Part shown: piece by piece, positions 1 to 64,000 of the stretch
Numbering within the stretch: the first letter of the stretch is position 1
Layout: each line of letters begins with the position of its first letter
From: Cerrena zonata
Taxonomy: Eukaryota; Basidiomycota; Agaricomycetes; Polyporales; Cerrenaceae
Assembly (NCBI GenBank): GCA_038087015.1
Contig: JASBNA010000021.1
Span: forward strand, 310,001-374,000
DNA: 64,000 nt
Reading direction: 5' to 3'
Notes under the pieces: generated by a model
The model's database searches: none
Seen by the model: the letters and a program-made list of their open reading frames with translations, nothing else
Told to the model about the DNA's origin: nothing
Made by a program: the position numbers and the translations under genes

Positions 1-1966
1 TTCGAGCTGAGTAAGGATCATCCACTCAATGGTACTCAGCTTGTACATGCGAAGGCCTTTGTTTCCACGCTTGTCATATTTTGACAGAGAAACAAGCTTC
101 TCAATAGGAGCTCATAAAATAAGGGCACGTTCAATAGCCTCTGTGAGAGAGTTCCATCTGGTTTTAACCCACCGTATCAGTTGTTTCGGTTCCATACCAG
201 ACTTCTCACAGCATGAATGAAGTTCCTTGTGCAATGTTGGCAAGTGAAAGACCCGTTTAGCAAGCTCCGCAATCTAGACGTGTCATATTCAGTTCAATAT
301 AGATAACTATGGAATGTATGATCACATACCTTTGTGACTGCTGTCTGACCTTCCTTCTGCTGGTCATCCGACAGGGCATACAGCTTCTCAACCTCTAAGA
401 TGATATTCATAATATCATCTTCATTGGCAGTGGCAGCGTCTGGATTGAGGTTGTAGTCTCTGTCTTTGTCTTCAGGGTCATCTTCAGTCGTTACTGGTAA
501 CTCATCATCATCTTCATCTTCGTGATCGAAACCATCTGCATCTTGATCGGGTACATAAAGCTTCCATGCAAACGTAGAGAGAATTGCCCGGTGTAATAAT
601 ACTAAGGAGGCTTCGATATGGAGTGATGGTGTGAGGACAAACCTTGACAATGAGATTCAAAATATGAGCGAAGCAACATATGCGGCTTTCCTTGCCACAC
701 CGCCTGTTGAGCTTGAGTTCAACCTCATCAAGTAAGGTGTTGTTGTTCGATGCATTGTCACAAGCAATGCCGAGTATCTAGAGAATGTGACATCATGGTT
801 AATATATACACATTGCCGTAGCAAGAGATAGTAGTATAAGATACAAACCTTGTTGTGGATACCATAGCCCTTCAAGCATTCAATGAGCTTCTCAGCGAGA
901 TACTTGCCTGTATGGCCCTTCGTAAGTCTGTGAACATGTGCATGAGTTAACAAATCTGCGCGGTGAGGAAAGAGAGACATACTGAATGAAATCCAATATG
1001 AACGATTGAATGTGCCCATCTACGACACATTGAATTGTAATACCTAAGAAGGAGATTACGTTTGGGGAGGTCCACCCATCAATACAGATATGGATCCATC
1101 CAGTATAGTCCTACAACATATGTCAGCAGTGGAGAAGTGAACCAATATGTTGGTAAAGGACAGACCTTCAAGTGACTCGAGACATCTGTGCGTGCACGAT
1201 TGAAGATGAACCGCACATCTCGAGAGACAGTCATAGGATGTGGGACCTCAACACGGCCATGAAGCATTCGGAAGATGCGTAATAAGGCCTCGTCTTGTAC
1301 GATTATAAATGGTTGGTGGTTACGAGATACCCACAATGCAAGTAGATAGCGGAATAGAGCCTTGTTGTATGTTGAATCTTGGGCATAGTCGTTGATGCCT
1401 TCGCCTGGGGCTGCCACTTTACCTTCGCAGGTATCAGCGTGACGTTTTAGATTGCTGGTACCTTCATCATGACGTGAACATGAGACAGCTATGGACCTAT
1501 TTTTACAGAACCATCAGTGTGTTTCAAGAGGATGAGAGTGAAATAAGAAAAAACGTACGGTGTTGTCTTGCATACAAATTTGTATCGGATGGTGTCCTTG
1601 TCTTTGATGATAACCAGAGGGCGGAAGTGATCATACACATGCGATTTCCACTTGGTCTACTGCAGCTCTAGTGACAGTAATACAAATGGTATCAGATGAG
1701 ACTGTGTAAATATGAACCCAGACAATGGAGTACATACTTAATACAGCCTCGGGTGATGTTGTAGCAGTCTTATAACGTGCATTGAACTTGGCAGTTGTTA
1801 GCGATACTTCTTGTATGGAGCTTGTGTTCATGCTACTAGTAGGGCCTGGTGTAAGTTCTACCACCTCAGGACTTGAGCTCCTGCTTCGCTCGGAGGGAGC
1901 ATTGCCATTAGCAGGGTTCGCCTTGCTACGTTTAGATGGGCCACGCTTGGGCAAAGGATCTGACAT
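1..1966 (-). CDS. hAT-family transposase (hAT-1), C-terminus beyond window edge
   Basis: This is the DNA-cutting and strand-transfer enzyme of a hAT transposon. Reading the minus strand from about 1966, I see a Ser/Pro-rich low-complexity N-terminus. An intron (donor near 1740, acceptor near 1665) leads into a BED zinc finger with a W..HVYDHF aromatic start and a YKFVC cysteine. Further exons carry SNLKRHADTC, then the block with NHQPF and PHPMTVSRDV (about 1079-1417). The target-gene core follows, with a TKGHTGKYLAEKL segment (about 657-1019), an acidic insert at 480-560, and GLRMYKL at the very left edge. The RNase H-like end and the dimerisation domain should lie left of base 1. Several exons are joined by short introns, so the exact exon ends are approximate. 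The order of blocks is typical of Agaricomycete hAT transposases. Whether it is intact cannot be judged from this part. Confidence 0.8.
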
Positions 1967-2039
1967 GACCCTCGGAGTGTGGCAATCACACATTTCAGTC
2001 ATTAACGCTCACATTGAATGGACCAGGCGAGTCGCCGAA

Positions 2040-3300
2040 ACCCCAGTGTCATTGGACACAGGGGACTGACTTGAGTACCAACGAAAACCCAGTGTCAGTG
2101 AGACAGAGTACTGACCTGCCAAGGGGAAGTGAGTCATCTGGGGCGCTGAGCGGTATAGGTGTAATGTGTAGGGGACTGCTCTGAATGCCTCTTGTATATA
2201 TATTTGGTGGGCCTTCCCTGCACTGGATCGTAGCCTGAATTTTAGGCTTCATAAAAGTCAGGTAAAATTTTATAAAAATTCTCTTACAAAATATACTTTT
2301 TAGCATTATAAAATTGTCAGAAAATGCTAAATTGTTGCAGAATTTGATAAATCATAAAAACCTATGTAAATTTTGACTTTTGTATTTAATTTTTAGACTT
2401 TAGAAATGTTGAATCTATATATATATATTTATTAGAGAAAAGTTTACTATCCAAAATCCAAAATTTTGATACACTTTTATTTCTCTAAAAATCATAATAT
2501 AATTGTATATATCAAAACAAAGGTTTATAAATAGAGAGCCTAAAAAGAAGATATAGACTACTATTATTGGTAAATCATTGTCTCTGTCAATTATACTATC
2601 TGACAGAGATATTTAAGTATGCAATATCACTAAGCTTTCCAAATTAGCAGTTTAAATTTTATATTACTTTTGGAGAATCAAAAGTGTATCAAAATTTTGA
2701 ATTTTACCAAGTGAATTTTTCTCTAATAAAAGATATATTAAAATTTAATGTTTTTAAAGTCTAAAAATTGGATACAAAAGTCTGAATTTACATAGGTTTT
2801 TATGATTTATCAAATTCTGCTGCAATTTAGCATTTTCTGACAATTTTATAATGCTAAAAAGTATATTTTGTAAGAGAATTTTTATAAAATTTTACCTGAC
2901 TTCTATGAAGCCTAAAATTCGGGCTACAATCCAGTGCTGTAGTGTAGGGGACTTCCCTGGGTGTGGTAGTTGATCATGTGAGGAAACTTCTTTGGATGCA
3001 AGGGACTGTTCTGTGCATGGTAAAGTGATCACTCAGGGAAACTTCTTTCGAATGAAGGGACTTCTTCGTGGTTGCTTGGGGGAAACTCCCAGGGGTGATT
3101 TACCTGTTGATGGGAGCACGAGGGACTTCTTTGTGCATGGGAACACAATGTACTGCATTGTGGGATAAATGGTTGTGAGGGGGAAACTTCCACAATTGTG
3201 TCAGGAACTTCTGTGTAATTCTATGAGTGCCATTAGAACTTCAGTGTATGTAAGTGAGTATTTGGTGGGTGCATAGTGGTAGTTCCATTTAAGAAATTGT
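2040..3300. repeat. Subterminal short-repeat region of a DNA transposon, split by a MITE
   Basis: On both sides of the MITE at 2221-2936 the sequence contains many degenerate copies of GGGACTTCTTTG, GGGGACT and GAAACTTCTTT, for example near 2110, 2172, 2945, 2983, 3001, 3040, 3055, 3080, 3120 and 3180. Such clusters of short motifs next to a transposase gene usually act as subterminal binding sites. Its position just upstream of the hAT-1 start suggests it is the 5' end of that element, but I found no terminal inverted repeat to prove it. Confidence 0.5.
2221..2936. mobile_element. Palindromic MITE, subfamily A, copy 1
   Basis: The 716-bp element starts CACTGGATCGTAGCC and ends with the complementary GGGCTACAATCCAGTG. 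About 300 bp at each end pair with one another, around a unique AT-rich centre of roughly 100 bp. It is flanked by a 3-bp direct repeat CTG. It has no coding capacity. Subfamily A is marked by AAAAATTCTCTTACAAAATA and a GCATTATAAAATTGTCAG block in the arms, also found in the copy at 25250. The 3-bp duplication and CACTG ends fit CACTA/EnSpm-type mobilisation; that is inference. Confidence 0.9.
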
Positions 3301-4070
3301 ACTTATAGATCGTGTCAGATATTGGATAGCCAATTCTACTTGTGTAAACAAAATTTTTGTCTGGAAGGGTTCGAGGAGATGGTGTATGAAACCATTAAAC
3401 TGAGTCTTCTAAAGGCTAAAACAAGCATTAGCACAATACTGTAGATGGGTGAATGGTGGGGAACTGTATTTCACATGAGATATCTCATTTTCAAGTTACT
3501 GTTGGGTGCAGAAATCAAGGCGCCAGTTGTTCCTGCGCATCGCACTGCCAGTGATGACCTCAAATTTCGAAAACGAATATCTCCGCAAGGGCTTTGTCCA
3601 TTAACCTCATTCATTCTGTGCAATACTCAGCTCACTTTCCCACACCGCATGGTGTATAGAAGTATGGAATGGGAGTAGTTCAACTATTTCCTTTTGTCAA
3701 CCCCCTCATCGATGACCAGAATATGAACAATTCATGAAGGGCTATGTGGTAGCACTAACCCTCCTGTATACCTATTGGGGACGGTCATTGAGAGAGCATG
3801 ATGATAGGTTTTTACCTGGATCGGACGGTTGTGTTGGTCAGGGTCATCATTGAAGGCAAGTGGCAGCGCAACGTGCAGGAAACAGGCGGCACCTTGATTT
3901 CTGCACCCAGCTATATATTGGGACTGTAGTCTTGCACTACTCGCACAGACACTGTGAAACTTGGAGTTGCGTACTGTGGAACAGAAAACTTAAGCACGGC
4001 AGAAAGGAAATCATGCAATACCCTAACAATGCCGGTTGGAAAACACAATACAGCTGATAAACAAGATGTA
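3301..4070. other. Intergenic stretch, nothing recognised
   Basis: No convincing coding region, RNA gene or transposon terminus is visible. Short open frames on both strands lack splice context or family resemblance. The 3' end of the KDZ element, or a boundary between it and hAT-1, probably lies in here. Confidence 0.4.
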
Positions 4071-4784
4071 CTAAAAGGTTGCATCCAGATCAGGTGCTCC
4101 AAAGGTATCGACACCAACCTCTTGCATACGATGCAGGACAGCCTTAGCAGCATTTATCGCCTCCAGCATCTTTGTAATCCTGGACACAGGGGCTCACTCC
4201 TTATGCAAGTAATCCTGTGCACAGTGTGAGACCAGAGTAGAAACCGTAAATTAATACACACCTTAATCTGATCTTCGGTAGAATCCCACCATGGAGGACG
4301 TTGAACTCCCAGAGGAGGAGTTTTATCATCCCATGTCCACCACATGTTGAGTCCTGATAAGTTAGGATTAACGAAAGGTTGGAATGCCTGTACATGGACA
4401 GGAATGTCAATATGGTGGGGCAACTTGTCCCAGTGGACGATGAAGGTGTTGTCTTGCGTGCAATTGAACCAGGAGAAGTCTTGTTTGAAAAATCTACCAC
4501 CATTGCATCCGGAAACCATTGCCACTGCAATGGCATCCTTCATTGCTGTCTGATTGGTGTAAGGGCATGTCCGAGTTGCATGAAAAAGACAGTCAGAAAC
4601 AAGACAAAAATTAACTCACAACTTCACGGTACAACCCAATACGCCATCTCGTTTTTGACATGGCCTCCGCTGCTTTTCGTGGAAAGGCATTGACAGCTGA
4701 AGCAATGCGCCAATGGAACATAAGAATATTTGCACAAATGTGTTTGTTCGCACTGCCGGAAAACCAGGGCTCTTCAGCAGACAT
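4071..4784 (-). CDS. Small accessory gene next to KDZ transposase, function unknown
   Basis: I do not recognise this protein. Three exons can be joined. Exon 1 starts MSAEEPWFSGSANK at 4784 and ends at a GTGAGT donor near 4624. Exon 2 (about 4549 to 4261) is Trp/Phe-rich, with RFFKQDFSWFNCTQ and MWWTWDD segments. Exon 3 reads KMLEAINAAKAVLHRMQ and stops at 4071. The last junction needs the second of two overlapping donors (GTGTAT) to stay in frame, so it is less sure. The product is about 185 aa with no signal peptide or membrane segment. It lies about 100 bp downstream of the KDZ stop codon on the same strand, which suggests it is cargo of, or a partner in, that transposon. Confidence 0.45.
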
Positions 4785-6759
4785 AGTGAGGGAGGAGTGC
4801 AAGGACAGATGAACAACCTGCATCATTATAAATATGGAAATATGTTGTACAAATAGAACCAAATAAAGTGATGCAGTACGTGTTTATTGTCCTTTAATCA
4901 CATTCAAAGCTCCTTCAGCTTGCCGAGCAAAGTTGTGCCACATGTATGCCTGCTGTAAAGCATAGCACTCAAAGCCGGCAGTTGTGTTGAGGGAGCGAGT
5001 CTTCCACTGCTCCATGTGATACAGGAAGTATCGATGGGTACATTCGAGCTCTGATTGCAAGAGAGTCTTCTCCTCTGCCCAGCGATCACGTCTAGATTTG
5101 GCTCGCAACCAGTTGACACGATACACTAAGATAATAAATTGGATGATAAGTCAGCAACAACTTAAGTTGGAGTAATAAAAATAAACACTGACTCTCCGTT
5201 ACAAAAACAGGATCATCATTTTCTGACATCTTGTGCCAGATCCATGAGAGCTTCTTCTTCCCCTGCCCTGCTTCATTAGAGTTAGCAACAGCAGTACTTG
5301 CTGCAAGATCTGCACGAGTGAGGACTTTGAACTGTTGCAAGAGTGCATCACCTGTGCCAAGTATCACCATGGCTTTGTGTGCTGAAGAGTACACCTTAGC
5401 AGCATTGTCGATAGACATTTGGACCGCATGAGCATTGCCATAACTACGCAAACATTTCGCATAATTGGTCTTAGGAGAGTTCTTGCGGACGCATGAGCGA
5501 AAGATGAATGAGCTGTGTGCAATTGTGACACACAGGAGGTGAAGCGCATCATTTGCTTGGCCTTCTCTCAGGCTGAGTTCACATTGTGCCATGCGGCGGA
5601 TGATATTAGCACAATGCTCCTTTCCATAGGATGATGGCAGAGGGATACATTGCTGTTCTGCATAAGTGGCATCAACTATAACCGGGATGTCAGAGGTCGA
5701 CAGAGTGCTGGGAATGGCATCGTCCACATCTTCGTCAGTATCAAGCCATTCAGCATCAAGGTTGTTGGAAGATAGGCTGGGGCTATCTTGGAGATACTCG
5801 ACACCACAACAAGTGAATGAGTCAATGCGTGTCTGAAGATGGCAATGTTTCTCCTGTAAGGATAATTGCTGCTCAACAGTCGGTGACTTCTCTAAAGATC
5901 GGACATGCTTTAAGAGTTCAATCCTATGTTTTGTGTTGGTAAGAAGCACAAGCAGGGATGATATTCTGTATTACGTACTGTTGCTCCTCAAGCTTCAGAC
6001 CAAATGAGATCCATGCAGCCGACCCAGGTAATATATCTGACTGCACCTCAGACTGTGCAAGCTCAAGCTGTATACTGGCTTTACCGGGAGCTGTGAGAAC
6101 AGTCAATGTATATATGTGAGGAGTGTGAAATACATCTCGAAAGTGTACCTTTATCATCCTTGACATCTAGAGTATCCATGACAGTGACATCTTCAAGCCA
6201 ATCTTGCTGCATCGTCTCTTCCTCCCATGTATAGCTTGCAGTATGGTGTGGGCCTATGCGGTCACAAAGCCTTTGGAAATATTCCTCACTATCCTCAACC
6301 TGATCAAGGCAAGCATTCCATTTGCATAGAAGAGAGGGAACTAGTCGCAGAAGAATAGAGAAAAATGATGTCAGTACATGTGTCCAACTTGCACAGGGTA
6401 GCAGACCCCACTTACCCATATGAATAAGTTTCTTCCAATTGGAATCAGCCATATAAGCATCCAAATATTCCTGACGGTGGAACCAGGACATAGTACAGGT
6501 ACTTCTTGACGTATGGTTGAGTGTGTGCCATAATATCTCGATAACCTCACCGTCAACCATACCAGCACCATGAATAAAGGTTGGGGCGTATCTTGGATAG
6601 CATTGTTTGATATGCCCATGAACATGGAACAAACCAATTCTGCATTGAATGGTAAGATTTGCTGGAAGTGGCAGGTAGGGAGCACATCGCTGCATGCGGA
6701 GAAGGAAGTTCACCCAGTACTGACACATAATGTCATACAATATGAGGAGCAAGAGGATG

Positions 6760-7474
6760 CACTGGATCGTAGCCCAAATTTTAGGCTTCATAAAAGTAAG
6801 GTCAAATTTTATTAAAAGTCTCTTACAAAAGATGATTTTAAGCACATAAAAATTGTCAAAAAATGCAGAATTTCAGCAAAATTTGATGAATCATAAAATC
6901 CTTGGCTAATTCAGACTTTTGTATCTAATTTTTAGACTTTAGAAATATTGGATTTTTGCTTATTTTTTATTGGAGAAAAGTTTACTATGCAAAATTCAAA
7001 ATTTTGATATACTTTTGTTTCTCCAAAAGTGATATAAAATTTAAACTGCTAATTTGGAAAGGTCAGTGATATTGCATACTTAAATATCTCTATCAGATAG
7101 TATAATTGACAGAGACTATGATTTACCAACAATAGTAGTCTATATCTTCTCTCTAGGTTCTTTATTTATAACACTTTATTTTGATATATACAATTATATT
7201 ATAATTTCTAGGGAAATAAAAGTGTATCAAAATTTTGAATTTTGTATAGTAAACTTTTCTCCAATCAAAAATAAATAAAAATCCAATATTTCTAACATCT
7301 AAAAATTAGATACAAAAGTCTGAATTAGCCAAGGATTTTATGATTCATCAAATTTTGCTGAAATTCTGCATTTTTTGACAATTTTTAGGTGCTTAAAATC
7401 ATCTTTTGTAAGAGACTTTTAATAAAATTTGACCTTACTTTTATGAAGCCTAAAATTTGGGCTACAATCCAGTG
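6760..7474. mobile_element. Palindromic MITE, subfamily B, in KDZ transposase exon
   Basis: The 715-bp element has CACTGGATCGTAGCCC ends and arms of about 300 bp. It is flanked by ATG direct repeats (6757-6759 and 7475-7477). Removing it with one ATG copy joins NAINYIPFI to LLLLILYDIMCQ in frame in the host transposase, just before the second catalytic Asp. Subfamily B is marked by GTAAGGTCAAATTTTAT and a TTTTAAGCAC motif in the arms. Confidence 0.93.
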
Positions 7475-7700
7475 ATGAATGGGATGTAATTGATCGCATT
7501 CACAAATGCGTAGTCCATAAAACGGTAGCTGGGTGGAAATAAGCTACCTGCAGCAAATCAAAAATGATCTCCGTACCCTTCGCCTTTCTGAAAGTTTACA
7601 ACTGAGTGCAGATAGAAACACCCATGACGTCCATATGCAATTGCACCAATTCCAGTAGCGTCAAGATATGCGCGAGTCATATTTTGACTCTTGACAGCGT

Positions 7701-8648
7701 TGTCAGAACCACGCTAAAACCCTATCACGTGATGTACCTAATCCCTACTAAACCCGATCCACACTAGTTGATTTCCGATTCGGCCCGATACTCTCGTATC
7801 CCACATGCTCTTCCCACAGTCATTTCATCTGTCCACATTTGTACGCTCCCATCTTCCATTTATTCTATTTACCCCTGACCCTCCGACTCACCCTCCGCTT
7901 TATCTTTGATTTAACTTTACCCTTTTGCCTTTATCTGATCCATGGTCTCTTATCATAGCTGATTCTTTTAGATAGTCCCTTACCACATGTCTTTCCTTCC
8001 CGACATCGCCGATAGGCCTCCGATCATCAGCCCCGTAATATCTTTCTCATTTATCTCTTGTTTAATTACCTCGTATTCTTTCCTCCTGTACCTTTCCACA
8101 TGTCCTATGATTCCAACCCTATTTCTATCATGTCATTCGCACATCATTCCTCTTCATATTTTCTCTAAGTCCTCTATTCCTTGTAGGAGTCTCGTAGTAT
8201 AAATACTCATCTCGCTCACTGTATTTCCTTAGTACAAAACTTGACTTTGATTCGTCCTCATACCTCTGATCTCCACGTGATTCCCTACTCCTCCAACCAG
8301 GACTTGACTTGGGTTTAGTCCACCATCTTAACTTCCCTCTCTTCACTCGTCTTCTAGGACATCCTAGTTGACACTCTGTAATCCGGCGAAACATCCTAGT
8401 GACTATTCCGGTATTCCTACTTACCTCTGTCTGCATCTTAGGTCCCCTACTTTCCCGACGTCTCCAACTTCCACTGTCTCTGAAAACCAGGGCTGTATCC
8501 TAGAAGGGCGCAACACATAAGTTGAAGCCAAGCCCATTTGTATTTGACTATCTACGTTACAGGTCCCGAGTTGCCGACTCGTATCCCTACCCTTCCCTCG
8601 CTCTCTCCTCCAAGCAACCTCCGCGTCGCTCCGAGACGGACCATCACA
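7701..8648 (+). mobile_element. Solo LTR (948 bp), unassigned retrotransposon family
   Basis: The segment begins TGTCAGAACC and ends GGACCATCACA, giving TG...CA termini. It is flanked by a perfect 5-bp duplication AGCGT (7696-7700 and 8649-8653). Removing it with one duplication copy joins CHEHDA to VKSQNMTRAYLDATGIGA in the KDZ transposase. A TATA-like TATAAATACTC near 8198 suggests plus orientation. It contains no coding region. It differs from the three LTR families with TGTCNTGC starts in this window. Confidence 0.88.
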
Positions 8649-9514
8649 AGCGTCATGTTCATGGCAGGTTGAGGGCTGGATGGAGAAGTCAGCATTATTT
8701 CACACAAAACCAACTATCAGTAGCCTCACTGCTGCTCAAGCCTCAGGAATCTTGGCAAGGTACTCCTCAAAGCCTGCTTTCCCAACCATGTAGGCATGAC
8801 CGTCGCTAAGAGGAATGTCATCTTTGGGGTATTTCATCTTCAAATGCTCCTGCTTGAAGTTGCCATCACCAAGCAGGGTTCGCATATATTTCCATCTGTA
8901 AAGAGTCAGAACATATATTTTGTGACTACATATACAGAGTACGTACTTGAGGGGATCATCTTGCCAATCGGTCAGAAGATTGATACCTGGCTGTGGGCAA
9001 GCAGGACAAAATGGTGCAAGACCACCCTTGGGAATGGGGTTGTCAGAGGATAAATAGGCAATGCCAGAATGTTGGCGCGCTCTCAAGTTTCGCCATTCCC
9101 ATACAACCCGCATGAGCTCATGATATCGATCAGGCACAAGATTGGGAAACTGGTTGTTGGTAAGCCATTTCAGCTTCATGTAGTAGCTCTGCGCTGATGA
9201 TTTGGTCTCAAGATTATTGAGATCATAATCATCGAGAAGTTGAAAGGTAAAAACAGTCTAGGGGCGGTCATGGGTAACTGGGTATAGTCCGAGCCGCAGG
9301 AATTGAATATGGATGGGAACACCTGGATCACAGGTACAGGCCCTGGTGGGGAGATGATGTATGCCTGTTATATCGACGATGGTTACCCACTGATGACCAA
9401 GGGAATCAAGACCCTTTGGATATTGCTGCTTGCGGTTAAGCAAGCCACCAGAGTCAAACTGAATTTGCTCGTCATCAGACTTGTCGTCATCAGCTGGTTC
9501 GACAAGAGTTGGAA

Positions 9515-9590
9515 GATCATCATCATCTGGGTCGTCACCATTGGTAATGGAAGATCATCATCATCTGGGTCGTCACCATTGGTAATGGAA
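9515..9590. repeat. 38-bp tandem duplication in KDZ gene
   Basis: Two perfect, adjacent 38-bp copies (9515-9552 and 9553-9590) encode an Asp-rich stretch. The unit is not a multiple of three, so the second copy shifts the transposase frame. Before duplication the Asp-rich part would run into GGLLNRKQQYPKGLDSLGHQ and the conserved VTIVDITGIHHL. Confidence 0.85.
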
Positions 9591-10022
9591 GAAATGTGGA
9601 GAGGGTTCGATGTCAATGTTGTAAAAACACTGGCTCGTGCATGACTGTTATGCACATCGCAGGTATCTGTATCTGGCGGGAGAGGGATTGAAGCAGCATA
9701 CTGGGGGCACATGCTACCGTTATGTCCAAGGTTCAATGTGAGGCCAGTGTATCGTAGAGAGGATGGTATAAAAGTTCCTCCATTCCACTTCAAGACACGA
9801 TGGAAAGGGTGCTGATAGTGACGAGAGCGACAACACTTGGTACAGAGCACTGGTGCTCCAAAGCAATCATCACATCTCCAAAGCATACCCACACCACATG
9901 AGACACATGCAGCAGATGCCGGGGGAGCAAAACGCTCTGTGATCTCCTGTAAAAACTCTGATCGACATGACAACCATTCAGATAGATGATTTGTTTGGGT
10001 CTAGTGAAAGTGTCAGTGCCGT

Positions 10023-11099
10023 TGTCCTGCATGAAAATGGTTTCATGCATGAACATAACAGCAAGAGACTCACTATCAATCCTCAAAGAGAATATTATTC
10101 TTGATAATATTTAATTATCAAATATGGATTTTACATTACAGAAGTCAACCCTAGACTTATCTGTGAAGACAGTAGCTGGAAACTGGAACTGCAGATCTCT
10201 AATGATGGGACTTTACTACTCTCACAACAAGAACCAGTGTTTCGGAACTAAGAACCATTATTTCGGAATCAAGACCCGGCAAATCGGAATCAAAACTAAC
10301 AAAACATCATCTGAGTCAGAGTGACAAGACATTATCTGAGTCAGAGTGATGTGTTTAAGGTTCATCATATCAAAGTATCAGGGACAAACAAGACAATAAT
10401 ATCAAAGACAGTATAGGAATACAAGGTTACCATGACAATATTTATCTGAAACATGTTTCAAGTCTGAAACATAGTTACCAAAAACTTTAACTTTATTCTA
10501 TATAAGTACATCTTTGTATTTTACTTAGCAACAAGTGGAGTAGACACTTGTCACAACCTGATTGGCTAGAGAAAGGAGGCTTCCAAAAAGCATAAATAGA
10601 GCCCCTCTCTTCCCTCTAAGCAAGAAGGTTGGAAGCAGTTTCCAAGCAAGCCTCTGAACTCCAGTATTTTTCCTGTATTTACCTTTAGATTAAAGTAATC
10701 TAAAGTGACTCACTAGAACCTGTCTAGTAGTCTTCCCCTCTCAGTTATAAGTCAGTAAACTAGAGACAAAGTGTCTCTCTTGTTTGTCAGTCGTATCGTT
10801 CAGCATTTAAGAGTCGTATCCTGCTTTAAGTGGACATAAGTTTGTTCAGTTAAAGTCTTTATCCTTTGATTTTATATTCCAGTCTCTTTCCTAGTTCTAA
10901 ACCCTTAAACTCTCCTATATTCTCCCTACTCTACCTACCTTATCTACTCTTTCACAACACACAAGCGGGCAAGTAGATAAAAACAATCCCAACTCAACGA
11001 ACAACAGGGAATATTCGGTGTAACGTCTCACCCAAGATTTCTCTGCGAGGAAAGTTCGTATTTAGTCCTATATAGACTAATCACTTTCTGAGACCGACA
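10023..11099 (+). mobile_element. Solo LTR of the Gypsy-A family, in an intron
   Basis: This 1077-bp LTR starts TGTCCTGCATGAAAATGG and ends CTGAGACCGACA. It is the inverted counterpart of the LTRs at 27222-28298 and 63864 onward. A 4-bp duplication CCGT flanks it (10019-10022 and 11100-11103). A TATA-like CATAAATAGAG lies near 10590, and CGAACAACAGGGAATATTCG near 10998 is shared with other LTRs here. Two copies of ACATTATCTGAGTCAGAGTG-like sequence lie at about 10300-10350. It interrupts the first intron of the KDZ gene: the donor AAG|GTATAG lies just right of it and the acceptor CACTAG just left, so the protein would not be affected if splicing survived. Confidence 0.92.
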
Positions 11100-11544
11100 C
11101 CGTTAACAACAACTGGGGTAGAGGATGCTATACCTTTCGCTTACGGACTTTAGGACCCTGGTCATCAATCTGAAAGTCTGCAGCATCAGTGGAAGGCTCA
11201 AAGAACTGTGAAGTGTCAGGAGCGGGATGAGCAGTGCGATGGTGCATTGCTGCATGAGTCACAGTGACACCGCGACCACGAGTAGGACCATGAGATATAC
11301 CACAAATAACACCACACAATGCACAAGCAATATGAGGAGTAGAGTAGGTAGCAAGATTGTGAAAGACCTGAGCAGGACGTTGACGGTTAGAAAAATTCTC
11401 TGCGATGAATGGGACATTAACAGTCGCTGCTGGCTGATTTCTCTTCGCCCACTTGAACGAAGTGGAAGCAAATGCTGGATCAGTGAGAATAGCATGTTTC
11501 GACATTGTTATTGTTATAGAAAACTTGAAGAGATATCTGTGTTC

Positions 11545-12938
11545 TTATATACATGTTATCGACAGCGGAAAGGGATTCAGAGCCATATTCTTCAACTTCT
11601 CTGGACACTGTGCCCCCACCCAAGGACGGAAAACCTCTTGTGTCATACAGGTTGCAGGACGGACCTGACAGTAGATTTGGAGATCAGTCCTAAGATAGAA
11701 TGCATGGCAGACACGATCAGCATCAGCTTCTGCAACACCATGTCGAACTGTCTTGCCACTAAATCCGACTACAGTCCCAGGTGGGTTCAGGACTTGTAGC
11801 CCAAAGGATTCCATAGAAAGGCAGGCCATCTCATAGGAGCCAACTGAAACAAGAAGGTCAAACCAGTGGTAGTGACCTTTTTGATCTTGATGAAGTGGTG
11901 ATTGTTGGTTGGCAATGACTGAAATAGCTGCAAAGATCGAGGGCCAGGTATCGAGGATTTGGGTGAAGCGCGGGTCGCAGCGCAGTCGCTGAATCACTTC
12001 TAGTTGCATCCGGTGCTCATCTGGGTGCATGATATGCAATACACCTGACAGAATTGCACCCGCATTAGAGAAGACAGTAGCCCACTCTTTACCTGGGTTT
12101 GTGGACAAGAACAGTGTGGTCTTCAGTCCATTATGAGTATTCTATTAATATAACTGTGGGTGTGTACTGGCGAGCCGCACAGAGACGTACCTGATGTCCC
12201 GCCATAAACCATGCAGGTGAGAAGTTGAATACACCACGCAAGGAATCCGCTTTCGGTGACTTGAAGAGCTCTTCCCTCCATTGCCAGGGATCTCCTTCTC
12301 GCTTCCTCGCCACCTCAGATTCCAACCAAGATTTCTGCAATGCGGCACCATTGCACAAAATACCCTGAGTAGCGTAGTCAACTGATATGTCAACATCTCA
12401 CACCACTCTGAAGTACACAATAAGCTTACTTGGAGTCTCTCCGATAGCAATGATGGCATTACCCAGGCCATAATCCGTCCAAAGCAGTCCACCACCATTT
12501 TTGGGGAGACAATTGAAGTTGCAGTCTCTCACCATGCTTCAAATTTCTTCGCGAGTTGCTCTTCCTTTTTCCTGTTCATTCCATCTCCCAATCTGTGTTT
12601 ATTACACTCCATGACATATTTCTCATAGTCCCAAGGAAGTACAACTATGACAATTGATAAATGGTTAGCATATGCGACTCGGACATAGAGCATTGAAACA
12701 GACCTGGATCTAGATAGGCATCGACCATCTTCTTCACAATGTCACTGCTTTCTTCTTTGAGCTCTGGTGACATGTCATGGGGTGAGCGAGGTGTCTCAGA
12801 TATCTTACCACCTGTTCTGATTGCAAGAGAATGAGTAAACAAATTCAACATGTAAGATGTAATTATGTCCAGCTTGTTGAGTGCAGGGCTATCAGACGAC
12901 ATAGCTGCAGGAGTGAGAAGACGTACTGAGATGGTCAA
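11545..12938 (-). CDS. TET/JBP-family 2OG-Fe(II) dioxygenase linked to KDZ transposon
   Basis: TET/JBP enzymes oxidise 5-methylcytosine in DNA, and KDZ elements of mushrooms are known to carry them. The catalytic exon (about 12130-11545) shows the double-stranded beta-helix iron site. The HQD pair is in SPLHQDQKGHYHWFDLLV (11884-11892), the distal His is in GKTVRHGVAE (11740-11742), and the 2OG-binding Arg is in DRVCHAFYLR (11713-11715). PPGTVVGFSG precedes the distal His as expected. Upstream exons read GILCNGAALQKSWLESEV...FNFSPAWFMAGHQ and PWDYEKYVMECNKHRLGDG, with SDIVKKMVDAYLDP further up (from 12938). Near 12532 two good-looking segments are in different frames, so a frameshift or a missed splice is likely. 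The stop lies 39 bp before the KDZ start on the same strand, a compact two-gene arrangement. All catalytic residues are present, but activity is uncertain. Confidence 0.82.
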
Positions 12939-13230
12939 TCATGTGCAACACCTATCTTACAGTTCTCCCATGACCTCACAATCAGACAAATGGTGATGTT
13001 CATGCGGGCCGCATAGCCTAACAACATTCAAATGTAACCTGTGCTTTACAAGTATATGCATCTTGGAGCTCAGAGATTAAGTCGGACATGATTACGGTGC
13101 ATGTGTAGATGAGAATGATCCCATTAAGCCAGCTGTCTGGTCAAGGAGCATAAGTACAGTGTCCTCAGGTTGCGGTGACCCTCATCATCTGTGAATCACG
13201 CAGTCTGTCTGTCATGTCTCAATGACCTGT
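12939..13230. other. Divergent intergenic spacer
   Basis: This roughly 290-bp gap separates the minus-strand TET/JBP gene from a plus-strand pseudogene. It could hold promoters for both; no TATA box, terminal repeat or RNA gene stands out. Confidence 0.35.
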
Positions 13231-14218
13231 CTTGCATCATCCAACTCGTAAAACCTGCCTTCAGCTTCTCCCTGCACACCGCGAGTTCTTGCATGATTAC
13301 ATCACATCTTACGGTGATGCTCTTACTATCACCGAACGTAACAAGGTGCTTGGCGATGCGACTCGCAAGATGGTACAACACTTTGCTATCAAGAAGAAAG
13401 CCCACATTGCTACTGCCCGACTTGTAAGTGCAATCTTGATAGTCTATTCTTTATTCCAGAGTCTCATATGATTATAGGTTATTGAGGCATTCCTCTACGA
13501 TTGTGTTCGTCATGCTGATGCGGCTGTTAAACCCAAGAAGTTCGGCTTCCTTACCGAAGTTACTCCCAAGCGGCTCTACGGTCAGAAGAACTGGGCGGTA
13601 TTGAGACCCCTTGTGAAGGCGAATATGGAGGCGAAGGGGGATGGTCATTGGATTGGTGCCTACTCTCGGGTCATTACAGAGAAGTGGGAGGCTGAGGATA
13701 TTAATGTTTGTAAGGCCTTCACCATCAGTGCGAAGCAGGTGAATGATAGAAATGGAACCGTTGAAATGAAGGCCTTGTAAATACATTCATCTTTACTGTT
13801 TGAACCTGACAATGACATTTATACGTGACACATAGATATGGTAACTCATGCTTCAAGCAATTTTGCGAGACTGTTACATGCTCTGCAGAGAAATGGTTTG
13901 GGGCGGTTATTGTTATGGTGACCACTCGTCCAAACATAAACAACGAGATGATGTTCAATGTGTATGTGCCAGTATACGTCTGCTGTTCTGATTCATTTAT
14001 ATCCTGTGTAGCATTGAGCCGAGCCCGGCTGTCAAGACACAATGAACGTTCCTCGATACCTGCACAGATCGCTTTGGATGGAACATCGCAGACTTTATTG
14101 GCTTTTATGGATCTGGGGCTGTTTTCCTGCATGCTATACCCACTTATGTCTATTACAATGAGACGGGCCAGCCTCTTATTCCACCATTTGATGATTGTGT
14201 GCTAATCCACCGTCGTAG
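13231..14218 (+). pseudogene. Unrecognised multi-exon plus-strand gene, interrupted
   Basis: I do not recognise the product. Exon A (from about 13231) encodes HPTRKTCLQLLPAHREFLHD...KKKAHIATARL and ends at a GTAAGT donor at 13424. Exon B (13478 onward) encodes VIEAFLYDCVRHADAA, PKRLYGQKNWAVLRPLVKA and TISAKQVNDRNGTVE. A third exon (about 13852-13975) encodes YGNSCFKQFCETVTCSAEKW. A fourth (from 14014) contains FGWNIADFIGFYGSGAVFLH and YVYYNETGQPLIPPFDD. An in-frame TGA at 14043-14045 follows KTQ and probably derives from CGA. The start is not clear, and the 3' end lies next to the LTR at 14249, which may have truncated it. No membrane segment or catalytic motif is obvious. Smooth splicing and codon pattern make former coding function likely. 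Confidence 0.55.
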
Positions 14219-14569
14219 ATGACAGTGCGGGAATCATTCGAGACACGGTGTCATGCGTGAAAGTTGTTTCACACTATTTTTCACACATTTGACATTGATT
14301 CAAAGAGCATATAAGGAATTACCCTAGAGACTGATAGTGCTACAGTAACTGCATACAACAGGAGCTTAGTATTACCCACCTGTCTCTCTCAATGCTCAAA
14401 ACACCTACCCTTCACAAGGATCTTTAAAGTTCTTATAGCTGTAACTAACTCCAATGAAACTGTGGGAAAACTAATATGCTTATTCATGACCTTTAGTAAT
14501 CACATGAGAAGGAACATGCCTAAATGAGTATTAGCACTTCCCATTTCAAATACCATGGGAGAATGTTAC

Positions 14570-14790
14570 AACTGAGGCTTTAATGCTATTGGCTACTACC
14601 ATCGTAGCTTACAAACCAACTATTGAGGCTTTAATGCTATTGGCTAATGCAAGTGCAGCTTATCAAGCATCTTGGATTCAGCTTACCAAGCACCACAACT
14701 CAGCTTATAAAGCACACTTTCTGGCTTATGAAGCACATTCCCTGCTTACTCAACACTGATTTACAAGCAAATCAGCTTACAAATACTCAC
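14570..14790. repeat. AGCTTA-centred short repeats in an LTR
   Basis: A near-perfect repeat containing GAGGCTTTAATGCTATTGGC occurs at about 14572 and 14626. It is followed by at least six loose copies of AGCTTAnnAAGCA (about 14608-14780). They lie upstream of the likely transcription start of the LTR, where enhancer-like repeats are common; that role is inference. Confidence 0.6.
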
Positions 14791-15587
14791 CCCTCAAGAC
14801 ATCCTATTGGTCGGTTGGAAGGAAGGGATTGGTAATCTGGAAGAAGGCATGGGAACATGAGATGTGATTAGTTGAGAAGAGAGTTGCACAGTCACAGCCA
14901 AAACAGCATAAAAGGAGCTCAGTTTCTGAAGTAACAGACATTCCCAGTAGGAGTCTCACTCTGCAAGGTCTTCCCAGTAGAAGTCCCACCAGAGAGTGCA
15001 GTCCAGTTCAGTCAGTGTTGTGCTGTTCTTCCTTGATGTACATGGTCTACAGTGACCCAAGGATCCAGTTCTACATTCAGTTACACTTCAGTTCTTAGCT
15101 TCTTTCTACTGTTAGCACCAGGCTCAATAGTAGATAGTAGTTACTCTAGCTTTACTCAGAATACAATCATCTTTACTTTTAAAACTTACTTGTGAGAAAA
15201 CACTTAGTCTTATGTTGTTGAGTTCTAACCTTTGAGCACTCCTCTTAGTTGTTAGTCTTTTCACCGTTGTCCTTCACATTGACTAGGCATCTTTGTGCAG
15301 AACTAAAACATGGTATAGTTAGTCAGTCATATGGTTACACTTACAGTTTAGTCTTTTCTAGGTTATTTCATTGGCTTGGATAAGATCAGGTTCTTACCTC
15401 AGTTCTAGGTAACAGCAGCTACGGTTATTCTCTCTGACCAGTTTGTCATTCAACTTTTGACCAGTCAGTTATATTCGTCCCACCTGAACAACAGGGGATA
15501 TCTGGTAAAACGACCTACCCGAGACTCTCTTGGAAACTGCCATTTACTTGCCTACTGTTGTGTAGTCTTTTGGATTGCATATACAGT

Positions 15588-16302
15588 CACTGGATCGTGG
15601 CCCGAATTTTAGGCTTCATAAAAGTAAGGTCAAATTTTATAAAAAGTCTCTTACAAAAGATGATTTTAAGCACCTAAAAATTGTCAAAAAATGCAGAATT
15701 TCAGCAAAATTTGATAAATCATAAAATCCTTGGCTAATTCAGACTTTTGTATCTAATTTTTAGACTTTAGAAATATTGAATTTTTGTTTATTTTTTATTT
15801 GAGAAAAGTTTACTATGCAAAATTTCAAATTTTGATGCACTTTTATATCTCTAGGAATCATAATATAATTGTATATATCCAAATAAAGTGTTATAAATAG
15901 AGAGCCTAGAGAGAAGATATAGACTACTATTGTTGGTAAATCATAGTCTCTGTCAATTATACTATCTGATAGAGATATTTAAGTATGCAATATCACTGAC
16001 CTTTCCAAATTAGCAGTTTAAATTTAATATCTCTTTTGGAGAAGCAAAAGTGCATCAAAATTTTGAATTTTGTATAGTAAACTTTTCTCCAATAAAAAAT
16101 AAGCAAAAATCCAATATTTCTAAAGTCTAAAAATTAGATACAAAAGTCTGAATTAGCTAAGGATTTTATGATTCATCAAATTTTGCTGAAATTCTGCATT
16201 TTTTGACAATTTTTATGTGCTTAAAATCATATTTTGTAAGAGACTTTTTATAAAATTTGACCTTACTTTTATGAAGCCTAAAATTCGGGCCACGATCCAG
16301 TG
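15588..16302. mobile_element. Palindromic MITE, subfamily B, in LTR
   Basis: The 715-bp element starts CACTGGATCGTGGCCCG and ends CGGGCCACGATCCAGTG, with AGT direct repeats on both sides (15585-15587 and 16303-16305). The arms are highly similar to the other subfamily B copies. Confidence 0.93.
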
Positions 16303-16939
16303 AGTGTTATTTAGTGAATCACCAGTTTCAATCGACAGCGTCACGAAAAATGAGTCTATGGAATGCATTTGTATCATTGAGAATAATGCAGTGAAATGAA
16401 GGTTAGTTATGAAAATTGACAAGTATTAAATTGGAACTTACAATTTTTCTTGTCTTTGGACAGCACTGCCTGAGGGTGCAGCGAAGGTGAGTGTGAATGA
16501 CGCAGGGGTAATAGCTGAGCTGGCGCAAGAGTGGGCCATGATGTCAGAAGAGGAGTGGGAGGCGGTTGCTGGAGAGCATACAAAAAAGCTTACGGAAGAT
16601 CGTGAGACAAAGGCCACTGGAGCCCACACTGTCTCAATCAATGCGTTTCACGACGTCAACGCCACTGTCGTACAGCTAGAAAACATAGTAAGTAAATTGT
16701 TCACCTAAAGATGCTCACAGGAGATGAATCGAGCGGTCAAAAATAGCTCCGTGACTTGTGGTTGCGCACCAGTACCGAATGCCTACTTTTCATGGTCAGA
16801 TCAAGTGTCAACCACTACAATCAACCCGCTGTAGTGGAGTCCTCACCGCATGTGAAGAACTATTTCAAACTTTCCTTCAATCAACTGCCGTTGCAGTGGG
16901 TTCTGAACCTTGAAGCGCGCTGTGTCAATGGAATGCAAG

Positions 16940-17654
16940 CACTGGATCGTAGCCCAAATTTTAGGCTTCATAAAAGTAAGGTCAAATTTTATAAAAAGTC
17001 TCTTACAAAACATAATTTTAAGCACATAAAAATTGTCAAAAAATGCAGAATTTCAGCAAAATTTGATGAATCATAAAATCCTTAGCTAATTCAGACTTTT
17101 ATATCTAATTTTTAGACTTTAGAAATATTGAATTGTTGCTTATTTTTTATTGGAGAAAAGTTTACTATACAAGATTCAAAATTTTGACACACTTTTGTTT
17201 CTCCAAAAGTAATATAAAATTTAAACTGCTAATTTGGAAAGGTCAGTGATATTGCATACTTAAACATCTCTATCAGATAGTATAATTGACAGAGACTATG
17301 ATTTACCAACAATAGTAGTCTATATCTTCTCTTTAGGCTCTCTATTTATAATACTTCATTTTGATATATACAATTATATTATAATTTCTAGAGAAATAAA
17401 AGTGTATCAAAATTTTGAATTTTGCATAGTAAACTTTTCTCCAATAAGAAATAAGCAAAAATTCAATATTTCTAAAGTCTAAAAATTAGATACAAAAGTC
17501 TGAATTAGCTAAGGATTTTATGATTTATCAAATTTTGCTGAAATTCTGCATTTTTTGACAATTTTTATATGCTTAAAATTATGTTTTGTAAGAGACTTTT
17601 TATAAAATTTGACCTTACTTTTATGAAGCCTAAAATTTGGGCTATGATCCAGTA
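16940..17654. mobile_element. Palindromic MITE, subfamily B, without target duplication
   Basis: The 715-bp element starts CACTGGATCGTAGCCC and ends GGGCTATGATCCAGTA, with the last G changed. The flanks AAG and TCG do not match, unlike all other copies. The host gene has lost its middle at this point, which fits recombination between two MITE copies. Confidence 0.88.
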
Positions 17655-17695
17655 TCGACTTCAACTTCAGCTGCTGCCCCTCCGCTTGCCCCTCG

Positions 17696-18070
17696 CACTG
17701 GGCTGGAAACCAGATTTTAGGCTCAATAAAAAGGTAAAAAATCAGTCATAAAATGTGATGATTTTCAAGCAACTTTTTCTGTCAAAAAAATGAAATAATA
17801 CTGAAAGTTCTTAGAACATTTTGTGAAAACAAGAACTCAACAAAAATTTGAGGAAATATGAAGCATAAACCTGTGAATTCCCACTCACAACATAGTTTTT
17901 CTATCCTAAAAAGTTCAAGTTTTATATTTATTTTTTAAATGCACAAAATGTTGTAAGAACTTTGAATTTTATTTCACTTTTTTGACTAGAAAGTTGCTTG
18001 AAAATCATTACATTTTATAACTGATTTTCCACCTTTTTATTGGGCCTAAAATCTAGTTTCCGGCCCAGTG
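17696..18070. mobile_element. Short MITE, second family (375 bp)
   Basis: The ends are CACTGGGCTGGAAACCAGAT and its near complement ending CCGGCCCAGTG. TCG direct repeats flank it (17693-17695 and 18071-18073). The arms pair over more than 150 bp. Excision with one TCG joins LAPR to GGIILSF in frame. It shares CACTGG ends, TTTTAGGCT and ATAAAA near the ends with the 715-bp family, so the same transposase source is plausible. Confidence 0.9.
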
Positions 18071-18557
18071 TCGTGGCGGGATCATCTTGTCATTCAATGG
18101 GAAAGAATCCATTCTGGTCATCCCGAAGCCCCGTGCGAAGTGTCATGATGCGAACAAGACTGTGGCAGAGAGGAATGCTGCTAAGGCAGCAATAGTAGCG
18201 GAAAAATTGGCTAAGAAGGCGGAGAAGCAAGCAAGGAAGATTTCTAAGACTCGGAAGAAGAAGCAGAATTCAGGGCATGATGGCACAACTGACAATGTGG
18301 ACGTAGCAGAAACTTAGACAGTACCCAGTATCCATATTGTGCATTATATTAAGTAGTAGAGTAGTTATATGTGTTGGTAACATGAACTGTTAGAGTGTAT
18401 CTTCTGTCTGACCTTAGTTTCAACTTGTTTATATTGGTGATTACCAGGCTTGTAAGAATTCCGAAGACATCACAAGATTTGTAATCATGAGAAACCTGCG
18501 TACAATACATTTTATTGTAACCACAAAACAGGTGTTGGTCTTGTAAAATGGAACCTT

Positions 18558-19272
18558 CACTGGATCGTAGCCCAAATTTTAGGCTTCATAAAAGTAAGGT
18601 CAAATTTTATAAAAAGTCTCTTACAAAATATGATTTTAAGCACCTAACAATTGTCAAAAAATGCAGAATTTCAGCAAAATTTGATGAATCATAAAATCCT
18701 TAGCTAATTCAGACTTTTATATCTAATTTTTAGACTTTAGAAATATTGAATTTTTGTTTATTTTTTATTGGAGAAAAGTTTACTATGCAAAATTTCAAAT
18801 TTTGATACACTTTTATTTCTCTAGGAATCATAATATAATTGTATATATCCAAATAAAGTGTTATAAATAGAGAGCCTAGAGAGAAGATATAGACTACTAT
18901 TGTTGATAAATCATAGTCTCTGTCAATTATACTATCTGATAGAGATGTTTAAGTATGCAATAACACTGACCATTCTAAATTAGCAGTTTAAATTTTATAT
19001 CACTTTTGGAAAAACAAAAGTGTATCAAAATTTGGAATTTTGCATAGTAAACTTTTCTCCAATAAAAAATAAGCAACAATTCAATATTTCTAAAGTCTAA
19101 AAATTAGATATAAAAGTCTGAATTAGCTAAGGATTTTATGATTCATCAAATTTTGCTGAAATTCTGCATTTTTTGACAATTGTTAGGTGCTTAAAATCAT
19201 ATTTTGTAAGAGACTTTTTATAAAATTTGACCTTACTTTTATGAAGCCTAAAATTTGGGCTACGATCCAGTG
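18558..19272. mobile_element. Palindromic MITE, subfamily B
   Basis: The 715-bp copy is flanked by CTT direct repeats (18555-18557 and 19273-19275). It lies about 240 bp beyond the stop codon of the HMG-box-like gene. Confidence 0.93.
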
Positions 19273-19275
19273 CTT

Positions 19276-20769
19276 TTGTAGTGATATTTGTCTAAGCGAT
19301 AACGTATGGTTTAGAATAGTGATATATGTACTGGGCATACAACTCTTGTAAATGCTAGGAGGTTGAGAACATCGTTACACTTACGTTCTGGTGCCACCCG
19401 GCATGTTCGGCATGTTGGAGTCCTAAAGATCGACGGTCTCTGAGTGTGTCTGCTTCGACTTAAATATTATTTTATTGACATGATCATCGCATGTTGTTAT
19501 ATTAAGACCCCTTTTACATCGGAAAACTGTGATTGCGCTAGAATACATCTGCAGGTGGTCCCGCTGCTCGAAAGCTCCCCGAGAACATACCAATCTAACA
19601 GAACACTATGTCAAAGCGCAATATTAATATATTCATAAAGTGATATATAATACCAATACACTTTATATATAGCTACACTTCGATATGCAGGACTAATAGT
19701 ATATACTATAGTACGAATGGGATGAGCAAGAACACCACTTCCGAACGTGTGTAATAACGTGCGGAATGGACGAGAAACAAAGGAACTACACTATGTGGTG
19801 AGGTAGGGCGGCGGGGGAGTCTAAGTGCCGGCGAGCAAGCACTTACGAGTGATGGGGCAGGCAGGGAATGCGGGCGGGAGGTATGTGGGAAAGGACGGAA
19901 GGCACAGAAGAGCAACACATGCAGAGGATAGAGTCGGGACTGGTAGACCGGCGATCTGGGCCTTCAATCTGATCTGATATGTTTTCTTTCTATGTTTCTC
20001 TGTTCTCTCCCTCTTTGGCTTGCCCGAAACAGCTTCAAAAGCAGTTACTATAGAAGGCAATCAGCCCACAAATACAGGAGATATTCCACCTCGATCTCAC
20101 ATAGATAACGGTTTATAAGCCTAATATACAGGTGATGTGTATCGGGCTAATTAGCCTGCTTCCCCCTTTATCCCTACATCCCAGTTATCCTCCTCACGAT
20201 TGTTGGTCCTTTTCCCTTTTCAAGAGGTTGGTTCCTGGGAGGTCTTTGAGATTTTGATCAGACAGATCTAGGAGATAAACATACGAGATAACATACCGGC
20301 ACGTACTAGCATTCCGTTCCTGGACCTTTCCCATCATTCCCTCCCTTCTGGTGCCCTCCTTCCCTCTGCCCGCCCCCGTCCTCGCTGGCGCCTATCCCTC
20401 CCCACCTCATAGAGGGCGCGCTCCCACCGTCTCATAGTGGCTCATTCAGTTCTCGCCTGAACGACAAGTGTTATATATCATTAGAAAGCGATTTGTCTGT
20501 AGATCACATATATGCAGTAATATATATGTTTATGTTAGTCAATACCCTTTAAAAGCGTACTGATGCTATTAATAAGAATTGTTGTAGGTAACAGAAATGC
20601 GATAAGTATTTTGTTATATTGAGATAAACAACTTGTGCATGTACTTAGTAGGCTATATATATGTTGCACTGCATGTGCTCAGCGCTACACGGACTGTCAC
20701 ATCAGACATGTTAAGCGGCAAGCGGTCTTAGGAGTCATAAGTAAATGATTGTAAGGCGTGTATAAACTA
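19276..20769. other. Noncoding stretch of about 1.5 kb
   Basis: No supported gene. It includes AT-rich inverted motifs around 19640-19670 and GC-richer pyrimidine-biased sequence at 20160-20450. The right part is presumably the 3' flank of the KDZ-2 transposase. No terminal repeat of that element was found. Confidence 0.4.
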
Positions 20770-21149
20770 TATTACAGTATATCTAAGTTCGAGAAGAAGG
20801 TCTCGAGGCTGCTCATTTCCTGTTGGAAGTCCTCGTCTTCGTTGAGAATGTCATCATCTTCATCGTCCACTTCATCACCTACACCCACAGGATTACCATC
20901 ATCTGTAGCTGTTGTGCCAGTAGCTCCCTGCCAGATGGTACCAACGCGTACACCACATGTTCTATTGCCCGTAAACCCAATAAGAGAATATATTTTTCGG
21001 ATATACTTGAGTAGCAGAGAGTTGATACCTATACGACGGGTGACAAAGTCGCACAAGGGCCCTGACAGCGGGTTATTTGATGATGTGAACTGAGCAGTTA
21101 CTTGCGAGAAGAGCTCAGTTTCGTCGTATATTGCAGTACAGACACGATG

Positions 21150-24100
21150 CGCACTAGTAGACTACAGGATTATACATAATCCATACACTGGTGTGCAAAA
21201 CCTGTTGTGCAGATTAAGCCCAATAATAATAGAGCTATTAGTGTGCTTATATATATATAATCATAGATAGTTATGTGACAATCATTATAATAGTCAAGAT
21301 ACTAATATAATGTGTGGTGCAGTTATAATACTGGATATAAATCTCACTGTAGGGCTTATAATGAAAACAAGCCTGATATAATAATGAATGCTCTCATTAT
21401 AAAAATGATTGTGCAGCTATTATTATATAACCAAGTTTAATAATATAATGAAAGCTCACAATATGTATTATATTATATCCTGCATTCTAGCAGTTATAAT
21501 AGATGTTAGCTGAGATATATAATATATGAACACATTATAAAATGATTGTGCAGCTATCATTATCAAACCAAGTTTAATAATATAATCAGAGCTCACAATA
21601 TGTATTATATTATATCTTGCACTCTAGCAGTCATAATGAATGTTAGTTGAGATATATGATGTATGGACACATTATAACTATAGTCATACATACTTGAGTA
21701 GCATTCATATTTGAATATGGACAGCTGATAATCAATTATAGGCCTTTGTATAGCAGGGATAATAATAGATCTACAGCTTCAAATTGAGCTTCTCAAAATG
21801 ATGTGTGGCTGTGTATGGGTGCCTGGGATCCTTTACTCACCCTCCGCTTTCCCTACATGCTTATATAAGCCCCTATTATTGCCTATTTGGGAAAATAGAT
21901 TGCATTAGGGTGGGGGATGGTGCAGGGCTCTATGCTAGGGGTTAGAGCATGTTCTAGACATCAAAAGGACGGCATTTAAATGCTGAATTCATATCCGAAA
22001 CCACCATGTGAATAGGATAAGAACTGACTGAGTAATAACAGAAATAGTGAGGGGAAATCGAAAAAAGGGGGGTTCTAATTGAAATAGGATTGGATGGAGC
22101 GGTCCAAATATTAAGCGGTGATTATATGTTGCTCATCCATGCTAGGGAAAGGTATATTCCAACCTACAAGTCATTTGGACAAGTACTGCAAGCTCTATAC
22201 CTGGTAATACCCTGGGAAAGCGAAATTAGGGGGGTACCCTAGGCTCCCTATGGAGAACCAGCCATTCCCTTCACTATTGGTGATAATAAAGTCAGGATAT
22301 ACACTGGGGAAGCTCATATTCCACTCCATGGAGCCACAGATTCATTTCCCATGTATGGGCCTTGCATATAGTGCTCAAAATGCGAAATATAGGCTATTTT
22401 CTGTACATATACTCAAATAACTTAGCAAGGGATGGGATTGAAGACAATATACTTGACAAAAGCATAGATACAATCTACCTCAGAATGGTTGTACAGCCAC
22501 CCGACATAAATCCCAGTGGTTGGCTCTCCATAACTCTATTACCTTGGGCAGGAGGGCGGAAAAAAGCTATTCTTGTGGTCACTATTGCAAGGGCTGTATA
22601 CATCCTTTTGATGAAATGTTTCTTTGTGCTCATTGCCTCATTTAGGAGGTCCAATTTAGTCCTTTTACTTTCCCTCAGGCCTAGAAATGACCCTCAAAAT
22701 TGTCTCCCATCCCTCCTCTCCCCCTGACCCAGAAATACCTCAAATCACACCTCTTTTTGGACCTACAAGTCTTACTATTGTACCAGATAACATGAAGAGG
22801 GATAGCCTGAGTGAGGGACATCAAGTACTCCTTGAATCCCCAGCCACCATGCAAGAACTTCCAGCATGGCCTATGATATACAGGAAGGAGTGTCTTAGAG
22901 AATTGCTATTTGAGAGAAACTTGCAACTAGGTACACTAACCCTAGTGTTAACAAAAAGTATGTCCTATGGTCAGGGCAGCTGGATAGCATTGTGAGGGAT
23001 ACCTGAAAACCCACCAAAAGTAGTATTTTTTCTATCTGGATGTGACTCTATCTGCCTCTGGGTGGGTATATGTGGGTTTGAGTGCAGAAATAAGGGTATA
23101 TTGGGAGGTGATTTATAGAGATATCTCTACACTTTGTGTCCTGTAACTCTAGATATAATCTGGTATATACTATAGTACTAAGTATACAGAATCACAGCCC
23201 AGCTGGTGCAGGGGTTGGTGAGATATGAAGACCTGCTCCCCCATCCCCTCCTCAGGAGTATCTTTACTCCCCCTTTATCATTTCACATGCTATCACTAAG
23301 GAAACTTGTATATATGCTGCCCTAACTATTTGACACATCTAGAAGCAATCCTGACACGTAAAAACATGCTCTAACATGCTCTGTATATGACCCATGCTCT
23401 ATCTCCTCCCTCCTCTTTTATCACCCAGTATTGGCTCTAGTACAAAGCAGTATTGAGAGGCACCTGGTGGATAATATTGTGATACTTTATCAAAGGTACA
23501 GAATATTCTATCCACCAGAATGGAAGATACAATACATGTGCTCCTCCTGGTACCCAGGGAGATTATTTTGGCTATCCAGTACTCAAACTCTATTTTTGTG
23601 GCAAGAGGATTGACATATAAGCTTCCCCAGTGTATATCCTGACTTTATTATCACCAATAGTGAAGGGAATAGCTGGTTCTCCATAGGGAGCCTAGGGTAC
23701 CCCCCTAATTTCGCTTTCCCAGGGTATTACCAGGTATAGAGCTTGCAGTACTTGTCCAAATGACTTGTAGGTTGGAATATACCTTTCCCTAGCATGGATG
23801 AGCAACATATAATCACCGCTTAATATTTGGACCGCTCCATCCAATCCTATTTCAATTAGAACCCCCCTTTTTTCGATTTCCCCTCACTATTTCTGTTATT
23901 ACTCAGTCAGTTCTTATCCTATTCACATGGTGGTTTCGGATATGAATTCAGCATTTAAATGCCGTCCTTTTGATGTCTAGAACATGCTCTAACCCCTAGC
24001 ATAGAGCCCTGCACCATCCCCCACCCTAATGCAATCTATTTTCCCAAATAGGCAATAATAGGGGCTTATATAAGCATGTAGGGAAAGCGGAGGGTGAGTA

Positions 24101-24784
24101 AAGGATCCCAGGCACCCATACACAGCCACACATCATTTTGAGAAGCTCAATTTGAAGCTGTAGATCTATTATTATCCCTGCTATACAAAGGCCTATAATT
24201 GATTATCAGCTGTCCATATTCAAATATGAATGCTACTCAAGTATGTATGACTATAGTTATAATGTGTCCATACATCATATATCTCAACTAACATTCATTA
24301 TGACTGCTAGAGTGCAAGATATAATATAATACATATTGTGAGCTCTGATTATATTATTAAACTTGGTTTGATAATGATAGCTGCACAATCATTTTATAAT
24401 GTGTTCATATATTATATATCTCAGCTAACATCTATTATAACTGCTAGAATGCAGGATATAATATAATACATATTGTGAGCTTTCATTATATTATTAAACT
24501 TGGTTATATAATAATAGCTGCACAATCATTTTTATAATGAGAGCATTCATTATTATATCAGGCTTGTTTTCATTATAAGCCCTACAGTGAGATTTATATC
24601 CAGTATTATAACTGCACCACACATTATATTAGTATCTTGACTATTATAATGATTGTCACATAACTATCTATGATTATATATATATAAGCACACTAATAGC
24701 TCTATTATTATTGGGCTTAATCTGCACAACAGGTTTTGCACACCAGTGTATGGATTATGTATAATCCTGTAGTCTACTAGTGCG
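21150..24784. mobile_element. Element with 1165-bp terminal inverted repeats
   Basis: The left arm 21150-22314 and right arm 23620-24784 are equal in length and almost identical; I noticed one mismatch near the inner end. The ends read CGCACTAGTAGACTACAGG and its complement. The spacer is 1305 bp. Each arm contains two tandem, diverged copies of a unit of about 137 bp (about 21401-21675) with GATTGTGCAGCTAT and GCTCACAATATGTATTATAT. The host KDZ reading continues across it. The target duplication is not clear: with these ends none is needed to keep the frame. CACTAG ends hint at CACTA-type transposition, but no transposase is present. Confidence 0.88.
22687..22995 (+). CDS. Possible 102-aa ORF in the inverted-repeat spacer
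   Basis: This is the best open frame in the spacer. It starts MTLKIVSHPSSPPDPEIPQI and ends SYGQGSWIAL. It has no recognised domain, no clear introns and no homology visible to me. It could be chance; the remaining spacer frames are shorter or less protein-like. Confidence 0.2.
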   Translation: MTLKIVSHPSSPPDPEIPQITPLFGPTSLTIVPDNMKRDSLSEGHQVLLESPATMQELPAWPMIYRKECLRELLFERNLQLGTLTLVLTKSMSYGQGSWIAL

Positions 24785-25249
24785 ACGTGTTTCGACATTG
24801 CACCATATGACTTCTTCCTTTGCCCTCGCAATTCAATATCGGAGTTTTAGCATTTCATGGTACACCGGCTTCACCCACAGCTTATCACAAATGTCATTTC
24901 ATGTACTATGGAGGATGGTAAGCTCTTCAACGTAGCCGTACTGTGACAGTTTTGACCAGTCAAGCTTTTCTCGTGGGGGGGTAAGACGAGCGGCTGCGTT
25001 GTTGTAAGTATCCACTGCCCGTCAAATTGCTTTAGACCTGGTTTGTAAGGACTTCGCGATATGAGTTCGCATCTTGTAACCTATACAGAAGTCAGTTGAG
25101 TCAAATAAAATAAAATAGAGATTACTTGCCAGTACTAGAAATATTGAGCTTGTGGAGCTCAAACAAACATTGAATAACAAGCTTATGGAGTTTGTCGATA
25201 GTGCGGCGATACGCACGCTCAACGATGTACTTCAACGTCTCGCTATACT

Positions 25250-25964
25250 CACTAGATCGTAGCCCAAATTTTAGGCTTCATAAAAGTCAGGTAAAGTTTT
25301 ATAAAAATTCTCTTACAAAATATACTTTTTAGCATTATAAAATTGTCAGAAAATGCTAAATTGCAGCAGAATTTGATAAATCATAAAAACCTATATAAAT
25401 TCAGACCTTTGTATTCAATTTTTAGACTTTAGAAATCCTGAATTTTCATACATTTTTCATAAGAGAAAAATTTACTATACAAAATTCAAAATTTTAATAT
25501 ACTTTTATTTCTCTAAAAATCATAATATAATTGTATATATGAAAATAATGTTTTATAAATAGAGAGCCTAAAGAGAAGATATAGACTACTATTGTTGGTA
25601 AATCATAGTCTCTGTTAATTATACTATGTGATAGAGATATTTAAGTGTGCAATATCACTGACCTTTCCAAATTAGCAGTTTAAATTTTATATTACTTTTG
25701 GAGAATCAAAAGTCTATCAAAATTTTAAATTTTATATAGTAGATTTTTCTTTAACAAAAAATATATGAAAATTCAAGATTTCTAAAGTCTAAAAATTGAA
25801 TACAAAGGTCTGAATTTATATAGGTTTTTATGATTCATCAAATTCTGCTGCAATTTAGCATTTTCTGACAATTTTATAATGCTAAAAAGTATATTTTGTA
25901 AGAGAATTTTTATAAAACTTTACCTGACTTTTATGAAGCCTAAAATTTGGGCTACGATCCAGTG
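25250..25964. mobile_element. Palindromic MITE, subfamily A, in KDZ-2
   Basis: The 715-bp copy starts CACTAGATCGTAGCCC (one change from CACTGG) and ends GGGCTACGATCCAGTG. ACT direct repeats flank it (25247-25249 and 25965-25967). It interrupts KDZ-2 after RWIPGDSQ. It shares the subfamily A arm markers with the copy at 2221. Confidence 0.93.
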
Positions 25965-27221
25965 ACTGCGAATCACCCGGTATCCAGCGTTGAGTAATCC
26001 CGAGTCTGCACTCCATCGCCATAACATCGCGCAAGAGACTATCACAGTGTTCAATTGCGACACGACGTTGAGTCTCAAGACGCCTGGTAGCGGAAGCAAT
26101 GTCTGAGTATACTCGACTACTTGATCCCGGCATCTCAGAGACGAAGCTGGCTTCCTCAAGGCGATCAAAGTAGGATGACTCGCGCTTGGACTTCTCGGTA
26201 CATGCAGCTTGTAGTTCCTGTAGGAGCTCGACATATTCTACCTGAAGAGTATTAGCCTCAGGCTCCTCACCTAGCTGGGTGAAGAACTCCGCCTGTTCCT
26301 TCTCCCAACTATCCATGTCTTCGTCAGAGATGTTGAATTGTTGCTTCGACTCTTCTAACGCCCATGTGTCGTTTTCAAGAATATCCAACGCCTGTTTGTA
26401 GTTATTGAGAAGGTAGATGCCAAGGTTGGCATACTTATCACTGTCCCAGTGGATCCAAAAATTATCTTGCCAAAGGTCACGTCGGAAGGCTGAAGCGTGT
26501 CATGTTCCCGGGGCAAGTCCATTGGAGGAGCTGAAGACACGTTCGCAAGTTTCAAAATCCCGCAGGCCAACACCTTCGAAGACTGCAGGATGGTTGCTAC
26601 GTTGACATTGATAATTGTGTGAGTAGCCATGGAAGGCGTTCACAAGAAAGTCGAATTTCTTCTCGATTACAGCTGGTCCAAGACTTGAATTGCATACAGT
26701 ACCTGCAAAGGCACAGCCAATGTCAGAAGCAATAGCCGCACTGCCATCAAGGACCTCTAGAGCCTTGGCGACCATTGCAAGTGGGTACTTGGTACTAGGA
26801 GGAACATGAGATGGTTCAGGGGAGATCAGACAGAAAGAAACTCACAGCTCTCCACTACGTACCATATTACAAACCCACAGGATCAGGCCATGCTCACAAA
26901 CTGAGGCATAAATTCCCATCTCATCAAAGATACCCCATGATCTTTTCTTGTCGTCCAAGGCCGCAGCCTTCCAATTCTTCATGCATTGGTTGGTGTTGCT
27001 GGGGGTGGATTGGGGACCATCAGTAGGATCACCCTCCAGAACCTTCTCCGCAATCCTCTCTCCTTCATCACCACTCTCGTCATCAGTTGAGTCTCCCATA
27101 CGAACTTCACAATGTCTAGTTGTTTGGGTAGCCGGTCGCGACTTGACTTCATTCACAAAACGATCTACAAACTCACGAGGGAGAATGTAGTCGGAGTCGT
27201 TATAAGTACGAGTATCCGCGG

Positions 27222-28298
27222 TGTCGGTCTCAGAAAGTGATTAGTCTATATAGGACTAAATACGAACTTTCCTCGCAGAGAAATCTTGGGTGAGACGTTA
27301 CACCGAATATTCCCTGTTGTTCGTTGAGTTGGGATTGTTTTTATCTACTTGCCCGCTTGTGTGTTGTGAAAGAGTAGATAAGGTAGGTAGAGTAGGGAGA
27401 ATATAGGAGAGTTTAAGGGTTTAGAACTAGGAAAGAGACTGGAATATAAAATCAAAGGATAAAGACTTTAACTGAACAAACTTATGTCCACTTAAAGCAG
27501 GATACGACTCTTAAATGCTGAACGATACGACTGACAAACAAGAGAGACACTTTGTCTCTAGTTTACTGACTTATAACTGAGAGGGGAAGACTACTAGACA
27601 GGTTCTAGTGAGTCACTTTAGATTACTTTAATCTAAAGGTAAATACAGGAAAAATACTGGAGTTCAGAGGCTTGCTTGGAAACTGCTTCCAACCTTCTTG
27701 CTTAGAGGGAAGAGAGGGGCTCTATTTATGCTTTTTGGAAGCCTCCTTTCTCTAGCCAATCAGGTTGTGACAAGTGTCTACTCCACTTGTTGCTAAGTAA
27801 AATACAAAGATGTACTTATATAGAATAAAGTTAAAGTTTTTGGTAACTATGTTTCAGACTTGAAACATGTTTCAGATAAATATTGTCATGGTAACCTTGT
27901 ATTCCTATACTGTCTTTGATATTATTGTCTTGTTTGTCCCTGATACTTTGATATGATGAACCTTAAACACATCACTCTGACTCAGATAATGTCTTGTCAC
28001 TCTGACTCAGATGATGTTTTGTTAGTTTTGATTCCGATTTGCCGGGTCTTGATTCCGAAATAATGGTTCTTAGTTCCGAAACACTGGTTCTTGTTGTGAG
28101 AGTAGTAAAGTCCCATCATTAGAGATCTGCAGTTCCAGTTTCCAGCTACTGTCTTCACAGATAAGTCTAGGGTTGACTTCTGTAATGTAAAATCCATATT
28201 TGATAATTAAATATTATCAAGAATAATATTCTCTTTGAGGATTGATAGTGAGTCTCTTGCTGTTATGTTCATGCATGAAACCATTTTCATGCAGGACA
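27222..28298 (-). mobile_element. 3' LTR of Gypsy-A
   Basis: It is 1077 bp, the same length as the solo LTR at 10023 and its inverse complement. On the minus strand it starts TGTCCTGCATGAAAATGG and ends ACCGACA. The adjoining host tetranucleotide is GCGG (27218-27221); its partner lies outside the window. A TATA-like motif lies near 27730. Confidence 0.93.
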
Positions 28299-28781
28299 TG
28301 TGGGGGTCACTTGAAATTGCAACTGTCCCCAGTTGCTTACTTGACTTGGAAAGGGGATGAGATTATAACAGGATGTTCTTGATCGAATTCATTTTCCTAA
28401 GGCATGTACACAGACAGGTTAATACGTCGCGTTTACCAAATTATTTTTGTTTAAATACTTTGGCAATTTATCTTTCATCAAGTCTACTTATCGCAAGTAG
28501 CTTGACCAGTTCTTCAGGTACGTTGCGTTCACCAATAATATTCCAGATGAATATCTTGGCCAGTTATTGTTCATCAAGTCTACCCACCAGAAGTAGCTTG
28601 ACCAGTTACTGTATCACTTTCACCAGTAATATTCCAGTTGAATATTCTGGTCAGTCTCTCTTTTCTCCTAATGCCCACCAGAAGCATTTTGGAGCAGAAT
28701 CTAATTGTCCTTATACGTTCTCTTAATCACGAAATTTCTGTTGTTATATATGTGCTTTTGTCTGTGATCATTCCTTGTGGG
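28299..28781 (-). repeat. 3' noncoding part of Gypsy-A with polypurine-tract-like end and repeats
   Basis: Next to the LTR the minus strand reads TTTCAAGTGACCCCCACA, matching the same position in Gypsy-2 and probably marking plus-strand primer generation. Further in, two imperfect copies of about 100 bp (about 28468-28570 and 28571-28665) share TTCATCAAGTCTAC, AGTAGCTTGACCAGTT and AATATTCCAG. No coding sequence. Confidence 0.6.
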
Positions 28782-31700
28782 TCAGAATTCTTGTTCAGGG
28801 CTGATTTCTTCTTCACTGTCAAAGAACAAATCAGTTTTGTCATTGTCCGATTCATCTTCGTTATTGTCTTCTTTCCATTCGTCTATAACTTGGGGTTCTG
28901 GAGGTACGTCTGGTTTATGTCTCTTTAACTCCTTTAATCGTTTATCGTCTCTGAGGATATAAGGCAAAATACGAAAAGCTGCCACCTTTTGACTCCATAT
29001 CGATCCGTCTAATTCTTTGAGAATATATGATCCTCCTTGAGTTCTCCGTACAACTTCGAATGGTCCTAAATATTGTTGTTTACTTTTACGGTTCATGGAT
29101 TTTTCTATAGTGGTATTGCGTACTAATACCAGGGTTCCCTTTTTGTGGTTTTCTGTGAATAGTCTTCTTTTGAACTTCTTTTCAAATCTTTCTTTAGAAT
29201 TGATTCTGGTTTTTGCCAACAATTCTGCAGCTCTCTCTAAGTCTTCTGGTCTTTTCTCTAACTGGCGCATTCTCAGTGCCAATAACTCTGATGTAGGCAT
29301 TCCGGAATAGAATCCATCAACCATTGCAGTAGCTTCAATTAAATCAAATGGAAGGACAGGATGAACTCCATGTAAAAGATAGAATGGTGATGTCCCAGTT
29401 GATCGATTGATAGTGATTTTGTCAGCAAAGAAGGCATGTCTGACATGTATTGGCCACTGTTTTGGTTTGTCTTGGCAAGTTTTCATTATGGATTCTCGAA
29501 TTATAAAATGTCCGCGTTCGACTACACCATTTGCCTTGGAATTATAAGGGGAAATTCGAATATGGGGAATTCCATATCTTCTTGTTAATTCAGAAAAGGC
29601 CTCTTGCACTTCTGAACCATTATCTGTAACTACCTGTCCAACAGCTCCATATCGACAGATAATTTCTTCCCAGAAAAATAAAGCAAGTGTTTTAGCTTTA
29701 ATGTTTCTCAGTGCTCGTCCTTCTGATACTCGTGATAAATCATCTCTTGCTGCTACAATATATTGGAATCCCATACCTTTTTCCATATACATTATATTCA
29801 CATATATTTTAGTGAACAGTGTACTAGGAAATGATACTTTTAGTGGGACTTCAACTTTTCTTGTGCTTCGAAGTTGACATTCATGGCATGAACGAACATG
29901 ATGTTGGGCATCTTTCCACATATTTGGCCAGTAAAAATGCAGCTGTAGTGTTTTCATTACTGCCTGTTCTCCTCTATGTCCTAGTTTTTCATGTGCTGCT
30001 TTTAGGATTTCAAGTCTCTGATTAAGAGAAAAGATAGCTTTTAATGGTGGTTTCAATCCATTTCGCTTGAATAGCTCTCCTTTTCTGATCACAAACTTTT
30101 TACTTCTGGCCACAAGTCTTTGTTTCTGCTGATTGTTCATATACTCAGGGAGTTTTCTTGTCATGAGATATTCTTTGATCTGATGCATTACTTTATCTTG
30201 AGGTGAGTCAGAGACTAGGTATGAAGGAATTATTTGGAAAGGATTACAATGATAATCAGAAATGGCCTGGGGGTCACTTATAAATAAAGCCACCTCATCT
30301 AGCCAGCTGTCATCAAAGTCCTCAATTTCTTCCCCATCTCCTAGCTCTCTTCGTGACAATGCATCTGGTCCTCTATGTTTGTCTGCTGGTACGTGTATTA
30401 GGTCAAAATCGAATAAGAGTATTCCCTGAATCCATCTGTTGATAGATGCATTGGGTTGCAAATCAGGTTCTTTAAGCATACCCTTGATATACTTAGCATC
30501 CACCTCGACTTCTAATTTCTTGGCTCCTACCAAATAGAGACGAAAAGCACGTAGCGCTCTAAATAGGCCATACAATTCTAATTTGGGTTGAGAATATCTT
30601 GCTTCTCTTTCGTTCATAGGGATCGAACCATAACGTGCTGGATGCTTTCTTCCTTTTTCATCTTTTTGGGATAGTATAAATCCTACTGCAATCTTGCTTG
30701 TATCTACTGACATCACCAGGGGATTGTCTGATGTGTAGTCAATAGGTCTGAGTACAGGAGCTGAAGTTATAGCACTCTTGAGGTCTTCAAAGGCAGCTTG
30801 TCTTCGTTCATCCCATTCAAAGATAGTTCCATGTCGAATTAATTCTGTTAGTGGACGAGCTCTGCTGGAATAGTCCTTAATCCAGATTCTAACGGTCCCA
30901 CATAGTCCTAAGAATTCTCGAACATTCTTGGGTGTCTTCAATGGTGGCCAGTTCTTGACTTTATCTACCTTTGCAGGGTCTGGTGATCTTCCTTCTGGTG
31001 AACATTTTTGTCCCAAAATGATTACTTCTCTTCGTGCTAATTGAATTTTAGATGGAGAGAATGTTCCTCCTGCATGTCCAACTCTATGCATTATACGATG
31101 AACGTCACAAGCATGTTCCCAAATAAATCGTCGAATACCAGGATTATCTTTCAGAACTTCAGGCTTTCCATCTTTATCAGGGTAAATGGTTACTGGCCCT
31201 TTGATTGGTAGGTCGTCAATGAATATATCAGCTTTGTGAGGCATCTCATCTTTGAGGATAAAAGTCATGGTAGCTTGAAATTCAGCAGGTGAATTTGTAA
31301 ATCCCATAGGGAGTGATGTCAGTCTAAGCAATCCTAGAGGAGACATGAATGCTGTCAGGTCTCTACTTTTTGGATGTATTTTTCTAGCATCAAATCCCCA
31401 GTGTAGATCGAATGCTGTGTAACACTGACGTCTAGCAAAGGGTTCTACAAATGCATCTAAAATAGGGGGTAAACCAGCGTCTCGAATAGATACGGCATTG
31501 AGTGGTTGTAAATCATGTACAATTCGCAGTTTGCCATTCTTTTTCAGGACACAGAACCAACACGATCGATATGAGGATTGGCTTGGTTCATAAACTCCTG
31601 CTGCCATCTTTTCTTTCAGTAAGTCTACAACTTGTTCTCTTAATCCTGGAGGAATAGGTATGTTCTGGAATGCCCATGGGACATGAGGTATGGTTGGGAT

Positions 31701-32177
31701 TATATACGGCGTGAAATAGTCTTCTCGAAAGGTTCCTCTTTCATCTTCTTCAAATACTAAGGTATGCTGGTTAAGTTGAAGTATATGAGAGAACAACTTC
31801 TCCTCTTCTGGCCATAAGAATTTGTCAGAGTTTATATTCAATTTCTCTAAGCGTTCTTTGGTTAGTCTCCCATTGCTTTTAAACTCTGGAGGTTGTTGGG
31901 TTAATGGAGGAAGACTTTTCAAAGGGTCTTCTGGGAATCATCTATGTACTCGCGATTCTTCTGGAAACACTCCTGGGACTGGTTTGATCTTTTTGTCCAC
32001 TCGTTTGTAAGCAGTATTGACTGTACTTGACATTTCTATAATAATGTCGTCATCGCTTTCCAGGTACGCATAGATGCATTGAAGTGGTTCATTCGGATCA
32101 ACTCGCTTCGGAGATTCCCTAACTAGATGGATAAGTTTGTTCTGACGGAATTGATGGGCGTTACATTTTTGCTCCAT
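28782..32177 (-). pseudogene. pol: Gypsy-A Pol: reverse transcriptase, RNase H, integrase; one in-frame stop
   Basis: The minus-strand frame opens at 32177 and is parallel to Pol of Gypsy-2. An in-frame TGA (31938-31940) follows PEESRVHR; the frame then continues FPEDPLKSLPP to 28782. RT shows the VYEPSQSSYRS...FCVLKKNGKLRIVHD blocks and the catalytic FIDDLPIKG. RNase H shows SVDTSKIAVGF, KLELYGLFRALRAF and VEVDAKYIKGM. Integrase shows the HHCC zinc finger (HEKLGHRGEQ...CHECQ) and the triad in VNIMYMEKG, VTDNGSEV and ANGVVERGH. No protease or Gag is attached, and no chromodomain is visible at the C-terminus. Apart from the TGA, the roughly 1130 codons are open. Confidence 0.92.
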
Positions 32178-32654
32178 ATTTGGTCTAGTGAAATCAAATG
32201 ATAATAGTAGTTTGCTTGGGGTTTGAATCGATTAGTGTGTTGTTGAGGGAAAGGGTTAAATGTGTTGATTGAGATATGCAGGTACGTAAGTTGTTAGGAT
32301 TGTTGTATGCTTTTCACTCTTTCGAGCATAAGGTGAACAGGGTATATAGAGTGCTGGGAATACATACAAATCGCCTGGTCAACAACTCATGTATCTGCTG
32401 CCTCACTTTTCAGGTACAGGTTTAGAAACAAATGACATCAAGGACTTTTCTGATGGGAATGTAGCTGGCCAGTGCTCTACTGGGCCCTTCGATTTCTTGT
32501 AGGTCCTATTTGAAATGCTCTCTTTTTGCTGATGGAATTTTGATTAGCGCACAATAGTTGTTACCGTGCATTCTTGCCTTCGACTTCGGTCATCTCTTCT
32601 AAGACCACTGCTACGTGCTTTTACTTTAACTCTCCCTTACTGCCAAACTCCACT
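32178..32654. other. Spacer between Pol start and antisense gene Y1
   Basis: This noncoding stretch of about 480 bp separates minus-strand pol from plus-strand Y1, whose starts face away from each other. It is where promoters for both would be expected. A TATATAGAG near 32344 is TATA-like on the plus strand. Nothing else recognised. Confidence 0.35.
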
Positions 32655-33444
32655 ATGTCATTCTTTTGCTGCTGTGGTACCAAATCGACTTCACCCGTCT
32701 CAGATCAGTTTGAACTGATTGAAAGACATCAAGTATCCTCTCGATTTGAACTCTCTCTCAATCGCTTCAAGTCCCATCGAATCATCAATGATAGGGTGTT
32801 TCTGCCCATCTACTTCTATCGCCGCGCCAAAGATAACCTTGGACCTCACTTCTTTCAGGTGGACCCTTTGACAAAAGTGGTCCCTATATTGAAGTTGGGT
32901 CTGTCCTTAGTCTTGGTACTGCCTGACGACAATCCTTCAACCTCTCTCCGAAGGGACAAGTCCAGAGAAATCGAGTGTTTTGTTGTTGGAGTTGCCGATG
33001 CAAATCCCATCCGCGTTACCTTTACCATGGTCGGGGTCTTTCGAGGCCATCTCCAGATCTTCTACTTGGTATCCTTACGACGTCATATTGACCACAAAAA
33101 TCTCCCTCAATTGATTCAATGGGAAAATGGTCATCCAAAATGGGTATTCCTACCATATCATTCTTACAAAGCCCGTGCATCCGCACTTCTTCCTTTGGTG
33201 GATTCTATTATGTCCAACTGGTCTAGATTTGTCAAGACCGGTCTTCCTGCTCTTCGTGGAATGGAGACACATATTCTGGGGACGTCAGAACTTTTGCAGA
33301 TGGGTTCTGTCTTAACCTCTATTTCCTCGGTAAGAAATGATTTCCCATTTTAGATTTGAACAATAATTAATCTTCTAATAGGAGTTTTTCGGAGATTCGG
33401 TAGTCGTACGATCACCAAGGTTTTCTTTAAGGTATTTTTGCTGA
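32655..33444 (+). CDS. Antisense gene Y1 inside Gypsy-A, unknown function
   Basis: I do not recognise the family, but it is a paralogue of Y2 (54392-55220). Exon 1 (32655-33329, 225 codons) starts MSFFCCCGTKSTSPVSDQF. A 52-nt intron follows (33330-33381, GTAAGA...AATAG). Exon 2 starts EFFGDSV and stops by 33444, with the 3' end uncertain. Features shared with Y2 in order are FNDR/INDRVFLPI, a VGV turn, VGVFRGHLQIFYL against LGVFEKALQIIFL, H/YVDK...LPQLIQW, ARASALLPLVDSIMSNWSR against ARAKVVQNVDDDLTKWSR, and an intron of the same length at the same place. It runs opposite to gag and pol. The Cys-rich start could be lipid-modified; no clear membrane segment. Confidence 0.65.
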
Positions 33445-33981
33445 TATTCATTATTTGTAGGGATAAGTTGACTTTTTAATTGCCTGCTATTGCTGGTTTT
33501 TCTTGGGCTCCCAAAGTTTACCTGTATCCCAGTTTGTAACAGTATACAAGGGTCAAACATCCCGTTAGGTTTCTTGGATTGATTGTACTTGTACCAATCT
33601 TTTTGCTTTCTGAGCGGACTTCAATTTATATGGTTTTGCTATGAGATTTTCTGTCTTTTGTTCAGAAACTGCAAGGCATGCACTATTTCTGAATTGCTGT
33701 GTGATGCAAAAAGAGTTTTTGTTGTAATTAGACTTGTTCTCCGAAGGATAGAAATAGCTTTAACTTTAATCCACGATGTCAAGTTAATTTTAGAACATAT
33801 CGATGGACATAGGATAACACTTTTTATGGTCTTGGCAGTGAACGTATTTCTTGTTCTGACTGATATCTATTGGCTTGCAAGTATCTGGTGCCTCGAATTT
33901 GATTTATGTCGGAAATAGGATGGGGTTTTCTGGCTGAATATCCGGTCCTTCTTTGTTCGCAAGCGGATTACGACAACCCGT
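33445..33981. other. Gypsy-A internal sequence left of Gypsy-2
   Basis: This is noncoding as far as I can see. It was joined to 54287-54391 before Gypsy-2 inserted, so together they form the spacer of about 640 bp between Y1 and Y2. Confidence 0.5.
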
Positions 33982-34721
33982 TGTCCTGCGCGAAACAAGT
34001 TTCACCCAGAATCATGAAGAAAACAGACAACTATGCACCATTTCTCACCTTTTACTTTCATTTTATATATCTTACTTTGATACGTTTACTTACGATAAGA
34101 ATCTTTTCTATGCTACAGAACTATAAATAAATAAATAACTAAGTAGAACCTACCGGAACCTTCTACCAAAGTGATAGAACTTTGCGGAACCTTCCATTTC
34201 CTTCTCACTCTTTCTATTCATTTCCGTTTCTTTCTATCGTTTTCCAAGACATTCTTTTGACTGCTTAGTAATAGACATTCTCACACTTTCCGCCACTTTC
34301 CGGAGACTTCCGAGGCTCCTGATTGGCTGCTCAAAAGTGGGCATTTTAGTATATATAGAGGTCCGAATCCTGCATGTACTTTAGCTACTTTGCTCCCCTT
34401 GAACAGTTCAAGTGGTATTCAAGACAAGTTTTCCCCACAAGTTATAAGTTTAGGACCTAAGTCGGTCCCTCTTCAAGTTATATTCAGTATTATTGGACTT
34501 TTGACAAGTTCATCATCAGAGCATAGCTGCTCATCGTCACCAGTACCCCTATCTCGTCGAAGACATTACAATCGAACTCGAGTGTACTTCAAACCCCTCA
34601 AATCAAACGAACAACAGGGATAGTCGACGTAACGTCTCGTCCACAATTCTCTGTAGGAAGGACTGTTCTATTCTAAGGTTTACATCCTAAACTTTTAGAG
34701 TATTCATCTTTTCCCTCGACA
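33982..34721 (+). mobile_element. 5' LTR of Gypsy-2
   Basis: It starts TGTCCTGCGCGAAACAAG and ends TTTCCCTCGACA. A TATA-like GTATATATAGAGG at about 34350 probably marks the promoter. CGAACAACAGGGATAGTCG at about 34608 matches the other LTR families and probably lies in R/U5. Confidence 0.95.
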
Positions 34722-34725
34722 TCAT

Positions 34726-34743
34726 TGGAGCCCACCGCGAGGG
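34726..34743 (+). promoter_or_regulatory. Primer-binding-site candidate of Gypsy-2
   Basis: TGGAGCCCACCGCGAGGG begins four bases after the LTR. TGG is the complement of a tRNA CCA end. The same 18 bases occur at the same place in Gypsy-A. I did not assign the tRNA. Confidence 0.7.
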
Positions 34744-36965
34744 CTGATTAGTTCACTCCGTTCCTTTGTATGTCAATCAAAGAAGACACTGGCACTATCA
34801 TTTCTAGTCCCAGTTCTAGTCAGATTTCCATTGTTACCACACTTCCATCATCACCATCGAATTCTCCATCTGGCTCCTTAGTCAGTCTCCCATCCAATTC
34901 CACCAATCACATCATCCAATCCAATCAACTCAATCAATCACCTACAAGCATCAACATGCCGGCACTTACCGGCGTTGTGAATCTTCCGATTCCTGGGACC
35001 AAAGGGGCTCCTAAGAAATTCAAAGGGAAGTATTCAGAAATCCAGAAGTTTATTTCTCATTATGAGAAAGTTTGCACTCAGCGGAGTGTCACCGATCCTA
35101 AGGAAAAGGTAGAAAACATAACTCAGTATTGTTCAAGGAATGTACGAGAGTTTATGGAAGGCCTACCTAGCTATTCAAATGGAGAATGGCTCAAGTTTAC
35201 TCAAGACCTGCTTGAATACTTTGATGCAGAACGTGACGATAAGAGATATCGTTGCAATGATTTAGAAGCATTCTGTCTCAAAGCTCGCAAAGACAAAACC
35301 CGTATGCAAATGTCTCGATGGAAGGATTATAGTCGAGAGTTTATCCGTATAGCCGGTTGGCTAGTCACCCACAAGAAGATATCAGCAAATGAGCAGGCTC
35401 TTTACTTTTGGAAAGGAATCCCAAAGTCCTTTAGAGCTCAACTTGAGTCTCGTTTGTTGGCTATAGACCCATCTCATGATCTTGAAACTCCATTTGAGAT
35501 CAATGATATCCACAAGTTAGCCAAATCCATGCTTCAACGTAATCGTTTTGATCACGATCGACTTCCCTCAGATGGGGAAGATTCCAGTACTTCAAGTGAT
35601 GAAGCCTCCGAATCTGATTCCAACTCTGAATCTTCTGAATCAGAAGAAGAAACCACTACTCGCAAATCCAAGGATAAGAAGAAGAAGTCCAAGAAGCGCA
35701 AGACTGCTATTCGAAAGAAGGATCCAGTCCCAGTTAATGAGACTGAAGTCAAGAGGACCTCATACAAGTTGAATCAAGATGAGGAAATGGAGAACCTTAT
35801 TGCTCAGATGGGTAGAATGTCATTGACAGACCCATCTTATGCCATTCTTTACTATCGGGCTTTCCGTCTCAATCCCGTTGTGGCCGATATTATGACCCAA
35901 CCAGTGGATAGACCAAGAGGAAGCCGTCCAGGAATGTCCAATGACTTTATTGCAAACAGACCCAACAACAACCCACCAGCAAGACCTCCTCCACCAGGTG
36001 GAAATGCCTTTCAAACCTTTCAACAAGAAGAAAGAAAGTGTTATGGTTGTGGAGGCAGCGGACATGGAATGTTTTCATGCCCAGAGATGAACGATCTACT
36101 TCGTAGTGGTTCAGTCATCAGAGACCAAGCAGGAAGATACACCTTACCTGATGGTGCAATTATTCGCCGACAATCACCTGAGGAGACTCTTGCAGCAGCA
36201 GCTAGGCGTTTGAAGCCAGCTCAAGCTAATTATGTCTCTGTACACCAAGCAGTTATCAAAGAAAAGTTCTCAGATAATAGTGAAGAAGATTATGAGGATT
36301 TTTATGATGATGACTTTACCTATTTAGCAACCAGGAATTCTAAGCAAACTCAAGAGGCTCGCAGGGGATTTCAAGGTGTATTTCCCCCAGCCCGTACCAA
36401 GCATGCAGATGAGCATCCTCGAAGACATATTGTCAAGCAAGACACTCACGTAGAATCACCTCCCACAGGCAAAGTTACTAAGAACCCAATCCCAGTAGAT
36501 GTTAACCCGCCCGCCTTCAATCCTGAAGACGTGAACATGTTTGTTGATGATTAGTGTTGCAACGGCTCGGCTTTGGCCGGCTTTGGCCGGCTTGTACCGG
36601 CTTGAACGTATATCTGACCGGTTTGGAAGTCAAGTCATATGATTGGGCTGGCTCTGGCTGGCTCTGGTTTGAAGCCCGGCTTGTATCCAGCATGGGCGCT
36701 TATACCACTACTACAAGAATTGAATAAACGAAATCACTATGTATTATTTATTAGAGATTCCTTGATAGTGGTCTTATTTACCATAATATTAGGGGCCGTC
36801 AACGCAAGCCGAGACATACCTATTTTACGTTTTGCATAACCTCAAGCGATACATAGATCACTTCACCATAGATAGATGAACTACGTCCTGTGTTCAGATA
36901 TATCACCTTAAACACTGATGTCAATAGTAATGATCAATAATAGTGATCGCGCGAGGGAGTGGTGC

Positions 36966-38775
36966 AGCTGAAATCACTATCTAGTGTCATCTCGGTCATA
37001 CCAATAATACCATTCATTAGTGTCCCAATTGCAAAGGTGTGTCAGGAATAGAGTAGAGTGCGTAACTAAAATACTCAGACCGAATCTCATGTGACATGTT
37101 GGCTAGGAACTCGGATTTACTCCTATTTGCCAACTCCACGGCCTCTCTGGCAGTGGTGTTCGTCTGGATACTGTCCCGCAGGTTAAATACCATCTGGTTG
37201 ATCTGAGTTTTCAGTGAATCCATCTCTCCACCTGCTTTGACTGTAATGAATCGGCTGAAGTTGCCATCCATTGTAACATTGGCTATTGACCGCACTTGAT
37301 CTGTGAGACTTAAACACGTTCGGTTGACCTGAATGAGATCGTGTGAATATTTGCCTATTGTCGAGAGCAATGGTACTTACATTTCGAGTTAGTTCTAACC
37401 ATACCCCTTCGATGTCCGGTACATTCGCCTGACCGCCCAGTTTTCCTTCTTGTCCGACAGATCGCTGACAGTGACAGCCTTTGTGACCTTTGCAATAGAC
37501 CTGACCTGATTTGTGAGATTAGCGGCGAGATTGTTGACGACAGCCGTGAGTTTGCGCCAGATACCCTCGACATCGAGAACGTAAGCTTGACCTCCGAGTT
37601 TGCTGATGTCATGGTGGTGATAATATAAGCAAAACGTGGTAACAAATTAAATGAAATGAGTACGAACCCTTCTGTACCGACCTCCTGCGAGACCCGAGTG
37701 ACCTCTTGAGCGAATTGACTCAGTCTGTCAACCTGTGGTACGGAACCCCTGTCAATATTTCAGCGAGACGATGTCAATAGATAACTCACCATAGTGTTGA
37801 TAACTTCCTTGAGTTGGACCATGACCACACCTTGAACTGGGACCGTGATTTTCTGAGACACATCTCCGCGAGCGACAGCATTGCAAGCCCGTGAGACATC
37901 CTGAACCTGTTGCTTTAGGAGTTTGGGCTCCTCGACGATGCTCATACCAGATTCATATGCTGCAGCTGCGAGAGGACTGGGAGGGACAACCACTGGGGAG
38001 CTCAAGGGCTCACCAGTAATGAGTTCGACAGTAGTAGAGTTAGAAGTGTTGAAAGTGAAACCGTGACCGCAGTGAGGACAAGTGACGTGATGTTCATTAC
38101 CGTTAGGGAGACAGGTCCTATCGAGAGGGTTAGGGACACCATCAAGGTTAATAGTCATGGGATTAGAGCTGCTGTTGGCGGTGTGCTGAGTAGGGGCTGA
38201 AGGCGTAGTCTCGCTTTCGACGGTCTCGACATCAACTCGGTCTTTAGCCTCCTGGTAGGCACTGTTGAGGCTATTGACCGAGCTGTTGTTATGAGAGAAG
38301 AAGGGGGATTGGGAAGACACATCGCTAGGGGCGATGATGTTGGTAAACTCTGCTGAAGATGTAGAGGAAGAGCTGGAGATGGGCAGACTGTCGCTCACGG
38401 ACCTGTGTTTTTTGATATCGGGGCTAGCTCTCAGGCTCTTTGAGGTATTTATTGAACTGTAAGCTACTTCTGCTGTGTACATGCACCTCGCCATAGCCCC
38501 CAGGGAGCGGAAGATGCCCTATGTTTGTTGGTCAGAAAGTTCTTCACACTTCGGGATGGGGGCCCACTTGGACCAGGTTTGTAGAGAGAAAGCAAGGTAA
38601 TAAGGGGCGAAGCAAAGGGTCGATGTAAGCTAGGAGTCACAGACTTGTTGACTGCCAGCATTGTTGTTGTCGCCATTATGTGTGAGAGAGTAAGAATATC
38701 AAGGGACAGGATAAAGATAAAGGAAGCAGGCGCTGACATGACCTCTCGAGTCGTCGACTTATGGTCAATAGACAC
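36966..38775 (-). pseudogene. Captured fragment of a group III (Nik1/Os-1-like) histidine kinase
   Basis: On the minus strand a Ser/Thr-rich N-terminal region with a CPHCGHGF motif leads into the hallmark HAMP array: [67 protein letters not shown] and [12 protein letters not shown]. The last unit runs into [30 protein letters not shown] and the HisKA phospho-site segment [14 protein letters not shown] (about 37090). After an intron, [17 protein letters not shown] follows and then the similarity stops. The ATPase and receiver domains are absent. A deletion between HAMP units with a frameshift lies near 37460. Introns (for example after VINTM and VGTEG) are still present, so capture was at the DNA level, not by retrotransposition. 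Intact relatives sense osmotic stress and are fungicide targets; this copy cannot signal. Confidence 0.88.
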
Positions 38776-38890
38776 ATATGTGTAGATTTAACTGATTATA
38801 TTTGTTTCATATAAAATTGAAGTGCAATGCTGAGATGTCGGTACCAACAAAAATACAAATAAGATGTTACAAAGGATATATATATCGAAA

Positions 38891-41800
38891 CTACTTGCGC
38901 TTTGAAAGGAATGTCTCAGCATACGAATGGATATCTTCCGGGAATGATTCTTCAGCAGTCATAAAGGTCTCCAGGTTCTCCAACTCAACCTCGCAATTCA
39001 TTCCTGAGGTGAAATTCAATCCGCGACCCTTCTTCACCGAAAACTTCATCAGTTGAAGCGCCTCCATTAACTCAGGTGTGATACGATTTCGTCTGGGAGT
39101 CATGGTCTCTTTTGCAGATGAGAAAACACGTTCGCAAGGGACGGCGCTCCCTTGGATGGGAATTATATCCATAGCGAGCCGAAAGATGGTGGGATAACGG
39201 TCAGAATTTTCCTACAAGCCCCAAATATTGTCAGGTCACAAATAAAGGTGACAATGTCAAGAAAACTATATTCACCTGCCACCATGATAGGCTTGAGCTA
39301 TCTGGAGGAGCAAGCTGGTCGCTGAGGTATCGCTCAACTTCTGTCTCAAGGGACAATTGAGTTGGCGGCGCCCGAGTGCGCCGACGTCGGGAGTTCAAAA
39401 CACCATGAGCCCATTGTGCACGAGCATTGTGTGTAGGCGAGGCATCAGTGCCAGGACGATCAGCTGCCAGCGTCTCCATACGATACGGCCTGAGCTACAA
39501 GGGACATCAATACTTCTATCACGAAGACTAGATATAGATGGACTTACTTCACGTAAAAACAGCTCTCTCGCAGTTTGGGCCTTCTCTGGCATTTCGTTGT
39601 CGTAAAACCACATCAACTTCTCAGAAGGGTTGACGACTGTAGGAATTTTAAATAAGTCCAGTATAGCAAATAGATGCAGGGGCTTCGTACTCATTGCTAA
39701 GATATATGCAGGGACAAGTTCTGTGCGTTCGTGATATATCCCCAGTTTGTCGAGACCACGTTCTATAAATGGTGCAACTTCGGGATGGGCCTTTTGATAT
39801 TCTTTCCATGCAAACTCGAAGTCCGAATATGCAGGAAGGGCATCACAGAGTGTTGGCGTGCTCTCGAATGATAGTACTTGCTGAAAGGCATGAGGAACCT
39901 ATGTAAATTGGTGAGAATCTATAACATATATAACACATGTGAGATCCATACCTGTAGAATATCTCGGAATGCGTTCAAAGCCTCCCACTCAGCATCACTA
40001 AGGGCAAACTTTCGTAAATCTCGGAATTGGTCATTCTCCAGGAACAATGCAATAGCCTAGTGAATACATTAGAATGAGTGTTATAAAAGTAGGGTTACCA
40101 TACCTCGCGAAGATCTATAGCACGTGCAATCATTAGGAGTGTTGATGACCACCTTGTATCAACGTCACGAAGGAGCTGTAGATGCATATCAAGGGACTCC
40201 AAACACTTATTAAAATGATGCCGACGAAGAGAGGAAGCCCGAATCTGATAACAGGCACAAGATATTAATAATCGCACATGATCAGATCTGTCACAAGTCT
40301 TACAGTGCGTATGAGTGAGCGTATTGTGGCGATGGGATCACGTTGTAAAGCCTCAACAAAGGAAGCTGGTTGGGGGCCACCAGGGGGGGTATATTCTTCG
40401 GCATCTACTGCTGAAAATTTAACTTGTGTTATTGCTTCAATAACCGCCTTGCATGCTAGATTGACAACATGTGGGAAGCATCTGTAAATCAGACGTTTAT
40501 AAATTGCAGCACTGAGTTGGTATTTCGAGAAAGCTTACCGAATATGACGCTGAACCTTGTCAAACTTGATTCGTTGGCGGCGAAGCTCACGTTCTAAAGT
40601 TGCAAGAAGCGTGTCATTATTTGATGCGTTATCAACTGTAATCCACCCAATCTTTGATGAAGTAAGTAGTAGCATATAGTAGATCTTGTTTTGTTCATAC
40701 CTTTTCTGTGATACCAAGTCGATCTGTAATGTACAGAAGGGCATGGGCAAGATGTTCGCCCGTGTGTTGACCCGGTACTCGTTGGAAGCCAATGAGATCG
40801 GAACGCAGTTTTAAAACTTGACGTGGGCCATTCATGGTCTCTTCGATTTTGGCTTCGATCCAATGAGCGGTTACAGCCATAAATGGGGTAACGTTCGTAT
40901 CTGACCACATATCAGTGGTGAATGAAATCCGACCAATTGATTTCTATAGGAGTGAGAGTAAATAGCGTGGATGTACCTCGTCATGAATACGCTTACCTGC
41001 ATATCCTCTCTCAATTGTTGTAAATGGTTTTCTAGCGTCTCCAAAATACGATTACGTATTGCCGTACGAGATGGGATATCAGTATCCTGTAACTCCTGAC
41101 GCAGAAGAAGAAAGACGGCTCGGAGCTGAGGACACTCAACAACATTAAGGGACTAATAGTAGGTAACAATTACCATGACATACATTGATTTGGTTGTTAC
41201 GAATAACATACCTGATCATCAGCTATGATCCATTCCAGGAGTGCATTGACAAATGCTTCATTTGAAAACGCTTCACGTTGTGCTTCATTAGGCTGTGGTG
41301 CAGATGGACGAGGTTGGTTTTTCTGTTGGCGATAATGGGAGACGGCTTCTCCGATACCTTTTGCAGTGATGGGGATCTTGCGCTCATCACATGTATCCAC
41401 CCACGCAGCAAGATGGTGGTCGGCTAAGTGGTTACGAGGCGCGCTAGTAGAGGTCCCTGTAGAGAAACTAGCAACGACATGGTCGGAATGGGAGAGCCGA
41501 ATTTGTCTTTGAGTATGTTAGTTAGAAAGCGATTGATGGGTATATGATGACATGATCTTACTCGCAAAAAATGCAGTATCGGCGGTTGCCTCGAACCTCG
41601 AAAAAAGTTGAGACATCTGAGCCTTTCTTACTCTTCCTTTTCTTCTGGGCTTTTGTTGCATTGGCCCTTGCCTGACTATGAGGCCCAGCTCTTGGTGAGT
41701 TTGGGGTATGTGGCGACCGGGGTGTATATGGTGAGCGAGGGGCATGTGGTGAATGCGAAGCATGCGGTGAATGTGGAGTATGCGGAGGGCGAGGGGTATG

Positions 41801-42378
41801 AGGTGAGTGATTCGCACTAAGAGATGACTGCGAAGGCTGTGAAGGTCTAGAAGGAGTTGGCGTCGTTGGGCGTGAACCCGAGGATTCAGACCAGCCATCC
41901 TCGTTTATCTCAATTACCTCATATTCCGGCGAGGGTGCGAACCTCAGGTTTTGTGTGACTGGTCGAGATGGTCTCTGTGGGGTGTTGACCGTGTCAGTTT
42001 GTGCAGAGTGGCTATATGTCAGTTTGTAAGTATTGTGTCATATAAGATTCGATACTGGACCTACGCCGTAGATGATAATCGAACCTCAGCAAGAGTTGGC
42101 GGTGGTGGTTGATGCTCTCGACGTCGTGGAGAAGGTCGCGAGTGTGATTCCACTTGAACAACCTGAGGCGGAATTGAGGTAGTAGGTTGTGGCGGTGGAT
42201 TTTGCTTTTGACGTTGTGGCCGGGATCCTACACATAATCGCATTTTCAGTACACAAGCACATGATAGCTCGGGATGTAATTTACCTTCCGGATTACTCTG
42301 CAGATGGTTAGCAGGCTCCACTACAGTTACAGGTGCCTTCTTGGCACCACGCTTGGGTCGTCGAGGAGTTGAGGTCAT
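38891..42378 (-). CDS. hAT-2 transposase
   Basis: The start is near 42378 (MTSTPRRPKRGAKK), followed by Pro-rich segments including repeated SPHTP-like units (about 41690-41820). A BED-type finger begins FFEVRGNRRYCIFC, then comes HLAAWVDTCDERKIPITAKG. The core shows FTTDMWSDTNVTPF (catalytic Asp), GQHTGEHLAHALL, VDNASNNDTLLATLE and CFPHVVNLACKA. DVDTRWSSTLLMI and the C-terminal dimerisation block PIQGSAVPCERVFSSAKETM with RRNRITPELMEALQ then follow, ending at 38891. Many short introns join these, for example one of about 60 nt near 39210-39275. I saw no stop inside the blocks I followed, so it may still be functional. Neither TIR nor coding blocks look decayed. Confidence 0.85.
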
Positions 42379-43567
42379 GATAGTAGAAAGTTTGCGTTTG
42401 CGTTTTCTTTATTGATGAGGTTGTGTCTGACATGTCCGTATTTATATACTGACGATAGACTAACCTACAATCCACCCCATGTTTTGGGGTGCAAACGTTC
42501 CTGAACATCGTGTATGCGGGGTGCGAGCGGCATAACAAATCGCTTTCCAGTTAGAGCGGCGGAGAGTATAGCACAAGATAATAATAAATGCGGCTAGGCG
42601 GGTATCCCGGTCTGGGGAATGCATCGAGGCCAGATCAACATAATAAAGGATCCACCAAAATATCGAATTTCGGAACATGAGACCAGAATAATGCTCTAAC
42701 ACTTGGAAAAAAGGTTCAGAGGCATGAAAAATTGTACTGCGGCAGCATGACAGTACATGATCAGAGGGCCTGCTGTTATTTGATATATAACGGCATTGTT
42801 TAAGAGATTGAGAAATCATACCATTGTCTGCATACCGATGAGCTCCATGTCCGTTGAAAGATGTAAAAATCATGCTGTAAAAAATATGTATATTGATGCG
42901 GATTAGGTTATATGACATATCGGACCTCCGAGAATGAGGTCACCAATATGCCAAAGGGCAGTGAGGTTGGTAATATGTGTATTAATGGCGGGGAAAGAGA
43001 ACCCCACAGAACTAGAAGAGGCATGATCCCCGAGCGACGACCGAGCGGCAATCATATTGCGCAACATACACCACAGCTGCAATGGTAGCGCGATTTAGTA
43101 TATGCCACAACAACGGACTTGAGGGCGAAACAGAGCAGAGGAAGGGGTTGGAATTTCAGTACTTAGCGCAGGAAAAGGTCCTCGCCGATTGTCGCTGCTA
43201 TCTTCATCTCCTTCGGTCAAGTTCTTTGGGCGATTGCGCCAGGATTGTGCCAATGATTCCGAGTACTGTAATGTTGATTAGAGTTGGATCCTATGGCAAA
43301 GAAAGAAAATACTCACAGTCCAGGCTCAACCACCGGAGACCGTAACACTAGAGTCGAACTTGAAGTACGTCGATGCATCGAAGCTTGAAGGCAGTGGTCC
43401 ACGATCGCCCGTAATAAGATACAGCTCCGAGCCGCTTGAGCCGAAACCAAACCAAGTCGGATCAAGCTGAGCCGGATCAAGCCGAATTTAATTGACTGGC
43501 TCAGGTTGGCTTCAAAATGGACTGGCTTAGCGACTCGCCGCTTGTAAGCCGAGCCGTTGCAACACTA
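42379..43567. other. 5' noncoding end of hAT-2
   Basis: This is noncoding sequence upstream of the transposase start, ending in subterminal GCCGAGCC/AAGCCG-type repeats (about 43410-43560) and the terminal inverted repeat. No gene recognised. Confidence 0.5.
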
Positions 43568-44388
43568 TTGATGATCCCCCTGGGGAAATCACAAACAACA
43601 AGCCAAGTACCATCAACAAGTCTCCTACTGAGATTCAAGCTATCCTTAAAAGAATCCCTCGTCAATCCGAAATCCAAGCTCAAGTAGACCGTATGAATGT
43701 TTTAGGACGTGTTCTAAGCCAGCCAGTCACTCTGGCAGTAGGAGAAATATTTGGAATTTCTAAGGAAATGACCCATCATCTACAAGATGTCTTAAAACTA
43801 AAGCCCACAGTTAAGTCCAACCTAGCAACAGAGCTACCGAAACCGGTGGAATTCCCTCCCATGGTTGCTACATCATTCACATCTAAGACTCGAGGAACTC
43901 TAATCAAGTTACGAATGGAATGCGACGGAAACCCAGTATCAGCCATAATCGACACTGGATCACAATTAAATATCGCTCACAAAAGAATTTGGAAGTCCAC
44001 ACTTTCACGACCGGTTGATATGCACCACTCAGTAAATATGAGTGATGCTAGTGGCGGAGAAAGTGTCCTCAAAGGACTTGTATCCAATGTCCCTCTTACA
44101 TGTGGAAGTGTAGTTACACATGCAAACTTATATGTTGGTGATCGAGTCCCATTCGACTTGCTTTTGGGACGTCCCTGGCAACGAGGAAACTTCGTCTCGA
44201 TTGATGAGCGTAGCGACGGAACTTATTTATTATTCAAAGACCAGAATCTAGATGTACAACATGAATTGCTAGTCACACCCGAAGAGAATCCACCCAGCAA
44301 CGAAGAATCCGAATTCATCGACCGAACTCGAAACGTCCGACCTTTTGTTAATGTAATCACTGCTGCCAAGCGGCAAGCCCGACGATGA

Positions 44389-47300
44389 GAACATAAGAAG
44401 GGAAAAGTCAGCATTCACAAGAAGACAACGTTGAAGACCAAGTTTACAGAAAAGGTTACTCACCGACATGTTAAAGACGAAAAGAAGTCGGAATGTGATC
44501 ATTGCCCACAGAATGGACACAATCCCTCAAAATGTCGAGCTCAACACCAGAGGAAGGGCCATGAGGACACGAAGACCACCGAGCGTGACAGTGAGCGACG
44601 AGAAGTTAGCACCTGTATAACGAAAGAGAAGGGAAAAGAAGACCAACCTCCACAATCCCTTCTTGAACGACTTTCGCGCCCTTGCACAACCTGCGGGCAT
44701 ACTCAGACCCCATCTCGATCCCCTACCATTGAACCTACTTTACCTGATCCGGATGCTACAACGACATCAACCGACGAAGATACAGTCAGCAAAGGATTGG
44801 TACCCACGAATGAAGAAGAGGACTTACTATCCAGCGAAGAAACCAGTGAGCCCAAAACAGCCACTCGACTTCGAGGCGGCTGTAGTGGTAGTGATGACGG
44901 CGGCGACTGGGAACTGTGTGAGAAGTTTGAGCGCCGGCAGGAGGAAATCACGGCAGCAAAGAGAAGGGAGGTGGAGTTGCAACGAGACGCGAGAGTACGG
45001 TACCGAGCCATACGAGCGGCTCGAAAGAGATGGATGGAAGCGAAGAAGAGGGGGGGGGAAGAGGAAGAGGTTCTCCAACCCTCCGAGACCCTGAGTGTTA
45101 TAGGGGCAAACGAGCCATCAGGAGAACAAACTGAGGATGATAACGACTTACCGAATCTAGTCTGGGAAGAGGAACCAATCACGAGCAACCTGGACCGGTT
45201 CGAAATCCAGAATCGCCGCCGGCCAGATCTACCACGATTCCCCAAGTCCCAGATTAGCGTTGTAGATGCAAATGAAACCCACGCGGCAGTGAGTTGCCAA
45301 CGTGGGTCGGCCAATCAGACGACCGATAATGCACGTGTGGTGCGGGGCTCCGCTAAATCCAAATCGGGATGCGGAGAACCCCAATATGGATCAGGAACGA
45401 TACTCTCGAAGAAGGAAGAAACCAGCCCTCAAGATTACCCAGAAAAGCATCATTTAATTCCAGATAACAACCCCGGACCCTCTTGCCTGTTAATCCAAAA
45501 TGGGATTAACAGCGCATGTGAAACCCCTCAGGGACCTAAGAAATTTATAGATGTCGGAACCTACGAGTCCAAAAGAGGCATCGAAGAGGAGCAACCAACC
45601 AATCAGGACACCCGGGTGTTCAAGAAACCCAAGACGGAAGTACCGGACGGTTATGATAGCAAGAACATATCCCCGACGAGAATCAAAGTAAGAGAGGGCA
45701 TAGCCGCCCTCTTCGATAACCGGCGAACGTACATACCGACGAGTCTGGGATTCATACTCGAAGATAAGAACCTAGTAGAGGAAAAGTTAGGATATAAAAC
45801 TTCAGCCGAGGACTCACCGATACCAGGTCTCCCCGTCTCAGTCAAAGGGAAACCTTCGTCAAATACGAGACCTCACTCGCACTCGACATCTCCTCCCGAT
45901 CCTACTATGACCACTCCTTTGACCGAACCCTCTCGCCCTCAACTCACCTTCGAAGATGCCGAGTTTTACGCCAACTTCTCAGCCGATTATGACCAATTGG
46001 TCCAGTGTGTGGGCAAAGGGGTGCCTCTTGGTCCAGGGGCTCTTGACAGTCTTCGAACTTTTATCCGAGAACTTAGCGTGGAGCCCACAACTTCCTATAG
46101 TGTTAGTGGCAGAGCTCACCTCCTCCAGCCTCCTGACGATGCCCAGCACCTGGTTTCGATGATCGCTCCAGGATCGACCTTGGTACGTCACCACGACGGC
46201 AGTAACGAGGACTTAAATATCTCCCGAGGCCTCGCTTTGATTACCTTCGTCCGCGACTCCTTTATCGAAAGATGGGACGGCATCAGAGTGGCTCAAAAGC
46301 CTTCGGATGTAGACAGTGGCCTTGGCTTAGATCAAAGAGCAGCCATCGAGACCAGAGATCGGGAACGCACAGTAAGCACCTTCGCAACTCTAGAGTTACC
46401 AAAACCGGATGAAGCACTTACCGGCGGCGATCATCAGGCAGTCCAAGTCCTGCTGGCGCTGGCACGTGCTCAAGCCTCTACGGGTTCCGTCTCGGAATCT
46501 TACCCCCCTCATCTTACTACTGAGAAAAGAGGGGAAGGCCCTTCCTCGACGCCCTCCTCGTTACAGCTCCCCTTGCCTGCTCCGAGGCCTTCCCTCTCAA
46601 CTCAAACCTCAGCTGCTAATCATGCCGCGGTGCTCGACGCTATACACGCCGAACACAATGAACCCTCAGAGGAAGTCACTCAGCTAACTCGAGTCGCCTC
46701 ACCTTGTGGCTCGAGCCCTTACAGCCGTCTCATATGGGTAACACATGATGGGGATGTATCGGTCACCTCTTCACCTTCTCCGCCCCCTCATTCGGCCAGT
46801 CTCGCCGGCGATACTTCCGAGGTGGCTAGTGTCTTCCATGTTGCCGATGCCCAGCTGGATCAAGTAACCATCGACCCTCGTCAACTGCACCCAGCCTTCA
46901 CCCCCATCAAGAAGCGAGCCATCCCTCGTAGACCAACTCCTTACCCATCATGGAATCAACGTCAAGCGGACCAGGACAGAGGGAATGGAATTAGCTCGCA
47001 GGGCCCAAAGGTTCATGGTATGCGCAACTTAGCTCGTCTTTTTGCAATAAAGCTGAAACTGTTGACTTCAGCCTACTCTCCGGCTTCTCCCACTCCGACA
47101 TCCTACTCGTTAGGATCATTGGACACTCTTATATCCGAAGACACCAACCAGGAAGAAGGCGAGCTCGATGAAAGATCCTTCGCTCCTATCATCAATGCGT
47201 TCCCCGCAGTCCCCAATAACTCGCCCTTGGAGGTATGGATATCATCAGACCCCGAGTATAGCTTCACGGTAGCTGACATGGTTCGATTCCAGCAGGATGC

Positions 47301-48129
47301 CCAGAGCAGCATCATGCCTCCGCTTGCCTACGATGACAACTCCCGGCTACGCTTCCCCCTTGCTGCTGTAATGAGTGCTCCGCCCTCTCAGGCCTCTGAT
47401 GCCCATACCAACAACTCAGGTGATCCGTTCTTGCTAGGATATCCATCGACGTCGTCGATACAATCGACACCTCCTTTCTTGCCTACTGGAACCTTTCACC
47501 GACATGATACGTCGCCGGTCCCATCCACGATTAGCTCGTGGATGGATGACATCGAGCCCTATGACGTGCCTATGCCCATTGACAACTCATATGCGGCCCA
47601 ATTCGACCCTGCCACCATATATTATGAATACAAGACATATATTGGGTACGATCCAACTCTCGACAAGGATTTTTTCCTTGACTGCCAACAAATGACGGCC
47701 AGGACTCTCAAAACCGCTGAGGACCACGTCCGGCTATACCAACGGAAAGATTGGCTGGACAAACGAGTCATGGACCGTCCCACCATCAACGACCCCCAAG
47801 CCCAAGACGAATACATCAAAATGTTCGTGGTTCCTAACAACGATGACCCAAGGGACAACCTCTTTATGTGGGGAGTCGAACGTTGCCATGCCCGTCAATG
47901 TATCCGCTGGCTCAACGATCAAGAAAACCCCTCACCCTACGATCTCATCATCCGGGACGACCTCATAGGCCTGCTCTCTTATCAACTCAACGATCCCGGA
48001 GCAATTGAGTACGTCAACGCTCGACGCAACCGTGGCGACTTTGGACCCCCTGGAGGCTGGGCCCCACTTCAGACTCGTATTGACCTTGAACTCGCCGATT
48101 ACCACGGCGGATTCCTCCGTTTACGATAG
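44389..48129 (+). CDS. Gypsy-2 Gag extension plus ORF-X, unknown function
   Basis: The frame is the same as gag-protease, directly after its TGA, and is open for 1246 codons. The first part has a second CCHC zinc knuckle, CDHCPQNGHNPSKC (about 44490), a CTTCG pair, and long charged, disordered stretches. The second part, from a Met at 45907 (MTTPLTEPSRPQLTFEDAEF, 740 aa), is homologous in layout to ORF-X of Gypsy-A. It has an N-terminal domain around FYANFSADYDQLVQCVGKGV, a Pro/Ser-rich middle, and a C-terminal domain ending CIRWLNDQENPSPYDL...RRNRGDFGPPGGWAPL. It may be made by readthrough, by internal start, or as part of one polyprotein if the TGA is a mutation. No membrane segment is seen, so an envelope role is unlikely. 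Confidence 0.65.
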   Translation, partial: EHKKGKVSIHKKTTLKTKFTEKVTHRHVKDEKKSECDHCPQNGHNPSKCRAQHQRKGHEDTKTTERDSERREVSTCITKEKGKEDQPPQSLLERLSRPCTTCGHTQTPSRSPTIEPTLPDPDATTTSTDEDTVSKGLVPTNEEEDLLSSEETSEPKTATRLRGGCSGSDDGGDWELCEKFERRQEEITAAKRREVELQRDARVRYRAIRAARKRWMEAKKRGGEEEEVLQPSETLSVIGANEPSGEQTEDDNDLPNLVWEEEPITSNLDRFEIQNRRRPDLPRFPKSQISVVDANETHAAVSCQRGSANQTTDNARVVRGSAKSKSGCGEPQYGSGTILSKKEETSPQDYPEKHHLIPDNNPGPSCLLIQNGINSACETPQGPKKFIDVGTYESKRGIEEEQPTNQDTRVFKKPKTEVPDGYDSKNISPTRIKVREGIAALFDNRRTYIPTSLGFILEDKNLVEEKLGYKTSAEDSPIPGLPVSVKGKPSSNTRPHSHSTSPPDPTMTTPLTEPSRPQLTFEDAEFYANFSADYDQLVQCVGKGVPLGPGALDSLRTFIRELSVEPTTSYSVSGRAHLLQPPDDAQHLVSMIAPGSTLVRHHDGSNEDLNISRGLALITFVRDSFIERWDGIRVAQKPSDVDSGLGLDQRAAIETRDRERTVSTFATLELPKPDEALTGGDHQAVQVLLALARAQASTGSVSESYPPHLTTEKRGEGPSSTPSSLQLPLPAPRPSLSTQTSAANHAAVLDAIHAEHNEPSEEVTQLTRVASPCGSSPYSRLIWVTHDGDVSVTSSPSPPPHSASLAGDTSEVASVFHVADAQLDQVTIDPRQLHPAFTPIKKRAIPRRPTPYPSWNQRQADQDRGNGISSQGPKVHGMRNLARLFAIKLKLLTSAYSPASPTPTSYSLGSLDTLISEDTNQEEGELDERSFAPIINAFPAVPNNSPLEVWISSDPEYSFTVADMVRFQQDAQSSIMPPLAYDDNSRLRFPLAAVMSAPPSQASDAHTNNSGDPFLLGYPSTSSIQSTPPFLPTGTFHRHDTSPVPSTISSWMDDIEPYDVPMPIDNSYAAQFDPATIYYEYKTYIGYDPTLDKDFFLDCQQMTARTLKTAEDHVRLYQRKDWLDKRVMDRPTINDPQAQDEYIKMFVVPNNDDPRDNLFMWGVERCHARQCIRWLNDQENPSPYDLIIRDDLIGLLSYQLNDPGAIEYVNARRNRGDFGPPGGWAPLQTRIDLELADYHGGFLRLR

Positions 48130-49332
48130 AGGCGACTTCTACAAGAGAAGTCCCCTCTCGAAGTCGGAACGCAGCGCGTTCCTTCTTCCGGTTCCGTTTT
48201 GTTTTTTTATTTTCTTCTTTTTCTTTTCGATTTCGATTTCTTTTCCTCTGCGTTTCTTTCCTACCCCCGGACGTTCCACTCCTCGGACATTACCTGCTAG
48301 CGGACGAGTGACACGGGAGGCGTCGGTAGCATCGTGTTGCACCACGCTTGTACGATCACACGTTATACTTTACGAAAACTTATAGTACGGCTCGTTTTCT
48401 TTTCTTTCAACTTTTTTTCTTATCCTCGTTTCGACTCGCGACTCACCTTAACTTACGAAACCCACGCACAGTACTCTACGGACCGTCTCGTTTTCCTAGT
48501 TTCCTACCTTACTCGCTTCTAAATTGCTACTCTATCGACCATTTTTAACTCTATCTCACAAAAACCCAAATATATTGTCTTTTCTATCTCTCTCTATACC
48601 TCTAAGACGGCGCGAGCCTATGAGATTATAAGTTGAGACTTAGAAAGACAAAACAAAAACACAACATAACACAAAACATACGAATTTCCTTATCGGGCAT
48701 CGCGGCCTTAGATAATATTTTCAATTATTTTTTTCTCTTTCCTTTTATGGTTTTACGATATTTCGACTTTGACTCGATGTTCCGTTTTGACTTTGACTTG
48801 GTTTCTCTGTTGTTTCAACATCTTTTGTGTTTCGACTTATGTTCTTTTCTTTCCTCCATATGTTCCAAGCTCCCTTTCCACTCTCACCTCTTACCTTTTC
48901 TCAGTTCTCTTCTAGGTACATGAGGTTTCGTCTTTTCGTACCTACGATTGTACTTAGAACAGACTCGGAATACATGGGCGAATCGGAATGCCCCCATTTA
49001 CCTTAGGGTCCCCTGTGTGTGACCTACCTTTTCAACTCAACAAAACTCAACACACTTCGGACATTCAGCGGCGTGTCCACGTTCAAGCCTAGCCGCTACC
49101 TTTACGAACTTTTACGACCTCACGACTTCTTACCAGAAGTCAACGACATCTTACGACAACTTACGACCTTTAACGAACTCTCACAAACTCTTACGACCTT
49201 TGACGACCTTTGACGATCCCTTATGACTTTAACGACCTTTGACGATTACCTATCCTGACTTACAATTAGTTGGACTTCAGTACACCTCTTGAGTAAGGTG
49301 TACCCCGTCCTTTCAACTCAGCCTTGCTGAAA

Positions 49333-49653
49333 CTTGTGGAACCTGGATTAAAAGCCACAAGCGACTCCCACCACACTTGCGGAAACTGGATTAAAAGCCT
49401 CAAGTGATTCTCATAACTTTCGTGGAAACTGGATTACAAGCCCCGATTGTTCTTTACGATATTACGACATTCTATTGCGACTGTGATTCCCATAGTTGGA
49501 TCCTTTCACGCACACCCCATACGATTATTCTCGACGACTTGGATCAGAGCTCCCAAGGACGGTCATTTACGATTACACAGATTCCAAGAAGGAATACTGA
49601 TATTACGATTACTTTTGGACCCTGCTTGAGGAACCTGGATTACAAGCCCCAAG
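49333..49653. repeat. 43-bp tandem repeat forming 29-nt hairpins
   Basis: Copies at 49333-49361, 49376-49404 and 49419-49447 are spaced exactly 43 bp; a further copy is at 49625-49653. The pattern is CTTGNGG, loop AAMCTGGATTAMAAG, then CCNCAAG, so the arms pair while the loop is conserved. On the minus strand the loop reads CTTTTAATCCAG or CTTGTAATCCAG, which resembles tRNA-Lys or tRNA-Thr anticodon loops. Arm changes in copy 4 are partly compensatory; copy 3 pairs less well. Confidence 0.7.
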
Positions 49654-49787
49654 TACTTCCCACGTTTTGAGCTGTCAAAGGACACCTCCATCAAGAATTT
49701 ATTTTGCTCCAAGAGAGAGCCACGAAGATTACGAATTGCCATACAAGCCAGTCGGTATTGACGAATACTTAGGAAAGTCCTTCTGGA

Positions 49788-49820
49788 AAGGACAGTTGCT
49801 ATCTCAAGTGACCCCCAGAC
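49788..49820 (+). promoter_or_regulatory. Internal copy of the polypurine-tract region
   Basis: ACAGTTGC then TCTCAAGTGACCCCCAGA matches the sequence abutting the 3' LTR (53512-53542) and its Gypsy-A counterpart. It could be a central initiation site for plus-strand synthesis, or a scar of past recombination. Confidence 0.5.
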
Positions 49821-49979
49821 GTATATCACTTGGATATATAGCACTGTATTGGCCCATCAAGTTTATTTCAGTACCACTCAGGTACCTACAACTTATCAAC
49901 AAGTCTCAAGATCTGTTACGATTTACCAAGTTTTACTCACAATCACTTACGATTTGCACCTTACAAGAAGAGTGCCACT

Positions 49980-52900
49980 ATGAGTTTACGTCCTGCTGCT
50001 ACAACTTTCATTCGGAAAGTTTCTAAGTGGAAGACTAAGGCCACAAGCTGGGTTCGAACCCATAAGCTGTCTGCTTTAGTATCAGAGGAGCCTTACAAGA
50101 AGCTTCCTGATCCCCCGGATATCCCACAACTTATTGAGGAAGATCCTAGTGATCCCTTAAGTTGCATTTATGCTCAGTTAGAACAAGACGATGAGTTTGT
50201 TTACGAAATGAGTGGAGAGGTATTCACTGCCTACAAACGTGTAGACCAGAAAGTAAAGCCTATCCCTGGAGTATTTCCTGAAGCAGCTCGAGTCATACGA
50301 CAATTCCCTGAAGATCCATTGGCTTCATTGCCAATGCTATCACCTCGACCTCCTGTTTTCCAACCAAATGGACGACTCACTACCAAACGATTAGATGAAA
50401 TGAACATCAACCCCGAAGGATTCTTACTCCCAGAAGAAGAGAAGCTATTCAAGCATATCCTACAGCTCAATCAACACACACTTGTGTTTGAAGAAGAACA
50501 CCGAGGTTCTTTACGAGATGACTATTTCACTCCTTACATCATTCCCACAGTTCCACACATACCTTGGGCTTTCTCTAACATCCCTATACCACCTGGTATC
50601 AAGTCACAAGTTGTTGAGATCCTCAAAAGCAAGGTAGACGTAGGCGTCTATGAGCCTAGTCAATCATCCTACCGTTCAAGATGGTTTTGTGTTTTGAAGA
50701 AGAACGGAAAGCTACGATTAGTCCATGATTTGCAACCACTGAATGGAGTCACCATTCGTGATGCTGGACTACCCCCTATCCTCGACTCCTTTGTAGAACC
50801 ATTTGCAGGATGTCAGTGTTATACTGCCTTTGATTTACATTGGGGATTCGACGCACGCAAGATCCACACCTCAAGCAGGGACATGACAGCGTTCATGACT
50901 CCCTTAGGCTTATTACGACTCACATCCCTTCCTATGGGATTCACTAATTCCCCTGCCGAATTCCAAGCATGTATGGCCTTTATCCTGAAAGATGAAATGC
51001 CACACATTGCAGACATCTTTATTGACGACTTACCTATCAAAGGACCTCTCACTTGCTACCCTGATGAAAATGGAAACCCTGAAGTACTCAGAGATAACCC
51101 AGGCATCCGCCGGTTTATCTGGGAACATGCCTTAGATGTTCATCGTATTATGCACCGCATAGGACATGCAGGTGGAACTTTCTCTCCCTCGAAAGCACAG
51201 ATTGCTAAGAGAGAAGTCATTATACTTGGACACAAATGTACACCTGAAGGCCGAATTCCTGACCCACTCACCATTGACAAAGTCAAGAACTGGCCTGCCC
51301 TAAAGACTCCTAAGAATGTTCGTGAATTTCTTGGACTCTGTGGTACAGCTCGTATTTGGATCAAGGACTATTCATCCAGAGCAAGACCCCTTACTGAACT
51401 CATCCGTCAAGGTGCAACCTTTGATTGGGATGAGAGAAGACAAGCCGCCTTTGAAGATTTGAAGGAAGCTATCACCACTGCCCCTGTTTTATTACCTATC
51501 GATTATGCCTCTGAAAGACCTATTGTCCTATCTGTTGATTCAAGTTACATCGCAGTTGGTTTCATCTTATCACAAAAAGATGAACAAGGACGAAAGAGAC
51601 CTGCTCGATATGGTTCCATTCCTATGAACGAGAGAGAAGCTCGTTACTCTCAACCCAAGTTAGAACTCTATGGTCTTTTCCGAGCCCTTCGAGCTTTCCG
51701 ATTATATCTTGTTGGTGTTAAGAAACTTGAAGTAGAAGTTGATGCCAAGTATATTCGTGGAATGCTCAAAGAACCTGACCTACAACCCAATGCCTCTATC
51801 AATCGCTGGATTCAAGGAATCCTATTGTTTGACTTTGAATTGATACACATACCTGCTGAACGACACCAAGGACCCGATGCACTATCCAGACGAGAGCTAG
51901 GAGAAGGAGAAGTCATAGAAGAAGAAGATGACTCCTGGCTCGATGAGATAGTTTTGTTCACAAGTGAACCCCATGAAGCGCTCGATGACTCACACATTCC
52001 TTACAACCCTTTACAACTCATTCCTGTTTACCTGGCTTCTGAATCCCCTCAAGATGCAATTCTCCAAGCCATTAACCGATTCTTACTCACTGGACAACTC
52101 CCTGCCCATCTCGATGCTCAAACTAGACGACGATTCCTCGTACGGTCCAACCGATTCTTTCTCAAAGATGGAAAGATGTTCCGAACCAATGGAATCAAAC
52201 CCCCACTCAAGGCAATTCTCTCAAACACCACTCGACTCAGTATTCTGAAAGGTGCCCATGAACAGTTAGGACACCGAGGAGAACAAGCTGTTATGCACAC
52301 GCTCAAAGAAAGATTCTATTGGCCTAATATGTGGAACGATGTCCACCACCACGTACGATCCTGTCATGAATGTCAAGTCCGCAGCACTCGAAAGGTTGAA
52401 GTCCCTCTCACACCATCATTCCCAGCAACTATCTTTGTTAAATGCTATGTCGATATTATGTTCATGGACAAAGGCATGGGATTCAAGTACATTGTCGCAG
52501 CCAGAGATGACTTATCTCGAGCAGCTGAAGGACGAGCCCTACGAAACACCAAAGCTAAGACTCTTGCACAATTCTTTTGGGAAGAAATCATCTGCCGTTA
52601 TGGTGCTGTTGGTGAAATTGTCACCGACAATGGCACTGAAGTACTAGAAGCCTTTGAAGAACTTGTACGCCGCTATGGAATCCCTCACATCAAGATCTCA
52701 CCTTACAACTCGAAAGCCAATGGAGTTGTAGAACGAGGACATTTCACTATCCGAGAGAGCATTATGAAAGCCTGCAGAGAAAACCCTACCAAATGGCCTG
52801 AATATGTCCACTATGCATTCTTTGCTGACAAAGTTACTATCAGCCGATCTACTGGATTCTCCCCTTACTTCTTGTTATATGGTGTTGAACCAGCATTACC

Positions 52901-53393
52901 TCTCGACTTAGCCGAAGCAACTTTCCTTGTTGAAGGATTTCACTCAGGAATGTCTACATCTGATCTACTCGCTCTTCGCATTCGTCAACTCCAAAAGAAA
53001 CAAGAAGACATTGATAAAGCAGCTCACACTCTTGCTCAGACTCGTGTTCGATCCAAAGAACAGTTTGAAAAGAGATTCAAGCACCGAATGTTTACCGATT
53101 CTCACAAAGAAGGTGATCTAGTGTTAGTTCGTAACACCACCATTGAGAAGTCTCTCAACCGCAAATGCAAGCCTCGATACTTAGGACCCTATGAAGTTGT
53201 TAAGCGCACTCAAGGAGGTGCTTACATCTTAAAAGAACTAGATGGAGCTGTCTGGAGACAGAAGGTTGCAGCCTTTCGAATCCTTCCCTATGTCAGCCGA
53301 AGTGACACAAGATTTCAAGAATTATTCCCCTCAACCTCAGGAAGCAACATTCAAGAGATTGGACCTGACGATGAAGATTATGGATCTGATTGA
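49980..53393 (+). CDS. pol: Gypsy-2 Pol: reverse transcriptase, RNase H, integrase
   Basis: The 1137-aa open frame is intact from MSLRPAATTFIRKV to DDEDYGSD. After about 100 residues similar to the Pol start of Gypsy-A (PLSCIYAQLEQDDEF, VDQKVKPIPGVFPE), RT follows with VYEPSQSSYRSRWFCVLKKN and catalytic FIDDLPIKG (about residue 347). RNase H has SVDSSYIAVGF, KLELYGLFRALRAF and VEVDAKYIRGM. The integrase zinc finger is HEQLGHRGEQ...CHECQ, and its triad lies in VDIMFMDKG, VTDNGTEV and ANGVVERGH. YLGPYEVVKRTQGG near the end is the GPY/F-like module. Protease is not here; it lies with Gag, 5.6 kb upstream. This Pol looks functional. Confidence 0.95.
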   Translation: MSLRPAATTFIRKVSKWKTKATSWVRTHKLSALVSEEPYKKLPDPPDIPQLIEEDPSDPLSCIYAQLEQDDEFVYEMSGEVFTAYKRVDQKVKPIPGVFPEAARVIRQFPEDPLASLPMLSPRPPVFQPNGRLTTKRLDEMNINPEGFLLPEEEKLFKHILQLNQHTLVFEEEHRGSLRDDYFTPYIIPTVPHIPWAFSNIPIPPGIKSQVVEILKSKVDVGVYEPSQSSYRSRWFCVLKKNGKLRLVHDLQPLNGVTIRDAGLPPILDSFVEPFAGCQCYTAFDLHWGFDARKIHTSSRDMTAFMTPLGLLRLTSLPMGFTNSPAEFQACMAFILKDEMPHIADIFIDDLPIKGPLTCYPDENGNPEVLRDNPGIRRFIWEHALDVHRIMHRIGHAGGTFSPSKAQIAKREVIILGHKCTPEGRIPDPLTIDKVKNWPALKTPKNVREFLGLCGTARIWIKDYSSRARPLTELIRQGATFDWDERRQAAFEDLKEAITTAPVLLPIDYASERPIVLSVDSSYIAVGFILSQKDEQGRKRPARYGSIPMNEREARYSQPKLELYGLFRALRAFRLYLVGVKKLEVEVDAKYIRGMLKEPDLQPNASINRWIQGILLFDFELIHIPAERHQGPDALSRRELGEGEVIEEEDDSWLDEIVLFTSEPHEALDDSHIPYNPLQLIPVYLASESPQDAILQAINRFLLTGQLPAHLDAQTRRRFLVRSNRFFLKDGKMFRTNGIKPPLKAILSNTTRLSILKGAHEQLGHRGEQAVMHTLKERFYWPNMWNDVHHHVRSCHECQVRSTRKVEVPLTPSFPATIFVKCYVDIMFMDKGMGFKYIVAARDDLSRAAEGRALRNTKAKTLAQFFWEEIICRYGAVGEIVTDNGTEVLEAFEELVRRYGIPHIKISPYNSKANGVVERGHFTIRESIMKACRENPTKWPEYVHYAFFADKVTISRSTGFSPYFLLYGVEPALPLDLAEATFLVEGFHSGMSTSDLLALRIRQLQKKQEDIDKAAHTLAQTRVRSKEQFEKRFKHRMFTDSHKEGDLVLVRNTTIEKSLNRKCKPRYLGPYEVVKRTQGGAYILKELDGAVWRQKVAAFRILPYVSRSDTRFQELFPSTSGSNIQEIGPDDEDYGSD

Positions 53394-53525
53394 GATCCTT
53401 GTCAACCACATTCAACCTTGAATATGTATCATCTCACAATCGGTATTCTCACAACTCGTACAACTCTTTCTTTTCTCTGTCTAAGGTTCCAAGACCCTTA
53501 GAGCACAACTGAGGGCAGTTGTATT

Positions 53526-53542
53526 TTCAAGTGACCCCCAGA
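53526..53542 (+). promoter_or_regulatory. Polypurine-tract region of Gypsy-2
   Basis: TTTCAAGTGACCCCCAGA directly abuts the 3' LTR. The equivalent in Gypsy-A differs by one base, so this segment is under constraint and probably primes plus-strand DNA. Confidence 0.6.
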
Positions 53543-54282
53543 TGTCCTGCGCGAAACAAGTTTCACCCAGAATCATGAAGAAAACAGACAACTATGCACC
53601 ATTTCTCACCTTTTACTTTCATTTTATATATCTTACTTTGATACGTTTACTTACGATAAGAATCTTTTCTATGCTACAGAACTATAAATAAATAAATAAC
53701 TAAGTAGAACCTACCGGAACCTTCTACCAAAGTGATAGAACTTTGCGGAACCTTCCATTTCCTTCTCACTCTTTCTATTCATTTCCGTTTCTTTCTATCG
53801 TTTTCCAAGACATTCTTTTGACTGCTTAGTAATAGACATTCTCACACTTTCCGCCACTTTCCGGAGACTTCCGAGGCTCCTGATTGGCTGCTCAAAAGTG
53901 GGCATTTTAGTATATATAGAGGTCCGAATCCTGCATGTACTTTAGCTACTTTGCTCCCCTTGAACAGTTCAAGTGGTATTCAAGACAAGTTTTCCCCACA
54001 AGTTATAAGTTTAGGACCTAAGTCGGTCCCTCTTCAAGTTATATTCAGTATTATTGGACTTTTGACAAGTTCATCATCAGAGCATAGCTGCTCATCGTCA
54101 CCAGTACCCCTATCTCGTCGAAGACATTACAATCGAACTCGAGTGTACTTCAAACCCCTCAAATCAAACGAACAACAGGGATAGTCGACGTAACGTCTCG
54201 TCCACAATTCTCTGTAGGAAGGACTGTTCTATTCTAAGGTTTACATCCTAAACTTTTAGAGTATTCATCTTTTCCCTCGACA
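53543..54282 (+). mobile_element. 3' LTR of Gypsy-2
   Basis: It is 740 bp, the same length as the 5' LTR, with the same start and end. It is followed by the CCGT target duplication. Confidence 0.95.
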
Positions 54283-54391
54283 CCGTCCGATCAAGATCCC
54301 GCTTACCAGTGAGTCTTCTTGTTCTAATATATAGTGTGACTTGGCTGTCGACAACTTGTTTCTTCTTGTCATTCGACTCCCATCTTCTATA

Positions 54392-55220
54392 ATGTTAGGG
54401 CACCGACTTCTTCAGGCCTCTGGTCTCGCGCACTATTATCCCGAACCTCCTCCCGAAGTACCAAACCTCGAATATTCTTCTGACAATTTAGATCAGGTCC
54501 CAGGGATCATAATCGAGGGGGAATTTATGTATCGTAGCAAGAATCCGCTTCAATTCCCTCATCACATTGGTCTTTTCCGTCCCTTCGTGGATCATCCGTT
54601 CATTAGATTTAACGATAGAATTTGGTTGCATATTGTGGGTGTTCCTGATCCTGAATTCATTAGGGAACCATCCCTCTACTCTATCAGGGGTTGGATTATT
54701 GGGGTTCACTTCGCGACTTCAGACTTTGTCGAATTTGTCATCCTGGGTGTATTCGAAAAAGCACTCCAAATTATCTTTTTGGATGTGCTTAACAACTACG
54801 TTGACAAAACTCGCTGTCCTCCTTTACTGTATACGCTTGGAAATATTCAGTATTGGTCGTACATGTCTATCGACAATATTGAAGCCCGGGCCAAAGTCGT
54901 CCAAAACGTGGATGACGATCTGACCAAATGGAGTCGAACCTACCGCATTATTCAAGCCAATCTAATGCGTCTGCGTTGTACTCCCAGTCGAATTGTCATT
55001 TTTATCGATCCCATTACCTATCCAAAGGTATGTTCTCTCTTCGATTTATTTTGTAAATAATTTGCTGATATATTGTCAGTTGTATGCAGCTTTCTTTTAT
55101 ATCATCGAAATACCTGCGGAGGCTGCGGCCAACATTCCTGAAGGGGTACGTAATTTTTGACATTGTTATAACCATTTCTTGACGAGGATTCTTTGTATTT
55201 AGGCACGAGTTACTTTTTGA
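54392..55220 (+). CDS. Antisense gene Y2 inside Gypsy-A, unknown function
   Basis: This paralogue of Y1 also runs opposite to gag and pol. It has three exons: 54392-55027 (212 codons, start MLGHRLLQASGLAHYYPEPP), 55080-55145 (LYAAFFYIIEIPAEAAANIP) and 55203-55220 (ARVTF stop). The introns are 52 and 57 nt with GTATGT/CAG and GTACGT/TAG borders. All junctions keep frame, giving 239 aa. The core shares with Y1 the FNDRIWLHIVG, LGVFEKALQIIFL and ARAKVVQNV..LTKWSR segments. It is mostly hydrophobic/aromatic with no clear signal peptide. The first intron is at the same position and of the same length as in Y1, so the two arose by duplication of an intron-bearing gene. Confidence 0.7.
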
Positions 55221-55470
55221 TTGACTTTGCAATATCTGTCATCACTTTTCTTGATGTTTTACTCTCGACCTCTTTCTTGCTCTCACGAAATCTTCATCTT
55301 GTCATATTTTCTCGTTACCGACTTTTTGTTAAATTGGACTTTATCGCTACCATTTTCTGGACGTTTATTTCTTGATTATATCTTGTATTGTCGGGGGTTT
55401 TGAAATAGCCATATGGATTCGTAATTACCAACCGCGATTGTATTTTGTATTAACCAGCGAATATCGTAAC

Positions 55471-56640
55471 ATCCTGGTGTCGAACCTGCCACTAGGTTAA
55501 AAGCAATGTTTTGCTCTGTCAAGGATTCGAACTGCCACATCGGCGGGCTGATGCTGCAAATTTAACGCTCGATGACGTGTTACAGATGACACGCGATGGA
55601 ACGTGTCCTTGACTCAAGTCAAACTCAATTTTGACGTTCGGAGTTTTCCGCAAAAGCTTCCGAAACGGTGGGTAAATTTAAACAAGAGTCACTCACTGGA
55701 CCATAGCCCAGATTGTAGGCTTCATAAAAGTAAGGTCAAATTTTATAAAAAGTCTCTTACAAAACATGATTTTAAGCACCTAAAAATTGTCAAAAAATGC
55801 AGAATTTCAGCAAAATTTGATGAATCATAAAATCCTTGGCTAATTTAGACTTTTGTATCCAATTTTTAGATGTTAGAAATATTGAATTTTTGTTTATTTT
55901 TTATTGGAGAAAGGTTTATTATGCAAAATTCAAAAATTTGATACACTTTTATTTCTCTAAATATCATAATATAATTAAATATATTAAAATAAAGTGTTAT
56001 AAATAGAGAGTCTAAAGAGAAGATATAGATTACTATTGTTGGTAAATCATAGTCTCTGTCAATTATACTATCTGATAGAGATATTCAAATATGCAATATC
56101 ACTGACCTTTTCAAATTAGCAGTTTAAATTTTATATCACTTTTGGAGAAACAAAAGTATGTCAAAATTTTGAACTTTGTATAGTGAACTTTTCTCCAATA
56201 AAAATTTGAGAAAAATTCAATATTTCTAAAGTCTAAAAATTGGATACAAAAGTCTGAATTAGCCAAGGATTTTATGATTCATCAAATTTTGCTGAAATTC
56301 TGCATTTTTTGACAATTTTTAGGTGCTTAAAATCATATTTTGTAAGAGACTTTTTATAAAATTTGACCTTACTTTTATAAAGCCTAAAATCTGGGCTACG
56401 ATCCAGTGACTTGGGGGATTTGAACTGACGGCCTAAATGACCCGAAGTGCGGTCCGACTTTTTGAGAATTATGACAAAACAAACTGTGCCGTCGAGTATT
56501 CGAACCGACAACTAACAGAGGTCGTACTTTTAGAGAAAAGTAATACGACTTCCCGGATTCGAACTAAAGGTCTTGTCTATAGTCCTGGTCGTTGGTCTAT
56601 TAGTCCTAAGATAAAGGGATTGAAGGGATTCGATCTCGTG
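55471..56640 (-). repeat. Cluster of tRNA-like B-box sequences in Gypsy-A
   Basis: On the minus strand six sites resemble the tRNA B box GGTTCGAATCC: near 55481, 55529, 56421, 56501, 56561 and 56631. Ignoring the later MITE, most are 50-80 bp apart, the size of tRNAs. Around several, antisense tRNA-like text continues, for example CGAACCTGCCACTAGG and GGATTCGAACTAAAGGTC. None folds into a clean cloverleaf by eye, so they look like decayed or functional mimics, not tRNA genes. Confidence 0.45.
55694..56408. mobile_element. Palindromic MITE, subfamily B, in Gypsy-A
   Basis: The 715-bp copy begins CACTGGACCATAGCCCAG and ends GGGCTACGATCCAGTG. ACT direct repeats flank it (55691-55693 and 56409-56411). 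It lies inside the tRNA-like cluster. Confidence 0.93.
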
Positions 56641-57704
56641 TTACGCGATGGGCCAATCAGTAGTGCAGTAGATAGAATGCACACGAAATAAAATATGAAC
56701 ATACAAGTATGGACGTCATAAGAGAAAAGAAAGAAAAGAAAAGCGAGGAAATAAAAGAAAATTGTCAAACATGTCTACAACCGATATCGCTTTTTCGTTT
56801 TTGATCTTGTATTTTAGTTTGGTTGGTAAGTCACTCATTTTTCTGAGTCGATGTTACAACCAAAACGAAGTGTCTATTCACTGAATAAAGTCCACGCGTG
56901 CATCAAACTATCGATACTACGTCGTGAGCATAGAACAAAGTCCAATCAAATAGAAAAATATGCAAAGAAGGTCTAAAAAAATGTCGAATATAAGTCATAA
57001 GTTGAGAAACATAAAAAAAAACGGAAAGAAAGAAAAGAACAAAAGTAAAAACAGGTTGAGAGACGAAGAAAGATTGTCTTTAAGTCAAATTAATTCATAG
57101 TCGAGATCGTCAAAGGAAATAGAGCGAAAAACAAAACAAAACAGAAAGAATACGAAAGAAACGATCCAATACTTCGAGGGAACGAAATTGGATGGAAAAA
57201 TGTGAGTCGGGAGTCGAAGGTTCCATTCCACATCGGTCATAAAATATGTCCTCTTTGGTGCGCACTATGGTGATGCTGTTAGAAAGAAGAAACGAAAAAA
57301 AGTTGAATTAAACACGAATAAAATTGTTTATTCTGTGTTGTATTCATTGGGTCAAAGTCACGCGAGACTTTAGCCAAGAGTTGAAACAGTGAGATTGTCC
57401 ATAGGATAAGGGTGTGAATTGACGAGAGTACGGACTATTTCATGAGGGATTACCCAAGGGAGGACAAAGATTTTGAAGTCGTTTGAAGGTATGAGGGATG
57501 TGGATTGAGGCATGGAAGAATTTGTGAACGATGAAATAAAGGAAAATGCTGGTGTGATGGCTGAAGAAATATCGCGGAAATTGGCCAGGATAGAAATAAG
57601 GATCGCCGAGAAAATAGGTTTGCGAATAATACTTGAATAAAGTCGTTTCCACCAAGGACGTTGGTATCGAGGGTGGGGTCGATATGAATAAACTTTTGCA
57701 ACCC
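56641..57704 (-). other. Noncoding block downstream of ORF-X in Gypsy-A
   Basis: It is purine-rich on the plus strand, so pyrimidine-rich in element sense, at about 56700-57310. This matches the position and composition of the block at 48130 in Gypsy-2. No gene recognised. Confidence 0.5.
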
Positions 57705-59806
57705 TCAATACGAGTCTGGAAACTCTGTTAGATCGTTGTCGTCCAACACAAAAGGTTCGGTGGAACAATCGGAACGAGGGGAAAGTGGTGGAGACTCACT
57801 GAATCCAGGAGGGGGTGGATACTCCCCGGGATGACCGAATTCACCATTAAGTCGTCGATCGTTAAGGCCGGCAGCTTTAGATGGACTGGGACGATAATTC
57901 AACAGATGGTTTAAGACGAGGTAGGCGATTCCTAGGTCGCTATCACAGTCCAGACCGTCGATAGAATCGATGAAGTCAAGGCATTGTTGAATGCTTCTTC
58001 GCTCCGAAGGGAAAAGATAGACATTGTGGACCAGATCGAATGGAGAATCACATTCGACGGGGTTGACATATTTGAGCATCCTCGGACATTCCTTCCACAT
58101 TGCCCGGAATGTTGTATTCTTTTCCAAGTAAGAAATGCGTCCTTCCTGGTTACAGATTTCGATAGCGACCTTGAAGAGGAATACGTGAACAAATCGTAGC
58201 CAGAGGGTATAATCCTCTAGCCGTATGTCCCGGTTATTGTCGATAAAGATTCGAAAGGCGACGCTGATATCGGGAGGTAATAAGTCTTCTGGAGTTTTGA
58301 CTAGTCGTGCGTCTCGTTTGTCAGGATTTGAGGCTGGGATATTAAAGAGAGACGGCATAATAAATTGATCAGTCGATATTGTTTGATTCTGGTAGACAGA
58401 ATGCTTACTAGGACTCCCTGGGACTACATATAGCGGTCCTGGCTGAAGTCGACGCGACTTGTTCGAGTTCCTAAGGTCAGGATCGAACTCTACGTTGGTA
58501 GCAAGTCGATCAGCGGTATCTTGTGTAGTAGAGTTCTTCGTGTTTTCAACTGAGAGGTTCTTGAGATCCTCCATGATAGAATCTAATATCTTATCAGTTT
58601 GAGAGGTCCCATTTGGAATACTACTGTCTGTAACATTCCCACATCGACGTCAATTAACTGAGGGAAGTAAAAATAGATCGACTTACGGTCAGGGTTACAT
58701 CCTTTACACGCAGGCGTGGGGTGTGGTGTAGGAGGACGAGGAATAACCTGGTGAGATTTCTTGAAGGGTAACAAGGGACAATCGACCGAATGGAAAGTTT
58801 CCCTGTCATGAACAAGGAAAGGATTCGGGTGAGGGATCCCCGAAGCGAACAGAGTAGTAGGAGAAGAATATTGTCCTAGACCTAATAATTCTTCAATAAT
58901 GTGTACGTCGTCAGGACGTACCGCACCTTTCTTCGATCCGTTTTCGAGTTGTTCGACCGAGGGATTATGGTTTGGATCTGTAGACCATATAAGATGATGA
59001 TCAGCAAACTCATACTCGGGAAGGGATTCGGTATCGGCATCATACTCACTTCCGTTATTGTCGCCAGATGTCCTGCGGCTGCTGTCAATTGCGTCATCCA
59101 CTAGCATACCCGGCGGTTTCGGGCTTTCAGATCCACGTGGTGTGATCGGCATGCTCGAAGTGGAGTCAGAAGCTTCTGAAGATCCCGAGATCTGCGGTTC
59201 CTGAACTCCGTCCCGTCGATCGTGATCACCTGGATCGGAAGCCTGTCGATCTCGGTGAGTGAATTTGATAAGAACGTTAGACTTTGTTTTTCTAATTACC
59301 TTCGTACTTGCCTTCTCACTGTCGACCTCCTCATCGCTTCCCTCGTACATATCTTCCCTCATCAACATCTGACATCCCTCCCACGCGAACTTATCTTGCC
59401 GAGGGATGAGCTGGATCGTAGCCTGGTAAAGGCCCACGTTCGGTACTCGATCGACTCCCGGGAAGAAGGTTGCGACGGTGGCCTCATTCGTAATGAAGTT
59501 CATAGTACCTTCAGGTACACTTCGAGGTAATTTGATCTTCAGTATCTTCCGTGTACTAATGTTGACTAGGAACTTTGGGTCTTCTCGACAAGACTGGTCC
59601 AATTCGCCTATAACTTCTTGGACGAACTCGACATCGCTCATACCGAGTGATATTTCGCCTATAGGAGCTAAGGCCTCGAAGGACTTCGAGTCCTGGACAC
59701 GAGCGAAGACTTCATCGACGAAGAAAACACGGTTGATGTCGATCCTTCCGTCGTCGAAGACCATGACATCAGGTGAGTATTCTTTACGTGGAGACATACC
59801 GACCAT
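57705..59806 (-). CDS. ORF-X of Gypsy-A, spliced, unknown function
   Basis: Two exons join across a 59-nt intron (58628-58686, GTAAGT...TTACAG): 59806-58687 and 58627-57705. They total 680 codons with frame kept (CNPD to SSIPNGTSQTDKI). The start may be the second Met, MSPRKEYSPDVMVFDDGRID. The N-terminal domain includes INRVFFVDEVFARVQ and SDVEFVQEVIGELDQSC. The middle is acidic and Ser-rich. The C-terminal domain has PPDISVAFRIFIDNNRDIRL, SERRSIQQCLDFIDSIDGLD and LNDRRLNGEFGHPGEYPPPP, matching the C-terminus of the Gypsy-2 protein. It lies 135 bp downstream of gag-protease on the same strand. I know no family for it; structural or RNA-binding roles are guesses. Confidence 0.7.
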
Positions 59807-59941
59807 ATTGCTATATAGCGATAGAGGTTTATAGTTAAAGTGTGGTGAGTGATTTGAAGGGTAGGTTAGACAATTGCGCTGTGGTTCTGGTTTCTGTACT
59901 GACTTTTCTCTCTCCCTTTTATACTGATTCCCCTGTAGTTG

Positions 59942-62900
59942 CTATTCCTCTAGGATGCTAAACTCTTCGAGCATCTGGCGTACTTGTTCAATAACACCCT
60001 CACTGTCTTGTGATGAGTCTATCGACGTCACTTGTTCTTGTTCTGACGTGTTCTGGTTCTCGGTTTTCAACTTGTCTGGTAATGTTTTCTCTGCCAATAG
60101 GGGATATCTTGCTACGTCTTGATCATCTTGTGGTTCTATGACTTCGTCTGGTCTCTGCTGTCCGAGGACTTTATCCATTTGATATTCTTTTCGGTGAGTA
60201 GTTAAGCTGTCTATGACGTTTTCCTCACTACCCACTGACGTTTCTCTTATTGTTACTGCTTCTTTCTTCCCGCAGTTTATCAATTCAGACATCTGACTAG
60301 GTCCCGCAGCTTTTCCTTTGCCCGTATCAACACAAACTGCATCAACTTCGAAACTTAATCTTCCCGATTCATTTTCTTGTTCTTCTGGTCGGGCTTTTTG
60401 TTCCTCAACTTTGTTTCCTTTAGAACTTTCGATTTCTTGGTTTGAGATGTCCGGTAAGTCATCGGAGTCTTGTGTGTTCTCATCATTATTTGGTACATGC
60501 CTATCATTTGATATATTGTGTGTAGATCCACTTGTATTGTCGTCAAAACTGCGGAGCTGTTTCAATAGGCCCCAAAATCGATTTATTCTGGTATTCTCGA
60601 CGGCCTTCACCAATAGTTTTGCTGGACTATGTTTTCGTTTGGATTTAGATACCGCTCGCTGGTGATGGGGTTCGTCCCCTTTCCATTTTATTTTCTCCCT
60701 CCACTTTGATGTACTCGTTTTTGTAAGTACCTGCACTAACTTCAACTTTTTTAATGGACCGAAGGTCTGCTTGTCAGATACTGTACTTTCTTCAGTCCCT
60801 CGGGTTTGTATTAAGTCTTCTTCACAGGTTTTATTATTTGGTACATTTCCCTCTGTACTGGACCACAATTGGTTCAAACGTTCTACACCTAAACTTGTAG
60901 TAGGCCACTCTAGTCCTGGAGGTAAGTCATCGTCTTGCCGATTCTCAGATTTGCTTGCTAACTCAATTTCTTCATGTCCTAAGTTGTCTGTCCTTAATCT
61001 TGTTGAAGGTCGAGGATTTTCTGGCATTGTTATACTACGCTTTTCTGGAATTATGGAGGGAATTTCTTCTGGAATAATAGGGGGAATTTCTTCGGTATTT
61101 TCGATAGGTATTTCCTCAATAAATGCTGTTGTCTCTATCAATGTATTTTCTTCTGGTTCTTCCTCAATGAAATATGAGTGAGCATAGAACCTATTACTGC
61201 GAGCTTTCTGTAAGAAGTCTGCAATATTAGGATCCTCAACTAAATGTTCATCAGGGGTGACCAGTATTTCATGCCTTGGATTTAGTTCTTGATCCTTGAA
61301 TATGAGGTAGGTTCCATCAGCTCTTTCATCTATAGAAACAAAATTTCCCCTTTGCCAGGGTCTTCCTAATAATAAATCAAAAGGTACTTTCTCTCCAATA
61401 TACAAACTTGCAAAGGTCTTTACTCCCCCACAAATTAAAGGTACATTGGGAACTAATCCCTTAAGTTTACTTGCTCCCCCATTAGCATCATTCATATTGA
61501 CTGTGCTTTGGGTATCCAAGGGTCTTGAAAGGACTTCTTTCCATACATTTTTATGAGCAATGTTTAGTTGAGATCCTGTATCTATAATTGCTGTGATAGG
61601 CATACCTTCACACTCCATCTTCAATTTAATGAGTGTTTCTTTTGCTCTGTATACCATGGCTGCAGCAACTATTGGCTGGTTTACTTGACCTAGATTAACC
61701 TTTGGGATTTCAGGTATGTTTGAGATTAATTTTGAAGGTGGTTTGGGTTTAAGAACTTCTCTCAGATTTGAGGTCATTTCTTTTGAAATCCCAAACACTT
61801 CTCCTATGGCTAGGGTAACTGGCTGATTTAGAATCCTACTCAGAACATTTCTCTGGTCTACCTGAGATTGTACTTCAGACTGTTTTGGGATCCTTTTTGC
61901 TACCACTGAAAGGTCTTTTTGCTTGATAGTTTCACTAGTATCTTCCATTAAAGCATCATCATCTTGAGGATTAAATATTGTGTCATCCACAGAAATTGGG
62001 ACAGGGTTAGTAGGTACTGGAAGTATTTCTTCTGGTTGAACCTTCTTGTCTGTCTTCTTTTTATCTCCAAACCTGGGATGAGATTCTTCATGCTTTTTCC
62101 TAGAAGGGTTGAAAACTTTTTCAGAGGTGGTTTTTCTGAATTGATTGTTCTTCGCTGAAGAACGTGTAGCTACAAAAACATTTTCCTCTGAGTCTTCATC
62201 TTCTGAATCACTGGAATCTGATTCATAATCCTCTACTCTTGCTGGACTTATTGAGATATAGTGATTCTGAATGGGTCGAAGTCTTTCGATGGCAGCTATT
62301 AAAGGTTCATCAAATGTAGCTCTTTGAATAAAAGTTCCATCAGCCATAATATATTTGCCTGTACTATCTTTAGTGATAATACCTTTAGTGACCAGATCAC
62401 TTATCTTAGAACAGAAGAACATAGTATGTCCTGTCCCTCCACATCCAAAACATCTGCGATCCTCTGGATTGAGAGGAGCTTGCTGGAAAGCATTATTTCC
62501 AGGTTTTAAATGTGGAGGAGGCGAACGGTTAAAAGATAGAGGTGGACCTGGGCTGGCAGCAGATGCTGCACGATTGGCTGCTTGACTTGATACTCTCTGA
62601 GCTATTTGCTGACGTTCAACAGGCTTCATCATGATATCGGCTACCATGGGATCCAAACTATATGCTCTATAATACAGTGATGAGTAGCTTTGATCATGAA
62701 TAGACAAACAATTCATTTGATCAATTAAGTCTTCTACCTCTTTTGACTTGGATTTGTCCTCAGAAATTTTATTTTCTGTTGTTTTAGGTTCAGACTTGAC
62801 TACTTCCTTGTGTTCTTTCAGTCTGGGCTTGAAACGGACTTTCTTTGAATCCCTAGAAGTTAGACGAGATTTATGTTTCTTGACAGACTCATGATCAGTG

Positions 62901-63805
62901 TCCCAATCAGAATCAGAGTTATCCTCATCCTCTTCATCATCTGACTCTGAATCGCTATCATAGTCAGTTTCATCCTCCGATAAGGTGCGCTCATTGTCAA
63001 ACCGATTACGCTGAAGAAGGGACTTGGCTACCTTGCAGACACTATCTGTCTTGAATGGGTTTTCTAGGTCATGGTCAGGATATATAGCCAGTAGACGAGC
63101 TTCTAGCTTATCTCTGAAATCCTGAGGTATACCTTTCCAGAAATATAAATCTTTTTCATCCTCAGATATTTTCTTATGAGACTCAAGCCATCCTGCAATA
63201 CGAATAAATTTCCTGTTATAGGATTTCCAATGTGGCATTCGCATTGTTGACTTCTTGTGTCTCATATGCTTACAATATGCTTCTAGATCTCCACGTTTGT
63301 AGCGCTTAGTATATCTTTCGGCGTCAAAGTATTCTAAAAGATCTTGAACAAAGACTTCCCAATTCTTACCAGAATAGCTTGGTAAACCTTCCATGAACTC
63401 ACGTACACTTCTAGAGCAGTACTGAGTTATATTTTGAATTTTTTCTTCCTCATCAGTAACTAACTTCTGAGCACATAGCTTCTCGTAATGTTTGATGAAG
63501 AGTTTGACTTGAGAGAATTTTCCTTTGAACTTTTTGGGGGCACTCTTGGTCCCAGGAACAGGTAAGTGATGAACTCCTGTTTGATTGATTGCTGTCATAG
63601 TGCTACTTGATCTTCTGCTATTAGTAGGTGTTGCTGTAGTACTTGATTTAAGTGAGTAGGTTGATTGAGTAGGAGTGGTAGAGGTAGATGATATGTTACT
63701 TGAAGGGTTAAGGAGATAAGGTTGAGGAGAGTTAGATATTGAGTTAAGTATTACTGGAGTATTTGTGAGACTAGACACAGTAGAGGTTGTATCTGAATCT
63801 GTCAT
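59942..63805 (-). CDS. gag: Gypsy-A Gag-protease with long C-terminal extension
   Basis: The frame is open for almost 1290 codons; the start is probably MTDSDTTSTVSSLTNT at 63805 rather than 63823. After a Ser/Thr-rich leader come HHLPVPGTKSAPKKFKGKFS and the capsid-like ITQYCSRSVREFMEGLPSYS, EYFDAERYTKRYKRGDLEAY and LYFWKGIPQDFRDKLEARLL. An acidic linker and a CCHC knuckle CFGCGGTGHTMFFC follow. The aspartic protease has AIIDTGSQLNIAHKNVWKE and LLLGRPWQRGNFVSIDER. About 420 further residues are charged and look disordered, with EEIPPIIPEEIPSIIPE repeats. Unlike Gypsy-2, no stop separates protease and extension, and ORF-X is a separate gene. Confidence 0.92.
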   Translation of the reverse strand: MTDSDTTSTVSSLTNTPVILNSISNSPQPYLLNPSSNISSTSTTPTQSTYSLKSSTTATPTNSRRSSSTMTAINQTGVHHLPVPGTKSAPKKFKGKFSQVKLFIKHYEKLCAQKLVTDEEEKIQNITQYCSRSVREFMEGLPSYSGKNWEVFVQDLLEYFDAERYTKRYKRGDLEAYCKHMRHKKSTMRMPHWKSYNRKFIRIAGWLESHKKISEDEKDLYFWKGIPQDFRDKLEARLLAIYPDHDLENPFKTDSVCKVAKSLLQRNRFDNERTLSEDETDYDSDSESDDEEDEDNSDSDWDTDHESVKKHKSRLTSRDSKKVRFKPRLKEHKEVVKSEPKTTENKISEDKSKSKEVEDLIDQMNCLSIHDQSYSSLYYRAYSLDPMVADIMMKPVERQQIAQRVSSQAANRAASAASPGPPLSFNRSPPPHLKPGNNAFQQAPLNPEDRRCFGCGGTGHTMFFCSKISDLVTKGIITKDSTGKYIMADGTFIQRATFDEPLIAAIERLRPIQNHYISISPARVEDYESDSSDSEDEDSEENVFVATRSSAKNNQFRKTTSEKVFNPSRKKHEESHPRFGDKKKTDKKVQPEEILPVPTNPVPISVDDTIFNPQDDDALMEDTSETIKQKDLSVVAKRIPKQSEVQSQVDQRNVLSRILNQPVTLAIGEVFGISKEMTSNLREVLKPKPPSKLISNIPEIPKVNLGQVNQPIVAAAMVYRAKETLIKLKMECEGMPITAIIDTGSQLNIAHKNVWKEVLSRPLDTQSTVNMNDANGGASKLKGLVPNVPLICGGVKTFASLYIGEKVPFDLLLGRPWQRGNFVSIDERADGTYLIFKDQELNPRHEILVTPDEHLVEDPNIADFLQKARSNRFYAHSYFIEEEPEENTLIETTAFIEEIPIENTEEIPPIIPEEIPSIIPEKRSITMPENPRPSTRLRTDNLGHEEIELASKSENRQDDDLPPGLEWPTTSLGVERLNQLWSSTEGNVPNNKTCEEDLIQTRGTEESTVSDKQTFGPLKKLKLVQVLTKTSTSKWREKIKWKGDEPHHQRAVSKSKRKHSPAKLLVKAVENTRINRFWGLLKQLRSFDDNTSGSTHNISNDRHVPNNDENTQDSDDLPDISNQEIESSKGNKVEEQKARPEEQENESGRLSFEVDAVCVDTGKGKAAGPSQMSELINCGKKEAVTIRETSVGSEENVIDSLTTHRKEYQMDKVLGQQRPDEVIEPQDDQDVARYPLLAEKTLPDKLKTENQNTSEQEQVTSIDSSQDSEGVIEQVRQMLEEFSILEE

Positions 63806-63841
63806 ATAAAGGAAACACAACAATTAAAGTAGATAACCAAC

Positions 63842-63859
63842 CCCTCGCGGTGGGCTCCA
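63842..63859 (-). promoter_or_regulatory. Primer-binding-site candidate of Gypsy-A
   Basis: On the minus strand TGGAGCCCACCGCGAGGG follows the LTR after four bases, identical to Gypsy-2, so both use the same tRNA. Confidence 0.7.
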
Positions 63860-63863
63860 CTGA

Positions 63864-64000
63864 TGTCGGTCTCAGAAAGTGATTAGTCTATATAGGACTA
63901 AATACGAACTTTCCTCGCAGAGAAATCTTGGGTGAGACGTTACACCGAATATTCCCTGTTGTTCGTTGAGTTGGGATTGTTTTTATCTACTTGCCCGCTT
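63864..64000 (-). mobile_element. 5' LTR of Gypsy-A, cut by window edge
   Basis: The visible 137 bp match 27222-27358 of the 3' LTR as far as I compared, in the same orientation. About 940 bp should lie beyond the window. Confidence 0.92.

Follow-up and report, generated by a model that had tools for sequence, protein, structure and literature searches.

Two spliced genes antisense to gag and pol in a Ty3/Gypsy lineage of Cerrena zonata are probable accessory genes of the element

The window, the whole stretch of 64,000 nucleotides of Cerrena zonata DNA analysed here, contains most of an LTR retrotransposon (Gypsy-A) whose gag-pro, ORF-X and pol frames are read from the minus strand, and two genes, Y1 and Y2, that lie between ORF-X and pol on the plus strand, as the preliminary description had placed them. 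The features are listed in the order of their positions.

27222..28298, minus: 3' LTR of Gypsy-A (TG...CA), with TSD GCGG at its flank; its 1077 nt are 100% identical to C21:373864-374940
28782..31937, minus: pol ORF of Gypsy-A (RT, RNase H, integrase), from the ORF list and Pfam
32391..32404, plus: motif GYATCTGSYGCCTC, 264 nt before the Y1 ATG
32655-33444, plus: Y1 gene, spliced model
32655..33329, plus: Y1 exon 1, 225 codons
33330..33381, plus: Y1 intron, 52 nt, GT...AG, phase 0 (also phase 0 in C48, C16 and C37)
33382..33444, plus: Y1 exon 2 including the stop, 20 aa in the window copy
33881..33894, plus: motif GYATCTGSYGCCTC, 5' of Y2 and cut off from it by Gypsy-B in the window
33982..54282, plus: Gypsy-B, nested in Gypsy-A and outside the Y module, with 740-bp LTRs and TSD CCGT
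54326..54334, plus: Y2 TATA-like box, its first base 66 nt upstream of the ATG
54392-55160, plus: Y2 gene, spliced model
54392..55027, plus: Y2 exon 1, 212 codons
55028..55079, plus: Y2 intron, 52 nt, phase 0, its splice place backed by the C16/C26 codon-position pattern
55080..55160, plus: Y2 exon 2, with the stop at 55160 if there is no further splicing
57705-58649 and 58583-59941 (57705..59941), minus: ORF-X, two overlapping frames, from the ORF list
59942..63823, minus: gag-protease ORF of Gypsy-A; Pfam DUF4100 exceeds the cut-off, an aspartyl protease match falls short of it
63864..64000, minus: 5' LTR of Gypsy-A, 137 nt inside the window

Gypsy-A carries gag, protease, RT, RNase H and integrase between LTRs with a TSD, as is typical of Ty3/Gypsy LTR retrotransposons, an assignment in which RNase H and integrase exceed the Pfam cut-off and RT and protease fall below it (for pol: RT_RNaseH_2, Integrase_H2C2 and rve above, RVT_1 below). 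The predicted start of pol lies at about 32177, and a stop in the window copy severs it from the ORF. The 452-aa frame of ORF-X has homologues in C48, C157, C4, C16, C37 and C21:384k, and the C21 interval that matches the 3' LTR starts within the window and ends slightly past its edge. The 20 kb separating Y1 from Y2 are an insertion of Gypsy-B, a distinct Gypsy element whose LTRs are 100% identical over 740 nt; the copy C48 retains the target site of Gypsy-B without the insertion, and with it the intact spacing of the two genes. The element had been described as giant, a size that is inflated by this nested insertion and comes to about 17.4 kb without it.

Open frames run through the first exons of Y1 (225 codons) and Y2 (212 codons), whereas the longest ones in these stretches on the strand read by gag and pol are 68 and 76 codons; none of 2000 base shuffles of each first exon remained open. 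The homology proposed for the two proteins is borne out by a BLASTP alignment across 114 aa (27%, E=8e-10), and in-frame splicing by the phase 0 position of the intron in all eight Y gene models that were built. Both first introns do measure 52 nt, yet this equality is a coincidence, since more distant copies have introns of 55, 56, 61 and 63 nt. The tail of Y1 in C48 is unlike that encoded by exon 2 of the window copy. The 3' end of Y2 is uncertain: a second intron reaching to about 55203, as first suggested, is possible, as is a stop at 55160, and both yield short tails. No Pfam family matched at E up to 10 in five Y2 and four Y1 members, and family and fold searches with the Y proteins indicated no function.

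Within this one genome, Y sequence is found at 12 loci, eight of them in the Gypsy-A lineage and four whose searched flanks show no recognisable part of an element; Y is antisense at all eight loci with Gypsy context. The order gag, ORF-X, antisense Y2 and Y1, pol recurs at five loci (window, C48, C16, C37 and C4). At C157, gag, ORF-X, Y2 and Y1 are followed by the contig end; at C32, degenerate Y2 and Y1 accompany pol fragments in the expected order; and at C21:380k (locus C21:378-388k) the end of Y2 alone remains, antisense next to a truncated pol. Six loci yielded gag, ORF-X and pol together; in five of them both Y genes are present and antisense, the sixth being C21:378-388k, and in all six Y lies between ORF-X and pol. 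The Y genes are thus additional ORFs antisense to gag-pol and kept in most copies of the family, in a place other than the stretch from pol to the 3' LTR that defines the aORF-3R type. The two LTRs are 100% identical in the window element, 99.7% in C16 and 99.6% in C37, each with a TSD, indicating recent transposition; those of C48 are 93.6% identical. A TSD is not visible at C48 and its pol contains a stop, both of which were counted against an accessory role of the Y genes. Whole-genome searches gave no Y match in the RT-close relatives C50, C11, C2:1085k and Gypsy-B (for C50 and the window's Gypsy-B the spacer was read as well), indicating that Y is dispensable for some elements of the clade.

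The comparison of dN/dS among Y copies, put forward earlier as a check on the proteins, revealed constraint in one informative pair and near-neutral change among recent copies. Between the Y2 genes of C16 and C26, omega is 0.05-0.07, and identity at codon positions 1, 2 and 3 is 92.5, 95.3 and 65.3% in exon 1 and 91.2, 97.1 and 61.8% in exon 2 read in the spliced frame, as compared with 73.8% and two gaps in the intron, 84.2% in the 5' flank and 69.6% in the 3' flank. In this pair, purifying selection acts on the Y2 protein across the splice. Y1 of C16 compared with C21 and C48 gives omega of 0.20-0.29, and synonymous sites are saturated in most comparisons of C16, C21 and C37. Omega is 0.6-1.3 for the Y genes of C21 and C48 and 0.5-0.9 for Y2 of C21 and C4, near-neutral values in recent copies that count against an accessory role.

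The 14-nt motif GYATCTGSYGCCTC precedes most intact Y genes, Y1 and Y2 alike. It has ten exact matches in 55.5 Mb, nine of which lie 165-290 nt upstream of Y genes and on the Y strand, the only match remote from Y being in C57; a reversed-motif control has five matches in the genome, so that some chance matches are to be expected. The motif was also recovered without being preset, with 6 mismatches as compared with 10 for the lowest of 60 shuffles. In the uninterrupted C48 it lies 206 nt ahead of the Y2 ATG, and it is missing upstream of Y2 in C16 and C26. In the window, the position of Gypsy-B between motif and Y2 was counted against a promoter reading at that site.

Taken together, the sequence comparisons suggest that the Y pair are genuine genes, conserved and controlled by switches of their own. 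We consider it likely, judging from sequence, that one lineage of large Ty3/Gypsy elements carries Y1 and Y2 as accessory protein genes, spliced, antisense and equipped with their own promoters. The two, which would have arisen by an old duplication, are placed between ORF-X and pol, opposite to gag and pol, with one spliceosomal intron each. Their transcription would be driven by upstream promoters rather than by the LTR, with the 14-nt motif perhaps providing joint control, and would yield spliced antisense mRNAs. The introns would survive transposition since, being antisense to the genomic RNA that serves as template, they are not spliced out of it, an argument of the preliminary description that is sound. 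The role of the Y proteins is probably regulatory, and they may control the element in trans, at the level of transcription, silencing or nuclear entry. The earlier view of Y1 and Y2 as cargo genes holds insofar as they belong to the element lineage; the word cargo is doubtful, since divergent element families have kept the two genes in the same position, which better suits accessory genes. A bolder version, in which the Y genes constitute a regulatory module complete in itself, antisense and made up of two spliced proteins with same-motif promoters, trans control and possibly self-binding, and in which the C26 Y2 is a host-kept gene, seems rather unlikely as a whole.

The four free-standing loci (C26, C1, C2 and C97) count against assigning Y to the element, and could instead be the source from which it captured Y, as ordinary genes of the host that have remained so. 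Introns are expected in host genes; C26 has an intact Y2 with its intron, and nothing recognisable as an element in the 9 kb around it; the searched flanks of C1, C2 and C97 match none of gag, pol and ORF-X, the similarity of these loci to the elements being limited to the Y genes and spacer. However, stops interrupt Y at C1, C2 and C97, leaving C26 as the sole intact free-standing locus, and the C26 Y2 protein is 91% identical to that of the C16 element and 45% to that of C21, which nests it within the element-borne diversity rather than at its base. Y also occupies the same position in elements that have diverged to only about 29-52% likeness in their Y proteins. A host origin of this kind is therefore considered improbable. 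The same four loci, free of recognisable Gypsy sequence, resemble a separately mobile unit, and Y might be the relic of another mobile element inserted antisense and passively carried. This is the least probable of the explanations considered: the lack of any Pfam match extends to known transposase domains, visual inspection of one block, that of C26, showed no terminal repeats at its ends, and a passive sequence would lack the constraint seen between C16 and C26.

That constraint also bears on whether an antisense RNA or the spacer is what is kept, regulating the element, for instance, via double-stranded RNA, with the Y proteins mattering little. Antisense RNA has been proposed to regulate plant elements (PMC7264820), and the 5' flank of Y2 is better conserved than its third codon positions; nevertheless, the codon-position pattern and the low omega require selection on protein on either side of the intron, making this explanation already difficult to maintain for Y2 and, overall, very improbable. 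With Y as accessory genes of the element, C26 would be a possible case of a host taking over a retroelement accessory gene, and the position of antisense genes between protease and RT raises the question of how pol is expressed. With its introns, paralogous pair, shared motif and recent copies that keep the Y frames intact, this fungal case makes expression and function directly testable.

The HBZ gene of HTLV-1 is spliced. It is an antisense protein gene of a retroelement, as Y would be, with a nuclear product (PMC11963269) and an HTLV antisense promoter that sits in the 3' LTR (PMC7264820); its carrier is a retrovirus, and the likeness is one of description. In fungi, the Boty-like elements of Botrytis cinerea harbor the antisense gene brtn (PMC7264820, PMC5987419, PMC4227169; after Zhao et al. 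2011), which is likewise an extra gene antisense to gag-pol in an LTR element. By description, brtn is a single gene of the pol-to-3' LTR group (PMC7264820), whereas Y comprises two paralogues between ORF-X and pol. The claim that no such pair is known in fungal Gypsy elements may hold for the pair, an intron-bearing antisense pair being reported in none of the titles and abstract openings listed in searches of open-licence papers, and has to be narrowed for a single antisense gene. The plant elements Grande (gene23, which has a promoter of its own and encodes a nuclear protein; PMC7264820), RIRE2 and Retand (aORF-3R) are described as keeping antisense accessory ORFs across families, as in Y, but between pol and the 3' LTR. 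Most Retand antisense ORFs have TRP28 (PF04195), which had no match in the five Y2 and four Y1 members at E up to 10, and the word "intron" is absent from the consulted passages of the Retand paper (PMC11963269). A gene with an intron antisense to its mobile carrier is also described for nuclear rDNA group I introns, in which sense and antisense homing endonuclease genes are interrupted by spliceosomal introns (PMC9548176), although these carriers are not LTR elements. Antisense accessory genes are thus known from Boty, Grande and Retand; what appears to be new in the Y genes is the spliced pair, its position between ORF-X and pol, and the shared upstream motif.

Y1 and Y2 are paralogous, intron-bearing plus-strand genes that lie between ORF-X and pol of the outer Ty3/Gypsy element, Gypsy-A, whose own gene order is gag-protease, ORF-X, pol. 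A second Gypsy, Gypsy-B, is nested between the two Y genes.

Gypsy-A, its Y genes and Gypsy-B
27222-28298, minus-strand element, Gypsy-A LTR
28782-31937, minus, pol of Gypsy-A
32655-33329, plus, Y1 exon 1
33982-54282, plus, Gypsy-B (740-nt LTRs 100% identical, TSD CCGT)
54392-55027, plus, Y2 exon 1
57705-59941, minus, ORF-X of Gypsy-A
59942-63823, minus, gag-protease of Gypsy-A
from 63864, past the window end to C21:374940 on the same contig, minus-strand element, second Gypsy-A LTR

The Y1 and Y2 proteins align with 27% identity over 114 residues (E=8e-10), and the intron after exon 1 is 52 nt and phase 0 in both genes, bearing out the homology, the antisense placement and the equal first introns of the preliminary description. 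In 8/8 gene models (Y1 of contigs C21, C48, C16 and C37; Y2 of C21, C48, C16 and C26) the first intron is likewise in phase 0, with a length of 52 to 63 nt. That Y is the shadow of a sense gene is ruled out, since the longest opposite-strand frame in the Y exons has 76 codons. The carrier had also been called giant; it does hold the Y pair, but it shrinks to about 17.4 kb once Gypsy-B is removed, and the elements of C37, C16 and C48 measure 16.4, 16.5 and 16.8 kb, respectively. The C48 copy is unbroken at the point where the window has Gypsy-B. Over 1077 nt the Gypsy-A LTRs are 100% identical, and the target duplication is 4 nt long (GCGG). The pol frame of the window copy is broken at 31937-32177, near its predicted start, and is open there in C48, C16 and C37. 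The DUF4100 domain in gag would point to a basidiomycete.

Whole-genome searches that took the window and C37 copies of Y1 and Y2 as queries, and in which only the best candidates were scored so that counts are lower bounds, found at least 12 Y loci. In five of these (window, C48, C16, C37, C4), gag, ORF-X, Y2, Y1 and pol are all present and the two Y genes are antisense; the pair is antisense in 5/6 loci having gag, ORF-X and pol. Stops occur in several genes of C4 and once, in pol, in C48. The C157 locus runs gag, ORF-X, Y2, Y1 and then reaches the contig end; in C32 the Y genes are degenerate and stand, with pieces of pol, in the expected order; and a neighbouring element at C21:378-388k retains gag, an ORF-X match, a truncated pol and only the end of Y2, antisense. 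LTR identity in three carriers is 100, 99.7 and 99.6%. Genomic comparison marks the predicted Y1 and Y2 as spliced antisense protein genes kept in one element lineage, which has transposed recently.

Around the Y sequences of C1, C2, C26 and C97, no gag, pol or ORF-X was found in about 15, 9, 9 and 14 kb fetched, nor were LTR matches, in a search made without about 4.4 kb (C1) and 0.5 kb (C2) at the Y genes. The C1 sequence aligns with the C48 element across Y2, the spacer and most of Y1; for C2 the partner is C16, across Y1. At Y2, C97 shares about 950 nt with C37, and around Y2 about 1.8 kb are common to C26 and C16. This confinement of likeness to the Y region is only suggestive, because small fragments retrieved by a Y search necessarily contain Y.

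The view of Y1 and Y2 as a spliced cargo pair drew a divided answer from dN/dS between Y copies. The comparison that carries information is C16 Y2 with C26 Y2 (213 codons, 91% protein identity, dN about 0.05, dS 0.65 to 0.89), with an omega of 0.05 to 0.07 by three methods. On the other side, recent copies (C21/C48 Y and C21/C4 Y2) are near neutral, as is often seen in young or dead copies. For Y1 of C16 compared with C21 and C48, omega is 0.20 to 0.29, synonymous sites are saturated in most deeper pairs, and RT gives 0.008 to 0.35 where computable, two unreliable-looking ML values apart. Between C16 and C26, identity at codon positions 1/2/3 is 92.5/95.3/65.3% in exon 1 and 91.2/97.1/61.8% in the spliced frame of exon 2, and the intron between them is 73.8% identical and contains the gene's only two gaps. 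This pattern on both sides of the intron supports the predicted protein and splice together. The 488 nt upstream of the start codon show 84% identity, which exceeds that of third positions and would be expected of a promoter; the 3' flank has 70% identity with 55 gap columns. With C21 as outgroup, the 23 protein differences fall 4 on the C26 side and 6 on the C16 side, 13 being unresolved, indicating no excess of change on C26. An unselected frame of this length would soon close: in simulations without selection, 158, 48, 5 and 2 of 500 remained open at 5, 10, 20 and 30% point changes.

By inspection, the upstream spacers of Y1 and Y2 have a 14-nt word in common, GYATCTGSYGCCTC, with 10 exact matches across 55.5 Mb (reversed control, 5). 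Nine of the ten are on the Y strand, ahead of a Y gene (Y1 of C21, C48, C4, C16 and C37; Y2 of C21, C48, C157 and C37), and the distance to the start codon is 165 to 290 nt, Gypsy-B being left out for the window Y2. With one mismatch the motif also stands before C4 Y2 and the degenerate C1 Y2, and it is missing before Y2 of C16 and of C26. The only exact match away from Y, C57:152894-152907 (L079), lies between other reading frames, and the 5 kb fetched there contain no Y homologue. A preset-free word search over six spacers recovered the same word, with 6 mismatches in the best four partners versus at least 10 in 60 shuffles. The predicted start codons of Y1 and pol are divergent, with 477 nt between them in the window, 568 nt in C16 and 528 nt in C37. 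Gypsy-B separates the Y2 motif (33881) from the Y2 TATA-like box (54326) in the window, so that this Y2 may be severed from part of its predicted promoter.

Transcription of Y1 and Y2 would start at promoters of their own, the intron would survive since it is antisense in the genomic RNA, and the Y proteins may act in trans on the element. Y has no Pfam family, and fold searches with a weak Y2 model point to no function. The best comparison for its role is gene23 of Grande, with its own promoter and nuclear product (PMC7264820); a nuclear regulatory role for Y is possible, if on the doubtful side. Whole-genome Y searches gave no match in the clade elements C50, C11, C2:1085k and Gypsy-B, so for the clade Y is helpful at most and not essential. 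Boty brtn and plant aORF-3R are likewise antisense but lie between pol and the 3' LTR. The open-licence literature searched yielded no spliced paralogous antisense pair placed between ORF-X and pol and sharing an upstream motif; the Y pair is a novel form of a known class, the antisense accessory genes of LTR retrotransposons.

Several further features were noted. A solo LTR of Gypsy-A type (10023-11099, TSD CCGT) is 100% identical to the element LTR, in opposite orientation. Gypsy-B is split between gag and protease by an insert of about 6 kb (37017-43345), with minus-strand pieces that we take to resemble a fungal histidine kinase (37017-38518) and what is presumably the terminal part of a hAT-like transposase (38891-39211). 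Five elements (L072, L074, L076, L078 and window 34722) share TGGAGCCCACCGCGAG after the 5' LTR, likely a primer binding site; the sequence preceding their 3' LTR is not purine-rich where shown. After ORF-X, a minus-strand frame of 141 aa (57370-57795) encodes a basic RPWW-type stretch and then a hydrophobic segment, possibly a membrane protein, and by eye C16 has a similar stretch. An inverted repeat at 21142-24790 has arms of about 1.2 kb, 99.7% alike, each with two tandem 137-nt units. A palindromic, MITE-like repeat (arms about 275-290 nt, 143-165 nt between arms where listed) has seven copies, the last of which lies between Y2 and ORF-X and is missing from C48:

2220-2936, 6759-7475, 15587-16302, 16939-17653, 18557-19273, 25249-25965 and 55693-56409, copies of the palindromic repeat of about 717 nt
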